Assembly: GCF_947489565.1 (NCBI RefSeq)
Contig: NZ_CANLEA010000030.1
Span: 1-60,348 of the forward strand
Reading direction: 5' to 3'
DNA: 60,348 nt
Source of the DNA: an uncultured Kordia sp.
GTDB taxonomy: Bacteria; Bacteroidota; Bacteroidia; Flavobacteriales; Flavobacteriaceae
Below the pieces are notes generated by a model. It made no database searches, had not been told where the DNA came from, and saw only the letters and a program-made list of their open reading frames with translations. The translations under genes were made by a program, and so were the position numbers. Within the stretch, counting starts at the first letter, position 1. Each line of letters begins with the position of its first letter. Positions 1 through 60,348 of this stretch are shown one piece after another.

Positions 1-76
1 TTGATCGCTTTGCTTTTTGATCGCTTTGCTTTTTGATCGCTTCGCTTTTTGATCGCTTCGCTTTTTGATCGCTTCG
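1..76. repeat. 16-bp tandem repeat array (left end)
   Basis: About five head-to-tail copies of a 16-bp unit (consensus TTTGATCGCTTYGCTT). The GATCGC core recurs at positions 3, 19, 35, 51 and 67, an exact 16-bp period. The first copies carry TTTGC and the later ones TTCGC. The same array in the same orientation closes the right end of the window, which suggests that the window boundaries fall in a repeat where an assembly may have broken. No gene is visible in it. Confidence 0.95.
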
Positions 77-101
77 CGTGTCTTCTTAAACATCTCCAAA
101 C

Positions 102-165
102 GTCACTTCGAGTGGCAAATCTCCGATTTGTTGTATCGAGAAGTACTTCGAAAAAATAGAGTTTC
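102..165. repeat. Dispersed repeat with CACTTCGAGTG / CGAGAAGTACT arms
   Basis: CGTCACTTCGAGTG near 102 and TATCGAGAAGTACTTCG near 138 form an inverted-orientation copy of the element found three times further right (about 355-395, 594-635 and 828-870) and again in diverged form near 3928-3985. It is intergenic only. Similar short elements are scattered through other flavobacterial genomes. Confidence 0.6.
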
Positions 166-184
166 AAACACGAAACAAAACACT

Positions 185-219
185 TTACATTTAAAATTTA
201 TAAGTACCAATCTTCCAAG
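185..219 (-). pseudogene. Vestigial 3' end of a second methyltransferase gene
   Basis: These 35 bases match 1008-1042, the 3' end of the intact methyltransferase gene, at about 32 positions. Read on the minus strand, 191-217 still encodes W-K-I-G-T-Y-K-F followed by a stop, against W-K-I-G-V-Y-K-L-stop in the intact gene. Nothing upstream of these codons remains recognisable, so this is a scrap of a duplicated or recombined copy. The ~800 bp between the scrap and the real gene is filled by tandem repeats, which fits a past duplication followed by deletion. Confidence 0.65.
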
Positions 220-310
220 TAGTAATGAGTAGTGAGATGTTAGTATTTAGAAGTTTCAAATGTCAATTAGAATACTTTGGAAGCTAATAATATATTTCAA
301 AATGCTTTTT

Positions 311-1000
311 GTTATACTTCCTCGTAAGGACGTTTCAAAGGAATGATTTTCACAGTACTTCTCGATACAATTTTCTTCCGAAAATCACTCGAAGTGACGT
401 TTGATAGATTTAAACATATGCTAACTAATAAGCAACAGTCAAATTAACAAATTAACAAATCGTCAAAAAGAAAATAGACAGTTTATAGGTTTACAAAAGT
501 ATAATTTGATATTAATTCAACATTTAACCTTTACAATCTCAACTTTGTTATACTTGCTCGTAATGACGTTTCAAAGGAATGATTTTCATAGTACTTCTCG
601 ATACAATTTTCTTTCGAAAATCACTCGAAGTGACGTTTGATAGATTTAAACAAATACTAACTAATAAGTAACAGTCAAATTAACAAATTAACAAATCGTC
701 AAAAAGAAAGACATAGTTTATAGATTTACAAAAGTATAGTTTGATATTAATTCAACATTTAACCTTTACAATCTCAACTTTGTTATACTTCCTCGTAAGG
801 ACGTTTCAAAGGAATGATTTTCACAGTACTTCTCGATACAATTTTCTTCCGAAAATCACTCGAAGTGACGTTTGATAGATTTACACAAATACTAACTAAT
901 AAGCAACAGTCAAATTAACAAATTAACAAATTGTCAAAAAAAATAGATAGTTTATAGATTTACAAAAGTATAATTTGATATTAATTCAACATTTAAAATT
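311..1000. repeat. Three tandem copies of a ~236-bp non-coding unit
   Basis: Copies begin at about 311, 547 and 782, each with GTTATACTT followed by CTCGTAA. They are nearly identical, differing by scattered single bases and small indels. Each holds a palindromic block (TACTTCTCGATACAATTTTC then ATCACTCGAAGTGACG), a run of AATTAACAAATTAACAAAT, and a TTTACAAAAGTATA stretch. No open reading frame is kept across the copies, so the unit is probably not coding. It ends just before the stop codon of the methyltransferase gene. Confidence 0.9.
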
Positions 1001-1013
1001 TAACCTTTTACAT

Positions 1014-1583
1014 TTATAATTTATAAACACCAATCTTCCAATAAGTTTTCTCTTCATTAGTTTTTACGGTTGTAAAATCGAGTTGCTTGAGTTTGTCAAA
1101 ATATTCCCAGCAACCAACACCTTCACGGTAAATAGAAACAATTAAAATTCCGCCTTCTGTTAAATGGGCTAGCATTCTATCGAGTACATTTTGCTTCTCC
1201 GATTCGTGTACATAATAAAAAGCTTCATTAAAAATAATAACATCAAACTTTTGATTGGGCGTATAATTGTGAATATCAGCAGTAACGAATTCTGCTTTCG
1301 GAAAATTTCTAGTTTTTGCTTTTTCAATAGAAACCGCCGAAAAATCCATTCCCAAGAAATAACTGAAAATTTCTGGATCTATATATTCATTCAAGACACC
1401 TTCGCCAGCTCCTAAATCGAGAATACTCGGTTGCGATGTTCCATGAGATTTGATAAAATTAATAATAGTATTGTAGCGTTCTGCTTCAATCGGATTGCGT
1501 AAATTGTCCCAACGTCCTTTGCGATATTGTTTATTCCAGCGAAGTTTTCTGCGCCAATTATGAAATTTATCAAGTAGATTCAT
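1014..1583 (-). CDS. Class I SAM-dependent methyltransferase
   Basis: The 189-residue protein has the Rossmann methyltransferase signature: motif I L-D-L-G-A-G-E-G at residues 55-62, an acidic residue at the end of strand 2 (D80) and the strand-4 segment FDVIIFNEAFYYV at 113-125. It should transfer a methyl group from S-adenosylmethionine; the acceptor cannot be read from sequence. It begins one base after the stop of the upstream GT9 glycosyltransferase gene, so the two are almost certainly co-transcribed and the acceptor may be a sugar or cell-surface lipid (inference). A scrap of a second copy of its 3' end lies at 185-219. Confidence 0.85.
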   Translation of the reverse strand: MNLLDKFHNWRRKLRWNKQYRKGRWDNLRNPIEAERYNTIINFIKSHGTSQPSILDLGAGEGVLNEYIDPEIFSYFLGMDFSAVSIEKAKTRNFPKAEFVTADIHNYTPNQKFDVIIFNEAFYYVHESEKQNVLDRMLAHLTEGGILIVSIYREGVGCWEYFDKLKQLDFTTVKTNEEKTYWKIGVYKL

Positions 1584-1584
1584 G

Positions 1585-2649
1585 CTATTTTTTTAAATGT
1601 AAAGCTAAGAATTTTTCTAGCTTCGGAATAATCATTTCTGGTGTTAATTGTTTGTATAAATCATGCGGATTTTCTTCAATTTTCTTACGCTCTTCAAAAG
1701 TAAATGTATCAAATAAATCTGGCTTCTCTTCTAATAAATGAATAGATTCATGTTGTTTTCCATCTTCAAAACTCGCCCAATGATCTTTATTTACATACGG
1801 TGAAAATATAGTAAACGTTGGTTTGTTCAAGGCTTTGGCAATATGTACAATTCCGCCTTCATTGGCCACCATTAAGTCACATGCATACATCAGTCGCACA
1901 AAACCGCGAATACTATCTTCATAAATATCTAAAATGATACTTTCTTTGTTTTGACAAAGCGCATAAATTTTGTCTGCTTCGGCTTTTTGTTTTGGTGCAT
2001 AATTGAATAAAATATGAACGTTATGTTTGGACGTAATATAATCTACAATTTCAGCAATATATTCATAAGGCATTGATTTTTGCGGCGTACTTCCTAAAAT
2101 ACCCAACATCAACACCGGTTTTTTATAAGCATCTAATTTTGAATACTTTTTTTCACTTTCTTTCAGTGTAATTTTTGGTTCAAAATCAGGATTTTCTAAG
2201 GGAAAAACGCTGGTAATCAAGTTGATTCTGTCTTCAATAGCTTTTCCGCAAATCTGTGTTTTTTCATCCAATAAATTAATCGGATGCGAGTAGAAACGAA
2301 GCGGTAATTTTTTATGCTTTCGTTTGTTTCCAATCCGATATTCCGCTTTTGAAAAATAACAAATCAAACGACTTTGCAATTTTGAATACGGATCAAAAAT
2401 GATATCGTATTTCTCTTTTCGTATGTTGCGAATCATTTTAATCAGATTCGGAATCTTTTTCAGTTCCTTTTCATTGATGGGAATGATTGTATCAATATTT
2501 GGGTTATATTCAATAACGCCATTGGTAAAATCATACGCCATAAAATCAACACGACTTTCGGGGAATATTTTTTTAATATTATTGGCAATCACAGAACTTA
2601 TCAAGACATCTCCAATACGTTTGTTCTGTATAATTAATATTTTTTTCAT
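1585..2649 (-). CDS. Glycosyltransferase family 9 (heptosyltransferase-like)
   Basis: The 354-residue protein begins MKKILIIQNKRIGDVLISS, the N-terminal glycine-rich strand typical of GT9 (ADP-heptose:LPS heptosyltransferase) enzymes. The C-terminal half carries a nucleotide-sugar binding segment (VANEGGIVHIAKALNKPTF), comparable to the D-(S/G)-G-x2-H-x-A element of the family. The likely role is addition of heptose or another sugar to the lipopolysaccharide core at the inner membrane. A TTG-initiated extension to 2682 is open, but the ATG at 2649 fits the family start. It is paired with the downstream methyltransferase and faces a WaaP-like kinase gene, supporting an envelope-glycan role. 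Confidence 0.85.
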   Translation of the reverse strand: MKKILIIQNKRIGDVLISSVIANNIKKIFPESRVDFMAYDFTNGVIEYNPNIDTIIPINEKELKKIPNLIKMIRNIRKEKYDIIFDPYSKLQSRLICYFSKAEYRIGNKRKHKKLPLRFYSHPINLLDEKTQICGKAIEDRINLITSVFPLENPDFEPKITLKESEKKYSKLDAYKKPVLMLGILGSTPQKSMPYEYIAEIVDYITSKHNVHILFNYAPKQKAEADKIYALCQNKESIILDIYEDSIRGFVRLMYACDLMVANEGGIVHIAKALNKPTFTIFSPYVNKDHWASFEDGKQHESIHLLEEKPDLFDTFTFEERKKIEENPHDLYKQLTPEMIIPKLEKFLALHLKK

Positions 2650-2779
2650 TGATTTTGCTATTGATCTAGGCAATACGTGCAAAGTATTATTTTTTCGGCT
2701 GTTATTAAAATTTCACTTCATGTATTTGATTTTTCAAGTCTAAAAATTAAAAAAATATTTTATTTCTATTCATTTCAGC

Positions 2780-2787
2780 TATCTTTG
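2780..2787 (+). promoter_or_regulatory. -7 promoter element of the WaaP-like kinase gene
   Basis: TATCTTTG matches the Bacteroidota -7 consensus TAnnTTTG exactly and ends 17 bases before the ATG at 2805. No convincing -33 TTG is seen at the usual spacing. Confidence 0.5.
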
Positions 2788-2804
2788 AAAAATATCCTCG
2801 AACT

Positions 2805-3566
2805 ATGCAAAAGGTACATATTCATCCAGATTATCAAGATCAGAAAGAAATGATTTTGGCTTTTATTAGCGGATTTGAAACGCAAGGAGAATATGTAACC
2901 CAAGGGGAACGAAATGTAATTAAGTCCTTTGACTTAAAGGATGAAAAGATTAATATTAAATCGTTTCGTATCCCAAAAACCTTCAATAGTTTCGTATACA
3001 AATTCATACGGCCATCTAAAGCAAAACGCTCGTTTGAATATGCTGAAAAGCTATTGTCATTCGGAATCAAAACTCCGTTTCCAATTGCATATATAGAAAA
3101 TCATTCAGCTTTCGGTTTAAAAGAAAGTTACTATGTCAGTGCACATATTGACTATGATTTTGACTTCCGAGCGTTAATTCACGATCCGTTGTTTGAAAAT
3201 AGAAGATTCATTTTAGAACAGTTTGCTGAATTCTGCTTTCAGTTACATGAAAATAATGTCAATTTTCTAGATCATTCTCCGGGAAATACCTTGATCGTTC
3301 AAGATGGAAAACAATACAATTTTTATTTAATCGATTTAAACCGAATGCGCTTTGAATCGATGGATTTAGACAAGCGTATGGAAAACCTCAAGCGTTTATG
3401 GTTGTCTAAATTAATGATTCACATCATTAGTAAACGCTATGCCAAACTTGCCAACAAAGAATTGCACGAAGTACAAGATGTATTACTCAAACACAGTCAA
3501 GCCTTCAAGCGAAAAATCAATCGTAAAAAATATTTAAAGAAGAAATATCTGAAGAAAAAGAAGTAA
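2805..3566 (+). CDS. Lipopolysaccharide kinase (WaaP/Kdo-kinase-like)
   Basis: The 253-residue protein has the minimal kinase layout of the WaaP/KdkA (InaA) group. A candidate ATP-anchoring lysine lies near residue 52, the catalytic loop is FLDHSPGNTL with D156 and N161, and a DFG-like metal-binding segment LIDLNR has D177. The C-terminus is very basic (KKKYLKKKYLKKKK), which could hold the enzyme at the anionic inner membrane. It probably phosphorylates a core sugar (Kdo or heptose) of lipopolysaccharide. It diverges from the GT9/methyltransferase pair across a ~155-bp promoter region. The acceptor is inferred from family and context. Confidence 0.75.
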   Translation: MQKVHIHPDYQDQKEMILAFISGFETQGEYVTQGERNVIKSFDLKDEKINIKSFRIPKTFNSFVYKFIRPSKAKRSFEYAEKLLSFGIKTPFPIAYIENHSAFGLKESYYVSAHIDYDFDFRALIHDPLFENRRFILEQFAEFCFQLHENNVNFLDHSPGNTLIVQDGKQYNFYLIDLNRMRFESMDLDKRMENLKRLWLSKLMIHIISKRYAKLANKELHEVQDVLLKHSQAFKRKINRKKYLKKKYLKKKK

Positions 3567-3685
3567 GATATAAGTATTGAGTTTGCTTTCTACAATATCA
3601 CAAAATCTACATAAACTTATATATTTTCGGGTAACAGTTATTCATATTAGGTACTTAAAAGTAGTATTAATTTAAATTTTATAAT

Positions 3686-3871
3686 ATGAAAAAACGAAAT
3701 CTTAAAAATTTGAAATTGAATAAGAGGTCAATTTCAGGTTTGGACAATTCACAAGTAAAAGGAGGAATTCCAGGACTTACATGGATTTGTACTGTTAGTT
3801 TATCAAGATTGGTTTGTGATGATCCTTCAGGCGTTCCAGGAACGTATCAATCAGTTTGTGATTGGTGCTAG
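3686..3871 (+). CDS. GG-leader precursor peptide 1 (class I lanthipeptide-like)
   Basis: This is a 61-residue peptide. Residues 1-27 are a basic leader (MKKRNLKNLKLNKRSIS... ending KGG) with the L-x-L-x-K-x2-I-S-x-L pattern shared by nine genes in this window. The 34-residue core has four Cys (three of them in the last 21 residues, two near the C-terminus) with Thr and Ser between them. Cleavage is expected after the double glycine. The family resembles Bacteroidota class I lanthipeptide precursors, but no dehydratase, cyclase or exporter gene is nearby. It stands alone between the kinase gene and dapD and is followed by a strong terminator. The product structure is unknown. Confidence 0.75.
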   Translation: MKKRNLKNLKLNKRSISGLDNSQVKGGIPGLTWICTVSLSRLVCDDPSGVPGTYQSVCDWC

Positions 3872-3927
3872 TCATCACATAGTTTCTTTGATATGATTAC
3901 GTTTAAAATTCAATATTCTTTAAACGT

Positions 3928-3990
3928 CAACTTCGAGTAGATTTGCAAAGCAAGTTTGTATCGAGAAATACTATGAAACGTCATTGCGAA
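3928..3990. repeat. Diverged copy of the CGTCACTTCGAGTG-type repeat
   Basis: CGTCAACTTCGAGT, then TGTATCGAGAAATACTATG and CGTCATTGCGAA, reproduce the order of blocks seen at 102-165. It lies between precursor 1 and its terminator hairpin. Confidence 0.5.
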
Positions 3991-3996
3991 AGTTTC

Positions 3997-4033
3997 AAAA
4001 AAAGCGAACTAAAAAATTTTAGTTCGCTTTTTA
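3997..4033 (+). terminator. Rho-independent terminator after precursor 1
   Basis: The arms AGCGAACTAAAA and TTTTAGTTCGCT are perfectly complementary and are followed by a T run. It closes the single-gene precursor transcript. Confidence 0.85.
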
Positions 4034-4146
4034 TATTTTATTATGTAACAAGTCTATACTTTGACTTCGCTCAGCATACTTTGATCAAAAAGTCTAAAAG
4101 CAAAGCGCATCTAAGTTAGTCTAAGAGCAGCGCAAGTCTAACAAGT

Positions 4147-4962
4147 CTAAACAGCTACATCATGCTCACGCAAAGCATCGTTTAAAGAAGTCTTTTTATT
4201 AGTACTTTCTTTACGTTTTCCAATAATTAAAGCACAAGGAACTTGGTAATCTCCAGCAGGGAATTTTTTCGTATAACTACCTGGAATCACAACCGATCTT
4301 GCCGGAACGCGTCCTTTCATTTCCAAAGGTTCGTCTCCCGTGATATCTATAATCTTGGTTGAAGCAGTCAGTACTACATTCGCACCTAAAACAGCTTCTG
4401 TTTCTACACGAACACCTTCCACAACAATACATCTCGATCCTATAAACGCATTATCTTCAATAATAACAGGAGCTGCTTGCAATGGTTCTAACACGCCACC
4501 AATTCCAACACCGCCAGACAAGTGTACATTCTTCCCAATTTGTGCACAACTTCCAACAGTTGCCCAAGTATCAACCATGGTTCCTTCATCAACATAGGCG
4601 CCAATATTTACATAACTTGGCATCATAATTACACCTTTAGAAACATACGCTCCGTGACGTGCAATAGCATGTGGAACTACACGAATTCCTTTTTCCTTAT
4701 AACCGCGTTTCAAAGGAATTTTGTCGTGAAATTCAAAAATCCCAGCTTCCAAAGTTTCCATTTTCTGAATAGGGAAATACAACACTACCGCTTTTTTTAC
4801 CCATTCATTCACTTGCCAACCATCTGCAGTTGGTTCTGCAACGCGCAATTCTCCAACATCCAATAAATCAATTACCTTACGAATAACAGCTTGTGTGTCT
4901 TCATTCTTTAATAATTCTCGGTTATCCCAAGCATTTTCTATAGCTTCTTTTAATGCGATCAT
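4147..4962 (-). CDS. dapD: 2,3,4,5-tetrahydropyridine-2,6-dicarboxylate N-succinyltransferase
   Basis: The 271-residue length matches DapD. The middle of the protein is a left-handed parallel beta-helix of hexapeptide repeats (GAYVSKGVIMMPSYVNIGAY and GVGIGGVLEP segments), with the family's typical GTMVDTWATVGSCAQIG stretch. The enzyme succinylates tetrahydrodipicolinate in the succinylase branch of lysine and diaminopimelate synthesis in the cytoplasm. The pathway partner dapB lies at 29769 in this window. The gene is monocistronic, with a long upstream region (4963-5380) and a precursor peptide gene on each side. Confidence 0.95.
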   Translation of the reverse strand: MIALKEAIENAWDNRELLKNEDTQAVIRKVIDLLDVGELRVAEPTADGWQVNEWVKKAVVLYFPIQKMETLEAGIFEFHDKIPLKRGYKEKGIRVVPHAIARHGAYVSKGVIMMPSYVNIGAYVDEGTMVDTWATVGSCAQIGKNVHLSGGVGIGGVLEPLQAAPVIIEDNAFIGSRCIVVEGVRVETEAVLGANVVLTASTKIIDITGDEPLEMKGRVPARSVVIPGSYTKKFPAGDYQVPCALIIGKRKESTNKKTSLNDALREHDVAV

Positions 4963-5380
4963 GTTTTTATAAATTTTGTAGCTTTTGTATAATTTTTTGG
5001 GTACGTTAACAGGCTATCCACTATATCTTTTTGGTTCATTTCGATAATACTCAATGCCCCAAAAAGGATGTCGTTTCTATCCTTCGCACAGTTTCAAAGC
5101 GTAAATATAAAATCTTCCGAGAGAATATGTGCTTAAAATTTACAGATGTAACAGATTCTATTGATTTTAGAAGAAATTTGTATTCAAAAGGCGATTTTGT
5201 ATTTCTATTTTTTAAGATTTTGATTTTCAGTTAGATATGTTTTTTTGTCAGTTAAAATGTCAGTTTTGACAGTTGCCATCTAAGTAAATTGGTTGTGTAA
5301 TTTTTAAGATGATAAAATCAATTATGAGCATTGTTTTAAACTTTATATAATTTGAAAGTTTAACCATTAAATTTTATATC
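4963..5380. other. 418-bp intergenic region between dapD and precursor 2
   Basis: The region is AT-rich and without a convincing gene; a 67-codon plus-strand frame at 5031-5234 has no recognisable features. On the minus strand, TACGCTTTG near 5093-5101 is one base off the TAnnTTTG spacing and could be the dapD promoter, which would give a leader of roughly 130 nt. Upstream of precursor 2, the segment TTAAATTTTATA just before the ATG is shared with precursor 1. Confidence 0.4.
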
Positions 5381-5575
5381 ATGAAGAAAAAAAGTATTAA
5401 AAACCTGAACTTAAACAAAAAATCTATTTCAAAACTAAATAGTGATGAAATAAAAGGAGGAACTATTGTTCCTACAGGTGTTTGTTGGTCAATTATATCA
5501 TGTCCATCTCTTACGTGTACAGAAGGAGTTGTATGTGATATCATCAGAACAGAAGATCCTTTAGACATTCGTTAG
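5381..5575 (+). CDS. GG-leader precursor peptide 2 (class I lanthipeptide-like)
   Basis: This is a 64-residue peptide. Residues 1-27 are the family leader ending IKGG. The 37-residue core has four Cys in a Ser/Thr context (GVCWSIISCPSLTCTEGVVC). Its core is closely related to precursor 3 at 8595: both contain C-P-[ST]-x-T-C-T-E-G-x-V-C-D. The conserved Cys/Thr spacing suggests that ring positions are under selection. The gene stands alone, between dapD and an SDR gene. Class I lanthipeptide is the best family guess; no modification enzyme is encoded here. Confidence 0.78.
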   Translation: MKKKSIKNLNLNKKSISKLNSDEIKGGTIVPTGVCWSIISCPSLTCTEGVVCDIIRTEDPLDIR

Positions 5576-5590
5576 GAAACTTAAAGACAT

Positions 5591-5686
5591 AAAGAAAAGA
5601 GACTGGTTAAAAAGTTAAAATTTCGTCAAACGGAATCAAGTTCAGAACGACGTTTTAAATAACTTTCTAGATGGTCTCTTTCTTTA
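5591..5686 (+). terminator. Possible long-armed terminator between precursor 2 and the SDR gene
   Basis: The arms AAAGAAAAGAGAC (5591-5603) and GTCTCTTTCTTT (5674-5685) pair over about 12 bp with one bulge. Inner AAAGTTA/TAACTTT arms could extend the stem. The loop is long, so this is weaker than the other terminators. Its convergent position would let it serve both strands. Confidence 0.35.
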
Positions 5687-5708
5687 TATCAATTACCTAC
5701 TTAAAAGC

Positions 5709-6488
5709 TTATGAAACGGTTTGCATCTTTCTAACGCGTTTCAAAATTGCTTTTTTAGACATAAACGGCAACATTTTCATCATAAACTTTTGAGAAGATG
5801 TCAATCCAGAAATAACATCCAAATCACCTTTCAACATTGCGTTATATCCATCTTCGGCAACGCTTCTGGCACTAGCCGTTTTATCAAAAAGATTTGTTTT
5901 ATCCATTCCTGAAACGGAGCCAAATTCGGTGGCAGTAGCGCCAGGCATTAAATTGGTTACGGAAACATTGGTATCGTGTAATTCTTCCGCAATTGCATTG
6001 CTAAAAAAGGTTACATAAGCTTTTGTAGCATAATATACCGCTTGCAACGGACCAGGTAAGAAACTCGCCGTAGAAGATACATTCAGAATTTTTCCTTCAT
6101 TGCGCGCTACAAAATCTTGTAGAAAATGGTGTGACAATGCTGTTAGTGCGCTAATATTCAGTTGAATCATATTCAAGTCGGTTTGCAAATCACGTTGATC
6201 AAAACGTCCCAAACCACCAAAACCTGCATTGTTAATAAGGTAATCAACTTTTATATTGGCAGCTGTTACTTCATTATAAATTTCTTGCGGTGCTTTTGGA
6301 TCTGTTAAATCTTTTGCAATTACGGTAACATGTATCTTATGCGCTGTTTCAAGTTCAGTTTTCAGTGCTTTTAGTTTGTCTTCACTTCGTGCAATAATGA
6401 CTAAATCGCCACCTTTCTCTGCATGAATCTTTGCAAATTCTTTTCCTATTCCGCTACTTGCGCCAGTGATTAATGCTATTTTTTTCAT
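5709..6488 (-). CDS. Short-chain dehydrogenase/reductase (SDR)
   Basis: The 259-residue classical SDR has the NAD(P)-binding T-G-A-S-S-G-I-G at residues 8-15, N-N-A-G at 86-89, the catalytic Ser within NVSSTASF at about 139, and Y152-x3-K156. A basic residue (R34) after strand 2 suggests NADP(H). It most resembles the DltE/YqjQ-like subgroup; the substrate is unknown. It lies downstream of a TetR regulator gene on the same strand. A TGAG-type palindrome at 6506-6521 sits just upstream of its ATG and resembles one upstream of the regulator, so the regulator probably controls this gene. Confidence 0.88.
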   Translation of the reverse strand: MKKIALITGASSGIGKEFAKIHAEKGGDLVIIARSEDKLKALKTELETAHKIHVTVIAKDLTDPKAPQEIYNEVTAANIKVDYLINNAGFGGLGRFDQRDLQTDLNMIQLNISALTALSHHFLQDFVARNEGKILNVSSTASFLPGPLQAVYYATKAYVTFFSNAIAEELHDTNVSVTNLMPGATATEFGSVSGMDKTNLFDKTASARSVAEDGYNAMLKGDLDVISGLTSSQKFMMKMLPFMSKKAILKRVRKMQTVS

Positions 6489-6505
6489 TCTTTCGTAGTT
6501 TTATT

Positions 6506-6521
6506 AGTGAGTACTTACTTT
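6506..6521. promoter_or_regulatory. Candidate TetR operator upstream of the SDR gene
   Basis: TGAGTACTTACT is an imperfect palindrome lying 18-35 bases upstream of the SDR ATG. It shares the TGAG half-site and spacing with the palindrome upstream of the TetR gene. Assignment is by similarity and position only. Confidence 0.4.
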
Positions 6522-6540
6522 TTTTATAATTAAATTTTTT

Positions 6541-7062
6541 TTAGAGTTTGTATTTGAGTAATAAAAATGATTTGTACGCCTCTTGTTGTTTTAAATTTCC
6601 TTTTAAAATTTCAGACGAAATACTTTCTATAATCTGATTCAATAAAACAGCTTCTAAGTTTGGATTTTCGTAGTGTAACGCTTCAAAAGCAGTAGTCAGT
6701 TTGTCAATTAACGGCTGCATTTTTTGCGGATTGTTATACGCGACTTCCCATTTCAGTTTAAACTGCAAACGCCAAAAATCAAATTCACTTTCCTTGACAC
6801 TAAACGGAAGTTCAATTGCTTTTTTCAATACAGTTGTTGGATCTGTTTCAACAATAATTGGCATGATCACTGCTGCAATTCGTGATTCAGCATCTTTAAT
6901 AATTGCGTTCAATAGTCCTTGCTTATTCGTAAAATGTCTGAATATCAATCCTTCAGAAACACCAGCTTTTTTCCCAATCTTACTTGTAGAAGTAGCATTA
7001 TATCCTTCATTAGAGAATAATTCGAGTGCAGCTTGCAGTATTTTTTCTTGTTTATCAGTCAT
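6541..7062 (-). CDS. TetR/AcrR family transcriptional regulator
   Basis: The 173-residue protein has an N-terminal TetR helix-turn-helix: KILQAALELFSNEGYNATST, then KIGKKAGVSEGLIFRHFTNK, the usual strongly conserved region, followed by a variable ligand-binding helical domain. It is likely a repressor of itself and of the SDR gene 52 bp downstream. A GTG start at 7083 would place the palindrome at 7073-7086 at the very start of the coding region; the ATG at 7062 leaves the palindrome in the 5' region and fits the family start. The ligand is unknown. Confidence 0.88.
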   Translation of the reverse strand: MTDKQEKILQAALELFSNEGYNATSTSKIGKKAGVSEGLIFRHFTNKQGLLNAIIKDAESRIAAVIMPIIVETDPTTVLKKAIELPFSVKESEFDFWRLQFKLKWEVAYNNPQKMQPLIDKLTTAFEALHYENPNLEAVLLNQIIESISSEILKGNLKQQEAYKSFLLLKYKL

Positions 7063-7072
7063 TCTGTAATAG

Positions 7073-7086
7073 TGAGCAATCACTCA
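7073..7086. promoter_or_regulatory. Candidate TetR operator upstream of its own gene
   Basis: TGAGCAATCACTCA matches its reverse complement at 10 of 14 positions with perfect TGAG/CTCA ends, 11 bases upstream of the chosen ATG. This is typical in size and place for an autoregulatory TetR operator. Confidence 0.45.
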
Positions 7087-7139
7087 CAAAAGTAGATTAA
7101 GTTTTTGCAACAGCCAAATTTTGGATTGTTAAACTTAGT

Positions 7140-8306
7140 TTAATTCTTTCTAGGATAGGTTCGTCCATTCAAAAACTTACCAATAAACGTGCTACGAACA
7201 CAGTAATGATACGTAACAAAACAGATAATGGTAGTTGCAGTGGTAACCAATAAAAATTTTGAAATTCCATCAAGTGGTACGTTCCATAAGAGAATTGGAA
7301 ATAGAGCTGTCAGTGGCAAATGAATTAAATATACCCAATATGAAGCATCAGAAATATAGCGCATTCGCTTAGAATGTTTGCTTCCGTAGCGAATAAACAA
7401 TCCTGTAATTCCAAAAATAAAAAGCCAAACGGTTAAGGAGCTTAATGTGATTAAGATTGGAGAATTGCTATTTGGTTTTAAATCTAAATCTGCGAATTCA
7501 ATGAGAATACCTTGTGTCATCACTAGTAAAATAGCTGTAATTACAGTGAGCCAATCATATTTTATAAGTGTGTGTAAATGTTGTTTGGAAGTATACAATA
7601 TCCATCCGATAAGGTAGAATGATGTATAATATAAGAACGTGGCAACATCTGGTGTAAGCGAAGTAGAAGACGCAACCATTGGTGTTTTTAAAAAGGTCAA
7701 AATCACAAATGTCATTCCTGAAAAGGCAAGAATGCGTGCTAGCGGTCTTTGGAAAATCCAACTTCCAATAGTTTTAATCTTTTGTGATAGCTTTGGCGTT
7801 TTCTGGGCCATAAACGCTAGGATGCAAGCAAATGCTGTTGCGTAGATCAAATAATACAAAAACCATAAGTGCGACGTACTTTTTGGAATGTAAAAGTTGA
7901 ATTCTGAAAAAGGCGCTAAGGTATTTGTCAAGGCGTGTTCATTGCCTTGAAATGTTTGGCTGGCATAATCAAATGAAAACTGTACGATAGGAGCGAGGAT
8001 GATCAAAAAAACAATAAACGGAAATACAATTCTAGCGATTCTATTTTTGATCATTTTTTTGGGACTTCGCTCATAAAAAAGCATAGCGCCAAAAAAACCT
8101 GCAATTAGGAAAAAGATGGGCATGCGAAACGAATGAATCATCAACACTAAAAAGTCGGTGGCAATATTGGTAGAAGCTGTATCTTTTATCACCCAAACAT
8201 TTCCATGATTCGTTACATTATAGGTCAATGCCGAGTGCAATACCAAACCAAGCATCATCATGATGGCGCGTAAAGAATCGAAAGAATGTATGCGTTGTGT
8301 TTTCAA
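7140..8306 (-). CDS. Acyltransferase 3 family membrane protein
   Basis: The 388-residue integral membrane protein has about ten hydrophobic segments and the family's N-terminal signature: R-x4-D-S-L-R-A at residues 5-14 and the catalytic-type His24 (LVLHSALT). Proteins of this family (OafA, OpgC, NodX-like) transfer acetyl or succinyl groups to sugars or lipids across the inner membrane; the acceptor here is unknown. The start is TTG at 8306: an in-frame stop lies just upstream, and the first ATG would remove part of the R-x4-D motif. The gene appears monocistronic, ending about 55 bp upstream of the regulator region. Confidence 0.85.
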   Translation of the reverse strand: MKTQRIHSFDSLRAIMMMLGLVLHSALTYNVTNHGNVWVIKDTASTNIATDFLVLMIHSFRMPIFFLIAGFFGAMLFYERSPKKMIKNRIARIVFPFIVFLIILAPIVQFSFDYASQTFQGNEHALTNTLAPFSEFNFYIPKSTSHLWFLYYLIYATAFACILAFMAQKTPKLSQKIKTIGSWIFQRPLARILAFSGMTFVILTFLKTPMVASSTSLTPDVATFLYYTSFYLIGWILYTSKQHLHTLIKYDWLTVITAILLVMTQGILIEFADLDLKPNSNSPILITLSSLTVWLFIFGITGLFIRYGSKHSKRMRYISDASYWVYLIHLPLTALFPILLWNVPLDGISKFLLVTTATTIICFVTYHYCVRSTFIGKFLNGRTYPRKN

Positions 8307-8594
8307 AGAAGCTTTTTAATGTTTTATAAATGTGCAGAATATTTGTTATCTGCAAAAATCGCGAAAAATAGGTAAAGAATTTGTGAGTTTAGGTCAGAAA
8401 TTTTTGAAATATACAAAATGTATTTAATTCAAATGATTTCAATCAATTTTGTGATTATTTCTTGCTAGGTTTCTAATGATTTAACGGATTGAAAAATAGT
8501 ATTTTACAGAGAATAATGGCGTGAATGAAAGTGTTATTGTCTTATTTATAAATCTGTTAATTCCTACTTTAGAAGTAACTTAAAACTATTAGTC

Positions 8595-8798
8595 ATGAAA
8601 AAAAAGAATCTTAAAAATTTAAATCTAAAAAAACAATCAATTTCTAACTTAGATAGCGGTGCTATAAAAGGCGGAACAGGACCTTCTATATTAACTTGTT
8701 TATCTTGCTGGTTTTGCCCAACTGTTACTTGTACCGAAGGTGACGTTTGTGATGTTTTAATTTCACTTGTAGATGATCAACTTTGTGTTGATATGTAG
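8595..8798 (+). CDS. GG-leader precursor peptide 3 (class I lanthipeptide-like)
   Basis: This is a 67-residue peptide. The leader is residues 1-27, with L-N-L-K-K-Q-S-I-S-N-L and IKGG at the end. The 40-residue core has six Cys, including TCLSCWFCPTVTCTEGDVCD. The stretch from CP to VCD aligns with precursor 2 without gaps, so the two are paralogues whose middle ring region is conserved while the ends differ. It lies alone between the acyltransferase and ruvX, in front of a clear terminator. Confidence 0.78.
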   Translation: MKKKNLKNLNLKKQSISNLDSGAIKGGTGPSILTCLSCWFCPTVTCTEGDVCDVLISLVDDQLCVDM

Positions 8799-8816
8799 TC
8801 AAAGATAGCTACTATT

Positions 8817-8853
8817 AAAAAGTTGCAGTTTGTATTTAAGTTGCAACTTTTTA
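8817..8853 (+). terminator. Terminator after precursor 3
   Basis: The arms AAAAAGTTGCA and TGCAACTTTTT pair perfectly around a 14-nt loop and end in a T run, 18 bases after the precursor stop. Confidence 0.75.
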
Positions 8854-8978
8854 ATAACTTTTCTAAAGACCATCAATTTGATGTGTCAATTCTTCAATTT
8901 TTTCATGCTTTACAATTCAGTTTTCCATCCTTAGAGCAATAATTCTACTAATTTTTATACACATTGAAATATAAAGCT

Positions 8979-8986
8979 TATTTTTG
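8979..8986 (+). promoter_or_regulatory. -7 promoter element of ruvX
   Basis: TATTTTTG fits TAnnTTTG exactly, 13 bases upstream of the chosen ATG. It overlaps the TTG at 8984, which argues against the longer reading frame start. Confidence 0.45.
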
Positions 8987-8998
8987 CCAAAAATTTAC

Positions 8999-9406
8999 AT
9001 GGCGCGTATTCTAGCGATTGATTATGGGAAGAAACGAACGGGAATTGCTGTTACCGATGAGATGCAATTGATTGCCTCAGGTTTAACGACTGTTCGTACG
9101 CACGATTTAATCAATTTTTTAAAAGAATATGTTGCCAAAGAAAATGTGGAATTGTTTTTGGTAGGTGAACCCAAACAAATGAACAATGAAGCTTCCGAAA
9201 GTGAAGTGTTGATCAAAGAGTTTGTTCGTTTGTTAACCAAAGCCATTCCAACAATCCCGATAAAACGTATTGACGAGCGTTTTACTTCAAAAATGGCGTT
9301 TCAAACCATGATTGATAGCGGATTGAAAAAGAAACAACGTCAAAATAAAAGTTTAATAGATGAAATAAGTGCAACTATTATATTGCAATCTTATCTATAC
9401 AAATAG
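8999..9406 (+). CDS. ruvX: Holliday junction resolvase-like nuclease (YqgF/RuvX)
   Basis: The 135-residue protein has the RNase H-like YqgF fold signatures: ILAIDYGKKRTGIAVTD with D8, LFLVGEPKQMN, the D-E-R-F-T motif, and a C-terminal IDEISATIIL acidic site. Family members act in 16S rRNA 5'-end processing and have been proposed as Holliday junction resolvases. The TTG five codons upstream is rejected in favour of ATG because it overlaps the promoter element. The stop codon is followed after 7 bp by def, a pairing common in Flavobacteriia. Confidence 0.92.
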   Translation: MARILAIDYGKKRTGIAVTDEMQLIASGLTTVRTHDLINFLKEYVAKENVELFLVGEPKQMNNEASESEVLIKEFVRLLTKAIPTIPIKRIDERFTSKMAFQTMIDSGLKKKQRQNKSLIDEISATIILQSYLYK

Positions 9407-9413
9407 TACAAAT

Positions 9414-10004
9414 ATGATATTACCAATTGTCGCTTTTGGCGATCCTATATTACGAAAAGTAGCGAAAGATATTACGCCAGAGTATCCTAATTTAGATACC
9501 TTGCTTGAAAATATGTTTGAAACCATGTACAACGCTTATGGTGTTGGACTGGCAGCTCCACAAATTGGACTTCCAATCCGTTTATTTATGGTAGATGCCA
9601 CTGGATTTGCTGACGATGAAGAGTTAGACGAAGCTCAAAGGAAACAACTAGAAGGAATGAAAAAGGTATTCATTAACGCTAAAATTTTAGAGCGTGATGG
9701 AGAACCTTGGGTTTTTAACGAAGGTTGTTTGAGTATTCCAGATGTTCGTGAAGATGTTTTTCGTCCAGAAAGTATCAAGATTGAATATTATGATGAAAAT
9801 TTTGAGAAGCATGTAGAAGAATTTGACGGTTTGGCTGCACGTGTAATTCAGCACGAATACGATCATATTGAAGGAATTTTATTTACCGATAAACTATCTG
9901 CTCTAAAAAGACGTTTATTAAAAGGACGATTGACAAATATTTCGCGTGGACGCATTAAAGTAGATTACAAAATGCGTTTCCCAGATGCAAAGAAAATGCG
10001 CTAG
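9414..10004 (+). CDS. def: Peptide deformylase
   Basis: The 196-residue protein has all three metal-site motifs of class I deformylases: GVGLAAPQ at 43-50, EGCLS at 103-107 (Cys105 ligand) and the HEYDH box at 147-151 (ligands His147 and His151, catalytic Glu148). It removes the formyl group from the N-terminal methionine of nascent proteins. ATG 9414 is chosen over an upstream frame overlapping ruvX, because MILPIVAFGDPILR is the standard family start. It is probably co-transcribed with ruvX. Confidence 0.97.
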   Translation: MILPIVAFGDPILRKVAKDITPEYPNLDTLLENMFETMYNAYGVGLAAPQIGLPIRLFMVDATGFADDEELDEAQRKQLEGMKKVFINAKILERDGEPWVFNEGCLSIPDVREDVFRPESIKIEYYDENFEKHVEEFDGLAARVIQHEYDHIEGILFTDKLSALKRRLLKGRLTNISRGRIKVDYKMRFPDAKKMR

Positions 10005-10102
10005 TTAATTCAGCCTGCAATTTTGATGATTGTTTGTAATTTATCAAAATTAAGATTCACTAAAAATAACGTTAAAAAAAGTGATGGAATACCTACAATC
10101 TG

Positions 10103-10110
10103 TATATTTG
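10103..10110 (+). promoter_or_regulatory. -7 promoter element of the DUF5606 gene
   Basis: TATATTTG matches TAnnTTTG and ends 25 bases before the ATG at 10136. The 130-bp gap after def thus seems to hold a separate promoter. Confidence 0.5.
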
Positions 10111-10135
10111 CCATCCTTAGTAGAAAAAATATAAT

Positions 10136-10549
10136 ATGAGTTTAGAAAAAATATTAGCTATTTCTGGAAAGCCAGGACTTTATGAATTGAAAACACAAAC
10201 GCGTAATGGTTTTGTGGCAGAATCTTTATCTGATGGTAAAAAAATCTCGGTAAGTCTGCGTCATAATGTAAGTTTACTATCTGAAATTGCCATCTATACA
10301 TACACGGAAGAAATTCCTTTAGGTGATGTTTTAGAAAAAGTAAAACAAAAAGAAAACGGAGCTGCAACTTCAATAAATCATAAAGAATCTAAGACGGTAT
10401 TAACAAATTACTTCTCAGAAGTATTACCAGATTACGATGAAGATCGTGTATATCCAAGTGATATTAAAAAGGTAATTCAGTGGTATAATTTATTGCATTC
10501 AAAAGGAATCACAGATTTTACAGCAGAAGCTTCATCTGAAGAAGAATAA
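10136..10549 (+). CDS. DUF5606 family protein
   Basis: The 137-residue cytoplasmic protein begins MSLEKILAISGKPGLYEL, which I recognise as the start of the DUF5606 family found near def and mazG in Flavobacteriia. The N-terminal half looks like a small beta-barrel (GLYELKTQTRNGFVAESLSDGKK), and the C-terminal part is acidic and helical. No enzymatic motif is visible and the function is unknown. It has its own promoter element and ends before a perfect palindromic terminator. Confidence 0.8.
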   Translation: MSLEKILAISGKPGLYELKTQTRNGFVAESLSDGKKISVSLRHNVSLLSEIAIYTYTEEIPLGDVLEKVKQKENGAATSINHKESKTVLTNYFSEVLPDYDEDRVYPSDIKKVIQWYNLLHSKGITDFTAEASSEEE

Positions 10550-10575
10550 CATATAGTTACCCAAAGTTTAGTCAT

Positions 10576-10607
10576 AAAAAAAATCCAGCAATTGCTGGAT
10601 TTTTTTG
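10576..10607. terminator. Bidirectional terminator
   Basis: The perfect palindrome AAAAATCCAGCAATTGCTGG continues into the complementary T run, between converging genes, so it can end transcription from both sides. Confidence 0.9.
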
Positions 10608-10624
10608 TTTTGTATATAAAAAGG

Positions 10625-11113
10625 TTACTTCTTTTTTATAACTGAATTTGCTGCCTTGTTGATAGCATCTACATACTTCTGGTCAACACCTACTTCAGAC
10701 ATTCCCATAAACATAGTACATGTTTCTGCATCACGCTTTGTGCAATATACAACACAGTCAATAACACCTTGTGGACTATCGCTTGTGCCTTTTAAGAAAA
10801 CTACTTTTACGCCATTCATCGTTTTTTCCCCTTTATCAGAAACTTTAAATTCTGGCGGTAAGTTTCCTTCAAGTTTTGTTTTGGCATTTTCGTAAGTTTC
10901 AGGAACTACCATTCCCATTATCATCACTTGTGGAGTTTGAGATACGTACATGTTTGTAGACATTTTCTGGAACAACTCTGTGTCCACTTCCATATTCAAC
11001 TCAATACTAGCCATTTCCATAGCTAATGCTTGCTTTTCAGCTTCATCTTCTTGTGCTTGCACTGTAAACGTAGCTACAAACAGCATACATAGTGCGATTA
11101 GTGTTTTTTTCAT
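10625..11113 (-). CDS. Secreted protein of unknown function
   Basis: The 162-residue protein has a clear Sec signal peptide (MKKTLIALCMLFVATFTVQA, cleavage expected after A-Q-A or nearby). The mature part has an amphipathic N-terminal helix, then a mixed alpha/beta region with three Cys near residues 120-133 (VIDCVVYCTKRDAETC). I do not recognise the family. It sits on the minus strand between DUF5606 and the DinB gene, interrupting the def-DUF5606-mazG order often seen in this family. Confidence 0.7.
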   Translation of the reverse strand: MKKTLIALCMLFVATFTVQAQEDEAEKQALAMEMASIELNMEVDTELFQKMSTNMYVSQTPQVMIMGMVVPETYENAKTKLEGNLPPEFKVSDKGEKTMNGVKVVFLKGTSDSPQGVIDCVVYCTKRDAETCTMFMGMSEVGVDQKYVDAINKAANSVIKKK

Positions 11114-11217
11114 TGTAATTATAAGTTTGTTATTTCAAAAATACGGAATAGTTTTGAGCATTATTGCGAATCCGTACGTTATTTATAGTTGTGTAGGCAT
11201 AAAGCGTGCCATACTTT

Positions 11218-11290
11218 GATAGACTCAGTATGAACATTTTGATAATATGAGTCTAACATGTCTAACAATCTAGGAAGTCTAACTATCTAA
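11218..11290. repeat. GTCTAACA/ATCTA phrase repeats
   Basis: Short phrases (GAGTCTAACATG, TCTAACAATCTAGG, AAGTCTAACTATCTAA) are repeated irregularly downstream of and into the last codons of the DinB gene. A similar phrase array occurs at 4100-4155. Confidence 0.45.
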
Positions 11291-11722
11291 TAACCTTCGA
11301 TGATAATTAATTTGTCCCACATGATAACTCAAATGCCAAAGTAAGTGCAGCAACATCAATTCATACGAAGGAATGACACCATCTTTTTCAATAGGATAAT
11401 TTTCTTGTAAACGATCTTCAGGAAAGTTTTGTAAAGCGGTTAATACGATTTCCTTTACATCAACAATTTCTGCAAGCAACGTAGCTTTCGGAACATCTTT
11501 CGTATTAAATTCCGCTTCGCGTTGACGAACATAATCAGTATTTCCCATATGTCTACCAATAAAATGATTTAGGTTTCCAATAAGGTGTAAACACAAGTTT
11601 CCTGCGCAATTGGAAATATTTTCTGTGACTTTCCACAGTATAGTTTCGTCTTTGTATTGTTCAATTTCTGAAGCAAGTCGGTCAATTTCTCGGTCAAATA
11701 TTCTTATGATAGAAGTTTTCAT
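11279..11722 (-). CDS. DinB-family protein (DUF1572-like)
   Basis: The 147-residue four-helix protein has the metal-ligand histidines expected in the DinB superfamily: one in LIGNLNHFIGRHMG and a pair in HLLWHLSYHVGQINYHRR. DinB proteins are metal-binding, with thiol-dependent transferases among known relatives; the substrate here is unknown. A TTG-started extension to 11773 exists, but ATG 11722 begins the first helix and is preferred. It diverges from mazG. Its last codons lie in a GTCTAAC phrase repeat. Confidence 0.8.
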   Translation of the reverse strand: MKTSIIRIFDREIDRLASEIEQYKDETILWKVTENISNCAGNLCLHLIGNLNHFIGRHMGNTDYVRQREAEFNTKDVPKATLLAEIVDVKEIVLTALQNFPEDRLQENYPIEKDGVIPSYELMLLHLLWHLSYHVGQINYHRRLLDS

Positions 11723-11805
11723 GAAGTGTAGTTTTAGTGAATTAAAAATACGATTATTGTCTGCCTTCTCCAATGAAAAATAGCGTAGAATGTTTCTAAA
11801 ATGAC

Positions 11806-11813
11806 TAGCTTTG
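11806..11813 (+). promoter_or_regulatory. -7 promoter element of mazG
   Basis: TAGCTTTG fits TAnnTTTG, 22 bases before the mazG ATG at 11836. Confidence 0.45.
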
Positions 11814-11835
11814 CCATTCTTATAGATGACAACTT

Positions 11836-12609
11836 ATGAACTCCAGAAAAGCACAATTAGAAGCCTTTGACCGTTTGTTAACCATTATGGATGAATTGCG
11901 TGAGCAGTGTCCGTGGGATCGAAAACAAACCTTGCAAAGTCTCCGTCATTTAACGATTGAAGAAACCTATGAATTGGGCGATGCAATCCTCGAAAATGAT
12001 TTGGATGAAGTGAAAAAGGAATTGGGCGATTTACTCTTGCATATTGTGTTTTATGCGAAAATTGGCAGCGAAACAAAAGATTTTGATATTGCGGATGTTG
12101 CCAATGGAATTTGTGAAAAACTCATCAATCGTCATCCACATATTTACGGCGATGTTGAGGTAAATGATGAAGAAGATGTAAAACGCAATTGGGAGAATTT
12201 AAAGCTAAAAGAAGGCAAGAAATCTGTTTTGGAAGGTGTTCCAAAGAGTTTGCCGGCTTTAGTGAAAGCAAATCGTATTCAAGATAAAGTTGCAGGTGTT
12301 GGCTTTGATTGGGAAGAACCAGCGCAGGTTTGGGAAAAGTTACAAGAAGAACTTTCTGAATTCCAAGAGGAAGTTGCTAAAGGTGATGAGCAAGCAATGG
12401 AATCTGAGTTTGGTGATGTTATGTTCTCCATGATCAATTATGCACGCTTTTTAAAGATTGATCCTGAAAATGCACTGGAACGTACGAATAAGAAATTCAT
12501 CAAACGCTTTCAATATTTAGAGCAAAAAGCAGCTGGACTTAACAAGAAACTTTCAGATATGACACTTGCAGAGATGGATGTTTTTTGGGAAGAAGCTAAG
12601 AAGCTCTAA
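11836..12609 (+). CDS. mazG: Nucleoside triphosphate pyrophosphohydrolase MazG
   Basis: The 257-residue protein has two MazG domains. The N-terminal one carries CPWDRKQT and the metal-binding E42-E43-x2-E46 with E62-x2-D65. The C-terminal one carries a second E-x-E-L-x-E helix and GDVMFSMINYARF. The enzyme hydrolyses (d)NTPs to monophosphate and pyrophosphate, cleaning the nucleotide pool and, in E. coli, affecting ppGpp signalling. It has its own promoter element and ends in a strong terminator at 12755. Confidence 0.94.
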   Translation: MNSRKAQLEAFDRLLTIMDELREQCPWDRKQTLQSLRHLTIEETYELGDAILENDLDEVKKELGDLLLHIVFYAKIGSETKDFDIADVANGICEKLINRHPHIYGDVEVNDEEDVKRNWENLKLKEGKKSVLEGVPKSLPALVKANRIQDKVAGVGFDWEEPAQVWEKLQEELSEFQEEVAKGDEQAMESEFGDVMFSMINYARFLKIDPENALERTNKKFIKRFQYLEQKAAGLNKKLSDMTLAEMDVFWEEAKKL

Positions 12610-12627
12610 ATGTAAAAGTGCGTGATA

Positions 12628-12730
12628 CGTCATTACGAGGAAGCATGACGAAGTAATCTTTTCCAAATAATAACTAATTCTTCTTTGAAGAAAAAGACTG
12701 CCACGACACACGTGTCTCGCAGTGACGAAT
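12628..12730. repeat. Dispersed CGTCATTACGAGGAAGC repeat
   Basis: CGTCATTACGAGGAAGCATG followed by GACGAAGTAATC, and ~55 bases later CTGCCACGAC...TCGCAGTGACG. This arrangement of a short repeat with inverted CGTCA/TGACG ends is one I know from many Bacteroidota intergenic regions. It lies between mazG and its terminator. Confidence 0.65.
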
Positions 12731-12754
12731 TATAGAATATTATTTCTGATACAG

Positions 12755-12787
12755 AAAAGCCGTTTCAAATTGAAACGGCTTTTTTAT
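12755..12787 (+). terminator. Terminator after mazG
   Basis: GCCGTTTCAA/TTGAAACGGC arms with a short loop, an A run before and a T run after. The same stem sequence is used after pepD (55951-55986). Confidence 0.85.
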
Positions 12788-12796
12788 GTTTTAAAA

Positions 12797-12845
12797 CTCG
12801 AGCATTGAGCGGAGTCGAAATACGATATTTGAAACTTCTCAATAC
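12797..12845. repeat. GAGCATTGAGCGGAGTCGAAA repeat
   Basis: CTCGAGCATTGAGCGGAGTC followed by GAAATACG and a CTCAATACTGAAATCTCAAT segment. A related TTGACTTCGCTCAGCATACT string occurs near 4063. Short elements of this type are common between genes in Flavobacteriaceae. Confidence 0.45.
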
Positions 12846-12864
12846 TGAAATCTCAATTCTCAAA

Positions 12865-14982
12865 TTAAAGCGATCGCAACTGCTTTAATTTAGCTTTCCA
12901 AGTTTCCAAAGCTCTTTTGTGCTTCTCAATATCTTGATGTACTTTTTTCAGCATTGGACTGTTTGATGATGAATTTGAAAAGAATTGCAAGTTGTTTTCT
13001 AACTGACGCATTTCTGCTGTGATTTCATCAATTTTTCTACGAATAAAAATACGTTCCGAATTGATTTTTCCTTGATCCAAATTCTCCAAACGATTGGTGT
13101 ATTTGATCAACTCAGATTCTTGTTTGTCAATATTCAACTGATTAAACAATCCGTCAATAACTTTATTGAATTTATTGTCGATGTTCTTTTTGTTATAAGG
13201 AACTCTACCAATTGCTTTCCAATCGGCAATTTTAGCTTTTATAACATCAATATCTACTTTCGTATCGCCTGATAACTCCAAAGATTCCACATTGGCTAAG
13301 AATGCTTCTTTTTTCTCTAAAGCTTCATTTTCTTCAGCACTAGCTGCATTTTTCTGCTCGTGTAAACGATCAAAATAGTGATTACAAGCGTTTTTAAATT
13401 GCTTCCAAATCTTATCAGAGATTTTCTTTGGCACATGTCCAATCTTCTTCCAATCGGCTTGTACTTTCTTCATTTGTGGCGTCACACTTGCCCAATCGTC
13501 ACTTTCTTTTAACGATTCTGCTAGTTCGATCAACGCCATTTTTTTGGATAAATTATCTTGCTGTTCTTTCTTTAAAGATTTGTAGAATGCATTTTTGTTA
13601 GCATTAAACTCACGAACTGCTTGTTTAAATTTTGCCCACGTTTCTTCATTTACTTTTAAAGGAACCTTCCCTGCATTGAAGAAGGATTCACGTAGCTTTT
13701 CAATCTCTTTGATTTTATTTTGCCACTGATTGTGAACATTGTATTTCCCAGCAGATACTTCTTTAATTTTAGCAATAATTTCTTCTTTGATGACTAAATT
13801 TTGCTCGTAAACCTGATCTATATTTTTGAAATATTCTTGACGTCTATCGTGAATTACTTTCGTTGCAGCACTGAATCGATTCCAGATTTCTTCACGCAAG
13901 TCTTTTGCAACAGGTCCAACATCTTCTTTCCAAAGTCTGTGTAAATTTTGCAATTCGCGAAAAGCATGAATGATATTTTCTTCTTGTGCGAGTTCTTCGG
14001 CACGTGCTACAATCTTTTGTTTCTCTTCATAATTACGCTTAAAATCTAAATCACGAAGATCTCTATTTAAGTGTAAAAAGTCGTAAAAACGTTCAATGTG
14101 ATGGTGATACGTACGCCAAACATTGTTGTATTGCGTTTTTGGAATAGAACCTGCATTGCGCCAGTCTTCTTGAATTTGTTTGAAATGTTTGTAGGTTGTA
14201 TTGATGTTTTCTTCAACATTCAACAAACCTTTTAACTCTTCAATAATGGCTAAACGGCGTTCTAAATTTGAGTGTAAATCTTTCTCTAAATTTTTATAGT
14301 ATTCGTTGCGTTTGCTACGATATTCGTTGTAAGCAACATTGAATCTTCCTTTGATAGGTAATGAAAAATGGAAATCGATGATGTTTCCGCCTTCTGCTAA
14401 AAATTCCTCTTTGCGTTGTTCTAAAACTTCACTGAACTTTTGGTTGAACTCAGATTTAATTCCATCTACATGTTCCTTTATTGCTTGAACTCTTTCATTT
14501 TTGACCAATTTTTCCAATTCATCCACTAAGGCTTCTTTGGACATTGAATGATAATCTAGCACAGGAATTTCATGACGAACATTGGCACTTTCATCTTCGG
14601 CATCTTCTGCAACACTATCGTGTACTTCATTAACAGCTTCTTGATGTTCTTCAATGGTTTGTTCAGCTTCTTCCGTAGTTTTTGCTTCGGTTTCTACTGT
14701 AGTTTCAGCTTCAACTTCTTCTAACGTTTCAGTTTCAACTTCAACTTCAGTTTCAACTTCTTCTGATGTTTCAGTTTCGACTTCAACTTCAGTTTCAACT
14801 TCTTCTAACGTTTCAGTTTCAACTTCTGCTGAGGTTTCAATTTCGACTTCAATTTCAGTTTCAACTTCTTCCGTAGCTTTTACTTCTGGTTCTTCTGTAG
14901 TTTCTTCCGTAGGATCAGGAGTTGACTGATCTTCTAAATTTCCTTCTGCATCTTGCAGGTTATCATCTTTTTCTTCTAACAT
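12865..14982 (-). CDS. DUF349 repeat protein with Glu-rich N-terminal repeats
   Basis: The 705-residue protein has two parts. The first ~130 residues are an extremely acidic low-complexity region built from 14-residue repeats of the type E-V-E-T-E-T-x-E-E-V-E-T-E-V. The remainder is a series of about five to six helical DUF349 units, each with a conserved W (as in EDWRNAG, WKEDVGP, WAKFKQA, ADWKKIGHVP, ADWKAIGRVP). The predicted structure is a long coiled-coil rod. Function is not established; DUF349 proteins are usually cytoplasmic. ATG 14982 is preferred to GTG 15009. A homologue with this layout is usual in Flavobacteriaceae. Confidence 0.88.
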   Translation of the reverse strand: MLEEKDDNLQDAEGNLEDQSTPDPTEETTEEPEVKATEEVETEIEVEIETSAEVETETLEEVETEVEVETETSEEVETEVEVETETLEEVEAETTVETEAKTTEEAEQTIEEHQEAVNEVHDSVAEDAEDESANVRHEIPVLDYHSMSKEALVDELEKLVKNERVQAIKEHVDGIKSEFNQKFSEVLEQRKEEFLAEGGNIIDFHFSLPIKGRFNVAYNEYRSKRNEYYKNLEKDLHSNLERRLAIIEELKGLLNVEENINTTYKHFKQIQEDWRNAGSIPKTQYNNVWRTYHHHIERFYDFLHLNRDLRDLDFKRNYEEKQKIVARAEELAQEENIIHAFRELQNLHRLWKEDVGPVAKDLREEIWNRFSAATKVIHDRRQEYFKNIDQVYEQNLVIKEEIIAKIKEVSAGKYNVHNQWQNKIKEIEKLRESFFNAGKVPLKVNEETWAKFKQAVREFNANKNAFYKSLKKEQQDNLSKKMALIELAESLKESDDWASVTPQMKKVQADWKKIGHVPKKISDKIWKQFKNACNHYFDRLHEQKNAASAEENEALEKKEAFLANVESLELSGDTKVDIDVIKAKIADWKAIGRVPYNKKNIDNKFNKVIDGLFNQLNIDKQESELIKYTNRLENLDQGKINSERIFIRRKIDEITAEMRQLENNLQFFSNSSSNSPMLKKVHQDIEKHKRALETWKAKLKQLRSL

Positions 14983-15102
14983 CTTATAAATGTTTGGGTT
15001 CTTTTTCACGCTTTAAAGTACCGAATATACTAACAAGAAACAAAACGACAAAGTTTTACAGATGAGAAACTGCTATAATTGCAGTAAAATTTGTGATATT
15101 TT

Positions 15103-15864
15103 TTACGAATTCCAGATTTTCCAAGCTTTTTCTGCCTGATATTCTAGCATTTTATAGCCGTTTACAATTTGCGCACCTTGCAAGCGTCCAAGCTTTAAAA
15201 AAGTAGTTTCTGATGGATTGTAAATTAAATCGAAGAGTAAAAAATCTTTAGAAACATATTTGTATGGAATGTCTGGGCAATCTTCAATTTTCGGGAATGT
15301 TCCTAATGGCGTGCAATTCACGATGACCGAATGCGATTTCATGATTTTTTCGCTTAAATCTTGATAGGAAATCGATTTGTCATTTTTTGGCTTTCGCGAA
15401 ACATATTTATATTCAATATTTAATTCTTCAAAAACAAAGGCAATAGCTTTTGATGCGCCGCCAGTTCCAAGAATTAATGCTTTTTTATGATGTTTTTTTA
15501 AATGAGGTTTGAGCGATTTTTTAAAACCGTAACAATCGGTATTGTATCCTTTTAATGAACCATCCTCCAGCACTTTTATCGTATTTACAGCACCAATTTT
15601 TTTGGCTTTTTTCTGCAATGTATCTAAGTATGGAATAACGGCTTCTTTGTACGGAATTGTGACATTCATTCCTTTAATATTGTTGTTTTCCTTTAGAATC
15701 TTTGGGAAATCGTCAATCGCTGGAATGTCAAAATTCGTATAAAAATGATCATTGAGTTGCAGGTTTTTAAATTTCCTAGAGAAATAACCTCTAGAAAATG
15801 AATAGTTAATATGCTTCCCAAGCAATCCGAAAAGTGAGTTATATCTTTTTAGTTCGTCTTCCAT
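15103..15864 (-). CDS. aroE: Shikimate dehydrogenase
   Basis: The 253-residue protein has the substrate-site residues of AroE: SFSRGYF near 22-28, NVTIPYK with catalytic Lys73, and GYNTD with Asp110. The nucleotide-binding loop G-T-G-G-A-S-K-A lies at 133-140. It reduces 3-dehydroshikimate to shikimate with NADPH in chorismate synthesis. The length is slightly below the ~270 of E. coli AroE. It overlaps the end of the upstream DUF368 gene by 26 bp, so it is translated from the same mRNA as the DUF368 pair. Confidence 0.93.
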   Translation of the reverse strand: MEDELKRYNSLFGLLGKHINYSFSRGYFSRKFKNLQLNDHFYTNFDIPAIDDFPKILKENNNIKGMNVTIPYKEAVIPYLDTLQKKAKKIGAVNTIKVLEDGSLKGYNTDCYGFKKSLKPHLKKHHKKALILGTGGASKAIAFVFEELNIEYKYVSRKPKNDKSISYQDLSEKIMKSHSVIVNCTPLGTFPKIEDCPDIPYKYVSKDFLLFDLIYNPSETTFLKLGRLQGAQIVNGYKMLEYQAEKAWKIWNS

Positions 15865-16855
15865 ACCAATCTAAAGCTAATACTATTATAATTCCGAAAA
15901 GGATAAAAAATAAAGCAATCCACGTTTCGCTTAAAGTAAAATCAGGCGAAAAACGTTTGTAGTTTTCAATAATTTCGCGTCCGTTGGAGTCCAGTAGTTT
16001 ATTGCCTACTTCGTCCATTTTATAAATTTCTTCTTTCCAAGGCCAAACTACGCCAAGTGAACCTGAAATAAATCCTATAATGACAGCAGTTGTAATGTGT
16101 TTGAAATTTTTTAAAACATAATTTAATAGATGTGATAAAGTTACCAAACCAACCGCCGAACCTGCTGTAAATACACCTAAAACTTTTAAGTCACGAACAC
16201 GTTCTGGATTACTGAGGAATTCAAAGTTTCCTTGAACCATTTCTGCAATGGTATTATATAATGCATTGACAGAATCTACTAACAATAATACATAGTTTCC
16301 TAGTAATATTAGGATGAAAGAACCTGAAAGTCCGGGTAAGGTCATTCCGGAAACACTGATAATTCCACAAATAAAGACAAATCCTAAATGATCATTTTCC
16401 ATTGCAGGATTCATCAAACTGATTGCGATTCCAATTCCAGCTCCAATAAGTAGACTGATGATTGTTCTCCGATTCCAATGTTTAAAATCTTTTCCAATGT
16501 AATAAATTGAACCAAGAATCATCCCAAAAAAAGCAGACCAAACATAGAGTTTGTAATGCTGAATGAAGTAATCTAAGATTTGTGAAACGCTAAAATAACT
16601 GATCAACATTCCAAGAATGAGTAATCCTAAAAAGCGTCCGTTAATGTATTGTACAAAACTCTTGAAACGTCCGTTAAAAAGAAATTTAAACGCTTTTCCA
16701 TTAATCCGCTGTAGCGAAAAAATAAACTCTTCATAAAAACCAGCTACGAAAGCAACCACTCCACCAGAAACACCTGGAACCTTGTTTGCCGCGCCCATTG
16801 CCAACCCTTTTATGATAAGAAGGATTTTGTCTTTGAGCGTTCGTGTGTTTTCCAT
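15839..16855 (-). CDS. DUF368 membrane protein, copy B (PopT-like)
   Basis: The 338-residue polytopic membrane protein has two homologous halves, each beginning with the family motif G-x-A-x-G-A/M (GLAMGAANKVPGVSGGVVAF and SGMTLPGLSGSFILILLG). DUF368 members have been reported as undecaprenyl-phosphate translocases (PopT) that recycle the lipid carrier for wall and surface glycans. The loop before the last membrane segments is longer than in copy A. It begins 16 bp after copy A and overlaps aroE. Confidence 0.88.
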   Translation of the reverse strand: MENTRTLKDKILLIIKGLAMGAANKVPGVSGGVVAFVAGFYEEFIFSLQRINGKAFKFLFNGRFKSFVQYINGRFLGLLILGMLISYFSVSQILDYFIQHYKLYVWSAFFGMILGSIYYIGKDFKHWNRRTIISLLIGAGIGIAISLMNPAMENDHLGFVFICGIISVSGMTLPGLSGSFILILLGNYVLLLVDSVNALYNTIAEMVQGNFEFLSNPERVRDLKVLGVFTAGSAVGLVTLSHLLNYVLKNFKHITTAVIIGFISGSLGVVWPWKEEIYKMDEVGNKLLDSNGREIIENYKRFSPDFTLSETWIALFFILFGIIIVLALDWYGRRTKKI

Positions 16856-16871
16856 GCAGTTTTTTGCGGTG

Positions 16872-17819
16872 TTAAACGTCTTTTTTATCTTTTCCTGTGG
16901 CGAGTTTTTCCATGATGAAGATCGTTAAAAATCCAGCAACCATCAACCCGATGGCGAATAAAAGTTTAGATTCTCCATGACCAAGGTTTTCAAAAGTGTT
17001 TGGTAAAATGCTTTTTCCATACACATTTACCTCTTCTCCATGCGAATCAATTCGAGTTCCTGTAATGACTTTCCAAGGCCAAATTTTGTTTAAAGACCCT
17101 AAAATAAAGCCTGTTAAAATAGCAAAGGTTAGGTTTTTATAATTGCTAAATAACCATTTTAGTAGTTTTGAAAATAGGAGTAAACCTATGATAGCACCAG
17201 CAGCAAAAATGGCAATTAGTTTGATGTCTCTATTGTTTATGGCAGAAAGTACAGGTTCATACGCGCCCAAAAGCACTAAAATAAAAGCTCCTGAGATTCC
17301 AGGAAGAATCATGGCGCAGATAGCCAATGCACCTGCTACAAATAAAAACCAAGTAGCTTCCACACTTTCGGTACCGCGTGGCAAAGTGGTAATATAGTAG
17401 GCAACTCCTGCTGCCAAAGCAAAACCAAGAATGGCTTTCCAATCCCACTTTTCTATTTGTTTTCCAATGAATATAATACTTGCAATGACCAATCCGAAGA
17501 AAAACGACCATAATAAAATTGGTTCGCTATTCAACAAGGATTTGATAAGTTTCGCTAAGGATAAAATACTAATTCCGATTCCGAGTAGTAAGGCAACTAG
17601 AAAGTTTCCGTTGAGTTGTTTCCATGCTGCTTTAAGACCTTCTTTTCGAAACGTTTTGATCAATCCGAAATTGACATTATTGATAGAATTAATAAGTTCT
17701 TCGTAAATTCCAGAGATAAAAGCAATAGTTCCTCCAGAAACTCCTGGAACTACGTCTGCCGCGCCCATGGCTAATCCTTTGAAAGTGATGATCAAATAAT
17801 CGAATAGATTTCTATTCAT
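16872..17819 (-). CDS. DUF368 membrane protein, copy A (PopT-like)
   Basis: The 315-residue membrane protein has the same inverted-repeat layout: GLAMGAADVVPGVSGGTIAF near the N-terminus and a second ILPGISGAFILVLLG in the middle. It is a paralogue of the gene just downstream (clear similarity at both motifs and in the GSLNKIWPWK / GSLGVVWPWK segments). Both are probably carrier-lipid phosphate translocases of the inner membrane. Two adjacent copies could form a heteromer or serve different lipids (inference). Confidence 0.88.
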   Translation of the reverse strand: MNRNLFDYLIITFKGLAMGAADVVPGVSGGTIAFISGIYEELINSINNVNFGLIKTFRKEGLKAAWKQLNGNFLVALLLGIGISILSLAKLIKSLLNSEPILLWSFFFGLVIASIIFIGKQIEKWDWKAILGFALAAGVAYYITTLPRGTESVEATWFLFVAGALAICAMILPGISGAFILVLLGAYEPVLSAINNRDIKLIAIFAAGAIIGLLLFSKLLKWLFSNYKNLTFAILTGFILGSLNKIWPWKVITGTRIDSHGEEVNVYGKSILPNTFENLGHGESKLLFAIGLMVAGFLTIFIMEKLATGKDKKDV

Positions 17820-17898
17820 GTGTAGCTAGATTATACGTTTTTTTAATTGATGAGTTCATACAGTTTTCATTATGAACGCTACACGCAAAAGTATGGAA

Positions 17899-19299
17899 TT
17901 ATGTGTACGGTTTTTTAAATTCTGAAATAATATTTTTTACCGACACTCTCATGACTACATTAGGAAATAATTTTTGAAATAATAAGTGTTCATTAAAGTT
18001 ATTTCGCAAGGCATTTTTTAAGTGGAATGTACCTTTGCTTTGCTCACTAAGAATGAAATAGACTCCAGCCAATCGATATTCAATTTTAGAATTGTCAGGA
18101 TAAAATTCCAATGCTTGTAAAAGTACATGTGTACTGTTGCTATATTCGCCCAAAAGTTTTAAAATATCTGCCCAAGCAATCCATGTAGACAATTCGTAGT
18201 TTCCTAGTTCTACGGTTTTTTGATAGGCAATATCTGCTTCTTCATACAATTGTAACGCACGATGAATTTCGGCACTTCGCTTCCAATACGAAACATTTTC
18301 GGTGTCAATATTGATGGCTTTATTGATGTAATACAATGCTTTTTGATAATTTTCTTGTCGCATGTAAAAATCTGTAATGGCTGTCCAGCCTTTATCTAAC
18401 AATGGATCTTCATGTACCGTTTTGTAATAGAATTTTACGGCTAAATCGTTGTTGCCTAATTTTTCATGACATTTTCCCATGCGCAAATAGGCAAAAGAAG
18501 TAGGATCGTCCAATTTGAGCGTTATTTCATAATTAAGAATCGCTTCGTTGTATTGTCCTAGTTTTTCCAGCACTTTTCCTTTTTCTAAATACGCGCCAAT
18601 AAAGCGATCGTCTGCAATGATTGCAAAATCAAAAGCAGCCAAAGCTTCTGGGAATAATTTTTTTGTGTAGTACTGTTTTCCCAATTGATGCCACGCAACT
18701 TCTGAGTATGGATTTTTATCAATATATCCGTTTAAGTAGCTAATAGCACCATCAATATCTTCTAAAAATTCAAAACAATAGATAATGTTGTATAGCGAAG
18801 AATAATCGTCAACATCTAACTCAATACACTTCATAAAATGACGTTTTGCTTCTTTAAAATCGTCAATAAAAAGGTATTCCATTCCAATTAAAGAATTTAC
18901 ATCTGCTAGATCACTACTGTATTCTAGCGCCATTTTTAAGAGTTCAATGGCTTTGTAATGTTCATCTCTTTTGGAATAAATATTTGCTTTTTGAATATAA
19001 ATTTCTGCATTTGATGGCTCTAACGTGTAAAGCACATTCAACTGTTTTTCGGCATCATCTAGTTTATTCTCAAACACCATCAGTTCAATTTCCATAAGTT
19101 TTAAGTTTACGGAACTTGGATGTTGTTCTAGGCCAATTTTGATTGCTTTTTTTGCTAAAGCAACCTTTCCGGCATCTAAATAGTGATGTGTGATATCTTC
19201 GAATTCAGCGGAGTCAAAAAAGAATACGTTGTTTGTTTTTAACATCGATTCAAATTTCGAAAGTGCAAAATTTTGATCTTCATTAGAGCTAAATAGCAT
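17899..19299 (-). CDS. Tetratricopeptide repeat protein
   Basis: The 466-residue protein is made of about eleven to twelve TPR units of 34 residues from residue ~40 to ~430 (for example GKVALAKKAIKIGLEQHP, KRDEHYKAIELLKMALEYS and KLGQYNEAILNYEITLKLDD). There is no signal peptide or membrane segment, so it is probably a cytoplasmic scaffold or adaptor. A TTG at 19305 would add two residues; the ATG at 19299 is preferred. The partner cannot be read from sequence. Confidence 0.88.
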   Translation of the reverse strand: MLFSSNEDQNFALSKFESMLKTNNVFFFDSAEFEDITHHYLDAGKVALAKKAIKIGLEQHPSSVNLKLMEIELMVFENKLDDAEKQLNVLYTLEPSNAEIYIQKANIYSKRDEHYKAIELLKMALEYSSDLADVNSLIGMEYLFIDDFKEAKRHFMKCIELDVDDYSSLYNIIYCFEFLEDIDGAISYLNGYIDKNPYSEVAWHQLGKQYYTKKLFPEALAAFDFAIIADDRFIGAYLEKGKVLEKLGQYNEAILNYEITLKLDDPTSFAYLRMGKCHEKLGNNDLAVKFYYKTVHEDPLLDKGWTAITDFYMRQENYQKALYYINKAINIDTENVSYWKRSAEIHRALQLYEEADIAYQKTVELGNYELSTWIAWADILKLLGEYSNSTHVLLQALEFYPDNSKIEYRLAGVYFILSEQSKGTFHLKNALRNNFNEHLLFQKLFPNVVMRVSVKNIISEFKKPYT

Positions 19300-19498
19300 A
19301 GGCAATACGTGCTTTTAGATTTCTATTACATTAAATGTAGTCGATGTAAGTGTTGATTTGTTAGCGTTACGCCAATTGTTTTCAACAAAGTAATCAACAA
19401 CTACAATTGTTACATTGTTTGTCAATGGTTTGATTTTTAGTCGGTTGTTTTAGGAGATTGTAGGTTGCGTAGATTATACTAACGCTAAGGTTGTGTAT

Positions 19499-20680
19499 TT
19501 AGTCTTTAATTTTTCGTAAAACTTTCATAATTATTTCGCAACCTTCTCTAATTTCTGCTTCAGATATTGTTAATGGCGGCGTAATTCGCACGGCTTTGGG
19601 CTCAAAAAGTAGCCAGAATAGAATCAATCCTTTTTCCAATGATTCTAAAATAACTTGGTTGGCAATGTCACCACTTTTCATAATGAGTGATAACATGAGT
19701 CCTTTTCCGCGAATTTCCTCAATATATTCATGCTGTAACAGTGCTCTAAATAAAGCTTCTTTTTCAAGCGTTTGCGCCATTAAATTACTTTCTGTGATCT
19801 CTTGCAACGTAGCTAAACTTGCAGCTGCAATAACTGGATGTCCACCAAAGGTTGTAATATGTCCTAACTTCGGCTGATCGTATAGAGAATCCATCATTTC
19901 AGCGGAAGCGGTAAACGCACCAACAGGCATTCCGCCGCCCATGCCTTTTCCCATGACCACAATATCGGGCACAACGTCATAATTTTGAAATCCAAATAAG
20001 GTTCCAGTACGCCCAAATCCAGGTTGAATTTCATCCAAAATTAACAATGCACCAACTGCTGAGCAACGTTGTTTTACTTTTTTTAAATAATCATTCTTTG
20101 GCACAATAAATCCTGCGCCACCTTGAATGGTTTCTAAAACAACACCTGCAGTTTTTGTAGTGATTTTTTCTAAATCCGCTTCATTGTTAAATTCAATAAA
20201 ATGTACATCGGGCAACAAAGGTCTGAAAGCACTTTTGCGTTCTTCAAATCCCATAACGCTCATCGCGCCTTGTGTATTTCCATGATACGCATGTTTGGCT
20301 GCAATGAGTTCAGAACGTCCTGTGAAACGTTTGGCAAGCTTCATAGCACCTTCAATAGCTTCGGTTCCAGAATTTGTTAAGTATGTTTTTTCTAACGGAT
20401 TGGGTAAATGTGTTGCTAATAATTTAGTTAATTCAACTGCTGATTTTTGCACATATTCTCCATACACCATGACATGCAAATATTGATCTAACTGATCTTT
20501 GATTGCATTGACAACTCTTGGATGTTTATGTCCCAAACTACAAGCCGAAACACCAGCCACAAAATCTAAATATTTCTTTTGATTGGTGTCGTAAATATAA
20601 CATCCATCTGCATGCGATATTTCCATCGCTAACGGATGCGGCGTTGTTTGTGCTTGATATGTAAAAAAATCTTCTTTCAT
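19499..20680 (-). CDS. Class III (acetylornithine/ornithine-type) aminotransferase
   Basis: The 393-residue PLP enzyme has the fold-type I class III landmarks: YLTNSGTEAIEGAMKLA (phosphate site), AKHAYHGNTQGAMS, the D-E-I-Q-x-G-F-G-R-T-G segment holding the PLP-ring Asp, and the Schiff-base Lys in VVMGKGMGGGMPVGAF. The exact substrate is uncertain, so no symbol is given; the neighbours are not arginine genes. The start at 20680 is chosen because an AAGGAGA Shine-Dalgarno-like sequence lies 8-9 bases upstream of it, inside the longer frame that begins at 20698. Confidence 0.9.
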   Translation of the reverse strand: MKEDFFTYQAQTTPHPLAMEISHADGCYIYDTNQKKYLDFVAGVSACSLGHKHPRVVNAIKDQLDQYLHVMVYGEYVQKSAVELTKLLATHLPNPLEKTYLTNSGTEAIEGAMKLAKRFTGRSELIAAKHAYHGNTQGAMSVMGFEERKSAFRPLLPDVHFIEFNNEADLEKITTKTAGVVLETIQGGAGFIVPKNDYLKKVKQRCSAVGALLILDEIQPGFGRTGTLFGFQNYDVVPDIVVMGKGMGGGMPVGAFTASAEMMDSLYDQPKLGHITTFGGHPVIAAASLATLQEITESNLMAQTLEKEALFRALLQHEYIEEIRGKGLMLSLIMKSGDIANQVILESLEKGLILFWLLFEPKAVRITPPLTISEAEIREGCEIIMKVLRKIKD

Positions 20681-20709
20681 ACGTATAATCTCCTTCAAAA
20701 TCCTGTTGG

Positions 20710-20717
20710 CAAAGATA
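20710..20717 (-). promoter_or_regulatory. -7 promoter element of the aminotransferase gene
   Basis: On the minus strand TATCTTTG fits TAnnTTTG, about 30 bases upstream of the chosen ATG. Confidence 0.45.
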
Positions 20718-20881
20718 CGAAGTTAATTGCTGTTGATTGCGGATTTTTATATGGAGTTTCTGTGTTTGCAACATAAGTCATTTAAAAGTGAGAACTCATC
20801 ATATATGAGTTAAAAAATGAATATGCATACTTTTCAAGATTTACTTCTAAACAGATAGTTTAACAGTAAAGTCGAATGTAA

Positions 20882-21691
20882 TTATTTTGTTGTTATTGTT
20901 GACATCACCTTGATTTTTCGATGTTCGTTGTTTGAAGGATTCGGAACTTCAATGCCCTCCAAAGCATAACGAGTACTTAAATTTGAAATTGTATATCCTT
21001 TAGGTTTATCAGACAAGGTAGTTGTATAATATTCTTGTTTAGAGTTTTCGGTATTTGTAACGGTAAGATGTATTATGATATTAAGTTCTAATTGATATTG
21101 GAATTCAGCATATATATTTGTTTCATTGTTTATTTTTTCGACTTTTTTGAATTGACCTGTCTCACTCCAATTAGGCCCTACACAAGGAACAATCGTTTGT
21201 TTTATAGTCCATTTTCCAATTGTTTTTTCAAAAGTCAATGGTTCAAAAAAATTGCATGTAATCATTTTTTGCCAATTAAGATCTCTTGGATAGATTGTAT
21301 TGTTTTTAAAGAATTCCTTAGGATTTTTGATTTCCCATAAATTGTTAGAACCTATCATGATTGTTTTATCTTGAATCTTCTTTTCTAGTGTGAAATAACT
21401 TTCTGTAAGTTTTTCTTTGATTTCCTGCTTTTGACTTGTTGATATGAATTCATTTCCTAATACATGATCTAGTTGTGAAGTTGCTTTCGTGTATATCGCA
21501 TCCAAAGAAAGGTTCTCTAGTGCTATAATCATTCCTTGAGATAGATATTTGATCTCATCTTCACAAGAATAATTAGCAGCATCGGCAATATAAGACCTAT
21601 TCACTGTAGAAAGTCCTTTTCGCTCAGGACTGCTACAACTAATGAGTAATATTAATATACAAAATGGAGTTATTTTTTGAATGACCTTCAT
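20882..21691 (-). CDS. Lipoprotein of unknown function
   Basis: The 269-residue protein has a lipoprotein signal peptide with lipobox L-L-I-S-C at about residues 15-19, followed by SSPERKG. The rest is a soluble mixed domain rich in Thr and Asn with four further Cys (about residues 43, 147, 174 and near). I do not recognise a family. Its location is the inner face of the outer membrane or the surface, judging by the lipobox alone. It appears monocistronic. Confidence 0.65.
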   Translation of the reverse strand: MKVIQKITPFCILILLISCSSPERKGLSTVNRSYIADAANYSCEDEIKYLSQGMIIALENLSLDAIYTKATSQLDHVLGNEFISTSQKQEIKEKLTESYFTLEKKIQDKTIMIGSNNLWEIKNPKEFFKNNTIYPRDLNWQKMITCNFFEPLTFEKTIGKWTIKQTIVPCVGPNWSETGQFKKVEKINNETNIYAEFQYQLELNIIIHLTVTNTENSKQEYYTTTLSDKPKGYTISNLSTRYALEGIEVPNPSNNEHRKIKVMSTITTK

Positions 21692-21759
21692 GATTTTGTT
21701 AGAATTTGATTTAAAAGTAAGAAAAGTAAAAACAACTGATAATATAGTTGTCAGATAAA

Positions 21760-22287
21760 TTAGCTTGTACGTTTTTCAAAAGCTTCGTTGACTAATTTTC
21801 CGATGGTATTAAACTTCATAGAAAGTGTCGTAGATCCAATAGCAATGGGTGAGCCATGATTGTTAAGATTGTATTTTAAACTTTGTTTGACAAGCATGTT
21901 TTTTCCTTTGTCAATATAGTTTTGCGGATTTTTTACATGTATGATCAGAAAGTTTGTAGAAGCAACTTTAATAGGTTGCACACCTGTAATGTCTCGCCAA
22001 GGAATAAACCCAACACTTGTAGCTGTGGAATTGTCCATGATGCCTTTTTCGTTGATGATGAGCCCTAGTTTTGTGTGTACTATCCGTTTGATTCCAATAG
22101 CAAGTGTCAATCCAAAAAACACCATAGAAACAATACCTACAATTTTAATAAATGATGCGTTCATGCGATCGTTATTAGGAATAATTTCAAAGTACAGGCA
22201 AGCGCCCAATACCACAAAAACGAGACTTCCTAAAATGAGTAAGATTATCTTTTTCTTGCTTTGTGGAATTTCTATCGGATTGTTCAT
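21760..22287 (-). CDS. STM3941-like small membrane protein
   Basis: The 175-residue protein has two transmembrane segments near residues 13-35 and 45-65, followed by a soluble domain with LIINEKGIMDNS, a GFIPWRDITGVQ motif and FLIIHVKNPQNYI. This PH-like arrangement is that of the STM3941 family of unknown function. It lies between two unrelated genes on the same strand and is probably independent of them. Confidence 0.75.
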   Translation of the reverse strand: MNNPIEIPQSKKKIILLILGSLVFVVLGACLYFEIIPNNDRMNASFIKIVGIVSMVFFGLTLAIGIKRIVHTKLGLIINEKGIMDNSTATSVGFIPWRDITGVQPIKVASTNFLIIHVKNPQNYIDKGKNMLVKQSLKYNLNNHGSPIAIGSTTLSMKFNTIGKLVNEAFEKRTS

Positions 22288-22384
22288 AGTTGAGTTTTCT
22301 TTACATTTTTAGACTCAAACTATGCTAGATATGTTACATGTTTTTGGAACTATTTTTTTTGTATAAGAGCTGTGAAAAGTGAAA

Positions 22385-24139
22385 TTATTCCTTTTCTTCA
22401 ATCTCTTTTACTTTCTTTTTAGAAGTTGGTTGTACTGTCATTTTTTTCTTCTCCAATGCTTTTTTCTGTTCCAGCATTTTTTTCTTTTTTGCCTTGTCTG
22501 GCGGAAGTGTTTTTATGGTAGATTTGAAGACTTCTTTTTCAGGATTTTCTTCTTCCAACGGATCAATAGGATTGTTTAATCCACGAATTACAGGCAATAC
22601 GAGATTGTTATCGTCTTCATCAAAAATATCATCTTTAGAATACATACGTTCGTCACCGCGCCAAATAAAACCACGAAGTTTACGCGCGTTTTTAGGCAAA
22701 TCGGCATCTGGATAAATGACACCATCAGGACGTGTAAAGAAGGTAATATCTTCTATTTGATTGTTGTTTAAAGTCAGATTGATGGCGCTACAAATAGTTT
22801 TATTAATTCCGATGAATTCACTTTTATCATTGTACATAAAATAGATGACTTCCGTGTTTTTGATCACATCGACTTCATACAATTTGTTGTCTTTGAATTT
22901 TCCGTATAAATTTTGTCCTTTTACTTGATTGTAATTGTTTTCGCCAAGCGTATCTTTCTGCACAATAAACGCATTGTTGATCACTTTTAAAGAATCTAGT
23001 TTTTCTGTTTTTACATTCGAAATTAAGAAAATAGTATCGCCAGTCATTTGACTATCTCCATTCCACATTACAGGATTGCGTAAGAGTTTTGTAACTCCCG
23101 ATTTGTTATCTGCAAATAGTGAATCACACTTTCCGCTCATATCCGTTTTAAAAAACTTTACATTTTTATAAGCACGAATAATTCTATTTTGTTGAGGTCC
23201 AGTTACTACCAAGCGATCTCCGTGAATGTACATAGAATCTTCTTCAACCAAACTAATGGCAACCGCACGTTTGGTAATAAAAGCGGAATCTTTGGCTTTA
23301 AAAACTTCTCCATAATGACCTTTTAAGATCATTTTATTAATGGTGTCTGTAATTTTAATATTGTTGGTGGCAGAAGCAAATTCGTTATTTTTTTCAAAAT
23401 ACAAACTATCTCCATTAATGATTCTGTTGTCGTAATCAATACGTGATTCTTTTACAAAATAACCTCTTTCCGAAACCGTATTGTAAAATCCACGCTTGCA
23501 AAATATCGTATACTCTTTCCCTTTGATGGTAGATGGACCATACATGTATGCGTGTTTGGAATCGGTATAATAATCGAGTTGTGCAGAATTTACGGTGTAT
23601 TCAGGATTGTCAATTTGTACATCTTTTAAGAACTGATATTTGTTCTTTTGCATAAAATACCGTCCTTCGATACTCGTAAGGGTAGAAGCGCTATCTTTTA
23701 CAATTCCTTTGGTGTTGAAATACGCTTCTTGTTTGTTTCTATCAAAATACAAAGTATCTGTTGATAAGGTCATATCTGGATTTTGCAATCGGACATTTCG
23801 CTTCGAAACAGCTAACTTTTCATTTCCGTCATATTCGATGTATTCGCTGGACATTTCTAAAGAATCACCTTGTTGAATAAAGACATTTCCATAGGCTTTT
23901 ACCCAATTTCGATCTTGAAACAACACAGCTCTGTCACACCACATATCCATACCTTCATGCTCAAAACGCACTTGACCAGTTTCGGTTTTAGAAAATATTT
24001 TTGCACCAGGGAATTTTTCTTCATTCACATTCAAGTTTCCTCCATATACGATTTTGATGACCGTTTTTTCACCTGGAGCTTTCTTGTTTTGAGAAAACGC
24101 GATTTGTGCTAAAAAAAGTAAGACGAATAATTTCTTCAT
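22385..24139 (-). CDS. OstA-like (LptA/LptD N-domain) protein
   Basis: The 584-residue protein has a signal peptide (MKKLFVLLFLAQIAFSQ) and then a long run of beta-jellyroll OstA repeats with the recurring pattern of MxCDxAxxxxxxNxxxAxGxVxIxQGD (for example MDMWCDRAVLFQDRNWVKAY). Such proteins bind lipopolysaccharide in the periplasm as part of the Lpt bridge. The C-terminus from ~510 is a Lys/Glu-rich tail (PPDKAKKKKMLEQKKAL), unusual for LptA. In Flavobacteriia an OstA-like protein is commonly found near a class III aminotransferase gene, as here. Confidence 0.87.
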   Translation of the reverse strand: MKKLFVLLFLAQIAFSQNKKAPGEKTVIKIVYGGNLNVNEEKFPGAKIFSKTETGQVRFEHEGMDMWCDRAVLFQDRNWVKAYGNVFIQQGDSLEMSSEYIEYDGNEKLAVSKRNVRLQNPDMTLSTDTLYFDRNKQEAYFNTKGIVKDSASTLTSIEGRYFMQKNKYQFLKDVQIDNPEYTVNSAQLDYYTDSKHAYMYGPSTIKGKEYTIFCKRGFYNTVSERGYFVKESRIDYDNRIINGDSLYFEKNNEFASATNNIKITDTINKMILKGHYGEVFKAKDSAFITKRAVAISLVEEDSMYIHGDRLVVTGPQQNRIIRAYKNVKFFKTDMSGKCDSLFADNKSGVTKLLRNPVMWNGDSQMTGDTIFLISNVKTEKLDSLKVINNAFIVQKDTLGENNYNQVKGQNLYGKFKDNKLYEVDVIKNTEVIYFMYNDKSEFIGINKTICSAINLTLNNNQIEDITFFTRPDGVIYPDADLPKNARKLRGFIWRGDERMYSKDDIFDEDDNNLVLPVIRGLNNPIDPLEEENPEKEVFKSTIKTLPPDKAKKKKMLEQKKALEKKKMTVQPTSKKKVKEIEEKE

Positions 24140-24415
24140 AAAAGCAATCCATAGTTGTACTTAAGAAAACATCTTTTAAGTAGACGTTACAGCATACAAC
24201 TGTTAAAAAATCGCTCAAAAATAAACTTTTTTATGAGCAAAATTCAAAAATTGTGAATTTTTAACTTCGGAGACTTTAGATTAACACAAAGCAAGTCATG
24301 CATTAAGAATCAAGTAGAAAACCTCATAATTTAATGTTAAATTTCAACAAGCAACATACTAAAATGTAACATTATCCTATATATTTAACAGAATTAAATA
24401 ATCAAAACACTAATC
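24140..24415. other. 276-bp divergent promoter region
   Basis: The region separates the OstA-like gene (minus) and the M16 protease gene (plus). It is AT-rich, with no gene and no clear hairpin. TATATTTA near 24378 is one mismatch from TAnnTTTG and may be the protease promoter. Confidence 0.35.
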
Positions 24416-27265
24416 ATGAAAAAATATATTTACTTATTAGGATGTTCATTCCTTTTTGGTATTGGTGGTTTGCAACAAGCTGTTGCTCAGTCACAACAAA
24501 GTGTTCCTAATACTTCACAAATTCAGGAAATGCTTACGGAAATTCCAACAGATCCAAATGTGAAAATTGGAAAATTGTCTAACGGACTTACCTATTATAT
24601 TAGAAATAATGGAAAGCCGGAAAACAAAGTTGAATTGCGTTTGGTCGTGAATGCAGGTTCTATTCTAGAAGATGAAGACCAGTTAGGATTGGCGCATTTT
24701 ATGGAGCATATGAACTTCAACGGAACAAAAAACTTTAAGAAAAACGAACTTGTAGATTACCTACAAAGTATTGGTGTGAAATTTGGGGCACACTTAAATG
24801 CCTATACAAGTTTTGATGAAACGGTATATATCTTGCCAATTCCGAGTGATGATCCAGAAAAACTTGAAAAAGGATTTCAAATCATAGAAGATTGGGCGCA
24901 CAATGCATTATTGACAGATGAAGAAATTGATAATGAAAGAGGTGTTGTTTTAGAAGAATATCGTCTAGGAAAAGGTGCAGACGAGCGTATGTTGCAAAAG
25001 TACTTACCTAAAATTATGTACGGTTCTAAATATGCGAAACGCTTGCCAATTGGTAAAAAAGAAGTTTTAGAAACATTTAAATATGAAAGTTTACGTCGTT
25101 TTTACAAAGATTGGTATCGTCCAGATTTAATGGCAGTAATCGCTGTTGGAGATGTGGATGTAAAAGTATTAGAAGAAAAAATAAAATCACACTTCGGAAA
25201 AATTCCTGCCGCTGTAAATCCAAAACCGAGAGTTACGCATGATGTAAAAAATCATGATGAAACGTTAATTGCGATTGAAACAGACAAAGAAGCATCGTTT
25301 GCAAGAGTGCAGGTATTATTTAAAGACTTAGGAGTTCCTGAAAAGGTGAAAACTACAGAAGATTACAGAAAGCAGATTGTTCAGAATTTATTTTCACAAA
25401 TGATCAATAATCGTTTGAGTGAGTTGACAGAATCTGAAAATCCTCCATTTGTATTTGGATCTAGTTATCACGGTGGAACTTGGGCAAGAACCAAAGAAGC
25501 ATACCAATCTACAGCAATGACGGCAGCCGATGGACAGCTAACAGCTTTAACAGCTTTGTTAGAAGAAAACGAGCGTGTACGCAAATATGGATTTGGAAAA
25601 GGAGAATTTGAAAGAGCTAAGAAAAGCTTAATGGCAAATCTTGAAAGAGCTTATAAAGATAGAGACAAAAGAGAATCTGCGCGTATTGTGGGACAATATG
25701 TAAGAAACTTTTTATCAGGTAGCCCAATTCCAAGTATGGAATGGACTTTTGATTTCTTCAAAGAGCAATTGCCAACAGTAACTTTAGGAGAAATTAATAT
25801 TGTCATCAATCAATACTTAAGAGATACCAATACGGTAATTGTATTAACAGGGCCCGAAAAAGAAGATGCTCCAAAAATTACAGAAGCACAAGTGTTAGAG
25901 GTTTTAAAATCTGTAAAAACCAAAGATATCAAGCCTTATGAAGACAAAGCTGTTGGAAATGAATTAATTTCTGAGTTGCCAGATCCAGGAAAAGTAATTA
26001 ATAAAAGTACAAATCCTGCTATTGGAGTCACTACAATGACTTTGAGCAATGGTGCAAGAGTAGTGTATAAAAAGACAGATTTTAAAAATGATGAAATTTT
26101 ATTTTCTGCATACAGCTTAGGTGGAACATCTTTATACAGTGATGAAGATTACAAAGCAATTGGTTTTGCAAATGGCGGATTGTCAGAAGCTGGAGTCAAT
26201 GGATTTTCTAATATAGACATTCGTAAAATGATGTCTGGGAAAATTGCAAGAGTAAATCCGTATATCGGAGCTTACAGAGAAGGGTTCAGAGGTAGCACTA
26301 CGCCTAAAGACTTAGAAACGTTATTCCAAATGACACATTTGTTCTTTACAAAGTTGAATAAAGATCAAAAAGCATACAATTCATACTTAACAAAACAGAA
26401 AGGATTTTTAACGAATATCATGAAAAGTCCGCAATTCTACTTTCAATTTCAGATGGGGAAATTTATGAATGGAAAAAATCCAAGATACCAAGGATTCCCA
26501 ACGCCAGAAATGATGGATGCGAGCGATTATGACTTGGCATACGAAAAATATCAAGAGCGTTTTGCAGATGCAGGTGACTTTAATTTCTATTTTGTTGGAA
26601 ATGTAGACGAGAAAAAACTACAAGAATATGCTGAAAAGTATTTGGCTAGCTTGCCAGGGAAAAACTCAAATGAGCAACCAAAATACTCTTCGTTCCGACC
26701 ATTGACAGGAAAGCATACAAAAATTGTAGAAAAAGGAAAAGATCCTAAAAGTTCAGTGCAAATTATCTTCAACGGAGAAGCTGAATATAACAGCAAAGAT
26801 GCGAGAGCAATGCAGTTTTTGGGAGAAATATTAAGCATCAAACTCATTGAAAAATTACGTGAAGAAGAAGGTGGAGTTTACGGAGCAAGCGCAGCTGGAA
26901 GTATGCGTTCACATCCATACGGATGGTTTAACATGCGAATTTCGTTCCCATGTGGTCCAGAAAACGTAGATAAATTGAAAGATGCTGCATTGGCAGAATT
27001 ACAAGCAATCATTGATAACGGTCCAACCGACAAAGATGTAAGCAAAGTAAAAGAAGCTGCATTGTTGGAAAACAAAGAGCAAGTAAAGAAAAATAGATTC
27101 TGGTTACGTTACTTAGACACTACAGATTATATTAAAAGAGATGCCAACAGAATTTTAAAATTTGAAGATTCTGTCAATGAAATTACGGCAAAAGACATTC
27201 AAAATATCGCCAAGAAATATTTAACAAAAGACTATATTTTGGGAATCCACAATCCTGAAAAATAA
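24416..27265 (+). CDS. M16 family (pitrilysin/insulinase) metallopeptidase
   Basis: The 949-residue secreted protein has a signal peptide ending near residue 25 (QQAVAQ). The inverted zinc motif H94-F-M-E-H98 lies in AHFMEHMNFNGT, with the distal Glu in ERGVVLEEYR. A second, inactive M16 half follows from about residue 520 (VTTMTLSNGARVVYKKTDF), giving the single-chain two-clamshell form. It probably degrades peptides in the periplasm. The gene is monocistronic, closed by the terminator at 27283. Confidence 0.93.
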   Translation: MKKYIYLLGCSFLFGIGGLQQAVAQSQQSVPNTSQIQEMLTEIPTDPNVKIGKLSNGLTYYIRNNGKPENKVELRLVVNAGSILEDEDQLGLAHFMEHMNFNGTKNFKKNELVDYLQSIGVKFGAHLNAYTSFDETVYILPIPSDDPEKLEKGFQIIEDWAHNALLTDEEIDNERGVVLEEYRLGKGADERMLQKYLPKIMYGSKYAKRLPIGKKEVLETFKYESLRRFYKDWYRPDLMAVIAVGDVDVKVLEEKIKSHFGKIPAAVNPKPRVTHDVKNHDETLIAIETDKEASFARVQVLFKDLGVPEKVKTTEDYRKQIVQNLFSQMINNRLSELTESENPPFVFGSSYHGGTWARTKEAYQSTAMTAADGQLTALTALLEENERVRKYGFGKGEFERAKKSLMANLERAYKDRDKRESARIVGQYVRNFLSGSPIPSMEWTFDFFKEQLPTVTLGEINIVINQYLRDTNTVIVLTGPEKEDAPKITEAQVLEVLKSVKTKDIKPYEDKAVGNELISELPDPGKVINKSTNPAIGVTTMTLSNGARVVYKKTDFKNDEILFSAYSLGGTSLYSDEDYKAIGFANGGLSEAGVNGFSNIDIRKMMSGKIARVNPYIGAYREGFRGSTTPKDLETLFQMTHLFFTKLNKDQKAYNSYLTKQKGFLTNIMKSPQFYFQFQMGKFMNGKNPRYQGFPTPEMMDASDYDLAYEKYQERFADAGDFNFYFVGNVDEKKLQEYAEKYLASLPGKNSNEQPKYSSFRPLTGKHTKIVEKGKDPKSSVQIIFNGEAEYNSKDARAMQFLGEILSIKLIEKLREEEGGVYGASAAGSMRSHPYGWFNMRISFPCGPENVDKLKDAALAELQAIIDNGPTDKDVSKVKEAALLENKEQVKKNRFWLRYLDTTDYIKRDANRILKFEDSVNEITAKDIQNIAKKYLTKDYILGIHNPEK

Positions 27266-27282
27266 ACGTATATACAACGATG

Positions 27283-27315
27283 AAACCGCTTAGATAGTTC
27301 TAAGCGGTTTTTTTG
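27283..27315 (+). terminator. Terminator after the M16 protease gene
   Basis: The arms AACCGCTTA and TAAGCGGTT enclose a short loop and are followed by seven T. Confidence 0.85.
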
Positions 27316-27426
27316 TGCCTAATTTTAATTGAGATTTAACGAAACATTATCACGTTTGTTAATAATTTTCATTTCATTAACTCAATAATAATTGTATTTT
27401 TATCGCTTAAAATCCTCAAACTAACC

Positions 27427-28197
27427 ATGGGCAAAATAATTGCTATTGCAAATCAAAAAGGAGGCGTTGGAAAAACGACGACTTCCGTAAATTTAGCAGC
27501 ATCATTAGGTGTACTGGAAAAGAAAGTATTACTAATCGATGCAGATCCACAGGCGAACGCAACTTCTGGGTTGGGTATTGATGTGGAAAGTGTTGAAAAA
27601 GGTACCTATCAGTTACTAGAACATACCGTAAGCGCAGCTGATGTAGTGATGGAAACAAGTTCACCAAACTTGAGTATAATTCCAGCACATATTGATTTGG
27701 TGGCAATTGAAATTGAATTGGTAGACAAAGACAGACGCGAATATATGTTGCGTAAAGCAATTGCTCCAATCAAAGATCAATACGATTATATTTTGATTGA
27801 TTGTGCGCCATCTTTAGGGTTATTAACCTTAAATGCTTTAACAGCAGCAGACGCCGTAATGATTCCGATACAATGTGAATACTTTGCGTTAGAAGGTTTA
27901 GGAAAGTTATTAAACACGATAAAAAGTGTACAAAAAATACACAATCCGGCATTAGATATTGAAGGATTGCTACTCACGATGTATGATTCTCGTTTGCGAT
28001 TATCAAACCAAGTGGTAGAAGAAGTACAAAAGCATTTCAATGATATGGTATTTACAACCATCATTCAACGAAATGTCCGATTGAGTGAAGCGCCAAGTTA
28101 TGGAGAAAGCATTATAAACTATGATGCAAGTAGTAAAGGAGCAACCAACTATTTGAACTTAGCGCACGAAGTGATAAAGAAAAACAGTGGTAAATAA
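27427..28197 (+). CDS. parA: Chromosome partitioning ATPase ParA (Soj)
   Basis: The 256-residue protein has the deviant Walker A K-G-G-V-G-K-T-T at residues 11-18, Walker A' LLIDADPQANAT and Walker B ILIDCAPSLGLL. It binds DNA as an ATP dimer and, with ParB, segregates replication origins. It leads a run of plus-strand genes (parA, parB, DUF5683, dapB, lepB) whose order I know from other Flavobacteriia, which marks this as chromosomal parA. Confidence 0.96.
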   Translation: MGKIIAIANQKGGVGKTTTSVNLAASLGVLEKKVLLIDADPQANATSGLGIDVESVEKGTYQLLEHTVSAADVVMETSSPNLSIIPAHIDLVAIEIELVDKDRREYMLRKAIAPIKDQYDYILIDCAPSLGLLTLNALTAADAVMIPIQCEYFALEGLGKLLNTIKSVQKIHNPALDIEGLLLTMYDSRLRLSNQVVEEVQKHFNDMVFTTIIQRNVRLSEAPSYGESIINYDASSKGATNYLNLAHEVIKKNSGK

Positions 28198-28202
28198 GAT
28201 TT

Positions 28203-29108
28203 ATGGCGAAGGCAACAAAAAAACAAGCATTAGGAAGAGGATTATCCGCATTGTTAAAAGATCCTGAAAACGATATTACATCAGTTTCAGACAAAAATGC
28301 AGATAAAGTTGTTGGTAATATTGTAGAGTTATCACTGAAAACTATTGAAGTGAATCCGTTTCAACCGCGAACGTATTTTAACGAAGAAGCACTTCGTGAA
28401 TTAGCATCTTCCATTCAAGAATTAGGTGTAATACAACCAATTACAGTTCGTAAATTAGGTTTTGAAAAATACCAATTGGTTTCTGGAGAACGTCGTTTTA
28501 GAGCGTCAAAACTCATCGGACTGGAAACAATTCCTGCATATGTGCGTATTGCGAACGATCAGGAATCACTAGAAATGGCCTTGGTTGAAAATATTCAACG
28601 TGCCGATTTAGATCCGATAGAAATTGCACTTTCATACCAACGATTGATTGATGAAATCAGCTTGACACAAGAGCAAATGAGTCAACGTGTTGGAAAAAAA
28701 CGTTCTACGATTGCCAATTATTTACGCTTATTAAAATTAGATCCAATCATTCAAACAGGAATGCGTGATGGTTTCCTAAGTATGGGACACGGACGCGCCT
28801 TAGTGAATATTGAAGATACCAACGATCAATTGGAAATTTATGAATTGATTGTTTCCAAATCGCTTTCTGTACGTGATACAGAAGCCTTGGTAAAAAATTA
28901 CAAGAAAGACAAAACTATTGATGCGCCAGAAACTGAAATAGAAGAGATTCCGAAATTTATTAAAAAAGGAGTTCGAGACTTTTCAGAATATTTTGGACAT
29001 AAAGTAGATGTGAAAGTTGGGAAAAATGGAAAAGGGAAAATTACCATTCCATTCCATTCTGAGGCAGACTTTTCTCGAATTAAAAAATTACTCAAAGGTG
29101 GGAAATAG
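28203..29108 (+). CDS. parB: Chromosome partitioning protein ParB (Spo0J)
   Basis: The 301-residue protein has the ParB N-domain with the CTP-binding G-E-R-R-F-R motif at 95-100 and ENIQRADL further on, then the KorB-like helix-turn-helix (LTQEQMSQRVGKKRSTIANYLRLL). The C-terminal dimer domain ends in FSRIKKLLKGGK. It loads at parS sites and is stimulated by ParA. It starts 5 bp after parA. No parS (TGTTTCACGTGAAACA) was noticed in the window, but the search was by eye. Confidence 0.96.
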   Translation: MAKATKKQALGRGLSALLKDPENDITSVSDKNADKVVGNIVELSLKTIEVNPFQPRTYFNEEALRELASSIQELGVIQPITVRKLGFEKYQLVSGERRFRASKLIGLETIPAYVRIANDQESLEMALVENIQRADLDPIEIALSYQRLIDEISLTQEQMSQRVGKKRSTIANYLRLLKLDPIIQTGMRDGFLSMGHGRALVNIEDTNDQLEIYELIVSKSLSVRDTEALVKNYKKDKTIDAPETEIEEIPKFIKKGVRDFSEYFGHKVDVKVGKNGKGKITIPFHSEADFSRIKKLLKGGK

Positions 29109-29739
29109 AATCATAATAGCGCTGTGTTTTGTGTGCTTTGCTTGCCAACTCTCTTGGTCTCAGCAAAAAGAAAAAGAAGAGACAAAAAAAGAAGAGAAAG
29201 CAGAAAAAGTAAAAGAATCCACAGACACTAAAAAAGAGGAATCTGCTTTAAAAGTAGAGAATGCAGTAGTGGTAGAAGAAAAGAAAGCGATCAATCCATT
29301 ATCACCATCCAAAGCAGCTTTTTACTCAGCAATATTGCCAGGTTTAGGACAAGCTTACAATAAAAAATACTGGAAAATTCCGCTTGTATATGCTGCATTA
29401 GGAACAGGAATTTATTTCTATGTAGACAATAATAAAAACTACAATCGCTACAGACGCGCGTACAAAAGACGTTTGGCAGGTTTTAATGATGACGAATTTC
29501 AAAACATTGTAACGGACAATGATGCATTGATAGATGCGCAAGAATTCTATCAACGAAATCGTGATTTATCATTACTCCTTACGGTAGTTGCCTATGTATT
29601 AAATATTGTGGATGCCAATGTAGACGCACACTTGCTTCAATTTAACGTAAGTGACGATTTATCAGTGCGTCCGCATATTGATCAAAACGATATAGATTTT
29701 AATCGTAACTTAGGATTGACGCTCAATTTTAAATTTTAA
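29098..29739 (+). CDS. DUF5683 family protein
   Basis: The 213-residue protein starts at GTG 29098, inside the last codons of parB (11-bp overlap), giving a signal peptide-like N-terminus (GNRIIIALCFVCFACQLSWSQ). A Lys/Glu-rich linker follows (residues ~23-65), then the DUF5683 domain with PSKAAFYSAILPGLGQAYNK, a membrane segment (YAALGTGIYFYV) and SLLLTVVAYVLNIVDANVDA. Its function is unknown. Its fixed position between parB and dapB is a family-level feature of the Bacteroidota. Confidence 0.85.
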   Translation: MGNRIIIALCFVCFACQLSWSQQKEKEETKKEEKAEKVKESTDTKKEESALKVENAVVVEEKKAINPLSPSKAAFYSAILPGLGQAYNKKYWKIPLVYAALGTGIYFYVDNNKNYNRYRRAYKRRLAGFNDDEFQNIVTDNDALIDAQEFYQRNRDLSLLLTVVAYVLNIVDANVDAHLLQFNVSDDLSVRPHIDQNDIDFNRNLGLTLNFKF

Positions 29740-29768
29740 TCACCGACACACTTCAAAACTGAATTCGT

Positions 29769-30470
29769 ATGAATATTGCCTTACTAGGATATGGTAGAAT
29801 GGGGAAGGAGATTGAAAAAATTGCACTTGACCGAAATCATGTCATTATCCATAAAATTTCTCAAGACATTGCTTCGTATGACTTTACTGAGGTAGATGTC
29901 GCTATCGATTTCAGCATTCCGTCTGCGGCTTTTGAGAATATTACGCATTGTATGAAACACCAAATTCCTGTCATTTCAGGAACTACAGGTTGGTTAGAAA
30001 AATACGATGAGGTTGTAAAACTGTGTGAAGCTGAAAAAGGAGCTTTTATTTACGCGTCTAACTTTAGTTTAGGTGTCAATATTTTCTTTGAGATGAATGC
30101 GTATTTAGCAAAAATGATGTCTCAACTAGAAGATTATAGTGTCAATGTTGAAGAAATTCATCACACCAAAAAACTAGATGCTCCAAGCGGAACCGCAATT
30201 ACACTGGCAGAAGGTATCATGCAACACACAAATTACAACGATTGGAAACTGGACAAGGCAGAAAGCGATACTGAAATTCCAATTGTTGCCAAACGAATTC
30301 CAGACGTACCAGGAACACACGAAATTACATACACATCTGCTATTGATACCATTTCTATAAAACACGAAGCGCACAACCGACAAGGTTTTGCTTTAGGAGC
30401 TGTCGTTGCTGCCGAGTGGATTCAAGGAAAGACAGGTGTTTATAGCATGAAAGACGTGTTAAACATTTAA
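29769..30470 (+). CDS. dapB: 4-hydroxy-tetrahydrodipicolinate reductase
   Basis: The 233-residue protein has a short dinucleotide-binding start (MNIALLGYGRMGKEIEK), the ISGTTGW segment, and the active-site EIHHTKKLDAPSGTA with catalytic His and Lys. It reduces the product of DapA in lysine/diaminopimelate synthesis; dapD of the same pathway is at 4147. It lies 29 bp after DUF5683. Confidence 0.95.
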   Translation: MNIALLGYGRMGKEIEKIALDRNHVIIHKISQDIASYDFTEVDVAIDFSIPSAAFENITHCMKHQIPVISGTTGWLEKYDEVVKLCEAEKGAFIYASNFSLGVNIFFEMNAYLAKMMSQLEDYSVNVEEIHHTKKLDAPSGTAITLAEGIMQHTNYNDWKLDKAESDTEIPIVAKRIPDVPGTHEITYTSAIDTISIKHEAHNRQGFALGAVVAAEWIQGKTGVYSMKDVLNI

Positions 30471-30481
30471 TAAATATAAAG

Positions 30482-30508
30482 TATATTCCATGGAGGAATA
30501 TATATTTG
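30482..30508. promoter_or_regulatory. Inverted repeat overlapping the lepB -7 promoter element
   Basis: TATATTCC and GGAATATA form a perfect 8-bp inverted repeat around a 5-base centre (30482-30502). Its right arm overlaps TATATTTG (30501-30508), a match to TAnnTTTG. It could be an operator site for lepB, or only a hairpin after dapB; no T run follows, so terminator is less likely. Confidence 0.45.
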
Positions 30509-30559
30509 TAAATAACCAACGAGATTCGCAGTAAAGCTGAATCACTAAATAAACAACAA

Positions 30560-32140
30560 ATGACGTTTACGCAAGGATTTTTGATATTTTTCCTAATCGT
30601 TCAAGTAATACATTTTTTAGGAACATGGAAATTATACGTAAAAGCAGGTAGAAAAGCTTGGGAAGCTGCTGTGCCAATTTACAATGCTTTTATTTTAATG
30701 CGAATCATCAATCGACCAAAAGAATGGTATTGGGTAATCTTATTATTCATTCCAATTGTACAGTTGATTGTATTCCCTGTGATTTGGGTAGAAACCATTC
30801 GTGCTTTTGGACGTACCGATCGTACAGAAACGGTATTAGTTGTACTTACTTTAGGATTGTATATTTACTATGTAAACTACATGTTGGATGTAGAATATGT
30901 ATATGAAAGAAGCTTAAAACCGCGTTCTTCCTTAGGAGAATGGGTTGCTTCCATATTATTTGCGGTAGTAGCAGCTACGTTGGTTCATACGTATGTAATG
31001 CAACCTTTTGTGATTCCAACGTCGTCATTAGAAAAAACATTATTAGTGGGCGATTTCTTATTCGTAAGTAAAATACATTACGGAGCAAGAACACCAATGA
31101 CATCTGTAGCATTGCCAATGGTACATGATGCAGTTCCGTTTACAGGTCTGAAATCATATCTAAAAGAACCACAATTACCATACTACAGATTGCCAGGTTT
31201 TGAAGGAATTGAGCGTAATGATATTGTGGTGTTCAATTGGCCAGCAGATACTTTGTCAATCATTGATAATCCAAATAGTAAAACACTTTATAAACCTTTG
31301 GATAAGCGTTCCAACTATGTAAAACGTTGTGTAGGATTGCCAGGCGATAAGTTGGAAGTACGCGAAGGTTATGTATATATAGATGGAAAGAAAAATGTAT
31401 TGCCAGATCGAACTAAATTACAGTTTAGCTATAAATTCATTCCAAAAGATAATAGCATACTTGCTGATGAAGTTTTAAATACCTACGGAATTACAGATGG
31501 AGTTTCTTATTGGAATGATCCAAAAATTAACAGAGACACTTTAAGTTTTCCTTCAGCGACAGAGCAAGCTTATCAGCGTTTAAAAAATAATAATAGTATC
31601 GCTTTTATTGAAAAAGGTACGTTGCCTAAAGGGTATAGAGATGCTAGTATTTTTCCGCATTCAAAAAAATATAATTGGAATAATTATGAATTTGGACCTC
31701 TTCAAATTCCAGCTCGTGGAATGACAATTGAGCTAAATATGGATAACATTCCCTTGTACAAAAGAGCGATTGGAGAATATGAAGGTAATAACATTACTGT
31801 AGAGGATAATCAGATTAAAATTGATGGTAAAGTCATTACATCGTATACATTTAAGCAAGATTATTACTGGATGATGGGAGACAACCGAGGAAACTCACAA
31901 GACTCTAGAAGTTGGGGATTTGTTCCGTTTGATCATGTCCTAGGAAAACCTACTTTTGTATGGTTTAGTTGGGATAACAATGCCAAAGGTATCTTTAATA
32001 AAATTCGTTGGGATCGTTTATTTACAACAGTTAGCGGCAATGGAGAACCTGTTTCTTATTTCAGATATTTCTTGATTTTATTGGCTGTTTGGTTTGGGTT
32101 TAATTATTTTAGAAAACGTAAGAAAACTGCGGCTAAGTAG
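30560..32140 (+). CDS. lepB: Signal peptidase I (long flavobacterial form)
   Basis: This protein has 526 residues, much longer than the ~325 of E. coli LepB. An N-terminal region (1-120) of three to four membrane segments is of the DUF5684 type. The peptidase domain has the Ser nucleophile in IPTSSLEKTL (Ser156 by alignment), the catalytic Lys in NYVKRCVGLPGD, and box E in MMGDNRGNSQDSRSWGFVP. A ~130-residue insertion separates the Lys and box E regions. It removes signal peptides at the inner membrane. Confidence 0.94.
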   Translation: MTFTQGFLIFFLIVQVIHFLGTWKLYVKAGRKAWEAAVPIYNAFILMRIINRPKEWYWVILLFIPIVQLIVFPVIWVETIRAFGRTDRTETVLVVLTLGLYIYYVNYMLDVEYVYERSLKPRSSLGEWVASILFAVVAATLVHTYVMQPFVIPTSSLEKTLLVGDFLFVSKIHYGARTPMTSVALPMVHDAVPFTGLKSYLKEPQLPYYRLPGFEGIERNDIVVFNWPADTLSIIDNPNSKTLYKPLDKRSNYVKRCVGLPGDKLEVREGYVYIDGKKNVLPDRTKLQFSYKFIPKDNSILADEVLNTYGITDGVSYWNDPKINRDTLSFPSATEQAYQRLKNNNSIAFIEKGTLPKGYRDASIFPHSKKYNWNNYEFGPLQIPARGMTIELNMDNIPLYKRAIGEYEGNNITVEDNQIKIDGKVITSYTFKQDYYWMMGDNRGNSQDSRSWGFVPFDHVLGKPTFVWFSWDNNAKGIFNKIRWDRLFTTVSGNGEPVSYFRYFLILLAVWFGFNYFRKRKKTAAK

Positions 32141-32307
32141 TATAGTGCCATTGATATAAAAAATTGACTTTTGTCTACAAATTGTTGATTTGTCTTTTTG
32201 TGAATTTGTTTTGTGTGTGAATGTTGTTTTTTAGAGCGCTTATATGTGAAATTCCACGCTTATGAAATCTATTTGCAATTCTATATTTTTGTTGATATGT
32301 TTATCAA

Positions 32308-32676
32308 ATGAAATATGTGTATGGTTTTGAGAAGCTTCAAGTTTGGATTGAATCAAAAGAATTAACGAAAAACATTTATAAAATCACTCAGAAGTTTCCT
32401 GAAAACGAGAAATTTGGACTCATATCTCAATTAAGAAGAGCTTCAATTTCTGTGTGTTCTAATATAGCAGAAGGTGTTTCAAGAAATACACATAAAGACA
32501 AAGCGCGTTTTATGATTATTGCATTCAGTTCTGCGGTAGAAGTAGTGAATCAATTAATAATTTCACACGAATTAGATTTCATCACACAAAAACAATATCA
32601 GGACTTACGAAAGCAATTAGAAAGTATTACTAATAAATTAAACGCTTTACGTAAATATCAAATAAGCAATCAATGA
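32308..32676 (+). CDS. Four-helix-bundle (S23-type) protein
   Basis: The 122-residue protein starts with YGFEKLQVW and has the helix SQLRRASISVCSNIAEGVSR, both diagnostic of the four-helix-bundle family first known from intervening sequences in 23S rRNA. Members act as accessory (Avd-like) proteins or have unknown roles. There is no 23S rRNA or reverse transcriptase gene nearby. It is inserted between lepB and the WbqC-like gene, which are often adjacent in relatives, and is followed by a TCAACAAA-rich repeat stretch. Confidence 0.85.
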   Translation: MKYVYGFEKLQVWIESKELTKNIYKITQKFPENEKFGLISQLRRASISVCSNIAEGVSRNTHKDKARFMIIAFSSAVEVVNQLIISHELDFITQKQYQDLRKQLESITNKLNALRKYQISNQ

Positions 32677-32700
32677 AAACACTTTAATAAGCTAAGTGTC

Positions 32701-32785
32701 AGCACAACAAATTGACGAATCAACAAAGACACAAATCAACAGATCAACAAAAAGACAAATCAACAAAAAAACAAAAAACAAACCC
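32701..32785. repeat. Irregular CAACAAA/ACAAATCAACA simple repeat
   Basis: About eight near-copies of (G)ACAAATCAACAAA-like phrases in 85 bases form the 5' region of the WbqC-like gene. The base use (almost no T or G on this strand) is unlike the neighbours. Confidence 0.65.
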
Positions 32786-32793
32786 ACACAAGA

Positions 32794-33414
32794 GTGAGCA
32801 CCTTAATACATCCAACATATTTTCCAAGCATTGCGCATTACGTTGCATTTGCTAAAGCTGAAGACTTGGTTTATGAAATGGAAGATAATTTCCAGAAACA
32901 AACCTATCGCAATCGTACCTACATTTATGGCGCGAATGGAAAGTTGATGCTCAATGTTCCTGTGCGACATTCTAAAAAAGATAAACATCAAAAATATAAA
33001 GACATTGAAATAGCAAATGAAACGCCTTGGCAACGTTTGCATTGGCGATCTTTAGAAAGTGCGTATCGAACGTCTCCTTATTTTGAATATTACGAAGATG
33101 AGCTAAAACCTTTGTTTGAAAAGCGATATACACATTTAATCGATCTGAATTTTGATACAATTCAAGTGATTAATGATTGTTTGCAACTCGATATCAAAAC
33201 GTCTCAAACTACAGCATACGAGCCGATTGTTTCCAATAAACAAGATTCTAGAAAACTGGTTAACGTTAAAAAAGAACCTGATTATGGATTTGACTCGTAT
33301 ACACAAGTCTTTGATTCTAAATTTGGCTTTATTCCAAACTTAAGTATCTTAGATTTGCTCTTCAATGAAGGCACCAATGCTTTGACATACTTAGAACAAC
33401 AAACCATTCAATAA
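32794..33414 (+). CDS. WbqC-like family protein
   Basis: The 206-residue protein starts at GTG with STLIHPTYFPSIAHYVAF and has QKQTYRNRTYIYGANGKLMLNVPV, the N-terminal pattern of the WbqC family. Family genes occur in O-antigen and capsule loci and are suspected to help make modified sugars; no activity is proven. The 5' leader is the simple repeat above. Its stop overlaps the DUF6122 start by 1 base. Confidence 0.85.
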   Translation: MSTLIHPTYFPSIAHYVAFAKAEDLVYEMEDNFQKQTYRNRTYIYGANGKLMLNVPVRHSKKDKHQKYKDIEIANETPWQRLHWRSLESAYRTSPYFEYYEDELKPLFEKRYTHLIDLNFDTIQVINDCLQLDIKTSQTTAYEPIVSNKQDSRKLVNVKKEPDYGFDSYTQVFDSKFGFIPNLSILDLLFNEGTNALTYLEQQTIQ

Positions 33415-33734
33415 TGTTGCGATTTTGTATTCATTACGGATTGCATTTTGTATTTCCACTTATTCTGGCTTTATATTTCTACCGAAAAAAGTGGAAAACA
33501 GTATATCTTGTTTTTCTACTTTGCATGCTTATTGATCTTGATCATTTATTAGCAATGCCCATTTTTGATCCCAATCGCTGTAGTATCAATTTTCATCCAT
33601 TGCACACATATTATGCAATTGCTGTCTACGCAGGAATGTTATTTTTTACCAAAACGCGCGTTTTAGGTATTGGATTATTGCTTCATATATTAGCTGATTC
33701 CGCAGACTGTTGGATGATGGCTTTAGGATATTGA
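33414..33734 (+). CDS. DUF6122 family membrane protein
   Basis: The 106-residue, very hydrophobic protein has about three transmembrane segments and conserved polar residues inside them: MLIDLDHLLAMPIFDPNRC, FHPLHTYYA and LLLHILADSADC. The D-x-D-H and H-x2-H pairs look like a buried metal or catalytic site similar to YdjM/LexA-regulated membrane hydrolases (weak inference). It is translationally coupled to the WbqC-like gene. Confidence 0.8.
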   Translation: MLRFCIHYGLHFVFPLILALYFYRKKWKTVYLVFLLCMLIDLDHLLAMPIFDPNRCSINFHPLHTYYAIAVYAGMLFFTKTRVLGIGLLLHILADSADCWMMALGY

Positions 33735-33761
33735 TTTACAAAATTTTACCACTTTTTATTT

Positions 33762-33968
33762 TCAAAATCCACAGAATACAACATCAGTATTACTAAGTCG
33801 TGCCGAAATTTGACAATTGGGTTCTGTTGGACAGAGTTGTGATTTACAGATACTTTCCAGTGTATACGTGCAACCAAACGTTTTGATTCTACCTCCAATT
33901 TGTGTGTTGTTAAAATTAGAAATACGTTCTTTTTTTAGTCGTAATGAATTCAGATTTCTTTTCTTCAT
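33762..33968 (-). CDS. GG-leader precursor peptide 4 (class I lanthipeptide-like)
   Basis: This is a 68-residue peptide. The 26-residue leader has L-R-L-K-K-E-R-I-S-N-F and ends QIGG. The 42-residue core has five Cys, each close to Thr or Ser (FGCTYTLESICKSQLCPTEP...), and ends VVFCGF. ATG 33968 is chosen over an upstream frame because it aligns the leader with the family. The 5' region ATTTTAAAACCA before the ATG is shared with precursor 5. The core ending F-C-G is also shared with precursor 5, so the two are a local paralogous pair. Confidence 0.75.
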   Translation of the reverse strand: MKKRNLNSLRLKKERISNFNNTQIGGRIKTFGCTYTLESICKSQLCPTEPNCQISARLSNTDVVFCGF

Positions 33969-34242
33969 AATCATGGTTTTAAAATTAATGTTGACACTAA
34001 GGTATGATGGTAAAAAAATGAAAACAATAAATAAAACCTTTGATTTATAAAATGAAGGTGACATTGCCTCTTTTTCGTAAGTCAAACATCAACTGAATGA
34101 AAATTTGAAATTCAGGAAACTACGAGAATTATATCTTAGTATAAGTATGGAAGTTGTTTATGAATTTAGTAGACGATTGGTTCATGGAATTAAGTCTATA
34201 ATGCATATTCAATAACAATACATGAATATATTAAAAAAGCGA

Positions 34243-34267
34243 AAAACGAACCGAAGTCCGTTTTTTT
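34243..34267 (-). terminator. UUCG-tetraloop terminator after precursor 5
   Basis: On the minus strand ACGGAC-TTCG-GTTCGT forms a stem closed by a C(UUCG)G tetraloop, then a T-rich tract. It begins right after the precursor 5 stop. Confidence 0.65.
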
Positions 34268-34483
34268 TTAAATTATTATTCCACAGAATCTAGGTTCTGT
34301 TACACAAAGTGCTTGCGTGACTGTACAATCTTGATAAGCATCAGAATGGCAAATTTTTGTATTGCATTCCAGTTTCATAGTATGATAACATTTTTTACTA
34401 AAACCACCGACAGCCTGTATGCTCTTTAAATTTGAAATTGATTTCTTGTTAAGTGCTAATAATCTAGAGTTTCTTTTTTTCAT
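34268..34483 (-). CDS. GG-leader precursor peptide 5 (class I lanthipeptide-like)
   Basis: This is a 71-residue peptide. The 27-residue leader has L-A-L-N-K-K-S-I-S-N-L and ends AVGG. The 44-residue core has six Cys (C-Y-H-T..., LEC, KIC, QDC, ALC and RFC) with several Thr and Ser; it ends C-G-I-I-I. It is transcribed in the same direction as precursor 4 but ~300 bp upstream of it and has its own terminator, so the two are separate transcripts. It interrupts an otherwise conserved housekeeping neighbourhood. Confidence 0.75.
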   Translation of the reverse strand: MKKRNSRLLALNKKSISNLKSIQAVGGFSKKCYHTMKLECNTKICHSDAYQDCTVTQALCVTEPRFCGIII

Positions 34484-34652
34484 AACATTTTGGTTTTAAA
34501 ATTGTTAATAACCCAAATGAATGAAATAGTTGTAGTGATAAAGTCAACGCCGATAAAGTATTACTCTTGTACTTTTACTGGTCAAAATGTTGTTTTTTTG
34601 TATGATATTTACTTATAGAGAAATTTGTAAATATAAATGAGTTTTTTGCCAA

Positions 34653-34687
34653 GACCCAAGACCCAAGACCCAAGACCCAAGACCCAA
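34653..34687. repeat. GACCCAA 7-bp tandem repeat, five copies
   Basis: GACCCAA starts at 34653, 34660, 34667, 34674 and 34681 with no mismatch. It lies directly before the 3' end of the EEP gene. A perfect short repeat is a likely site of strand slippage. Confidence 0.95.
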
Positions 34688-34694
34688 AAAAAAC

Positions 34695-35732
34695 CTAATC
34701 CAAAGAAATCACACTATAAATAGGAAAATGATCGGAGTAGTGTTCTGTGAAGGTTTTAAAAGCGTTAATCGTAAACGAAGGATCTGTCAAAATAAAATCA
34801 ATTCGTAATGGGAAATACGGGAATTCCCATGTTTTACCAAAACCAGAACCAGCTTCAGAAAAAGCATCTTTCATGTCGCCTTTAATCTTTTTGTACACAT
34901 GCGAGAATTGTGTATTGTTGAAATCACCTAAAATGATAGTCTTATACTTGCAGTTTTTACGATTCATTTCAAACAATTCTGCTTGCGATTGCTGCATTTT
35001 AAAAGCAGTTGCCATCCGTTTTAGCAAGCGTTCTGAGTTTTTCTGCGACAACTCTTCGTTTTTATGATCAATTCGTAAAGATTGTAAATGCAAATTATAT
35101 ATGCGAATGGTATCGTTATTTTGAACGATATCTATATAAATGGCATTGTTGGAAGTATTGGGAAACTCAATGGAACCTTTGTGTATGATAGGAACCTTAG
35201 AGAAAATAGCTTGTCCTACTTTTTTCTTCTTTCCTCTCAAAACAACATGCTGATACGGATAGAAATTAAATGCTTCTTTTTGATTTTGATGAAACTCTTG
35301 AAACGCAATAATTTTTGGCGAAGTTGAATGTACCAAATCAACAATCTTTTTATCTACATTCGATTTTTTTATCCAATTATAAATATTGAATAAACGCACA
35401 TTATAACTCATCACAGAGAGTGAATTCTCTGAAGCTTTTGTTGGGTAGCTCGAAAACTGATACATGGAAAAAACATGTGAATATCCCAAAATCAACACGA
35501 TAAATGATAACAGAAATTGCTTTCGGACACTTAATATCCAAAAAAGCATAAAAATAAAGTTGATAATGATAAAAACGGGAACCAATAAACTCAGTACAGA
35601 AAGTGTAGGGAAGCTTTTAGGAACAGCGTATGGTAATGTGTACGATAGAAGCAATAGTGCAGCAAACACTATATTTAAGAAGAAGACAACTCTACTTAAT
35701 ATTCGTAATCTTTTCTTCTTTTTATCGCTCAT
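34695..35732 (-). CDS. Endonuclease/exonuclease/phosphatase family protein
   Basis: The 345-residue protein has three N-terminal membrane segments (about 8-30, 40-65 and 70-92), then a DNase I-like EEP domain: VMSYNVRLFN (Asn), KIIAFQEFH (metal Glu), IRIYNLHLQS, ILGDFNNTQFS, RIDFILTD and YSDHFPI (catalytic His). All catalytic motifs are present. The domain should face the periplasm and cut a phosphodiester or phosphate ester; the substrate is unknown. It lies just before the rhomboid pair, an order seen in other flavobacteria. Confidence 0.88.
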   Translation of the reverse strand: MSDKKKKRLRILSRVVFFLNIVFAALLLLSYTLPYAVPKSFPTLSVLSLLVPVFIIINFIFMLFWILSVRKQFLLSFIVLILGYSHVFSMYQFSSYPTKASENSLSVMSYNVRLFNIYNWIKKSNVDKKIVDLVHSTSPKIIAFQEFHQNQKEAFNFYPYQHVVLRGKKKKVGQAIFSKVPIIHKGSIEFPNTSNNAIYIDIVQNNDTIRIYNLHLQSLRIDHKNEELSQKNSERLLKRMATAFKMQQSQAELFEMNRKNCKYKTIILGDFNNTQFSHVYKKIKGDMKDAFSEAGSGFGKTWEFPYFPLRIDFILTDPSFTINAFKTFTEHYSDHFPIYSVISLD

Positions 35733-35735
35733 ACA

Positions 35736-36632
35736 TTAATTTTCCTTTCCGGCTTTAAACAAAAAGTCTTTTTCTGCTTTAGTCAGACTTTCATAACCAG
35801 ACTTACTAATTTTATCTAAAATTGCATCTACTTTTCGTTGCTTTTCAGAAGCAGATTGCGAAGTTGTACTACTAGTAGAACGTTTATTTTGTTGTTTTCT
35901 GTATACTGTTTTTAAAGGAGATTTCTTTTTTGGTGTAAAATAAGCTGTTAAACGATCCCAAAAACGTTCAAAACGAATCCCAATATCGTTGCCTTTTTGC
36001 AATTGTTTTACAAAAATATATCCAATAATGACGCCACCAATATGTGCAAAATGTCCACCAACATTAGAACCTTGTCCAATGGCAGCGATATAAGAAATGA
36101 CTAATAAAATTGCCAAAACCCAATATTTAACAGGCAATACTCCGAAAAGATTGACAATTAAATTTGGAGCATATGTTGCACCTGCTGCTAAAATAGCGAG
36201 TAAAGCTGCGGATGCACCCATTAATATAGCTGGCTTATCTGCATAAGGAGGCAGTAGATTATAAGCGATTAAAAATAAAATAGCACCAGCAAATATTCCG
36301 TATGCATATACTGTGATGAATTGCTTATCTGTAAAGAAATTATAAAAGATTTTTCCTGTAAAGTACAATCCAATACAATTGAATATTAAATGCCAAAAGT
36401 CACCATGTATAAATGCATAAGTAACTATTGTCCATGGTTTTATAATTAATTCTCCTAAATCCTTCGGAATGGCAAAATATTCGTAGAAAAATAATGGCGT
36501 ATATCCATTAAATGAACGAAAAATAGCGTTGAATAATACCATAATGGTAAAAATGGTAATATTAATTGCAATCAATCTCTCCGCGGTGTTAAATCCACGA
36601 TACATCATCAATAAACGTGTTTTCGTATCCAT
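35736..36632 (-). CDS. Rhomboid family intramembrane protease, copy B
   Basis: The 298-residue protein has six or so membrane segments. The catalytic Ser is in GASAALLA (Ser141; the usual G-x-S-G is G-A-S-A here) and the His in GGHFAHIGG (His197). WTIVTYAFIHGDFWHLIFN is the typical L1/TM2 region. The ~90-residue C-terminal tail is basic then Ser/Thr-rich (KSPLKTVYRKQQNKRSTSST). ATG 36632 is chosen over TTG 36641 and shares one base with the stop of copy A. It probably cleaves transmembrane substrates. Confidence 0.88.
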   Translation of the reverse strand: MDTKTRLLMMYRGFNTAERLIAINITIFTIMVLFNAIFRSFNGYTPLFFYEYFAIPKDLGELIIKPWTIVTYAFIHGDFWHLIFNCIGLYFTGKIFYNFFTDKQFITVYAYGIFAGAILFLIAYNLLPPYADKPAILMGASAALLAILAAGATYAPNLIVNLFGVLPVKYWVLAILLVISYIAAIGQGSNVGGHFAHIGGVIIGYIFVKQLQKGNDIGIRFERFWDRLTAYFTPKKKSPLKTVYRKQQNKRSTSSTTSQSASEKQRKVDAILDKISKSGYESLTKAEKDFLFKAGKEN

Positions 36633-37423
36633 TAATTCCAACGATTTTTATTAAACTCAGTTTTCTTAAAATATAACATTAACAAAAAGCCAAACAGAGC
36701 ACCGCCTAAATGTGCAAAGTGTGCAATTTTTCCTGCTCCAAATAAACTAATACCTCCCGAAATTCCTCCTATAAAATCTAGCAATAACAATCCTGGGATA
36801 AAGTATTTTGCTTTGATTGGGATTGGAAGAAATAGCAACATAAGTTCTGTATTTGGATATAGCATTCCAAAAGCGACCAATATACCATACAAAGCTCCAG
36901 AAGCTCCGAGTGCAGGAATATAAAATGATGCACCATTATCGAATACTGCTTGCGGATTTATAATGCTGTGGCCGTTAAAGAAACCACGATTCAAATTGTT
37001 ATAAAAGCTTTCCAAAGATGGTTGGAATAACTCGCTGATATCTGCTGGATTCAGTCCGCTTTGTAATAATAAATCTTGCGCTGTATGCACATGATAATAA
37101 TTCACTAAAGTGTGTATTAAACCCGCTCCAACGCCAGCAATCATATAGAAACTTAAAAATTTCATTTTTCCCCAACGCATTTCCAACGCAGAGCCAAACA
37201 TCCACAAACCAAGCATATTAAATAAAAGGTGCGTAGGACTTTCTGTAGAATGCATAAACATACTCGTAATTGGCTGCCAGAATTTAAAATCTGGATTTCC
37301 TGGAAAATGTAACGCAAGTAGTTTCACTAAATCAATGCCTCTTTCGGCCAAAACTAATGTCGTTATCCATAGAATGACATTGATTATGATTAAATGTTTT
37401 ACGGTATCTGTGATGCGTATCAT
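36632..37423 (-). CDS. Rhomboid family intramembrane protease, copy A
   Basis: The 263-residue protein has a complete rhomboid site: Ser175 in G-A-S-G (173-176) and His238 in AHFAHLGG. PITSMFMHSTESPTHLLFN is the L1 region. It is translationally coupled to copy B by a TAATG overlap, and its start is 3 bp from mutL's stop. Confidence 0.92.
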   Translation of the reverse strand: MIRITDTVKHLIIINVILWITTLVLAERGIDLVKLLALHFPGNPDFKFWQPITSMFMHSTESPTHLLFNMLGLWMFGSALEMRWGKMKFLSFYMIAGVGAGLIHTLVNYYHVHTAQDLLLQSGLNPADISELFQPSLESFYNNLNRGFFNGHSIINPQAVFDNGASFYIPALGASGALYGILVAFGMLYPNTELMLLFLPIPIKAKYFIPGLLLLDFIGGISGGISLFGAGKIAHFAHLGGALFGFLLMLYFKKTEFNKNRWN

Positions 37424-37426
37424 AAT

Positions 37427-39289
37427 CTATATAAATTTTTTATCTAAATCATCTACGCTTAAGGTGATGAATATGGTTTTTTGAAAAGGTGAAACGCTTG
37501 GTTCTTTGCAAGCGAATAAGTTGTTTACCAAAGCTTGTTGCTCTTCGACTTCCAGTTTTTTTCCTGTGCGAATGGCCATGCTTTTGGCTAATGATTTTAC
37601 CAATACATCAGTTTGACTGAAACCTGTATCGGGAATTTCTCCTTGAAAATCATTGAGCATTTGTTCGATGATAATCTGCAATTCACTTTCAGAAATGTTA
37701 GATGGAATTCCAGAAAGTTCAATGGTATCATCCGTGATGTCACTAAACATAAAGCCAATATTTTCTAAACTGTCTTTTACTTCTCTTAAAAGTGCAATTT
37801 CACTTGAAGAAAAAGTAAATTTCACAGGAAATAATAATTGCTGACTTACAGCATCACTTACGGTAATATTGCGTAATAATTGTTCGTACAATACACGTTG
37901 ATGTGCTCTGTGTTGATCAATAATAACAATTCCGGATTTGATAGAACTTACAAGGTATTTTCTATGCAATTGATACGTCAGTGTTTCACGCGGTTCTTCA
38001 TTTGTAAACAAAGAACTAGTCATAGCTTCTGACTCAAATTCAATATTTTCGGTTGAAAACGGTGATGCATTGGACTTTGATTCCAATCCAACATACAAAC
38101 TTTCCCAACCTTCTGTCGATTCTTTTTTATAATTCGTATATCGTGGCGCCGTTGAGGTATTTCCAGATATTTTCTTTTCGTCTGCGAACGGATTGAAACT
38201 ACGATCTACCTGAATATTTGGAATTGCTGCTTGTTTGTTTTTGTAATCGTACGGCGTATCCAAATTCGCATCACGTTCAAAATCGAGCACAGGCGCAATA
38301 TTAAATTGTCCCAAACTATGTTTTACCGTAGCACGCAACATGGCATAGAGCGAATGTTCATCATCAAACTTAATCTCAGTTTTTGTCGGATGAATATTAA
38401 TATCAATCGTTTCAGGATTTACTTCGAGATAAATAAAATAACTCGGTTGCATCTTTTCTTTTAATAAACCTTCAAACGCTGCCGTTATTGCATGATGTAA
38501 GTACGGACTTTTGATAAATCGGTTATTGACAAAGAAAAATTGTTCGTTTCTACTTTTCTTCGCAAATTCTGGTTTGCCTACAAAACCATTAATTTTTACA
38601 ATGTCGGTATCTTCTTGAATCGGAACCAACTTTTCATTCGTTTTTCCTCCCAAAATATTGACAATTCGCTGTCTGATATTGCTTTTTGGAAGATTGAAGA
38701 GTTCGTTTCCGTTATGATATAATACAAACTTAATATCAGAATGCGCCAAGGCAACACGTTGAAACTCATCAATAATATGGCGTAATTCTACGGCATCAGA
38801 CTTTAAAAAGTTGCGTCGAGCCGGAATATTATAAAACAGATTTTTAACTGCAATCGAAGTTCCTGTTGGTGTAGTAATCACTTCTTGTGTGATTAACTTA
38901 CTGCCTTCAATTTTAATGCGTGTGCCAAGTTCTGAAGCTTCTTTTTTCGTTTGTAATTCTACGTGTGCAATAGCGGCAATAGAAGCGAGTGCTTCTCCAC
39001 GAAAGCCTTTCGTACATAAATTAAATAAATCTTCTGCTGCTTGAATTTTAGATGTAGCATGACGCTCAAAGGAAAGTCGCGCATCAGTTTCGCTCATTCC
39101 AAATCCATTATCAATAACGTGTATTAGTGTTTTTCCAGCTTCTTTAACAATCAGTTTGATTTCGGTCGCCGTTGCATCAATTGCATTTTCAAGTAACTCT
39201 TTTACCACAGATGCGGGTCGTTGCACAACTTCTCCTGCTGCAATTTGGTTTGCAACATGATCTGGTAAAAGCCTTATTATGTCTGCCAT
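37427..39289 (-). CDS. mutL: DNA mismatch repair protein MutL
   Basis: The 620-residue protein has the GHKL ATPase motifs ELLENAIDA (32-39), DNGFGM (60-65) and RHATSK (76-81), and the C-terminal dimerisation domain. The endonuclease motif that is DQHA-x2-E-x4-E in nicking MutLs reads D458-Q-H-R-A-H-Q-R-V-L-Y-E469: Ala is Arg, and the first metal Glu is Gln. The later CPHGRP box is replaced by SPFQKT (600-605). The protein is therefore expected to lack, or have an altered, endonuclease site (inference). It is co-transcribed with the rhomboids and the small membrane protein. Confidence 0.96.
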   Translation of the reverse strand: MADIIRLLPDHVANQIAAGEVVQRPASVVKELLENAIDATATEIKLIVKEAGKTLIHVIDNGFGMSETDARLSFERHATSKIQAAEDLFNLCTKGFRGEALASIAAIAHVELQTKKEASELGTRIKIEGSKLITQEVITTPTGTSIAVKNLFYNIPARRNFLKSDAVELRHIIDEFQRVALAHSDIKFVLYHNGNELFNLPKSNIRQRIVNILGGKTNEKLVPIQEDTDIVKINGFVGKPEFAKKSRNEQFFFVNNRFIKSPYLHHAITAAFEGLLKEKMQPSYFIYLEVNPETIDINIHPTKTEIKFDDEHSLYAMLRATVKHSLGQFNIAPVLDFERDANLDTPYDYKNKQAAIPNIQVDRSFNPFADEKKISGNTSTAPRYTNYKKESTEGWESLYVGLESKSNASPFSTENIEFESEAMTSSLFTNEEPRETLTYQLHRKYLVSSIKSGIVIIDQHRAHQRVLYEQLLRNITVSDAVSQQLLFPVKFTFSSSEIALLREVKDSLENIGFMFSDITDDTIELSGIPSNISESELQIIIEQMLNDFQGEIPDTGFSQTDVLVKSLAKSMAIRTGKKLEVEEQQALVNNLFACKEPSVSPFQKTIFITLSVDDLDKKFI

Positions 39290-39292
39290 GTA

Positions 39293-39592
39293 TTATTTTC
39301 CTCTAGTAAATATTGATAGATCAAAGTCAATAAAATACAAGAAAATCAATACAAGTATAGCGATGATAATAATCAAACGTTGAGAAACTTCACGATTTCC
39401 TCGATGTCTACTGGCTTGTCGAGCTTCTCTCCAATGTCCTCCGTAATCATTTGAATTCAAACCATCTCTGTGTTTCACAAATCTTGATTCGATATGATAT
39501 ACATTTCCAGTTTCTTTGCCATCGTAATAACGAGGCGTATAATTGAAACGTTTATTTTTTCTTAAATTAAAAATTTTTCTTCCAAAAGACAT
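39293..39592 (-). CDS. Small basic membrane protein upstream of mutL
   Basis: The 99-residue protein has a Lys/Arg- and Tyr-rich soluble part (MSFGRKIFNLRKNKRFNYTPRYYDGKE cut into basic and aromatic stretches) and one C-terminal transmembrane segment (IIIIAILVLIFLYFI). Homologues in Flavobacteriaceae sit in the same place and are often labelled riboflavin synthase subunit beta, a label the sequence does not support. The function is unknown. Confidence 0.7.
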   Translation of the reverse strand: MSFGRKIFNLRKNKRFNYTPRYYDGKETGNVYHIESRFVKHRDGLNSNDYGGHWREARQASRHRGNREVSQRLIIIIAILVLIFLYFIDFDLSIFTRGK

Positions 39593-39685
39593 AGGCGTAG
39601 AATTATATCAAAGTTACCGAAAAACTAAACAAAAACCATTCCTAAACCTATAAAAAATGTTAACAATGGCAAGATTCTTTGTAAA

Positions 39686-39718
39686 ATAAAAAGGCTTCCA
39701 TTATGGAAGCCTTTTTAT
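39686..39718 (-). terminator. Terminator after purA
   Basis: A perfect AAAAGGCTTCCA/TGGAAGCCTTTT stem with a three-to-four-base loop, just past the purA stop on the minus strand. Confidence 0.85.
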
Positions 39719-40989
39719 TATCTATGAATTGTTTGTGTCCTGTCTGGACCAACCGAAACAATTTTGATAGGAATTTCCAATTCTTTTTCCAAGAAATCAA
39801 TATAATCATTGAGCTCTTTAGGGAATTGAGAAGGATCTGTCATTTGTGTCAAATCTTCTTTCCAACCTTTAAAATCGGTATATATTGGTTCAATATTTTC
39901 TGGTTCAATATTGTATGGAAGATGCGAAATAGTTTCTCCCTTGTATTTGTAAGCCGTACATACTTTTAAGGTTTTAAAACCAGAAAGTACGTCACCTTTC
40001 ATCATCATTAATTGCGTAACACCATTGACTTGCGCGGTATATTTTAAAGCAACTAAATCAAGCCATCCACAACGTCTTGGTCGCCCAGTTACAGCACCAA
40101 ATTCATGTCCAATACGTGCCATGTCAGAACCAACGTCGTCGAATAGCTCTGTTGGAAAAGGACCAGAACCTACACGTGTGGTGTATGCTTTGAAGATTCC
40201 GAAAACGTCTTTTATTTTGTTTGGAGCCACTCCTAAACCTGTACAAGCACCAGCTGCGGTTGTTGTAGACGAAGTAACAAACGGATATGTTCCAAAGTCA
40301 ATATCTAACAAAGAACCTTGTGCACCTTCAGCTAAAATGGTTTTTCCACTTTTCTGTGCTTGGTGTAAATATTCTTCGCTATCAATAAATTGTAATGTTT
40401 TTAAAACTTTTACTGCTGCAAAGAATTCATCTTCCAATTCCTGTAAATCGTATTGAACATCTACGTTATAGAAATTGATCATTGCTTCATGCTTGTTTGT
40501 CAAAGCACGATACTTTTCTTTCCAATTATCTAGTTCCAAGTCACCAACACGAATACCATTTCTACCAGTTTTGTCCATATATGTTGGACCAATTCCTTTA
40601 AGTGTAGAACCAATTTTCGCTTTTCCTTTTGCTGCTTCTGAAGCTGCATCTAGCAAACGATGTGTTGGTAAAATTAAGTGTGCTTTTCTTGAAATGATTA
40701 ATTTCTTATGAATATCGATGTCAAATTTAGCTAAGCCATCTAATTCTTTCTTAAACACGACAGGATCAATCACAACGCCATTACCAATTACATTGGTTGC
40801 GGTTTCGTGAAAAATTCCAGATGGAATGGTACGCAATACATGTTTGATGCCATCAAACTCTAAAGTATGCCCAGCATTTGGTCCACCTTGAAAACGTGCA
40901 ATAATATCGTAGTTAGCGGTAAGTACGTCAACAATTTTTCCTTTGCCTTCGTCTCCCCATTGAAGTCCGAGTAGTAAATCTACTGCCAT
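39718..40989 (-). CDS. purA: Adenylosuccinate synthase
   Basis: The 423-residue length is that of PurA. It has QWGDEGKGKIVD (GTP-binding P-loop, residues 10-21), GPNAGHT with the catalytic His, the RIGHEFGAVTGRPRRCGWLD signature and a C-terminal SVGPDRTQTI. It joins IMP and aspartate with GTP in AMP synthesis. It ends in a perfect hairpin. Confidence 0.97.
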   Translation of the reverse strand: MAVDLLLGLQWGDEGKGKIVDVLTANYDIIARFQGGPNAGHTLEFDGIKHVLRTIPSGIFHETATNVIGNGVVIDPVVFKKELDGLAKFDIDIHKKLIISRKAHLILPTHRLLDAASEAAKGKAKIGSTLKGIGPTYMDKTGRNGIRVGDLELDNWKEKYRALTNKHEAMINFYNVDVQYDLQELEDEFFAAVKVLKTLQFIDSEEYLHQAQKSGKTILAEGAQGSLLDIDFGTYPFVTSSTTTAAGACTGLGVAPNKIKDVFGIFKAYTTRVGSGPFPTELFDDVGSDMARIGHEFGAVTGRPRRCGWLDLVALKYTAQVNGVTQLMMMKGDVLSGFKTLKVCTAYKYKGETISHLPYNIEPENIEPIYTDFKGWKEDLTQMTDPSQFPKELNDYIDFLEKELEIPIKIVSVGPDRTQTIHR

Positions 40990-41023
40990 TATATTGAATT
41001 AAGTTAGTGTGTTGTTGTGTTTT

Positions 41024-41476
41024 TTAGTCTTTATTCTTCTTAGTTGCGTAGAAATATAGTGAGTGATTGTGAATTTCAATATCAAAAATTTCCTCAATGG
41101 TTTTTTTAATAATTTGAATTCTTGGGTCACAGAACTCCATCACTTCACCTGAATCTGTTAGAATAACATGATCGTGTTGTTTGTCAAAATAAGACTTTTC
41201 ATAATGTGCTTGATTTTGACCAAATTGATGTTTACGCACCAAATTGCTGTCCAATAAAAGTTCTATCGTGTTGTACAGCGTAGCTCTACTAACACGGTAG
41301 TTTTTATTTTTCATTTTAATGTATAGCGATTCTATATCGAAGTGTTCTTCGTTTTCGTAGATTTCTTGTAGAATTGCGAAACGTTCAGGAGTTTTTCGAT
41401 GTCCGTTATCTTCCAAAAACTTTGTAAAAACGTTTTTGACAATTTCCTGATTATTTTCCTCCGTGTTTTGTTGCAT
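41024..41476 (-). CDS. Fur-family transcriptional regulator
   Basis: The 150-residue protein has the Fur winged helix ([31 protein letters not shown], then [14 protein letters not shown]) and the metal-binding strand [17 protein letters not shown]. The first C-x2-C pair that binds structural zinc in Fur/PerR is absent (ILTDSG in its place). Which metal or signal it reads cannot be told. It lies directly upstream of purA. Confidence 0.9.
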
Positions 41477-41881
41477 CTTGGCTGAAGATTAAAAAGCAAA
41501 TTTACACTTATTTTTTGAAATGAAGGCACATATTCGCATCGGGATATTAACAGCGATGTTAAGATTGATCAATTTTCCAGCTTCTTATTTGATTTTGTTT
41601 GTTTTTTCGTTTAAAAAAATGTAATTTTAATGAGTATGTTTCTGATTATCAGAAATGTGTGTTCTCCTGAAATACATATAAAACTGTACTGTAGTTTGTG
41701 TCTTTTTTGATGCAAACTGAGGATATGTATGGTTTATATGTAATGAAAAAATTGCTTGTTAACTTTTCAGATTCTTCCATAAGAAGAAGTATTGGTGAAT
41801 TGCTCACGAAATGCTTCCCAATTTTTTGCATCAAAATATAATCAACTATAGATATAATCAAACCTAAAATACCATCACATT
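41477..41881. other. 405-bp intergenic region between fur-like gene and precursor 6
   Basis: On the minus strand TAAATTTG (41497-41504) fits TAnnTTTG and is probably the promoter of the Fur-family gene. The rest is AT-rich. A 33-codon plus-strand frame near 41742 lacks the leader pattern, so it is not called. Confidence 0.45.
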
Positions 41882-42121
41882 ATGAAGAAAAAAGATTTTA
41901 AACAAAAATTACAGTTACACAAAAAAGTAATTTCAAATTTAGATGCAAGCTTGCTTCAAGGAGGAACGGATATTCCAATTCCTGTGACAACCATTATCAA
42001 AACTATTAAAACGATTAAAACAAATTACAGAGCTTGTACCATTATAGCAACTTGTCATTGTAGTATGCATTGTCCAACGACCACAGAGGTAGATACAAAT
42101 TGCAATACAGAACAGTGTTAA
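41882..42121 (+). CDS. GG-leader precursor peptide 6 (class I lanthipeptide-like)
   Basis: This is a 79-residue peptide. The 28-residue leader (L-Q-L-H-K-K-V-I-S-N-L ending LLQGG) is one residue longer than in precursors 1-3. The 51-residue core starts with a Thr/Ile/Lys-rich section (KTIKTIKTNYR) and continues with C-T-I-I-A-T-C-H-C-S-M-H-C-P, four of six Cys close together with Thr and Ser. It shares R/D-A-C-T-I-I-A-T-C-x-C-S with precursor 7, 37 bp downstream. Confidence 0.8.
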   Translation: MKKKDFKQKLQLHKKVISNLDASLLQGGTDIPIPVTTIIKTIKTIKTNYRACTIIATCHCSMHCPTTTEVDTNCNTEQC

Positions 42122-42158
42122 TCTATAGTAGTATTTATCATTTATAAAAACTTGAGAA

Positions 42159-42377
42159 ATGAAAAAAAAGGAATTCAACCCAAGATTAAAATTAGGTAAA
42201 AAGATAATTTCCAGTTTGGAAACATTCAATCTACAAGGAGGAACAGAAGTGCCAAGTGAAGTGCCAACAGAACCTATTAAAACAAGAAAAACCAAACGAA
42301 CAGCACATGATGCATGTACCATTATTGCTACGTGTTATTGCTCATTGACTTGCCCAGAAAAGTGCGATGAGTGCTAA
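42159..42377 (+). CDS. GG-leader precursor peptide 7 (class I lanthipeptide-like)
   Basis: This is a 72-residue peptide. The 28-residue leader (L-K-L-G-K-K-I-I-S-S-L, ending LQGG) pairs with that of precursor 6. The 44-residue core has a Pro/Thr/Lys-rich start (TEVPSEVPTEPIKTRKTKR), then A-C-T-I-I-A-T-C-Y-C-S-L-T-C-P-E-K-C-D-E-C: six Cys in the last 20 residues. It probably shares an mRNA with precursor 6 and the terminator at 42422. The pair lies between the fur-like gene and relA. Confidence 0.8.
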   Translation: MKKKEFNPRLKLGKKIISSLETFNLQGGTEVPSEVPTEPIKTRKTKRTAHDACTIIATCYCSLTCPEKCDEC

Positions 42378-42421
42378 TTTTGAATAAAAATCATCTCAAT
42401 ATTATTACTAGTTATATTGAA

Positions 42422-42468
42422 GGAAAAGCTGTCTGCACAGAAAACAATGTGTTTGGCAGCTTTTTTGC
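42422..42468 (+). terminator. Terminator after precursors 6 and 7
   Basis: The arms AAAAGCTGTC and GGCAGCTTTT (one G-U pair) enclose an inner TGCACA...TGTGTT pairing and are followed by a T run. Confidence 0.75.
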
Positions 42469-42497
42469 TTTTATAAAGATGTGTATCGATAGAAGTT

Positions 42498-44714
42498 TTA
42501 GGCGCGCGTCACTTTTTCAATTCCATTAATTTTCTTCAAATTGGTAATCAAGCGTTTTAAAATGGTATTGTTTTTTACAATCACCATAATGCGTCCCGTA
42601 AAAATACCATCATTGGTGTCAAAACTAATGTTTCTAATGTTTACGTGCATGTTGTTGGAAATGATTTTAGTCACTTCATTGACCAATCCCATATTGTCAA
42701 TTCCTGTAAATTCAAGCATGGCAGTGAATTCTTCTTGAGAAGAGTCAATCCACTTAGCATTCATGATTCGATACGCATAATTTGCTTGTAAACTCACAGC
42801 ATTTGGACAATCCTTTTTATGTACTTTGATACCTTCATTAACGGTTACAAAGCCAAAAACTGGATCACCCGGAATCGGATTGCAACAATTAGATAATTTA
42901 TAATTGAGCTTTTCTTCTTCTTTTCCAAAAACCAATACATCATAACGATTGGAAACTTCTGGCTGATTGATTTCTTCAGCAGGAATAGAAGGTCCGCGGC
43001 GAATTTTATTTTTGAAGAATTTGAAAATACTATTGCTACGTTGGGCAGCAAATTCTTTTAATTTCTGATTGTCAATGGTGCCAATTCCAACTCTGTAAAA
43101 CAAGTCTAAACTTGTTTTGAGCTTAAAGTGACTTACCATTTCGTTGATGGATTTCTCGTCGAGTGAGATTTTTAATTGCTTTAACTTTCGACGTAAAATT
43201 TCTTTTCCGTCTTCGGCAATTTCTTTCTTTTCTTCTCGTAAAGAAGATTTTATTTTAGAACGCGCTCTGGAAGTAGTTGCATAATCCAACCAGTTCGCAT
43301 TGGGTTTCGATTTGTCTGAGGTAATAATTTCTACCTGATCACCACTTTTTAATTCATGACTTAGCGGCACTAATTTTCCATTCACTTTGGCACCACGTGT
43401 ATGATATCCAACTTGTGTGTGAATACTAAATGCAAAATCTAAAGGCGTGGCTCCTTTTGGTAAAGATTTCAAATCTCCAGTAGGCGTAAAGACGAAAATC
43501 TCTTTTGCGTATAAATTCAACTTGAATTCTTCTACAAAATCCACTGCATTTGCTTCCTGATTTTCAAGCGCTTCCTGTAGTCTATTCAGCCAAGGTTCCA
43601 ATCCTTGTTCTTTTTGATCGCCTTGTTTGTATTTAAAATGTGCTGCATATCCTTTTTCAGCAATTTCATGCATACGATGCGAACGAATTTGTACTTCAAC
43701 CCAACGGCCTTCAGGTCCCATCACTGTAATGTGTAAAGCTTCATAACCTGTTGATTTTGGGGAAGAGATCCAATCGCGCAAACGCACAGGATTCGGTCTA
43801 AAGTGATCGGTTACAATAGAGTATATTTTCCAAGCAAGGAATTTTTCGTTATCTAAATTTTCGGTATCATAGATAATTCTCATGGCAAATTTGTCGTACA
43901 CTTCATCAAAAGTCACACCTTGTTTCACCATTTTTCTTCGGATAGAAAAAATAGATTTAAAACGTCCTTTAATCTTGTATTCAAAATCCTCTTTGTCTAA
44001 AGAATTTTTTATGATAGAAGAAAAGTTGTCAATATATTGTTGTTGTTGCTCTTTACTTTCTTCAATTTTATTTTCAATATCCTTAAAAACCTCTGGTTCC
44101 GTATATTTTAAACCTAAATCTTCCAACTCAGTTTTAATATTATACAATCCAATACGATGTGCCAATGGCGCATAAATATATAAGGTTTCGGAAGCAATTT
44201 TGACTTGTTTGTGCGCAGGCATGGAGTCCATTGTCTGCATATTGTGCAATCGATCGGCAATTTTGATAATAATTACACGAACATCATCATTAATGGTCAA
44301 CAGCATTTTACGGAAATTTTCCGCTTGCAGTGAAACATCTTTGTCTTTTTTAAGATGTGAAATTTTAGTCAGTCCATCCACAATTCGGGCAACTGTAACA
44401 CCAAACACACGTTCAATGTCTTCCAGAGTGTAATCTTCAGAATCTTCAACGACATCATGCAAAAGGGCAGAAGCAATAGAAGTGGCGTCCATTCCAATTT
44501 CAGAAGCTACAATTTTAGCTACAGCAATCGGATGAAAAATATAGGCTTCTCCACTTTTTCTTCGTTGATCTTTATGCGCATCTACAGCTACATCAAATGC
44601 CTTACGGATGATTTTCTTGTCTTCCGTAGTTAGTACTTGATAACTGATGCGCAACAATTCTTTGTATTGTTTCGCAATAGCAGCATTTTCCTTTTCAATC
44701 TCAATTTCTGTCAT
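42498..44714 (-). CDS. Bifunctional (p)ppGpp synthetase/hydrolase (RelA/SpoT)
   Basis: The 738-residue protein has the HD hydrolase domain (HPIAVAKIV, ALLHDVVEDS), the synthetase domain (GRFKSIFSIRRKMVKQG and YEALHITVMGPEGRWVEVQIRS split by a short gap), a TGS domain (FVFTPTGDLKSLPKGATPLDF) and a C-terminal ACT domain. Both catalytic parts keep their motifs, so it should both make and degrade (p)ppGpp. ATG 44714 is preferred over TTG 44750. Confidence 0.95.
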   Translation of the reverse strand: MTEIEIEKENAAIAKQYKELLRISYQVLTTEDKKIIRKAFDVAVDAHKDQRRKSGEAYIFHPIAVAKIVASEIGMDATSIASALLHDVVEDSEDYTLEDIERVFGVTVARIVDGLTKISHLKKDKDVSLQAENFRKMLLTINDDVRVIIIKIADRLHNMQTMDSMPAHKQVKIASETLYIYAPLAHRIGLYNIKTELEDLGLKYTEPEVFKDIENKIEESKEQQQQYIDNFSSIIKNSLDKEDFEYKIKGRFKSIFSIRRKMVKQGVTFDEVYDKFAMRIIYDTENLDNEKFLAWKIYSIVTDHFRPNPVRLRDWISSPKSTGYEALHITVMGPEGRWVEVQIRSHRMHEIAEKGYAAHFKYKQGDQKEQGLEPWLNRLQEALENQEANAVDFVEEFKLNLYAKEIFVFTPTGDLKSLPKGATPLDFAFSIHTQVGYHTRGAKVNGKLVPLSHELKSGDQVEIITSDKSKPNANWLDYATTSRARSKIKSSLREEKKEIAEDGKEILRRKLKQLKISLDEKSINEMVSHFKLKTSLDLFYRVGIGTIDNQKLKEFAAQRSNSIFKFFKNKIRRGPSIPAEEINQPEVSNRYDVLVFGKEEEKLNYKLSNCCNPIPGDPVFGFVTVNEGIKVHKKDCPNAVSLQANYAYRIMNAKWIDSSQEEFTAMLEFTGIDNMGLVNEVTKIISNNMHVNIRNISFDTNDGIFTGRIMVIVKNNTILKRLITNLKKINGIEKVTRA

Positions 44715-44812
44715 ATAATTAAAAATAGTATAAAGAAATGTAAGAAGCAAAAATGTTTACTGAATTTACAGGAAAAAGTTCGCGAATAAGAGTTTAGACT
44801 TTCTATAAGTTT

Positions 44813-45619
44813 CTATCTAAAATCTCGCTGACGTTTGGCTTCAAAAAGAATGATAGCAGCTGCGACAGATACATTCATGGAATCAATTTTTCCTTGCATC
44901 GGAATGATGATGTTTTGTGTAGAATTGTTCAACCATTCATCACTCAAACCTGTAGCTTCTGTGCCTACGACTACAGCAGTTGCTCTTTCAAAGTCTTGAA
45001 TATGATAGTTTTCTGAAGCTGTCAACGCCGCACAATAAATACCAATTTGTTTTTCTTGCAGATAAGAAATGATTTCCGCAGTACTTCCGGTAGCAACTTG
45101 CGTGGTAAATACACAACCCACACTCGAACGCACAATATTAGGATTGTACAAATCGGTTTTAGGATTGGCAATAAACACCGCATCAATATTTGCAGCATCG
45201 GCAGTACGGAGCAAAGCGCCAATATTCCCAGGTTTTTCAGGAGCTTCTGCAACTAAAATCAGCGGATTTGTATTGTGAAAAGAAATTGTATCTAGCGAAT
45301 GTTCTTTCGTTTTTACAATTGCCAACACACCTTCAGTACTCGTGCGATAGGCAATTTTTTGATACACTTCTTTGGAAATTTCAATACAATCAGGCGTATT
45401 TGTAACTTTCTTTACTAATGTTTCAACACTTTCGTGGGAACAAATCTCAGGATAAAAGAATATGGTTTCAATGCTATAGTTTCCTTCTAGCGCAAGCGTC
45501 AATTCACGGAAACCTTCAAGTACAAATTTCCCTTCTTTTCTACGACTTCGCGATTTTTCTTGAAGTTGTAGTATGTATTTGATGGTAGAATTTTGCGTGC
45601 TGGAAATCTGTTTGTACAT
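44813..45619 (-). CDS. TrmH/SpoU-family RNA 2'-O-methyltransferase
   Basis: The 268-residue SPOUT enzyme has motif 1 APEKPGNIGALLRTADAANI, motif 2 VVVGTEATGLSDEW and motif 3 IPMQGKIDSMNVSVAAAIILFE, with an N-terminal substrate-binding domain starting QISSTQNSTIKYI. It methylates the 2'-hydroxyl of an rRNA or tRNA nucleoside; the target is unknown. Confidence 0.92.
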   Translation of the reverse strand: MYKQISSTQNSTIKYILQLQEKSRSRRKEGKFVLEGFRELTLALEGNYSIETIFFYPEICSHESVETLVKKVTNTPDCIEISKEVYQKIAYRTSTEGVLAIVKTKEHSLDTISFHNTNPLILVAEAPEKPGNIGALLRTADAANIDAVFIANPKTDLYNPNIVRSSVGCVFTTQVATGSTAEIISYLQEKQIGIYCAALTASENYHIQDFERATAVVVGTEATGLSDEWLNNSTQNIIIPMQGKIDSMNVSVAAAIILFEAKRQRDFR

Positions 45620-45728
45620 GCTGCAAATATAGGAAAGAGATTTTTGAGTAGAAACTTAAAAAGTATTTTGATTGCTTTGTTTTTGGGTTCATTTCCTGTA
45701 GATTTAAGGAAATTAATTTAAAACCATT

Positions 45729-46229
45729 ATGAAAAATACAATTAAAACCGTTTTAGTACTATTCTTATTTACGAGCGCAGTTGTTACAGCGCAAGACATT
45801 AAAATTCCAGAAAATGTAAAACTTGAAAAAGCAGAAGATTATACCAAAATGGAACCGCTTGTTTTGGAAAGTATTGCTTGGCTGCAAAATACATCTTTAA
45901 CTGAAAATCCTGAAAAGCGAAAAAAAGTCAATGCATTTTTAATACAATGGTTAACAGGTAGTCCAACAGTATCTATAGAATTGGTGTCTGGAATTGTGCC
46001 TATGGAATGTGCAGATTGTTTGATGACTTTTTTGGCTGGATGGACAAAATATAGTTTGGAAAATAATTATTCAAAAGATAAAATAGCTGGTGCAGTAGCA
46101 GGAGTAGAACATACGATTGAATTTTACAAGAAGAATAAAGATGCGCTTGGAAAACAACCAGATATTGAAAAGTTGATGAGACGCAAGAAGAAAGGGAAAC
46201 TTGAAAAATTTATCAAATCAAAATTCTAG
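45729..46229 (+). CDS. Secreted protein of unknown function
   Basis: The 166-residue protein has a signal peptide (TVLVLFLFTSAVVTAQ). The mature part is mostly helical, with two Cys in PMECADCLMTFLAGWTKYS and a Lys-rich end (RRKKKGKLEKFIKSKF). I do not recognise the family by name. It runs parallel to the DUF6503 lipoprotein gene 100 bp downstream. Confidence 0.7.
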   Translation: MKNTIKTVLVLFLFTSAVVTAQDIKIPENVKLEKAEDYTKMEPLVLESIAWLQNTSLTENPEKRKKVNAFLIQWLTGSPTVSIELVSGIVPMECADCLMTFLAGWTKYSLENNYSKDKIAGAVAGVEHTIEFYKKNKDALGKQPDIEKLMRRKKKGKLEKFIKSKF

Positions 46230-46329
46230 GGTTTTAACTGCTTGAATCAATATTTTTTAAAACAATCAAATAATTCTGTAATGATTCTGTAAAAGCTTCG
46301 ACTCAAGACAAAATAAAACAAACTGACGA

Positions 46330-47136
46330 ATGAAAAAAATTACGTTAGCACTGTTAGGTTTAGTCTTGATAGTAGCTTGTAACAACACTCAGAAAAAAGA
46401 AACATCTTCTGATAAGACAGCAACAAAAGAAACAAAAGTTGTCAAAAAAACATATCCTGATAAATTACAGAGAGTATTTGATGCACATGGTGGAATTGAA
46501 ACCTGGAATGCTGCACAAACATTGGTGTATGAAATTGTGAAGAAAGATCATAATGAAAAACATATTACCGAGTTACCATCACGAAAAACACGTTTGGAAG
46601 GAAAAAACTTTACCATAGGTTATGATGGAAAAGATGTTTGGTTATCACAAAAAGATTCTACTGCTTTTAGAAGCAACGCACGTTTTTATCACAATTTATA
46701 TTTTTATTTCTATGCAATGCCTTTTGTATTAGGTGATGATGGAATTACATATACGAAAGCTGAAAGTTTGGAATACGAAGGAATTTTGTATCCAGGATAT
46801 AAAATTTCGTATGGAGAAAATGTAGGTGATTCACCAGAAGATAACTACTTTATTTATTACAATCCGGAAACCTATCAAATGGAATGGTTAGGATATACAG
46901 TTACGTATTCTACAGGAAAACCAAGTGATAGAGTAAGCTATATTCGTTACGGAGATTGGCAAAAAATAAACGGAGTTGTACTTCCAAAGGTTTTGACGTG
47001 GTTTAAAACTAATGAGGAAGGAAAAGTAGCGGAACCAAGAAATTCAGTGACATTTGCAAACGTGAGTTTGAGTAATGAAGCTATGAAGAATAGTATATAT
47101 GAACGACCTGAAGATGGAGTTGTCGTTCCTAAATAA
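46330..47136 (+). CDS. DUF6503 family lipoprotein
   Basis: The 268-residue protein has a lipoprotein signal (LALLGLVLIVAC, Cys17) and a Lys/Thr-rich linker, then a domain starting RVFDAHGGIETWNAAQTLVYE and IGYDGKDVWLSQKDS. This looks like the LolA-like/DUF6503 family of outer-membrane-associated lipoproteins, with a beta-barrel-like fold. The function is not established. It ends at a bidirectional terminator. Confidence 0.8.
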   Translation: MKKITLALLGLVLIVACNNTQKKETSSDKTATKETKVVKKTYPDKLQRVFDAHGGIETWNAAQTLVYEIVKKDHNEKHITELPSRKTRLEGKNFTIGYDGKDVWLSQKDSTAFRSNARFYHNLYFYFYAMPFVLGDDGITYTKAESLEYEGILYPGYKISYGENVGDSPEDNYFIYYNPETYQMEWLGYTVTYSTGKPSDRVSYIRYGDWQKINGVVLPKVLTWFKTNEEGKVAEPRNSVTFANVSLSNEAMKNSIYERPEDGVVVPK

Positions 47137-47177
47137 AGGATGATCAAAAAAATATTGAAAAAGAAAAATGATCCCCC

Positions 47178-47213
47178 AAAAAAAATCCTCTTCGTGCTGA
47201 AGAGGATTTTTTA
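47178..47213. terminator. Bidirectional terminator
   Basis: The AAAAAATCCTCTT/AAGAGGATTTTTT stem sits between two converging genes, with A and T runs on either side. Confidence 0.9.
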
Positions 47214-47234
47214 TTTTATGTATGTAGTAACTTT

Positions 47235-47657
47235 TTATTGTCCATTTTTATACGCGCCGCCTAAGTGTAATTGCGTAGCATCAAATCCATTGAACATGAT
47301 TTGATTTAAGCTATTGCGTAATTGAAAACGTTTTGTTGTAATATTTGGCAAAATAGAATGTTCTGAAATTACATTTTGAAATGCAGCAGCGACACTATTT
47401 TGATCAAATAAACCTCTTCGAATTCCTTTTTTTACATGTTCTCCAATGTTTGATAAGTTTGGTAAACGTTCACGAATATCAGAATACTCAGCAGCAATAT
47501 CATTTGACAATTCTGAAAATGTTGGCAATTGAAAGTTTTCAATGACCGCATTTTCTTCTGTAATCTCAGTAGTATTGGTGTCCTGAGCAGAAACTTGCAA
47601 TGCAGCAAGTAGCATAATTCCTAAAGCAAATTTTTGTATTGTTTTCATAACATTCAT
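47235..47657 (-). CDS. Small secreted protein of unknown function
   Basis: The 140-residue protein has a signal peptide (ALGIMLLAALQVSAQ) and an acidic mature N-terminus. It then has segments such as RERLPNLSNIGEHVKKGIRRG and a C-terminal GAYKNGQ. No known domain is recognised. The start may be M1 (47657) or M4 (47648). It lies downstream of the amidohydrolase genes on the same strand. Confidence 0.6.
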   Translation of the reverse strand: MNVMKTIQKFALGIMLLAALQVSAQDTNTTEITEENAVIENFQLPTFSELSNDIAAEYSDIRERLPNLSNIGEHVKKGIRRGLFDQNSVAAAFQNVISEHSILPNITTKRFQLRNSLNQIMFNGFDATQLHLGGAYKNGQ

Positions 47658-47698
47658 CTTTTATACTTACATAAGTAGCATGTTGTTCTATAAAGTTA

Positions 47699-48994
47699 CT
47701 ATTTTCCGTCGTATTTTTTCATATAACGCTTCCATAATTTTGTTTGGTGTGTTTCCAAACTCAATTCACGTCCTTCAATAAACGCATGTGTTAAGATGTT
47801 TCCGCGCATATCTAAGGCGTCACCTTCACTGATAAATAAAGTAGCATCTTTTCCTGTTTCCAGCGTTCCTAAGCGTGTATCAATTCCAAGAATTTTGGCC
47901 GTATTAGACGTAATTAACTGCAAAGCTTTTTCTTTGTCTAAACCGTGTGCAGCTACAGTTCCTGCTAAAAATGGCAAGTTACGCGTATTCATACGTTCCA
48001 TCTGTCCACTGTTTTCCAAACCTACTAAAACACCAGCATCTGTAAGGATTTTTGCTTTCTTATAAGACATATCGTAATCTTCATCGTCTGTTTGTGGAAC
48101 AGAATGTGTTCTATGTAATAAAACCGGCACTTTATTTTGACGCAATGTTGTCGCAACTTTATGGGCATGATAACCGCCAACAATGACAATTTTCATATTA
48201 TTCTGCTTTCCAAAATCAATTGCATCTATAATTCCTTTTTCAGTATTCACATGTACAAATAAGCTTTGTGTTCCTTTCATAAGTCCATCCATAGCTTCAT
48301 AAGGCAAGTTTTTCGGACTTCTTGCTCCGCTTAGGTAACTTTTTGCATCGTTAAATACAGTTTGAATTTCTTGTACTTGTTTTGCATAATTGTTGTTTGG
48401 ACGCAAACCTCTTGGTTCGCCAAGCCACCAACGACCGCGCGTAAAGTTGTTTGGCCAATTGATATGAATTCCGTCATCTGCTTTTACAGCCGCATCTTCC
48501 CAATTCCAAGCATCGAGTTGCACTACAGACGAAGTTCCAGAAACACGTCCGCCACGTGGCGTAATCTGTGCTACTAAAATACCGTTTGGTCTACAGCTTT
48601 CCACAACTTTCGATTCTGAATTATAGGCAATCAAACTGCGAATGTGCGGATTGAAACTACCTGTTTCGTTTTGATCTCGTGTAGCACGTACGGCATCAAC
48701 TTCGACTAAACCAAGTGTCGAATTTGGCGAAATAAATCCAGGATATACATGTTTTCCTTTCGCGTCAATAACCCTTCCTTTAGTTGTTATTTGAGAAGTT
48801 CCTATGTTTGTAATTTTACCACCTTCAAACACAATAATGGCATTTTCAATAACTTGTCCGTTTCCAATATGTGCCGTAGCACCAACAATTGAAATGGCTT
48901 GTGATTGCTTAGATGCAGGTGTTTGCTGTGCATAACTGAACGTACCGAACAAAACAGCTACACATACTATGTATTTATAAATATATTTTTTCAT
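47699..48994 (-). CDS. Amidohydrolase-like protein lacking the H-x-H site
   Basis: The 431-residue protein has a signal peptide (YIVCVAVLFGTFSYAQ) and the amidohydrolase composite-domain start (AISIVGATAHIGNGQVIENA) and end (LGIDTRLGTLETGKDATLFI). Where active members have D-x-H-x-H after G-[FL]-I-D, this one reads GFISPNSTLGL, so the N-terminal metal ligands are missing. It may be inactive or use another site. It lies 12 bp after the 991-residue relative and is probably in the same operon. Confidence 0.85.
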   Translation of the reverse strand: MKKYIYKYIVCVAVLFGTFSYAQQTPASKQSQAISIVGATAHIGNGQVIENAIIVFEGGKITNIGTSQITTKGRVIDAKGKHVYPGFISPNSTLGLVEVDAVRATRDQNETGSFNPHIRSLIAYNSESKVVESCRPNGILVAQITPRGGRVSGTSSVVQLDAWNWEDAAVKADDGIHINWPNNFTRGRWWLGEPRGLRPNNNYAKQVQEIQTVFNDAKSYLSGARSPKNLPYEAMDGLMKGTQSLFVHVNTEKGIIDAIDFGKQNNMKIVIVGGYHAHKVATTLRQNKVPVLLHRTHSVPQTDDEDYDMSYKKAKILTDAGVLVGLENSGQMERMNTRNLPFLAGTVAAHGLDKEKALQLITSNTAKILGIDTRLGTLETGKDATLFISEGDALDMRGNILTHAFIEGRELSLETHQTKLWKRYMKKYDGK

Positions 48995-49006
48995 GTCAGT
49001 TACGAT

Positions 49007-51982
49007 TTAAAATTCAACAGTATCACAGTGATGATGTACTTTATCTTTCTTCTTAGCAGGTTGCGTTTTCATGCCTTTATTTTTCTCTAAAAGCATCATA
49101 TTCATCAACTCATTACGTTGGTTTTGAATATCGCGACGTAATTGCTGATCACGTTCTAAATCAAAATAAACAGTACCTTCAATCATGGTAGTTTGCGCTT
49201 TTGCGTAAATTGACATTGGATGATCTGTCCATAAAACTAAATCTGCTTGTTTCCCAGTTTTTACACTTCCAACTTTATCGTCGATATGTAATAATTTAGC
49301 AGGATTTAAAGTAACAAACTTCCAAGCATCTTCTTCAGAAACACCACCATATTTAACCGCTTTTGCAGCTTCTTGGTTCAATCTACGAGACATTTCGCCA
49401 TCATCAGAATTAAACGCTACCACAACACCTTGACTGTGCATGATAGCTCCGTTATATGGAATGGCATCATTTACTTCATATTTGTAGGCCCACCAATCAG
49501 AGAAGGTAGAACCTCCAACTCCGTGTTCTTTCATCTTGTCAGCCACTTTATAACCTTCTAAAATATGTGTGAATGTATTGATATTGAAACCAAACTTATC
49601 AGCCACTTTCATCAACATATTGATTTCACTTTGTACATATGAGTGACATGACACAAAACGTTTTTTATTGAGGATTTCTAAAATTGTTTCCATCTCAATA
49701 TCATAACGATACTTTCCGCTTTTTTTCTTGGCTTCGTATTCTTTAGCACGTTGAAAATAATCTGTAAAAACTTGCTCAACTCCCATACGTGTTTGTGGGA
49801 AACGTGTAGTTTCAGTATCGCCCCAATTACTTTGCTTTACATTTTCACCTAAGGCAAACTTGATAAATCCGTCAGCACCTTTAAAAATCATATCATCTGC
49901 GGATCGTCCCCATTTTAAACTCAAAATAGCAGAACGACCACCAATTGGATTTGCTGAACCGTGCAATAGTTGAATCGTAGTAACTCCACCAGCTAAGTTT
50001 CTATAAATATCTACATCTTCTGGATTTACCACATCTTCCATGTTCACTTCGGCTGTAGAATTATGTCCAGCTTCGTTGATCGCAAAAGCAGCAATATGTG
50101 AATGCTCATCAATCACTCCAGAAGTCAAATGTTTTCCGGTAGCATCAATAACTCTTGCACTACGATCGCTGAGGTTTTTCCCAATACGGGCAATTTTACC
50201 ATCTTTTACAAGAACATCTGTATTTTGAAGAATTCCATCACTTTCATTGGTCCAAACCGTTGCATTTTTAAATAATACCGTTTCTTGTTGTGGAACGCTA
50301 GCCAAACCATAAGCTCCATTTGGATAAGAAATTGGGAGCACTTTTGGCGCTTCCATTTTTGAGTCTTTCTTTCCACCTTTTTTCTCGCCTGCTTTTTTAA
50401 CTTCTTTTTGAGTAGCATTGAATGACGATTCAGAACCGTTTGCTAATAACGCTTTTCCAGAGAAATAAGTAGCATTTCTAACAGGAGCTGTCAAACGAAT
50501 AAATTCTGTTTTTGTAGTATCAGGTGTTGTAAATTGTAGTTGCAACCAATCGTTTTTAAAAGAAATCTTTGAACCTAACTTCATCGAATCTTTCATTACG
50601 GTTGCTTTTAGTTTCTCTGGAGAACCTGCAATGTTGACATCGTACATGTTTCCAGCAACATTAAATGTATATTTTCCGCGAATGTCTTTATGTGCTTTGT
50701 CTTTAAATACATTCTGATTTCCTTGAACCCAGTTTTCATAGATCACTGTTTTCTTCTCAAAAATATCTCCAGATGTAATTAAAAAGTTTGCTTGACGTCC
50801 GTTTTGAAGTGTTCCAACTTTGTCTTCTTGCTTTAAAATACGTGCTGGAATCGTAGTTAATGCTTCCAATGCTTTGGTTTTATCCAAACCGTATTTAATA
50901 GCTTTTTGAATATTTGCTTTGAATTCGTTTCCAGATTTTACATTATGCATCGTAAAACTAAAGGTAATTCCTTTGTCTGCCAACGCTTTTGGGTTTGATG
51001 GTGCTTGATTCCAATGTTTCATCGCTTCCAATTCTACAACACCAGCCGCATACGGATCTGATACATCATAGGCTTTCGGGAAGTTGATAGGAATGATAAA
51101 CGAAGCATTCGTCGCTTTCATAGCGTTGATGTTTTCATACTCAGTTCCATCGCCAACCATTACATATTGAATTCCAAATTCGTCACCAATAGCATCAGTT
51201 TTGATACTGTTGTGTTTGTTTCCAGAATGAAAGATTTGTACTAAATTTTTATTAGCTAATAAAGCTTCCAAAGCCAAATCTGTTCGTTCGGCATTTCCTT
51301 TCGAGTACCAATCTGCATCGTGGTACATTTGACGAATTAGTGCCATACTTCCCATTAATGAAGTTGGATACGATTGTCTGGAAGCATTGCTTTTTTGATA
51401 CGATAAATATTGTGCAGAACGATTGTCTAAGATACGAGTACTATTATCTGCTTTGGTGTTGAGTGCGACTAACATTCCGTTTCCGCGAACAATTCCATCT
51501 TGTAAATGTGTGTTTACAGTTCCAAAACCAGCTTTTAATAAACTAGTCGCTTTCTTATTATCGAACGCAAATTTTTCAATAGGATTGATGTCTGGTCGAA
51601 TATGATCATTCCAGTAATATCCTTTTCGTTCTGCATCATACTGCGGACTTCTTCTTCCACCAAAACTTCTTTTAGGTTTTGGTAATCCAAAGTCAGAATA
51701 AGGATCAATAAACGAAGGATATACACTTTTTCCTGTTAAGTCTACAACTGTAGCATCTTTAGGAATAGAAATGTTTGTTCCGGTTTGAACAACTTTTCCA
51801 TCTTGTATGATGAGTGTTCCATTTTCGATCACTTGTGTGGGCGTGACATAAATTTTTGCATTGGTGAATGCTGTTATGGTGTGACTTTCTGTTTTGACGC
51901 CATCGTTTTTGGGAAAGTATTCCTGCGCAACGGCAGAAAGGCTACAGAAAAGAAGTAACAGCAGCAAATACGATTTTCTCAT
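49007..51982 (-). CDS. Two-module amidohydrolase
   Basis: The 991-residue secreted protein has a signal peptide to about residue 19. Module 1 (about 35-420) is amidohydrolase-like but reads SFIDPYSDFGL where the H-x-H should be. A linker domain follows with a Lys-rich stretch near 520-540. Module 2 (about 570-960) is intact: GVIDEHSHIA with His627 and His629, SCHSYVQ, FTHILEGY, and Asp in FNSDDGEMSRR. So one degenerate and one active module are fused. The substrate is unknown, perhaps a periplasmic peptide or amide. Confidence 0.88.
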   Translation of the reverse strand: MRKSYLLLLLLFCSLSAVAQEYFPKNDGVKTESHTITAFTNAKIYVTPTQVIENGTLIIQDGKVVQTGTNISIPKDATVVDLTGKSVYPSFIDPYSDFGLPKPKRSFGGRRSPQYDAERKGYYWNDHIRPDINPIEKFAFDNKKATSLLKAGFGTVNTHLQDGIVRGNGMLVALNTKADNSTRILDNRSAQYLSYQKSNASRQSYPTSLMGSMALIRQMYHDADWYSKGNAERTDLALEALLANKNLVQIFHSGNKHNSIKTDAIGDEFGIQYVMVGDGTEYENINAMKATNASFIIPINFPKAYDVSDPYAAGVVELEAMKHWNQAPSNPKALADKGITFSFTMHNVKSGNEFKANIQKAIKYGLDKTKALEALTTIPARILKQEDKVGTLQNGRQANFLITSGDIFEKKTVIYENWVQGNQNVFKDKAHKDIRGKYTFNVAGNMYDVNIAGSPEKLKATVMKDSMKLGSKISFKNDWLQLQFTTPDTTKTEFIRLTAPVRNATYFSGKALLANGSESSFNATQKEVKKAGEKKGGKKDSKMEAPKVLPISYPNGAYGLASVPQQETVLFKNATVWTNESDGILQNTDVLVKDGKIARIGKNLSDRSARVIDATGKHLTSGVIDEHSHIAAFAINEAGHNSTAEVNMEDVVNPEDVDIYRNLAGGVTTIQLLHGSANPIGGRSAILSLKWGRSADDMIFKGADGFIKFALGENVKQSNWGDTETTRFPQTRMGVEQVFTDYFQRAKEYEAKKKSGKYRYDIEMETILEILNKKRFVSCHSYVQSEINMLMKVADKFGFNINTFTHILEGYKVADKMKEHGVGGSTFSDWWAYKYEVNDAIPYNGAIMHSQGVVVAFNSDDGEMSRRLNQEAAKAVKYGGVSEEDAWKFVTLNPAKLLHIDDKVGSVKTGKQADLVLWTDHPMSIYAKAQTTMIEGTVYFDLERDQQLRRDIQNQRNELMNMMLLEKNKGMKTQPAKKKDKVHHHCDTVEF

Positions 51983-52129
51983 TGCTTTACTTTAGGTTTG
52001 ATTGATTAGTTAAAAACTTAAAGATAAGGCTAGAATATACTTTGTATCGTGTATTAAGATTTTTTTAACGTTTTTGTCAGCATTTGTACGGGTTTCCCGT
52101 ATTGATCTTGAAGCTCCTTGTAAGATTTA

Positions 52130-52921
52130 TTATTGATGAATTGGAATCGCTGTATGTTGAATCCATTTTTGAATGAGTTGTCGGTTGGTAGTAATTTCAG
52201 CAAAAACAAAAATATCACTCTGAAAACAGGGAGAAGTTGCCGCTTTTTCAATCATCACTTTATCGTCGTAATAGCTTGAATGTAAAAAGTAAAGTTCTTT
52301 ATTTTTAATTAAAACATAGCCAACATGATTGCTCAATCCCACAAAATACAATCCGTCAGTATATACTTTATTGAGTTTAGCTTTGAGTTGATCTTGTGAA
52401 ATATTTCGATAGATTTTCAATTCGTTTTTGGGTTGAAGCGTAATGGCTTCATTCAAACCGCCTTGCTGTGCCATTTTGAAACGATTGAGTCGAAAGTTTA
52501 AATGTCTAAGTGTAGTTGAAACGAAATAACCGCAAGCAATTTCTCCATCGTTAGGAATGTCGGTATGTCCATTAAAATCCCAAGGTGTGCCATACCAATG
52601 CGGTACAATTTCATTTAGAAGCTTATGATACAAATAATTACCAGCAGAGTCGATGGCTTTTTCTTTGTTTTGTTGCAACATTCTTGCGAAATAAGCACGA
52701 TCACTCTTTACGGTTTGTTTGATGGAATTGTAATTTCCTTTGGGTTTAAAATTGATACCTAATGCAATAGAATCGAGAGTGTTTTTAGGAGTTGTTTCTG
52801 CTACTTCCAAAGTCTCAGTAACTTTCTTTTTTGACGTTTCAGTCGTCGCTGCTGTTTTTTTAGGAGCCTTTGTGCAAGAAACTCCAAGGCAAAGTAATAT
52901 TAAGTATAGAAATCGGTTCAT
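52130..52921 (-). CDS. Lipoprotein with a possible Cys/His peptidase site
   Basis: The 263-residue protein has a lipobox (LCLGVSC, Cys16) and a Thr/Lys-rich linker to ~residue 48. The C-terminal domain has DGEIACGYFVSTTLRH with Cys130 and GLSNHVGYVLI with His199, an order and context like NlpC/P60-type cysteine peptidases. The assignment is by motif only. The same segment carries a different 65-codon frame (52054-52251) that was rejected. Confidence 0.65.
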   Translation of the reverse strand: MNRFLYLILLCLGVSCTKAPKKTAATTETSKKKVTETLEVAETTPKNTLDSIALGINFKPKGNYNSIKQTVKSDRAYFARMLQQNKEKAIDSAGNYLYHKLLNEIVPHWYGTPWDFNGHTDIPNDGEIACGYFVSTTLRHLNFRLNRFKMAQQGGLNEAITLQPKNELKIYRNISQDQLKAKLNKVYTDGLYFVGLSNHVGYVLIKNKELYFLHSSYYDDKVMIEKAATSPCFQSDIFVFAEITTNRQLIQKWIQHTAIPIHQ

Positions 52922-53058
52922 CGTACTAAAATTAACGCTTTTCTTTCTGTTTTCGTGTCTTAGGTTAAGAAATTACGAATCAAACTTTACGATAAGCTTA
53001 TCCAGTTTACAATTTGGGAGCATAAACGTAACAAGAGATTAATTTTTAACAAATATAC

Positions 53059-53175
53059 ATGTCACATATGCTAAATACTTTTGTTATAACAGGGAAGGTT
53101 ATAACTAATGACCTGAAATATGAACGTAACAATGGAGTAGAAGGGTATATATCGAGATATACTAAACCCATTTAG
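53059..53175 (+). CDS. Putative 38-residue small protein
   Basis: The reading frame encodes a peptide starting MSHMLNTFVITGKV and ending SRYTKPI, with mixed, protein-like composition. It may also begin at the second Met (53068). The segment FVITGKV...LKYERN is reminiscent of the first strands of an OB-fold/SSB protein (weak). Its stop lies 11 bases before a strong plus-strand terminator that no other plus-strand gene explains, which supports a real transcript. It could instead be a decayed remnant or a non-coding RNA. Confidence 0.35.
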   Translation: MSHMLNTFVITGKVITNDLKYERNNGVEGYISRYTKPI

Positions 53176-53185
53176 TTGTGTGTTG

Positions 53186-53225
53186 AAAATGCCATTATTG
53201 GGGGATAATGGCATTTTTTTTATCA
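53186..53225 (+). terminator. Plus-strand terminator overlapping the DUF3810 stop codon
   Basis: AAAATGCCATTAT and ATAATGGCATTTT form a 13-bp stem followed by eight T in the plus direction. It also covers the last codons of the DUF3810 gene (minus strand). The T run is only on the plus side, so it ends a plus-strand transcript. Confidence 0.8.
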
Positions 53226-54271
53226 TAATTTACCAGTAAAGAAACCACATAACTGTAGCTTAAAATTCCTTTCGATTGATTGTTTGCTTTTAAAAACTGA
53301 TCAAAGGTAAATTTGAATAATGGTTTTAATGGATTTTTGTGTGAATTCCAAAACTCACGGACTTCATCATAATTTTTTTGAATTCCAGGATTTAAAGTTG
53401 CTTTTAAGCGTTCGTATTCTTCTTTATCTCTGTTGTGTACTTCTTTCAAACAATGCCAAGTCATAAAGTTGTAGGCGCCGTATTGAAAATAAATATCATC
53501 ATTGTATAAAGCAGTCATACAGCCAATAAAATTAGCTTCGTTTTCCGCTGAATATCCAATCTGATGTGCTTTTTCGTGACTTGCGGTTACTGGAAATTTA
53601 TACACTGGAATTTTATAATTAATTTGTGCTTCGTTGGTAAACGGATTGATGTAACCGCTGAATCCCATAATCGTTAAAAATCCACTATAAATAGAAGTCT
53701 TTAAACTCTGATTGGTAAATATAAACTTAGGTTCTTTTGCGCTAAAATTTTCGTATCCGTTCATCGTTTTCTCAAAAATTTCATTTGTAGTATACGGAAC
53801 TTCCACTTTTACAGTGTCGTTTTGTGTAATTTGAAACTGAACAGCATTTGCTTTCGCGATGACTCTTTCGGTAAAACTTACAAGCTCTTCTGTAGTATAC
53901 TTTCTATCGAGTTCCAATGATTTGTACAAAGGCAATCGATAATAATTCATTCCCCACAAAAGGTGAAAGGCAAAGTACACGACGGTAATTGTAATGTAAA
54001 TATCTATCAAAATACGCTTGTATTCTTTGCGAACCAAACGGTAGTTTTTATAAATATATCGAATGATTAAAATACCAGCGATCGTATAAAAAATGTCGCC
54101 GATTGAAAACGGAATCCATCCAAAAACAATTCTGAAAAGTTTTGATATATACGGATACAATCCGTTACTGTAATAGGTTTCAACAAATTCTGGATAATTG
54201 CCAAGTATCTTAATAAGAAAGAATTGAAGGGGAAAAGATAAGGCAATTAAAATTTTTGTTCTCTTGGTCAT
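53195..54271 (-). CDS. DUF3810 family membrane protein (putative metallopeptidase)
   Basis: The 358-residue protein has about three N-terminal membrane segments (residues ~8-24, 60-75 and 88-108), then a soluble domain with H232-E-K-A-H236 and E243/E245 nearby, the zinc-dependent gluzincin pattern H-E-x2-H. It probably acts at the periplasmic face. ATG 54271 is preferred to TTG 54277. Substrate and role are unknown. Confidence 0.87.
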   Translation of the reverse strand: MTKRTKILIALSFPLQFFLIKILGNYPEFVETYYSNGLYPYISKLFRIVFGWIPFSIGDIFYTIAGILIIRYIYKNYRLVRKEYKRILIDIYITITVVYFAFHLLWGMNYYRLPLYKSLELDRKYTTEELVSFTERVIAKANAVQFQITQNDTVKVEVPYTTNEIFEKTMNGYENFSAKEPKFIFTNQSLKTSIYSGFLTIMGFSGYINPFTNEAQINYKIPVYKFPVTASHEKAHQIGYSAENEANFIGCMTALYNDDIYFQYGAYNFMTWHCLKEVHNRDKEEYERLKATLNPGIQKNYDEVREFWNSHKNPLKPLFKFTFDQFLKANNQSKGILSYSYVVSLLVNYDKKNAIIPQ

Positions 54272-54425
54272 AAGCAATACATTTGAACTCCATTCGGGAA
54301 CATGATATGTAGCTAATGTAAAAAAACTAAATCACTATTGCTACGTTGAGGTGATATTTTTGTCATGATTTTGACAAATTTGAAAGGTATTTCATAAAAA
54401 ACAATCGATTTTATTGTCAAAAAAT

Positions 54426-54433
54426 TAACTTTG
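54426..54433 (+). promoter_or_regulatory. -7 promoter element of pepD
   Basis: TAACTTTG fits TAnnTTTG, 32 bases before the ATG at 54466. It overlaps the GTG at 54433, which argues against the longer start. Confidence 0.5.
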
Positions 54434-54465
54434 TGGACAATTATTCAATTCATAAAAAAAATAGA

Positions 54466-55929
54466 ATGAGTCAAGAAATAAGAACTTTAGAACCAAATGC
54501 ACTTTGGAATAAATTTGCAGATTTAAACGCGGTCCCAAGACCTTCTAAAAAAGAAGAACGTGTGATTGCTTTTATGAAGAAATTTGGAGAAGATTTAGGA
54601 CTAGAAACTTTTGTAGACGAAGTTGGAAATGTGATCGTTAAAAAACCAGCAACTGCAGGAATGGAAGATCGCAAAGCCATTGTAATGCAATCGCATTTAG
54701 ATATGGTACACCAAAAAAACTCGGATACAGTATTTGACTTTGATACACAAGGAATTGAAATGTTTATTGATGGCGATTGGGTAAAAGCAAAAGGAACGAC
54801 TTTAGGAGCCGATAACGGACTTGGAGTTGCGACCATCATGGCAATTTTGGAAAGTAATGATATTGCACATCCTGCAATTGAAGCACTGTTTACAATCGAT
54901 GAAGAAACCGGAATGACAGGTGCGATGGGATTGAAAGGCGGATTGCTAGAAGGAGAAATTTTATTAAACCTAGATACAGAAGAAGATGATGAAATCGGAA
55001 TTGGTTGTGCAGGAGGAATTGATGTTACCGCAACACGCTCGTATGTAGTAGAAGAAACACCTGAAAATGTAGTAGCCTACACGATCGAAATAAGTGGATT
55101 GCAAGGAGGACATAGCGGAATGGACATTCACAAAGGTTTTGGAAACGCCAACGTGTTAATGAACCGCTTGTTATTTGATGGTTTTGAAAACTTCGGATTG
55201 CGCATTGCAGAAATTAATGGAGGAAGTTTACGAAATGCCATTCCAAGAGAAAGTGTTTCAACCGTGGTCATTGATAAAGTACATCAAGAAGCTTTTGAAT
55301 TTGAAATGCAAACGCAAATCAACACGATCAAAAAAGAATTTGCAAGCATAGAAGAAGAGTTAGAAATTGAGTGCACTGCAACTGAAACACCTTCTGGAGT
55401 TATGGAATTAGGTGTGCAAGAAGGATTGACACGTTCTTTATATGCAGCACACAATGGTGTATTCCGTATGAGTCCAGATATTGAAGATTTAGTAGAAACC
55501 TCAAACAATATTGCGCGCGTTATTGTAAAAGATGGTGAGATTAAAGTTGGTTGTTTGACACGTTCTTCTGTAGAAAGTGGAAAAATGGACTTAGCCACAA
55601 AACTAAGAGCAACTTTTGAACTTTCTGGTTGCGAAGTAGAATTTTCAGGTTCGTATCCAGGATGGGCACCAAACATGAATGCATCTATTTTGCCAGTTAT
55701 GGTCAATTTATATAAAGAATTAAATAACGGAGAAGAACCACATGTAGCCGCTTGTCATGCAGGATTGGAATGTGGAATTTTAGGAACAAACTATCCAGAG
55801 ATGGAAATGATTAGTTTTGGACCTAACATTCGTGGAGCACATTCACCAGACGAACGTGCAAGCATTTCTTCGTCACAAAAATATTGGAACTATGTGTTGG
55901 AGATTTTAAAGAATATTCCAAAAAAATAA
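54466..55929 (+). CDS. pepD: Aminoacyl-histidine dipeptidase (PepD, M20)
   Basis: The 487-residue protein has the di-zinc site SHLDMVHQK (His77, Asp79), GADNGLGVA (Asp116), IDEETGMTGA (Glu146, Glu147), and the M20C dimer-domain layout. It hydrolyses Xaa-His and other dipeptides in the cytoplasm. ATG 54466 is chosen because a promoter element overlaps the upstream GTG. It ends in a terminator with the GCCGTTTC stem. Confidence 0.94.
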   Translation: MSQEIRTLEPNALWNKFADLNAVPRPSKKEERVIAFMKKFGEDLGLETFVDEVGNVIVKKPATAGMEDRKAIVMQSHLDMVHQKNSDTVFDFDTQGIEMFIDGDWVKAKGTTLGADNGLGVATIMAILESNDIAHPAIEALFTIDEETGMTGAMGLKGGLLEGEILLNLDTEEDDEIGIGCAGGIDVTATRSYVVEETPENVVAYTIEISGLQGGHSGMDIHKGFGNANVLMNRLLFDGFENFGLRIAEINGGSLRNAIPRESVSTVVIDKVHQEAFEFEMQTQINTIKKEFASIEEELEIECTATETPSGVMELGVQEGLTRSLYAAHNGVFRMSPDIEDLVETSNNIARVIVKDGEIKVGCLTRSSVESGKMDLATKLRATFELSGCEVEFSGSYPGWAPNMNASILPVMVNLYKELNNGEEPHVAACHAGLECGILGTNYPEMEMISFGPNIRGAHSPDERASISSSQKYWNYVLEILKNIPKK

Positions 55930-55950
55930 TTCATACAAAAACATGTACAA

Positions 55951-55986
55951 AGGCCGTTTCAAAACTATTTGAAACGGCTTTTTGTT
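55951..55986 (+). terminator. Terminator after pepD
   Basis: An 11-bp GCCGTTTCAAA/TTTGAAACGGC stem with a four-base loop, then T run. The stem has the same sequence as that after mazG. Confidence 0.9.
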
Positions 55987-56015
55987 TTTAACATCATTCA
56001 AGCAATGATATTTTG

Positions 56016-56237
56016 CTAGTTCTTATTCCAATCGTCTGTTGTACAAGGAAGTACACGAGAAGTGTCTTCAATCGGACGCGGATCTTGTGGAACTGGTTGA
56101 CAAGGCAATTGACTTTGACAACCAGAAGCAAAGGTGTTTACACTCATTGTTGTTGGAGCGCCACCATGTAATAGATTAGCTCTTAAAGCAGAGATAGTTT
56201 GTTTTTGTAATTGTAGTGTTTTGATCTGTTTTTTCAT
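56016..56237 (-). CDS. GG-leader precursor peptide 8 (class I lanthipeptide-like)
   Basis: This is a 73-residue peptide. The 26-residue leader (L-Q-L-Q-K-Q-T-I-S-A-L, ending LLHGG) has the family pattern with Gln for several Lys. The 47-residue core has only three Cys, plus many Thr, Ser, Gln and Pro (QLPCQPVPQDP). The ATG at 56237 aligns best; one at 56261 would add eight residues. It forms a same-strand neighbourhood with precursor 9, 149 bp upstream of its start. Confidence 0.7.
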   Translation of the reverse strand: MKKQIKTLQLQKQTISALRANLLHGGAPTTMSVNTFASGCQSQLPCQPVPQDPRPIEDTSRVLPCTTDDWNKN

Positions 56238-56334
56238 CTGAAATATAATTTTTTGTTTCATTGCAAATATCTTTCAGGTCACGAATTCTCAAAACAGGAA
56301 AATAAATAAAATAAGACCCGTGTTTTTCCCTGTG

Positions 56335-56367
56335 AAAAAGCCCCTTTTCAATGAAAAGAGGCTTTAA
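56335..56367 (-). terminator. Terminator after precursor 9
   Basis: AAAGCCTCTTTTC...GAAAAGGGGCTTT stem on the minus strand with a T run beyond, between precursors 9 and 8. Confidence 0.75.
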
Positions 56368-56386
56368 TCAACATGTGAACATCTGT

Positions 56387-56629
56387 TTAGCAAGTTATAA
56401 ATGTAGGTTGATTTGTTGTTTGTGTGTGTGTTGTTGGACAGGGTCCGCATCCTGAAGGTAGTGTTGGTAAAGGATCGCAGGCAATTAATAAGGATTTACA
56501 GTTTATCTGTATTGTTAAGCAATTCGTGTGAACTAATGTAAAGCGGATAAGTCCTCCGTGTAATTGCTCATCAGAAAGTTTCGCGATTTTCTGTTTGCGA
56601 AGTTTTAAAGAAAAATGTTGTTTTTTCAT
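56387..56629 (-). CDS. GG-leader precursor peptide 9 (class I lanthipeptide-like)
   Basis: This is an 80-residue peptide, the longest of the family. The 26-residue leader (L-K-L-R-K-Q-K-I-A-K-L, ending LHGG) is in the same subgroup as precursor 8. The 54-residue core has six Cys and a Pro/Thr-rich tail (CGPCPTTHTQTTNQPT). ATG 56629 is preferred over an upstream frame that would add nine residues. It has its own terminator. Confidence 0.7.
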   Translation of the reverse strand: MKKQHFSLKLRKQKIAKLSDEQLHGGLIRFTLVHTNCLTIQINCKSLLIACDPLPTLPSGCGPCPTTHTQTTNQPTFITC

Positions 56630-56750
56630 GATATATGGTTTTTTGGTTTTGCCCAAATATCACAATAAACAAGAGTATAGAGTAGCGTTGAAATACGTAA
56701 TTGATACCGTGTTTTTCCTGAAAATTAGTACGGTTTGGAATAAGAGTATA

Positions 56751-56783
56751 AAAAAAGCTCTTCCCAAAGAGAAGAGCTTTCTA
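56751..56783 (-). terminator. Terminator after the PPIase gene
   Basis: AAAGCTCTTC/GAAGAGCTTT stem; T run on the minus strand. Confidence 0.85.
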
Positions 56784-56802
56784 ATGTATATGTTTTGTTT
56801 AT

Positions 56803-58023
56803 TTATTTCTGAATTTCTACAATTTCTACATCAAAAATTAAGTTTGAATTTGCAGGAATTGGTCCATTAGCTCTTGATCCATATCCTAAATAAGAAGGAA
56901 CCAATACTTTTGCCTTTTCTCCAACTTTCATACGCAATACAGCTTCTCTAAAAGCAGGAACCAATCGCGCACTTGTATTATAGATACTAGGAAAAGGATT
57001 ATAAGCGCCTTGTGCTTCAGCAGCTTCACTGAAAATTCCTCCAGTTTCAGCAACACTTTTAATATTTGTATAAAATAATTTACCATTTTCTAAATAACCA
57101 GCACAGTTGATCATTACGGTATCTGAAGAAGTTGGTTTTACACCAGAGGCACTTGGTTCAGTTGTTACCATTACCATTCCTGTAGGTGATTCATACAATT
57201 CTCCTAAATCTTTATTCTCTTCTTTAAACTTTGCAATGGCTCCTTGCGCTTGAGCTTTTGCCTTTGCTTCGTATGCATCTTGCGTATCTTTTGCAAACTG
57301 CTGATACTTTGCAGGAAGTTTTGACTCATCTTCTGTAAATATTTTTACAGCGTCAAATGCTTTTGCATCTGCACCTACACGAATAATATTTACTTCGTTC
57401 ATGATAACATCTTCATAAGGTTTTTTGCTATTTGGATCAACCGCAACATTTGAAATACTATCTTGAACTTCGATTCCTTTTATGAGTTGACCAAAAACAG
57501 AATGACAGCTTACACGTGGTCTGTTACATGGCTTTGGACCTCCATTAAGATCTACTGGATCTAAACTTGGATAAGGAACTTCTGTAATGAAAAACTGACT
57601 TCCATTAGTACCAGTTCCACCAGAATTTGCCATCGATAAAACTCCTGGCTTGTCATGTTTTAAATCTTTATCAAACTCACTTCCAAAACGATATCCTGGG
57701 TTTCCGCTTCCTGTTCCTGTTGGATCTCCACCTTGAATCATAAATTTGTCCATAACTCTATGGAAAGTAATACCATTATAATAAGGTTTTCCTTTTAATT
57801 CTTCTGAAAGCTTTGGATGTGTTCCTTCTGCTAATGCAACAAAATTGGCAACAGTAACTGGAACTTTTTGGTAGAATAGCTTTGCAAGCATCACACCTTT
57901 ATTAGTTTTAATTTCAGCATAAATACCATCATCCAACTCTGTTTTTTGAGCTTTTGTGCATGAAGTAAATCCTAAAGTCATAATCACAATAAAAACGGTG
58001 ATTGTTGTTGTAAATAATTTCAT
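56803..58023 (-). CDS. Two-domain peptidyl-prolyl isomerase lipoprotein (cyclophilin + FKBP)
   Basis: The 406-residue protein has a lipobox (LGFTSC, Cys22) and a cyclophilin domain from ~35 to 215: FHRVMDKFMIQGGDPTGTG, GVLSMANSGGTGTNGSQFFI and SVFGQLIKG. A helical linker and an FKBP-type C-domain (about 300-406) follow: PAFREAVLRMKVGEKAKVLVP and LIFDVEIVEI. It should fold proteins outside the inner membrane. It lies 1 bp upstream of gldI's stop, so the two are co-transcribed. Confidence 0.92.
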   Translation of the reverse strand: MKLFTTTITVFIVIMTLGFTSCTKAQKTELDDGIYAEIKTNKGVMLAKLFYQKVPVTVANFVALAEGTHPKLSEELKGKPYYNGITFHRVMDKFMIQGGDPTGTGSGNPGYRFGSEFDKDLKHDKPGVLSMANSGGTGTNGSQFFITEVPYPSLDPVDLNGGPKPCNRPRVSCHSVFGQLIKGIEVQDSISNVAVDPNSKKPYEDVIMNEVNIIRVGADAKAFDAVKIFTEDESKLPAKYQQFAKDTQDAYEAKAKAQAQGAIAKFKEENKDLGELYESPTGMVMVTTEPSASGVKPTSSDTVMINCAGYLENGKLFYTNIKSVAETGGIFSEAAEAQGAYNPFPSIYNTSARLVPAFREAVLRMKVGEKAKVLVPSYLGYGSRANGPIPANSNLIFDVEIVEIQK

Positions 58024-58024
58024 T

Positions 58025-58591
58025 TTAATTTTCTGTTTCTAGGTTTTTGTTGTCTTTTTTTATGTCAAGTAACGTTATAGTAGATTGAATCGGAACGTTG
58101 GTTCCAATGCGTTTGTTGTCTCCATGATATCCATACGCAATATGTGATGGAAAAAGAAAAGTGACTGTTTCTCCTTTTTTCATTAATTGTAATCCAAAAC
58201 GTAAACCAGGAATGATTTGTTGTTTCTCAACTACATATTGTTGTATGCCGAGTTCTTCTTTTTTGTAAATAACATCACCTGTTGCCATTTTTGAGATATT
58301 GAACTCATATGTTAATGTGTCTCCTTTTTTAGGAACGTATGTTTCTGTCGTACTTTTATCATTGTAAAAATACCAGAAACCATTGTTAGAAGCCATATAC
58401 GTGTTTAAGGTATCACGCTGTATATATTTTTGAATAGTAGCTTCTTCTTTGGCGATCAAAGCTTTGTTTCGTTCTACAGATTCTTTTAAAAAGGTACCTG
58501 AACGAATATTCACAGCTCTACGAGCTTCTTGTTGTGCACAAGAAACTACAGCGATGAATATGATGCCTAAGAAAACTATTTTTTTGAACAT
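58025..58591 (-). CDS. gldI: Gliding motility-associated FKBP lipoprotein GldI
   Basis: The 188-residue lipoprotein (VVSC lipobox, Cys18) has a single FKBP-type domain: GDTLTYEFNIS, IIPGLRFGLQLMKKGETVTFLFPS, AYGYHGDNK. Size and neighbours match GldI of gliding Bacteroidota, a PPIase needed for the gliding machinery. It lies between the PPIase and DHH genes on the same strand, spaced by 1-4 bp. Confidence 0.85.
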   Translation of the reverse strand: MFKKIVFLGIIFIAVVSCAQQEARRAVNIRSGTFLKESVERNKALIAKEEATIQKYIQRDTLNTYMASNNGFWYFYNDKSTTETYVPKKGDTLTYEFNISKMATGDVIYKKEELGIQQYVVEKQQIIPGLRFGLQLMKKGETVTFLFPSHIAYGYHGDNKRIGTNVPIQSTITLLDIKKDNKNLETEN

Positions 58592-58595
58592 AGAT

Positions 58596-59609
58596 CTATT
58601 TTAATTCGTCTTTGTAACCAGTTAATATTTTTGCGAATCTTTTTACAGTTGCTTCCATAGAAAGATCACTTCTTCCACCAGCTGCATTTGTATGTCCGCC
58701 ACCATTAAAATGGGCGCGCGCAAATTCATTTACTGAAAAATCACCTTTTGAACGCAATGACATTTTTACATAGGGTTCTTGGAGATTTTCTATAAAGATT
58801 GCTGCAAATTTAATGCCTTTTAGTGATAATCCATAATTTACAAAACCTTCGGTATCACCTTTCTTAAAATCGTAACGTATTAATTCTTCTTTGCTTATAG
58901 TAATATATACGGTATTGTATTCTTCTAAAACGACCAAGTTTTTTAAAGCGCAACCTAATAATTGTATGCGACTTAAGCTGTTGGTATCATAAATAGCATT
59001 ATGAATAGAAGCGTTTTCAGCACCTTTATCCATTAAGTTTGCTATAATTCTGTGTGTGGTACTTGTCGTTGCTTTGAAGCGAAATGAGCCTGTATCAGTC
59101 ATAATTCCAGTATACATGCAGGTTGCCATTTCCGCAGTAATGCTGTCTTCATCACCTAAAAAAGAAATAAAATTATACACCATTTCACAGGTAGAACTCA
59201 TATTGGTATCGGAATAGATGTATTGGGCATAATCTGAAGGTTGCTGATGATGATCAATCATTACAAAAGTAGCTTCTGTTGCAGCAACTACTGTTTCCAT
59301 TTCACCAATTCGACTCAAATCATTAAAATCTAACGTAAAGATAACATTGGCTGCATTCAATAAAGTTTTTGCACGATCTTTTTCATAATCAAACTTTACA
59401 ATTTCTGATTCACCAGGCATCCATTTTAAAAAATTAGGATAATCATTTGGAGCGATGATAACTGCGTTGTGTTGCCCTTTTTTCAAGTAATGCCAGAGTG
59501 CAAGCGTTGAACCAATAGCGTCGCCATCTGGATTTTTGTGTGGAATAATGGCAATATTTTGAGGTGTTTTTAGCAGCGATTTTACGCCTTGTATTTCTGC
59601 TTCAGTCAT
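58596..59609 (-). CDS. DHH/DHHA1 phosphoesterase (NrnA-like)
   Basis: The 337-residue protein has HKNPDGDAIGS, FTLDFNDLSR, MIDHHQQPSDYA (the DHH motif) and the C-terminal DHHA1 GGGHTNAAGGR. It is probably a bifunctional oligoribonuclease and pAp phosphatase that degrades short RNA and 3'-phosphoadenosine phosphate. It leads the gldI operon. Confidence 0.92.
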   Translation of the reverse strand: MTEAEIQGVKSLLKTPQNIAIIPHKNPDGDAIGSTLALWHYLKKGQHNAVIIAPNDYPNFLKWMPGESEIVKFDYEKDRAKTLLNAANVIFTLDFNDLSRIGEMETVVAATEATFVMIDHHQQPSDYAQYIYSDTNMSSTCEMVYNFISFLGDEDSITAEMATCMYTGIMTDTGSFRFKATTSTTHRIIANLMDKGAENASIHNAIYDTNSLSRIQLLGCALKNLVVLEEYNTVYITISKEELIRYDFKKGDTEGFVNYGLSLKGIKFAAIFIENLQEPYVKMSLRSKGDFSVNEFARAHFNGGGHTNAAGGRSDLSMEATVKRFAKILTGYKDELK

Positions 59610-59704
59610 ATAATTTAATTCTGTATTTCCATGGAAAATGCTATAAAAACGATGCAGATTTTAAGACTTCCCATTTCATAGCTGGCTAATATACTAAAAT
59701 AGAG

Positions 59705-59734
59705 TTGCAAATAAATTGTATTTGTGTACTTTTG
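59705..59734 (+). promoter_or_regulatory. Full promoter of ndk
   Basis: TTG (59705-59707), a 19-base spacer and TACTTTTG (59727-59734) make a complete Bacteroidota promoter (TTG-N19-TAnnTTTG). The leader to the ATG is about 55 bases. Confidence 0.7.
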
Positions 59735-59794
59735 CACCGAAAATCAAATATGATTTTACAAAACAAGAATTTATAACAACTTATATATACTATA

Positions 59795-60214
59795 ATGGCT
59801 GGAAAAAGAACTTTTACCATGATTAAGCCTGATGCTGTAGAAAATGGACACATCGGAGCTATTTTAGAAAAAATCACTGCTTCAGGTTTTAACATCGTTG
59901 CAATGAAGTTAACACAGTTAAGCAAGCGTGATGCTGAAGCATTTTACGCAGTTCACAACGAAAGACCTTTCTTTGGAGAATTGGTAGAATTTATGACAAG
60001 AGGTCCAATTGTTGCTGCAATTTTAGAAAAAGAAAATGCAGTTAGCGATTTTAGAACGTTAATTGGAGCTACAAATCCTGCAGAAGCAGCAGAAGGAACT
60101 ATTAGAAATTTATACGCAACTTCTATCGGAGAAAATGCAGTTCACGGTTCTGATAGTGATGAAAATGCAGCTATTGAAGGTGCTTTCCACTTTTCTGGAA
60201 GAGAGACTTTCTAA
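59795..60214 (+). CDS. ndk: Nucleoside diphosphate kinase
   Basis: The 139-residue protein has [11 protein letters not shown] at the start, the catalytic His117 in N-A-V-H-G-S-D, and the C-terminal [12 protein letters not shown]. It balances nucleoside triphosphate pools with a phospho-His intermediate. The promoter is the best in this window, and the gene ends in a terminator next to the right-end repeat. Confidence 0.97.
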
Positions 60215-60242
60215 GGAAAATATACACTATATTACATAGTAA

Positions 60243-60276
60243 GAAGCTTCAATCGTTTGGTTGGAGCTTTTTTTTT
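60243..60276 (+). terminator. Terminator after ndk
   Basis: AAGCTTCAA/TTGGAGCTT stem (one G-U pair) followed by nine T, then the 16-bp repeat array. Confidence 0.75.
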
Positions 60277-60348
60277 GATCGCTTCGCTTTTTGATCGCTT
60301 TGCTTTTTGATCGCTTTGCTTTTTGATCGCTTCGCTTTTTGATCGCTT
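60273..60348. repeat. 16-bp tandem repeat array (right end)
   Basis: GATCGC recurs at 60277, 60293, 60309, 60325 and 60341, the same 16-bp period and strand as the left-end array. It runs off the window. Confidence 0.95.

What the first reader, a model, noticed from the sequence alone, without database searches (positions are those of the whole stretch)
3686..56629. Nine dispersed GG-leader precursor peptides with no maturation genes in the window
Seen: nine small genes (3686, 5381, 8595, 33968-, 34483-, 41882, 42159, 56237-, 56629-) share a basic 26-28-residue leader (MKK, L-x-L-x-K-x2-I-[SA]-x-[LF], GG end) and have variable cores of 34-54 residues with 3-6 Cys and many Thr/Ser. Known: such leaders with Cys/Ser/Thr cores are typical of Bacteroidota class I lanthipeptide precursors, normally next to LanB/LanC and an exporter. 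Inferred: here the precursors are scattered among housekeeping genes and may be processed in trans by enzymes encoded elsewhere, as in cyanobacterial prochlorosins.
Basis: partly seen in the sequence, partly recalled or inferred. Interest (0 to 1): 0.85.

Follow-up and report, generated by a model that had tools for sequence, protein, structure and literature searches.

The report
Over 260 scattered lanthipeptide-type precursor genes
The nine small genes are real and belong to a family of more than 260 exported-peptide precursors scattered over one marine Kordia genome, which has a single lanthipeptide dehydratase that may mature many of them from a distance.

Summary
All nine genes exist as described. 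The window is one contig of a Kordia genome. The nine belong to a genome-wide family: at least 264 GG-leader precursors in 145 loci on 31 contigs; no shuffled frame passed the same cut-off. Leaders are about 49% identical; cores are near random identity (0.288 vs 0.274 shuffled) but rich in Cys, Pro and Thr, with Ser/Thr preferred five residues before Cys. No LanB, LanC or C39 hit lies in the window, but the genome has one LanB (split in two ORFs), LanC genes and C39 exporters elsewhere. All 11 Kordia genomes tested have one LanB and at least 108 leader hits. In Lacinutrix and Leptobacterium the homologous LanB cluster itself holds a precursor with this leader type. Best reading: a class I counterpart of prochlorosins, largely matured in trans; chemistry unproven. 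Kordia's richness in such precursors is in print (PMC11118758). Not found in print: 45 membrane TPR-AraC regulators, 35 of them followed by a GG-leader gene, a candidate peptide-sensing system.

The parts
3686..3871 (+). GG-leader precursor, 61 aa, 4 core Cys; ortholog with conserved core at the same place in 1 of 10 other Kordia genomes
5381..5575 (+). GG-leader precursor, 64 aa, 4 core Cys; NF038153 24.0 bits (over cut-off); orthologs or close paralogs at the same locus in 4 of 10 other Kordia genomes
8595..8798 (+). GG-leader precursor, 67 aa, 6 core Cys; core resembles that of 5381
33762..33968 (-). GG-leader precursor, 68 aa, 5 core Cys; NF038153 21.1 bits (just below cut-off)
34268..34483 (-). 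GG-leader precursor, 71 aa, 6 core Cys
41882..42121 (+). GG-leader precursor, 79 aa, 6 core Cys; NF038153 22.9 bits (over cut-off)
42159..42377 (+). GG-leader precursor, 72 aa, 6 core Cys; tandem neighbour of 41882 with a similar core (by eye)
56016..56237 (-). GG-leader precursor, 73 aa, 3 core Cys
56387..56629 (-). GG-leader precursor, 80 aa, 6 core Cys; NF038153 22.6 bits (over cut-off)

Best explanation
The nine genes are members of a dispersed family of at least 264 precursors in this genome. Shown: they are real genes with a conserved start region, a shared class I-type leader that mostly ends in GG, and a diverse Cys/Thr/Pro-rich core; the two families tested are under purifying selection. 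Inferred: the leader recruits the single split LanB and its LanC, encoded on another contig; LanB activates and eliminates Ser/Thr, LanC closes thioether rings to downstream Cys, and the C39 peptidase-exporter beside LanB cuts after GG and exports the product. Gene birth and loss at fixed chromosomal places yields a changing library of cyclic peptides, like the prochlorosins of marine picocyanobacteria but with class I enzymes. A minority are probably served by other enzymes (class V-like set, LanC plus nucleotidyltransferase modules), and another subset, paired with membrane TPR-AraC regulators, may be signals.
For: One LanB N-part (E 4.7e-150, profile 1-649) and one LanB C-part in 6.42 Mb. 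The N-part aligns along NisB and 9g04; the C-part shares the RYxDPxHHxRxRF and ERYG stretches with 9g04 (their role in elimination is recalled). Its LanC keeps WCYG and CHG. Lacinutrix: LanC, LanB, LanB C-part, then a precursor with the dispersed leader type; Leptobacterium: the core family conserved beside Kordia LanB carries a dispersed-type leader. Ser/Thr at Cys-5 in 30.7% vs 19.8% expected (z 7.4) in 176 non-redundant cores, while Cys+5 shows no excess; 75 of 176 have an odd number of Cys. 255 of 258 cores have a Ser/Thr at least two residues before a Cys. pN below pS in cores.
Against: No chemistry was seen. Only 2 of 264 precursors lie within 10 kb of LanB, and 12 of 264 within 10 kb of any of seven LanBC, LanC, class V-like or nucleotidyltransferase loci. 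The precursors beside LanB in the eight Kordia loci have their own conserved core and a somewhat different leader, so LanB may be dedicated to them. The same leader occurs beside LanB-free modules. Two of three LanB-positive non-Kordia relatives (G020, G028) have no leader hit. Only three of nine pass NF038153's cut-off. The Ser/Thr-Cys pattern also has a Cys+2 and a Cys-Pro component that lanthionine rings do not require.
Confidence: 0.58

Rival explanations
1. The dispersed peptides are GG-exported, disulfide-bonded or unmodified Cys-rich peptides; LanB serves only its own conserved neighbours.
For: LanB-adjacent precursors have a conserved dedicated core in all eight Kordia loci. Dispersed genes mostly lack enzyme neighbours (12 of 264 within 10 kb). 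Cores are very rich in Cys (11.6%); even Cys numbers are somewhat commoner than odd (99 vs 75 of 176).
Against: 75 of 176 non-redundant cores have an odd Cys number, and Ser/Thr enrichment at five residues is only on the upstream side of Cys. Dispersed-type leaders occur inside the LanB cluster of Lacinutrix and Leptobacterium.
Confidence: 0.22
2. The family is a mixture served by several enzyme sets with one common leader and exporter: LanBC, a class V-like set (APH kinase, HopA1, LanC), and LanC plus nucleotidyltransferase modules.
For: Class V-like set with its own precursor on C16. Four of five family nucleotidyltransferases lie within 1.5 kb of a precursor, three of them beside LanC-like genes. 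Two of the four LanC-like genes in those modules keep the zinc motifs.
Against: These sets account for few precursors by neighbourhood (10 of 264 within 10 kb, LanBC not counted); the other two LanC-like genes in those modules have lost the zinc motifs.
Confidence: 0.15
3. The dispersed genes are decaying relics of duplicated clusters with no product.
For: Presence differs between species at one locus; the closest genome by DapD score (G004, 98%) has none of the three window genes at the DapD locus.
Against: pN below pS in leader and core in 22 of 22 pairs; conserved start region; no stop inside the matched leader in the 150 matches.
Confidence: 0.03

Closest known systems
Prochlorosins and ProcM (Prochlorococcus, Synechococcus; precursor numbers recalled, about 30 to 80)
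   Same: Many scattered precursors with conserved leader and diverse core, far fewer synthetases
   Different: Class II LanM and Nif11-type leaders there (Nif11 type and remoteness from LanM: PMC7268733 passage); here split class I LanB with separate LanC, L1a-type leader, more than 260 precursors
Bacteroidota class I lanthipeptide precursors with LxLxKx5L and GG (PMC7268733, passages read; NCBIfam NF038153)
   Same: Leader motif, GG end, C39 protease in the LanB cluster
   Different: In the passages read they are described from the clusters around the enzymes; here nearly all genes are remote
RiPP-rich Kordia genomes of the TrRiPP survey (PMC11118758, section 7 and passages read)
   Same: Names Kordia as RiPP-rich, reports up to 176 RiPP precursors in a Bacteroidota genome (genus of that genome not stated), LanC with nucleotidyltransferase near Kordia precursors, and suggests distant or tolerant enzymes
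   Different: In the parts read: no link to a single LanB across the genus, no leader/core evolution, no TPR-AraC regulator pairs
Kordia algicida LanB/LanC cluster (PMC3091789, passages read)
   Same: A K. algicida LanB and LanC cluster, presumably the same as the one found here
   Different: One LanA named; the dispersed family not mentioned in the passages read

Membership tests
Class I lanthipeptide precursor (NF038153 lant_leader_L1a) | Leader model over curated cut-off | tested here: inconclusive
   3 of 9 over 22 bits, the other 6 between 11.2 and 21.1 bits with the same model as best or only hit. In the genome search 5 of 14 control genomes ring at E up to 10, none over the cut-off
Class I lanthipeptide precursor (NF038153 lant_leader_L1a) | Cognate LanB and LanC beside the gene | tested here: not met
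   None in the window; LanB on contig C2. Met for precursors with this leader type in Lacinutrix and Leptobacterium
Class I lanthipeptide precursor (NF038153 lant_leader_L1a) | Core with Ser/Thr placed before Cys | tested here: met
   255 of 258 cores; z 7.4 at Cys-5 in non-redundant cores
Class I lanthipeptide precursor (NF038153 lant_leader_L1a) | Dehydration and thioether rings in the product | not testable with these tools
   Needs mass spectrometry
Prochlorosin system | Many remote precursors with conserved leader and variable core beside very few synthetases | tested here: met
   Layout and sequence pattern only: 1 LanB, at least 264 precursors, leader 0.494 vs core 0.288 identity
Prochlorosin system | One synthetase shown to modify many of the precursors | not testable with these tools
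   Needs biochemistry
Prochlorosin system | Class II LanM synthetase | tested here: not met
   The six LanC-domain matches lie in frames of 340-427 aa, too short for LanM; no LanM-specific model was run on the genome
Prochlorosin system | Nif11-type leader | tested here: not met
   No Nif11 match in Pfam for 9 of 9
Radical-SAM modified GG peptide (TIGR04149) | Leader model match | tested here: not met
   1 of 9 at E 0.53, below cut-off
RRNPP-type peptide receptor (for the TPR-AraC regulators; definition recalled) | TPR peptide-binding part plus HTH in one soluble cytoplasmic protein | tested here: not met
   TPR and HTH in 20 of 20 scanned but a hydrophobic span lies between them in 12 of 12 checked. 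The TPR part has a weak sequence match to RapF (4i9c, E 4.5e-6) among many TPR proteins

The most novel reading that the evidence does not exclude
Kordia carries a genome-wide peptide language. More than 260 precursors are matured in trans by one class I LanBC, and about 45 membrane one-component regulators (outer TPR sensor, membrane span, inner AraC-type HTH) are mostly encoded about 100 bp upstream of their own GG-leader peptide, which they sense after export. This would be a peptide-autoinducer system of a kind I did not find described for Bacteroidota. It grew from the regulator-plus-precursor unit of an ancestral LanB cluster, while the enzyme stayed single.
Probability: 0.3. Interest if true: 0.87.

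Novelty: new variant of a known kind. Interest (0 to 1): 0.66.

Why it matters
If LanBC acts on even a fraction of these cores, Kordia is a natural library of some 170 core families per genome (176) behind one tolerant class I dehydratase, far more varied substrates than class I enzymes are usually shown to take (general knowledge). It would show that the prochlorosin strategy arose a second time with different enzymes. The paired TPR-AraC regulators give a directly testable candidate for peptide signalling in Bacteroidota.

Tried and rejected
rSAM maturation: 3 of 698 proteins within 3 kb of a precursor have a CxxxCxxC motif in the first 150 residues; no recurring family. This was a motif scan of fetched stretches, not a family search of the genome.

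Known Bacteroidota promoter pattern upstream (pattern recalled): not enriched (TAnnTTTG in 44 of 264 vs 40 of 223 controls). The 8-mers TCGCTTTT (19 of 264) and GTTCGCTT (15 of 264; each 0 of 223 controls) are enriched, perhaps terminators of preceding genes; not followed.

A difference in Cys number between regulator-adjacent precursors and the rest: not significant (20 vs 244, p 0.13).

The big neighbour family first looked unspecific (53 of 108 near precursors); tighter clustering gave the TPR-AraC family, 30 of 35 entries near. One gene was entered twice there (L054 and L089), so 29 of 34 genes.

Enzyme neighbourhood: one search gave 10 of 264 within 10 kb, but its list held an exporter on C5 and left out the C4 nucleotidyltransferase; redid it with seven enzyme loci, giving 12 of 264 (also 12 with the C39 genes added).

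Structure prediction of the regulator was tried four times; the queue was full each time. So there is no fold evidence.

Nucleotidyltransferase: no PDB sequence match up to E 0.01; the one NCBIfam hit is the MntA adenylyltransferase model, below its cut-off.

Papers: ten searches. The TPR-AraC and GG-peptide pairing was looked for only; the one related passage found is in PMC10352776 (TPR-domain genes in two Bacteroidales RiPP clusters; passages).
Full report
Observation. Leaders are 26-28 residues, cores 34-54 residues with 3-6 Cys. NCBIfam's class I lanthipeptide leader NF038153 is the top or only NCBIfam model for nine of nine, over its cut-off for three of nine; Pfam gives only three weak chance-like hits (E 0.058-0.082). 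The 19 window neighbours scanned in Pfam include ordinary genes such as DapD, RuvX, peptide deformylase, Fur and RelA/SpoT, and no RiPP enzyme.

Genome-wide family. The window is contig C30 of a 6.42 Mb, 100-contig genome. It is a Kordia: its LanB is 88-97% identical to that of eight Kordia loci and at most 67% to others, and its genus-mate G009 has the contig length of K. algicida OT-1. The union was 224 places after leaving out 7 partial rows. I fetched stretches around them and 20 random 20-kb stretches elsewhere. An iterated profile found 264 distinct precursors (E below 0.01; 22 of them above 1e-4) in the selected stretches and none in the 400 kb of random stretches; no shuffled frame passed. 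264 is a lower bound: several peptides downstream of regulators outside those stretches were found later, and one beside LanB (L042:16669) fell below the cut-off. They form 145 loci, 85 of them single genes, on 31 contigs.

Gene reality and evolution. Starts show an A-rich region (A at -12 in 91%, at -3 in 88%; 56% and 52% in 184 control ORFs). Leaders share 49% identity (232 precursors, 1,500 random pairs); cores 28.8%, against 27.4% for shuffled cores; 251 cores of at least 20 residues fall into 176 families, 142 of them single, the largest with 23. At the DapD locus of ten other Kordia genomes, the 3686 gene has a same-place ortholog in one (L197), the 5381 type occurs in four (L197, L198, L201 twice, L202), and G004, closest by DapD score, has none of the three window precursors; L195 has a precursor with a different core there. 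In the two families pN is below pS in leader and core (22 of 22 pairs). So the picture is birth and loss at fixed places with constraint on the products tested.

Core grammar. Cys is 11.6% of core residues, Pro and Thr are enriched, Lys depleted. In 176 non-redundant cores Ser/Thr is enriched at Cys-5 (30.7% vs 19.8%, z 7.4), also at -6 and -4 (z 3.5, 2.7), and at Cys+2 (z 7.9); Pro at Cys+1 (z 8.8). 75 have odd, 99 even and 2 no Cys. The upstream bias fits thioether ring formation; odd Cys numbers speak against pure disulfide frames. The Cys-Pro-[Ser/Thr] part is not explained by ring chemistry.

Enzymes. One LanB N-part and one C-part, adjacent, on C2, with LanC, a 572-aa TPR-AraC regulator, precursors, a HlyD-like protein (by eye) and a C39 exporter. 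LanB aligns over its length to NisB and other solved dehydratases. Five further LanC-like matches: one beside an APH-like kinase and a HopA1 protein (class V-like; the Lxm comparison is recalled), and four in three modules with a nucleotidyltransferase and a precursor. Zinc motifs (recalled: WCxG, CHG) are present in four of six LanC-like proteins and lost in two, both in nucleotidyltransferase modules. The LanC-nucleotidyltransferase neighbourhood in Kordia is already mentioned in PMC11118758. C39 domains: four, one of them weak and partial; one is in the LanB cluster, one in a locus with nitrile-hydratase-leader-like peptides (by eye). By neighbourhood, 12 of 264 precursors lie within 10 kb of seven enzyme loci: LanBC 2, class V-like 1, the three LanC modules 1 each, the two other nucleotidyltransferases 4 and 2.

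Genus and phylum. Of 40 genomes (own plus 39 relatives), 14 have LanB (11 Kordia with one each, G020, G026 with one, G028 with two matches) and 12 have A1 hits at E up to 1e-3 (11 Kordia with 108 to 150, the cap; G026 with one). No LanB-negative genome has a hit, but the genus dominates the association. In a 395-genome phylum sample (own included, at most 21 scored per genome) 7 have a hit at E up to 1e-4; the six others have 1 to 13, and no other genome of this genus is among them.

Link between leader and LanB. In Lacinutrix (LanB 67% identical) the order is LanC, LanB, LanB C-part, precursor MKKKKLKHLKLNKKTISN..., then a HlyD-like and a C39-exporter-like ORF (by eye) on the other strand, with a second such precursor upstream. 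In Leptobacterium (63%) the core family that is conserved beside Kordia LanB carries a dispersed-type leader. This is the best sequence evidence that this LanB type accepts the leader.

Regulators. Neighbour clustering found a TPR-AraC family, 30 of 35 entries (29 of 34 genes, a few of them fragments) within 1.5 kb of a precursor, against 34% of 1,299 proteins. A genome-wide search with 20 of them (150 of 269 candidates scored) gave 52 matches, 45 of which span the TPR and HTH parts, two of these with a stop inside the match. 20 of 20 scanned have TPR_12 and HTH_18; a hydrophobic span lies between residues 358 and 429 in 12 of 12 checked. At a permissive profile threshold (E up to 1, 200 sequences), 35 of 45 have a same-strand GG-leader ORF starting within 400 nt after the match, mostly about 100 nt. 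By eye five more show one below the threshold and the LanB-cluster regulator has one at 88 nt; of the other four, one has a hit only at 497 nt, two have none and one had only 150 nt of sequence. Among 591 other ORFs of at least 300 aa at the same threshold, 39 have one within 400 nt of the stop (Fisher p 5e-28; in selected stretches only, 39 of 469, p 1e-24). In 22 Kordia loci (two from this genome) 16 have a profile hit and 6 a similar ORF by eye; in 8 loci of other genera 2 have a hit. The regulator lies within the fetched 8-kb flanks of LanB in all eight Kordia loci and in L185, L186, L188, L189, L191 and L193, not in L182, L183, L184, L187, L190 and L192; in G020, G026 and G028 the best regulator hit lies 1 to 3 kb from LanB by coordinates. 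I read this as an ancestral regulator-precursor unit of the LanB cluster that multiplied with the peptides. That the TPR part is outside the inner membrane, and that it senses the peptide, are inferences. None of the nine window genes has such a regulator in the window.

Verdict. Parts are in print: Kordia as RiPP-rich and the idea of distant enzymes (PMC11118758, section 7 and passages), the leader motif (PMC7268733, passages), a K. algicida LanB cluster (PMC3091789, passages). Kordia surveys PMC10734526 and PMC7477175 (passages only) do not mention the dispersed family in what I saw.

Noticed in passing
L042:14863-16581 and 44 further places in G000 (one search list): Family of 45 membrane TPR-AraC regulators, 35 with a GG-leader peptide gene just downstream by profile; candidate peptide sensing pairs.
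   Followed up: partly
L045:10221-12551, L046:8801-12063, L047:9450-11496, L076:3975-5001: Nucleotidyltransferase (NTP_transf_2/Polbeta in the three tested) next to GG-leader precursors, three times with LanC-like genes and no LanB; a possible other way to activate Ser/Thr. LanC-nucleotidyltransferase pairs are mentioned for Kordia in PMC11118758.
   Followed up: partly
L044:7182-10973: APH-like kinase, HopA1-family protein, LanC and precursor in a row: class V-like lanthipeptide module with the same leader type.
   Followed up: partly
L048:5337-18841: Two peptides resembling nitrile-hydratase-type leaders around a C39 exporter; looks like a proteusin-type locus (by eye).
   Followed up: no
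L051:7724-8314: Tandem subfamily with MKTQKxKSLKLVKAS leaders and very short cores ending in C(W/H)AH, unlike the rest.
   Followed up: no
L060:6945-7469: Two tandem precursor copies with identical protein sequence and acidic, Cys-poor cores; recent duplication.
   Followed up: no
150 bp upstream of precursors: Enriched 8-mers TCGCTTTT (19 of 264) and GTTCGCTT (15 of 264), each 0 of 223 controls; perhaps a shared terminator or regulatory element.
   Followed up: no
window:32308-32676: PF05635 protein (23S rRNA intervening sequence type) as a free-standing gene beside the WbqC-like gene.
   Followed up: no
G262:C1:2257066-2259821: A genome of the same family has 13 leader hits in one tandem array of under 3 kb.
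   Followed up: no
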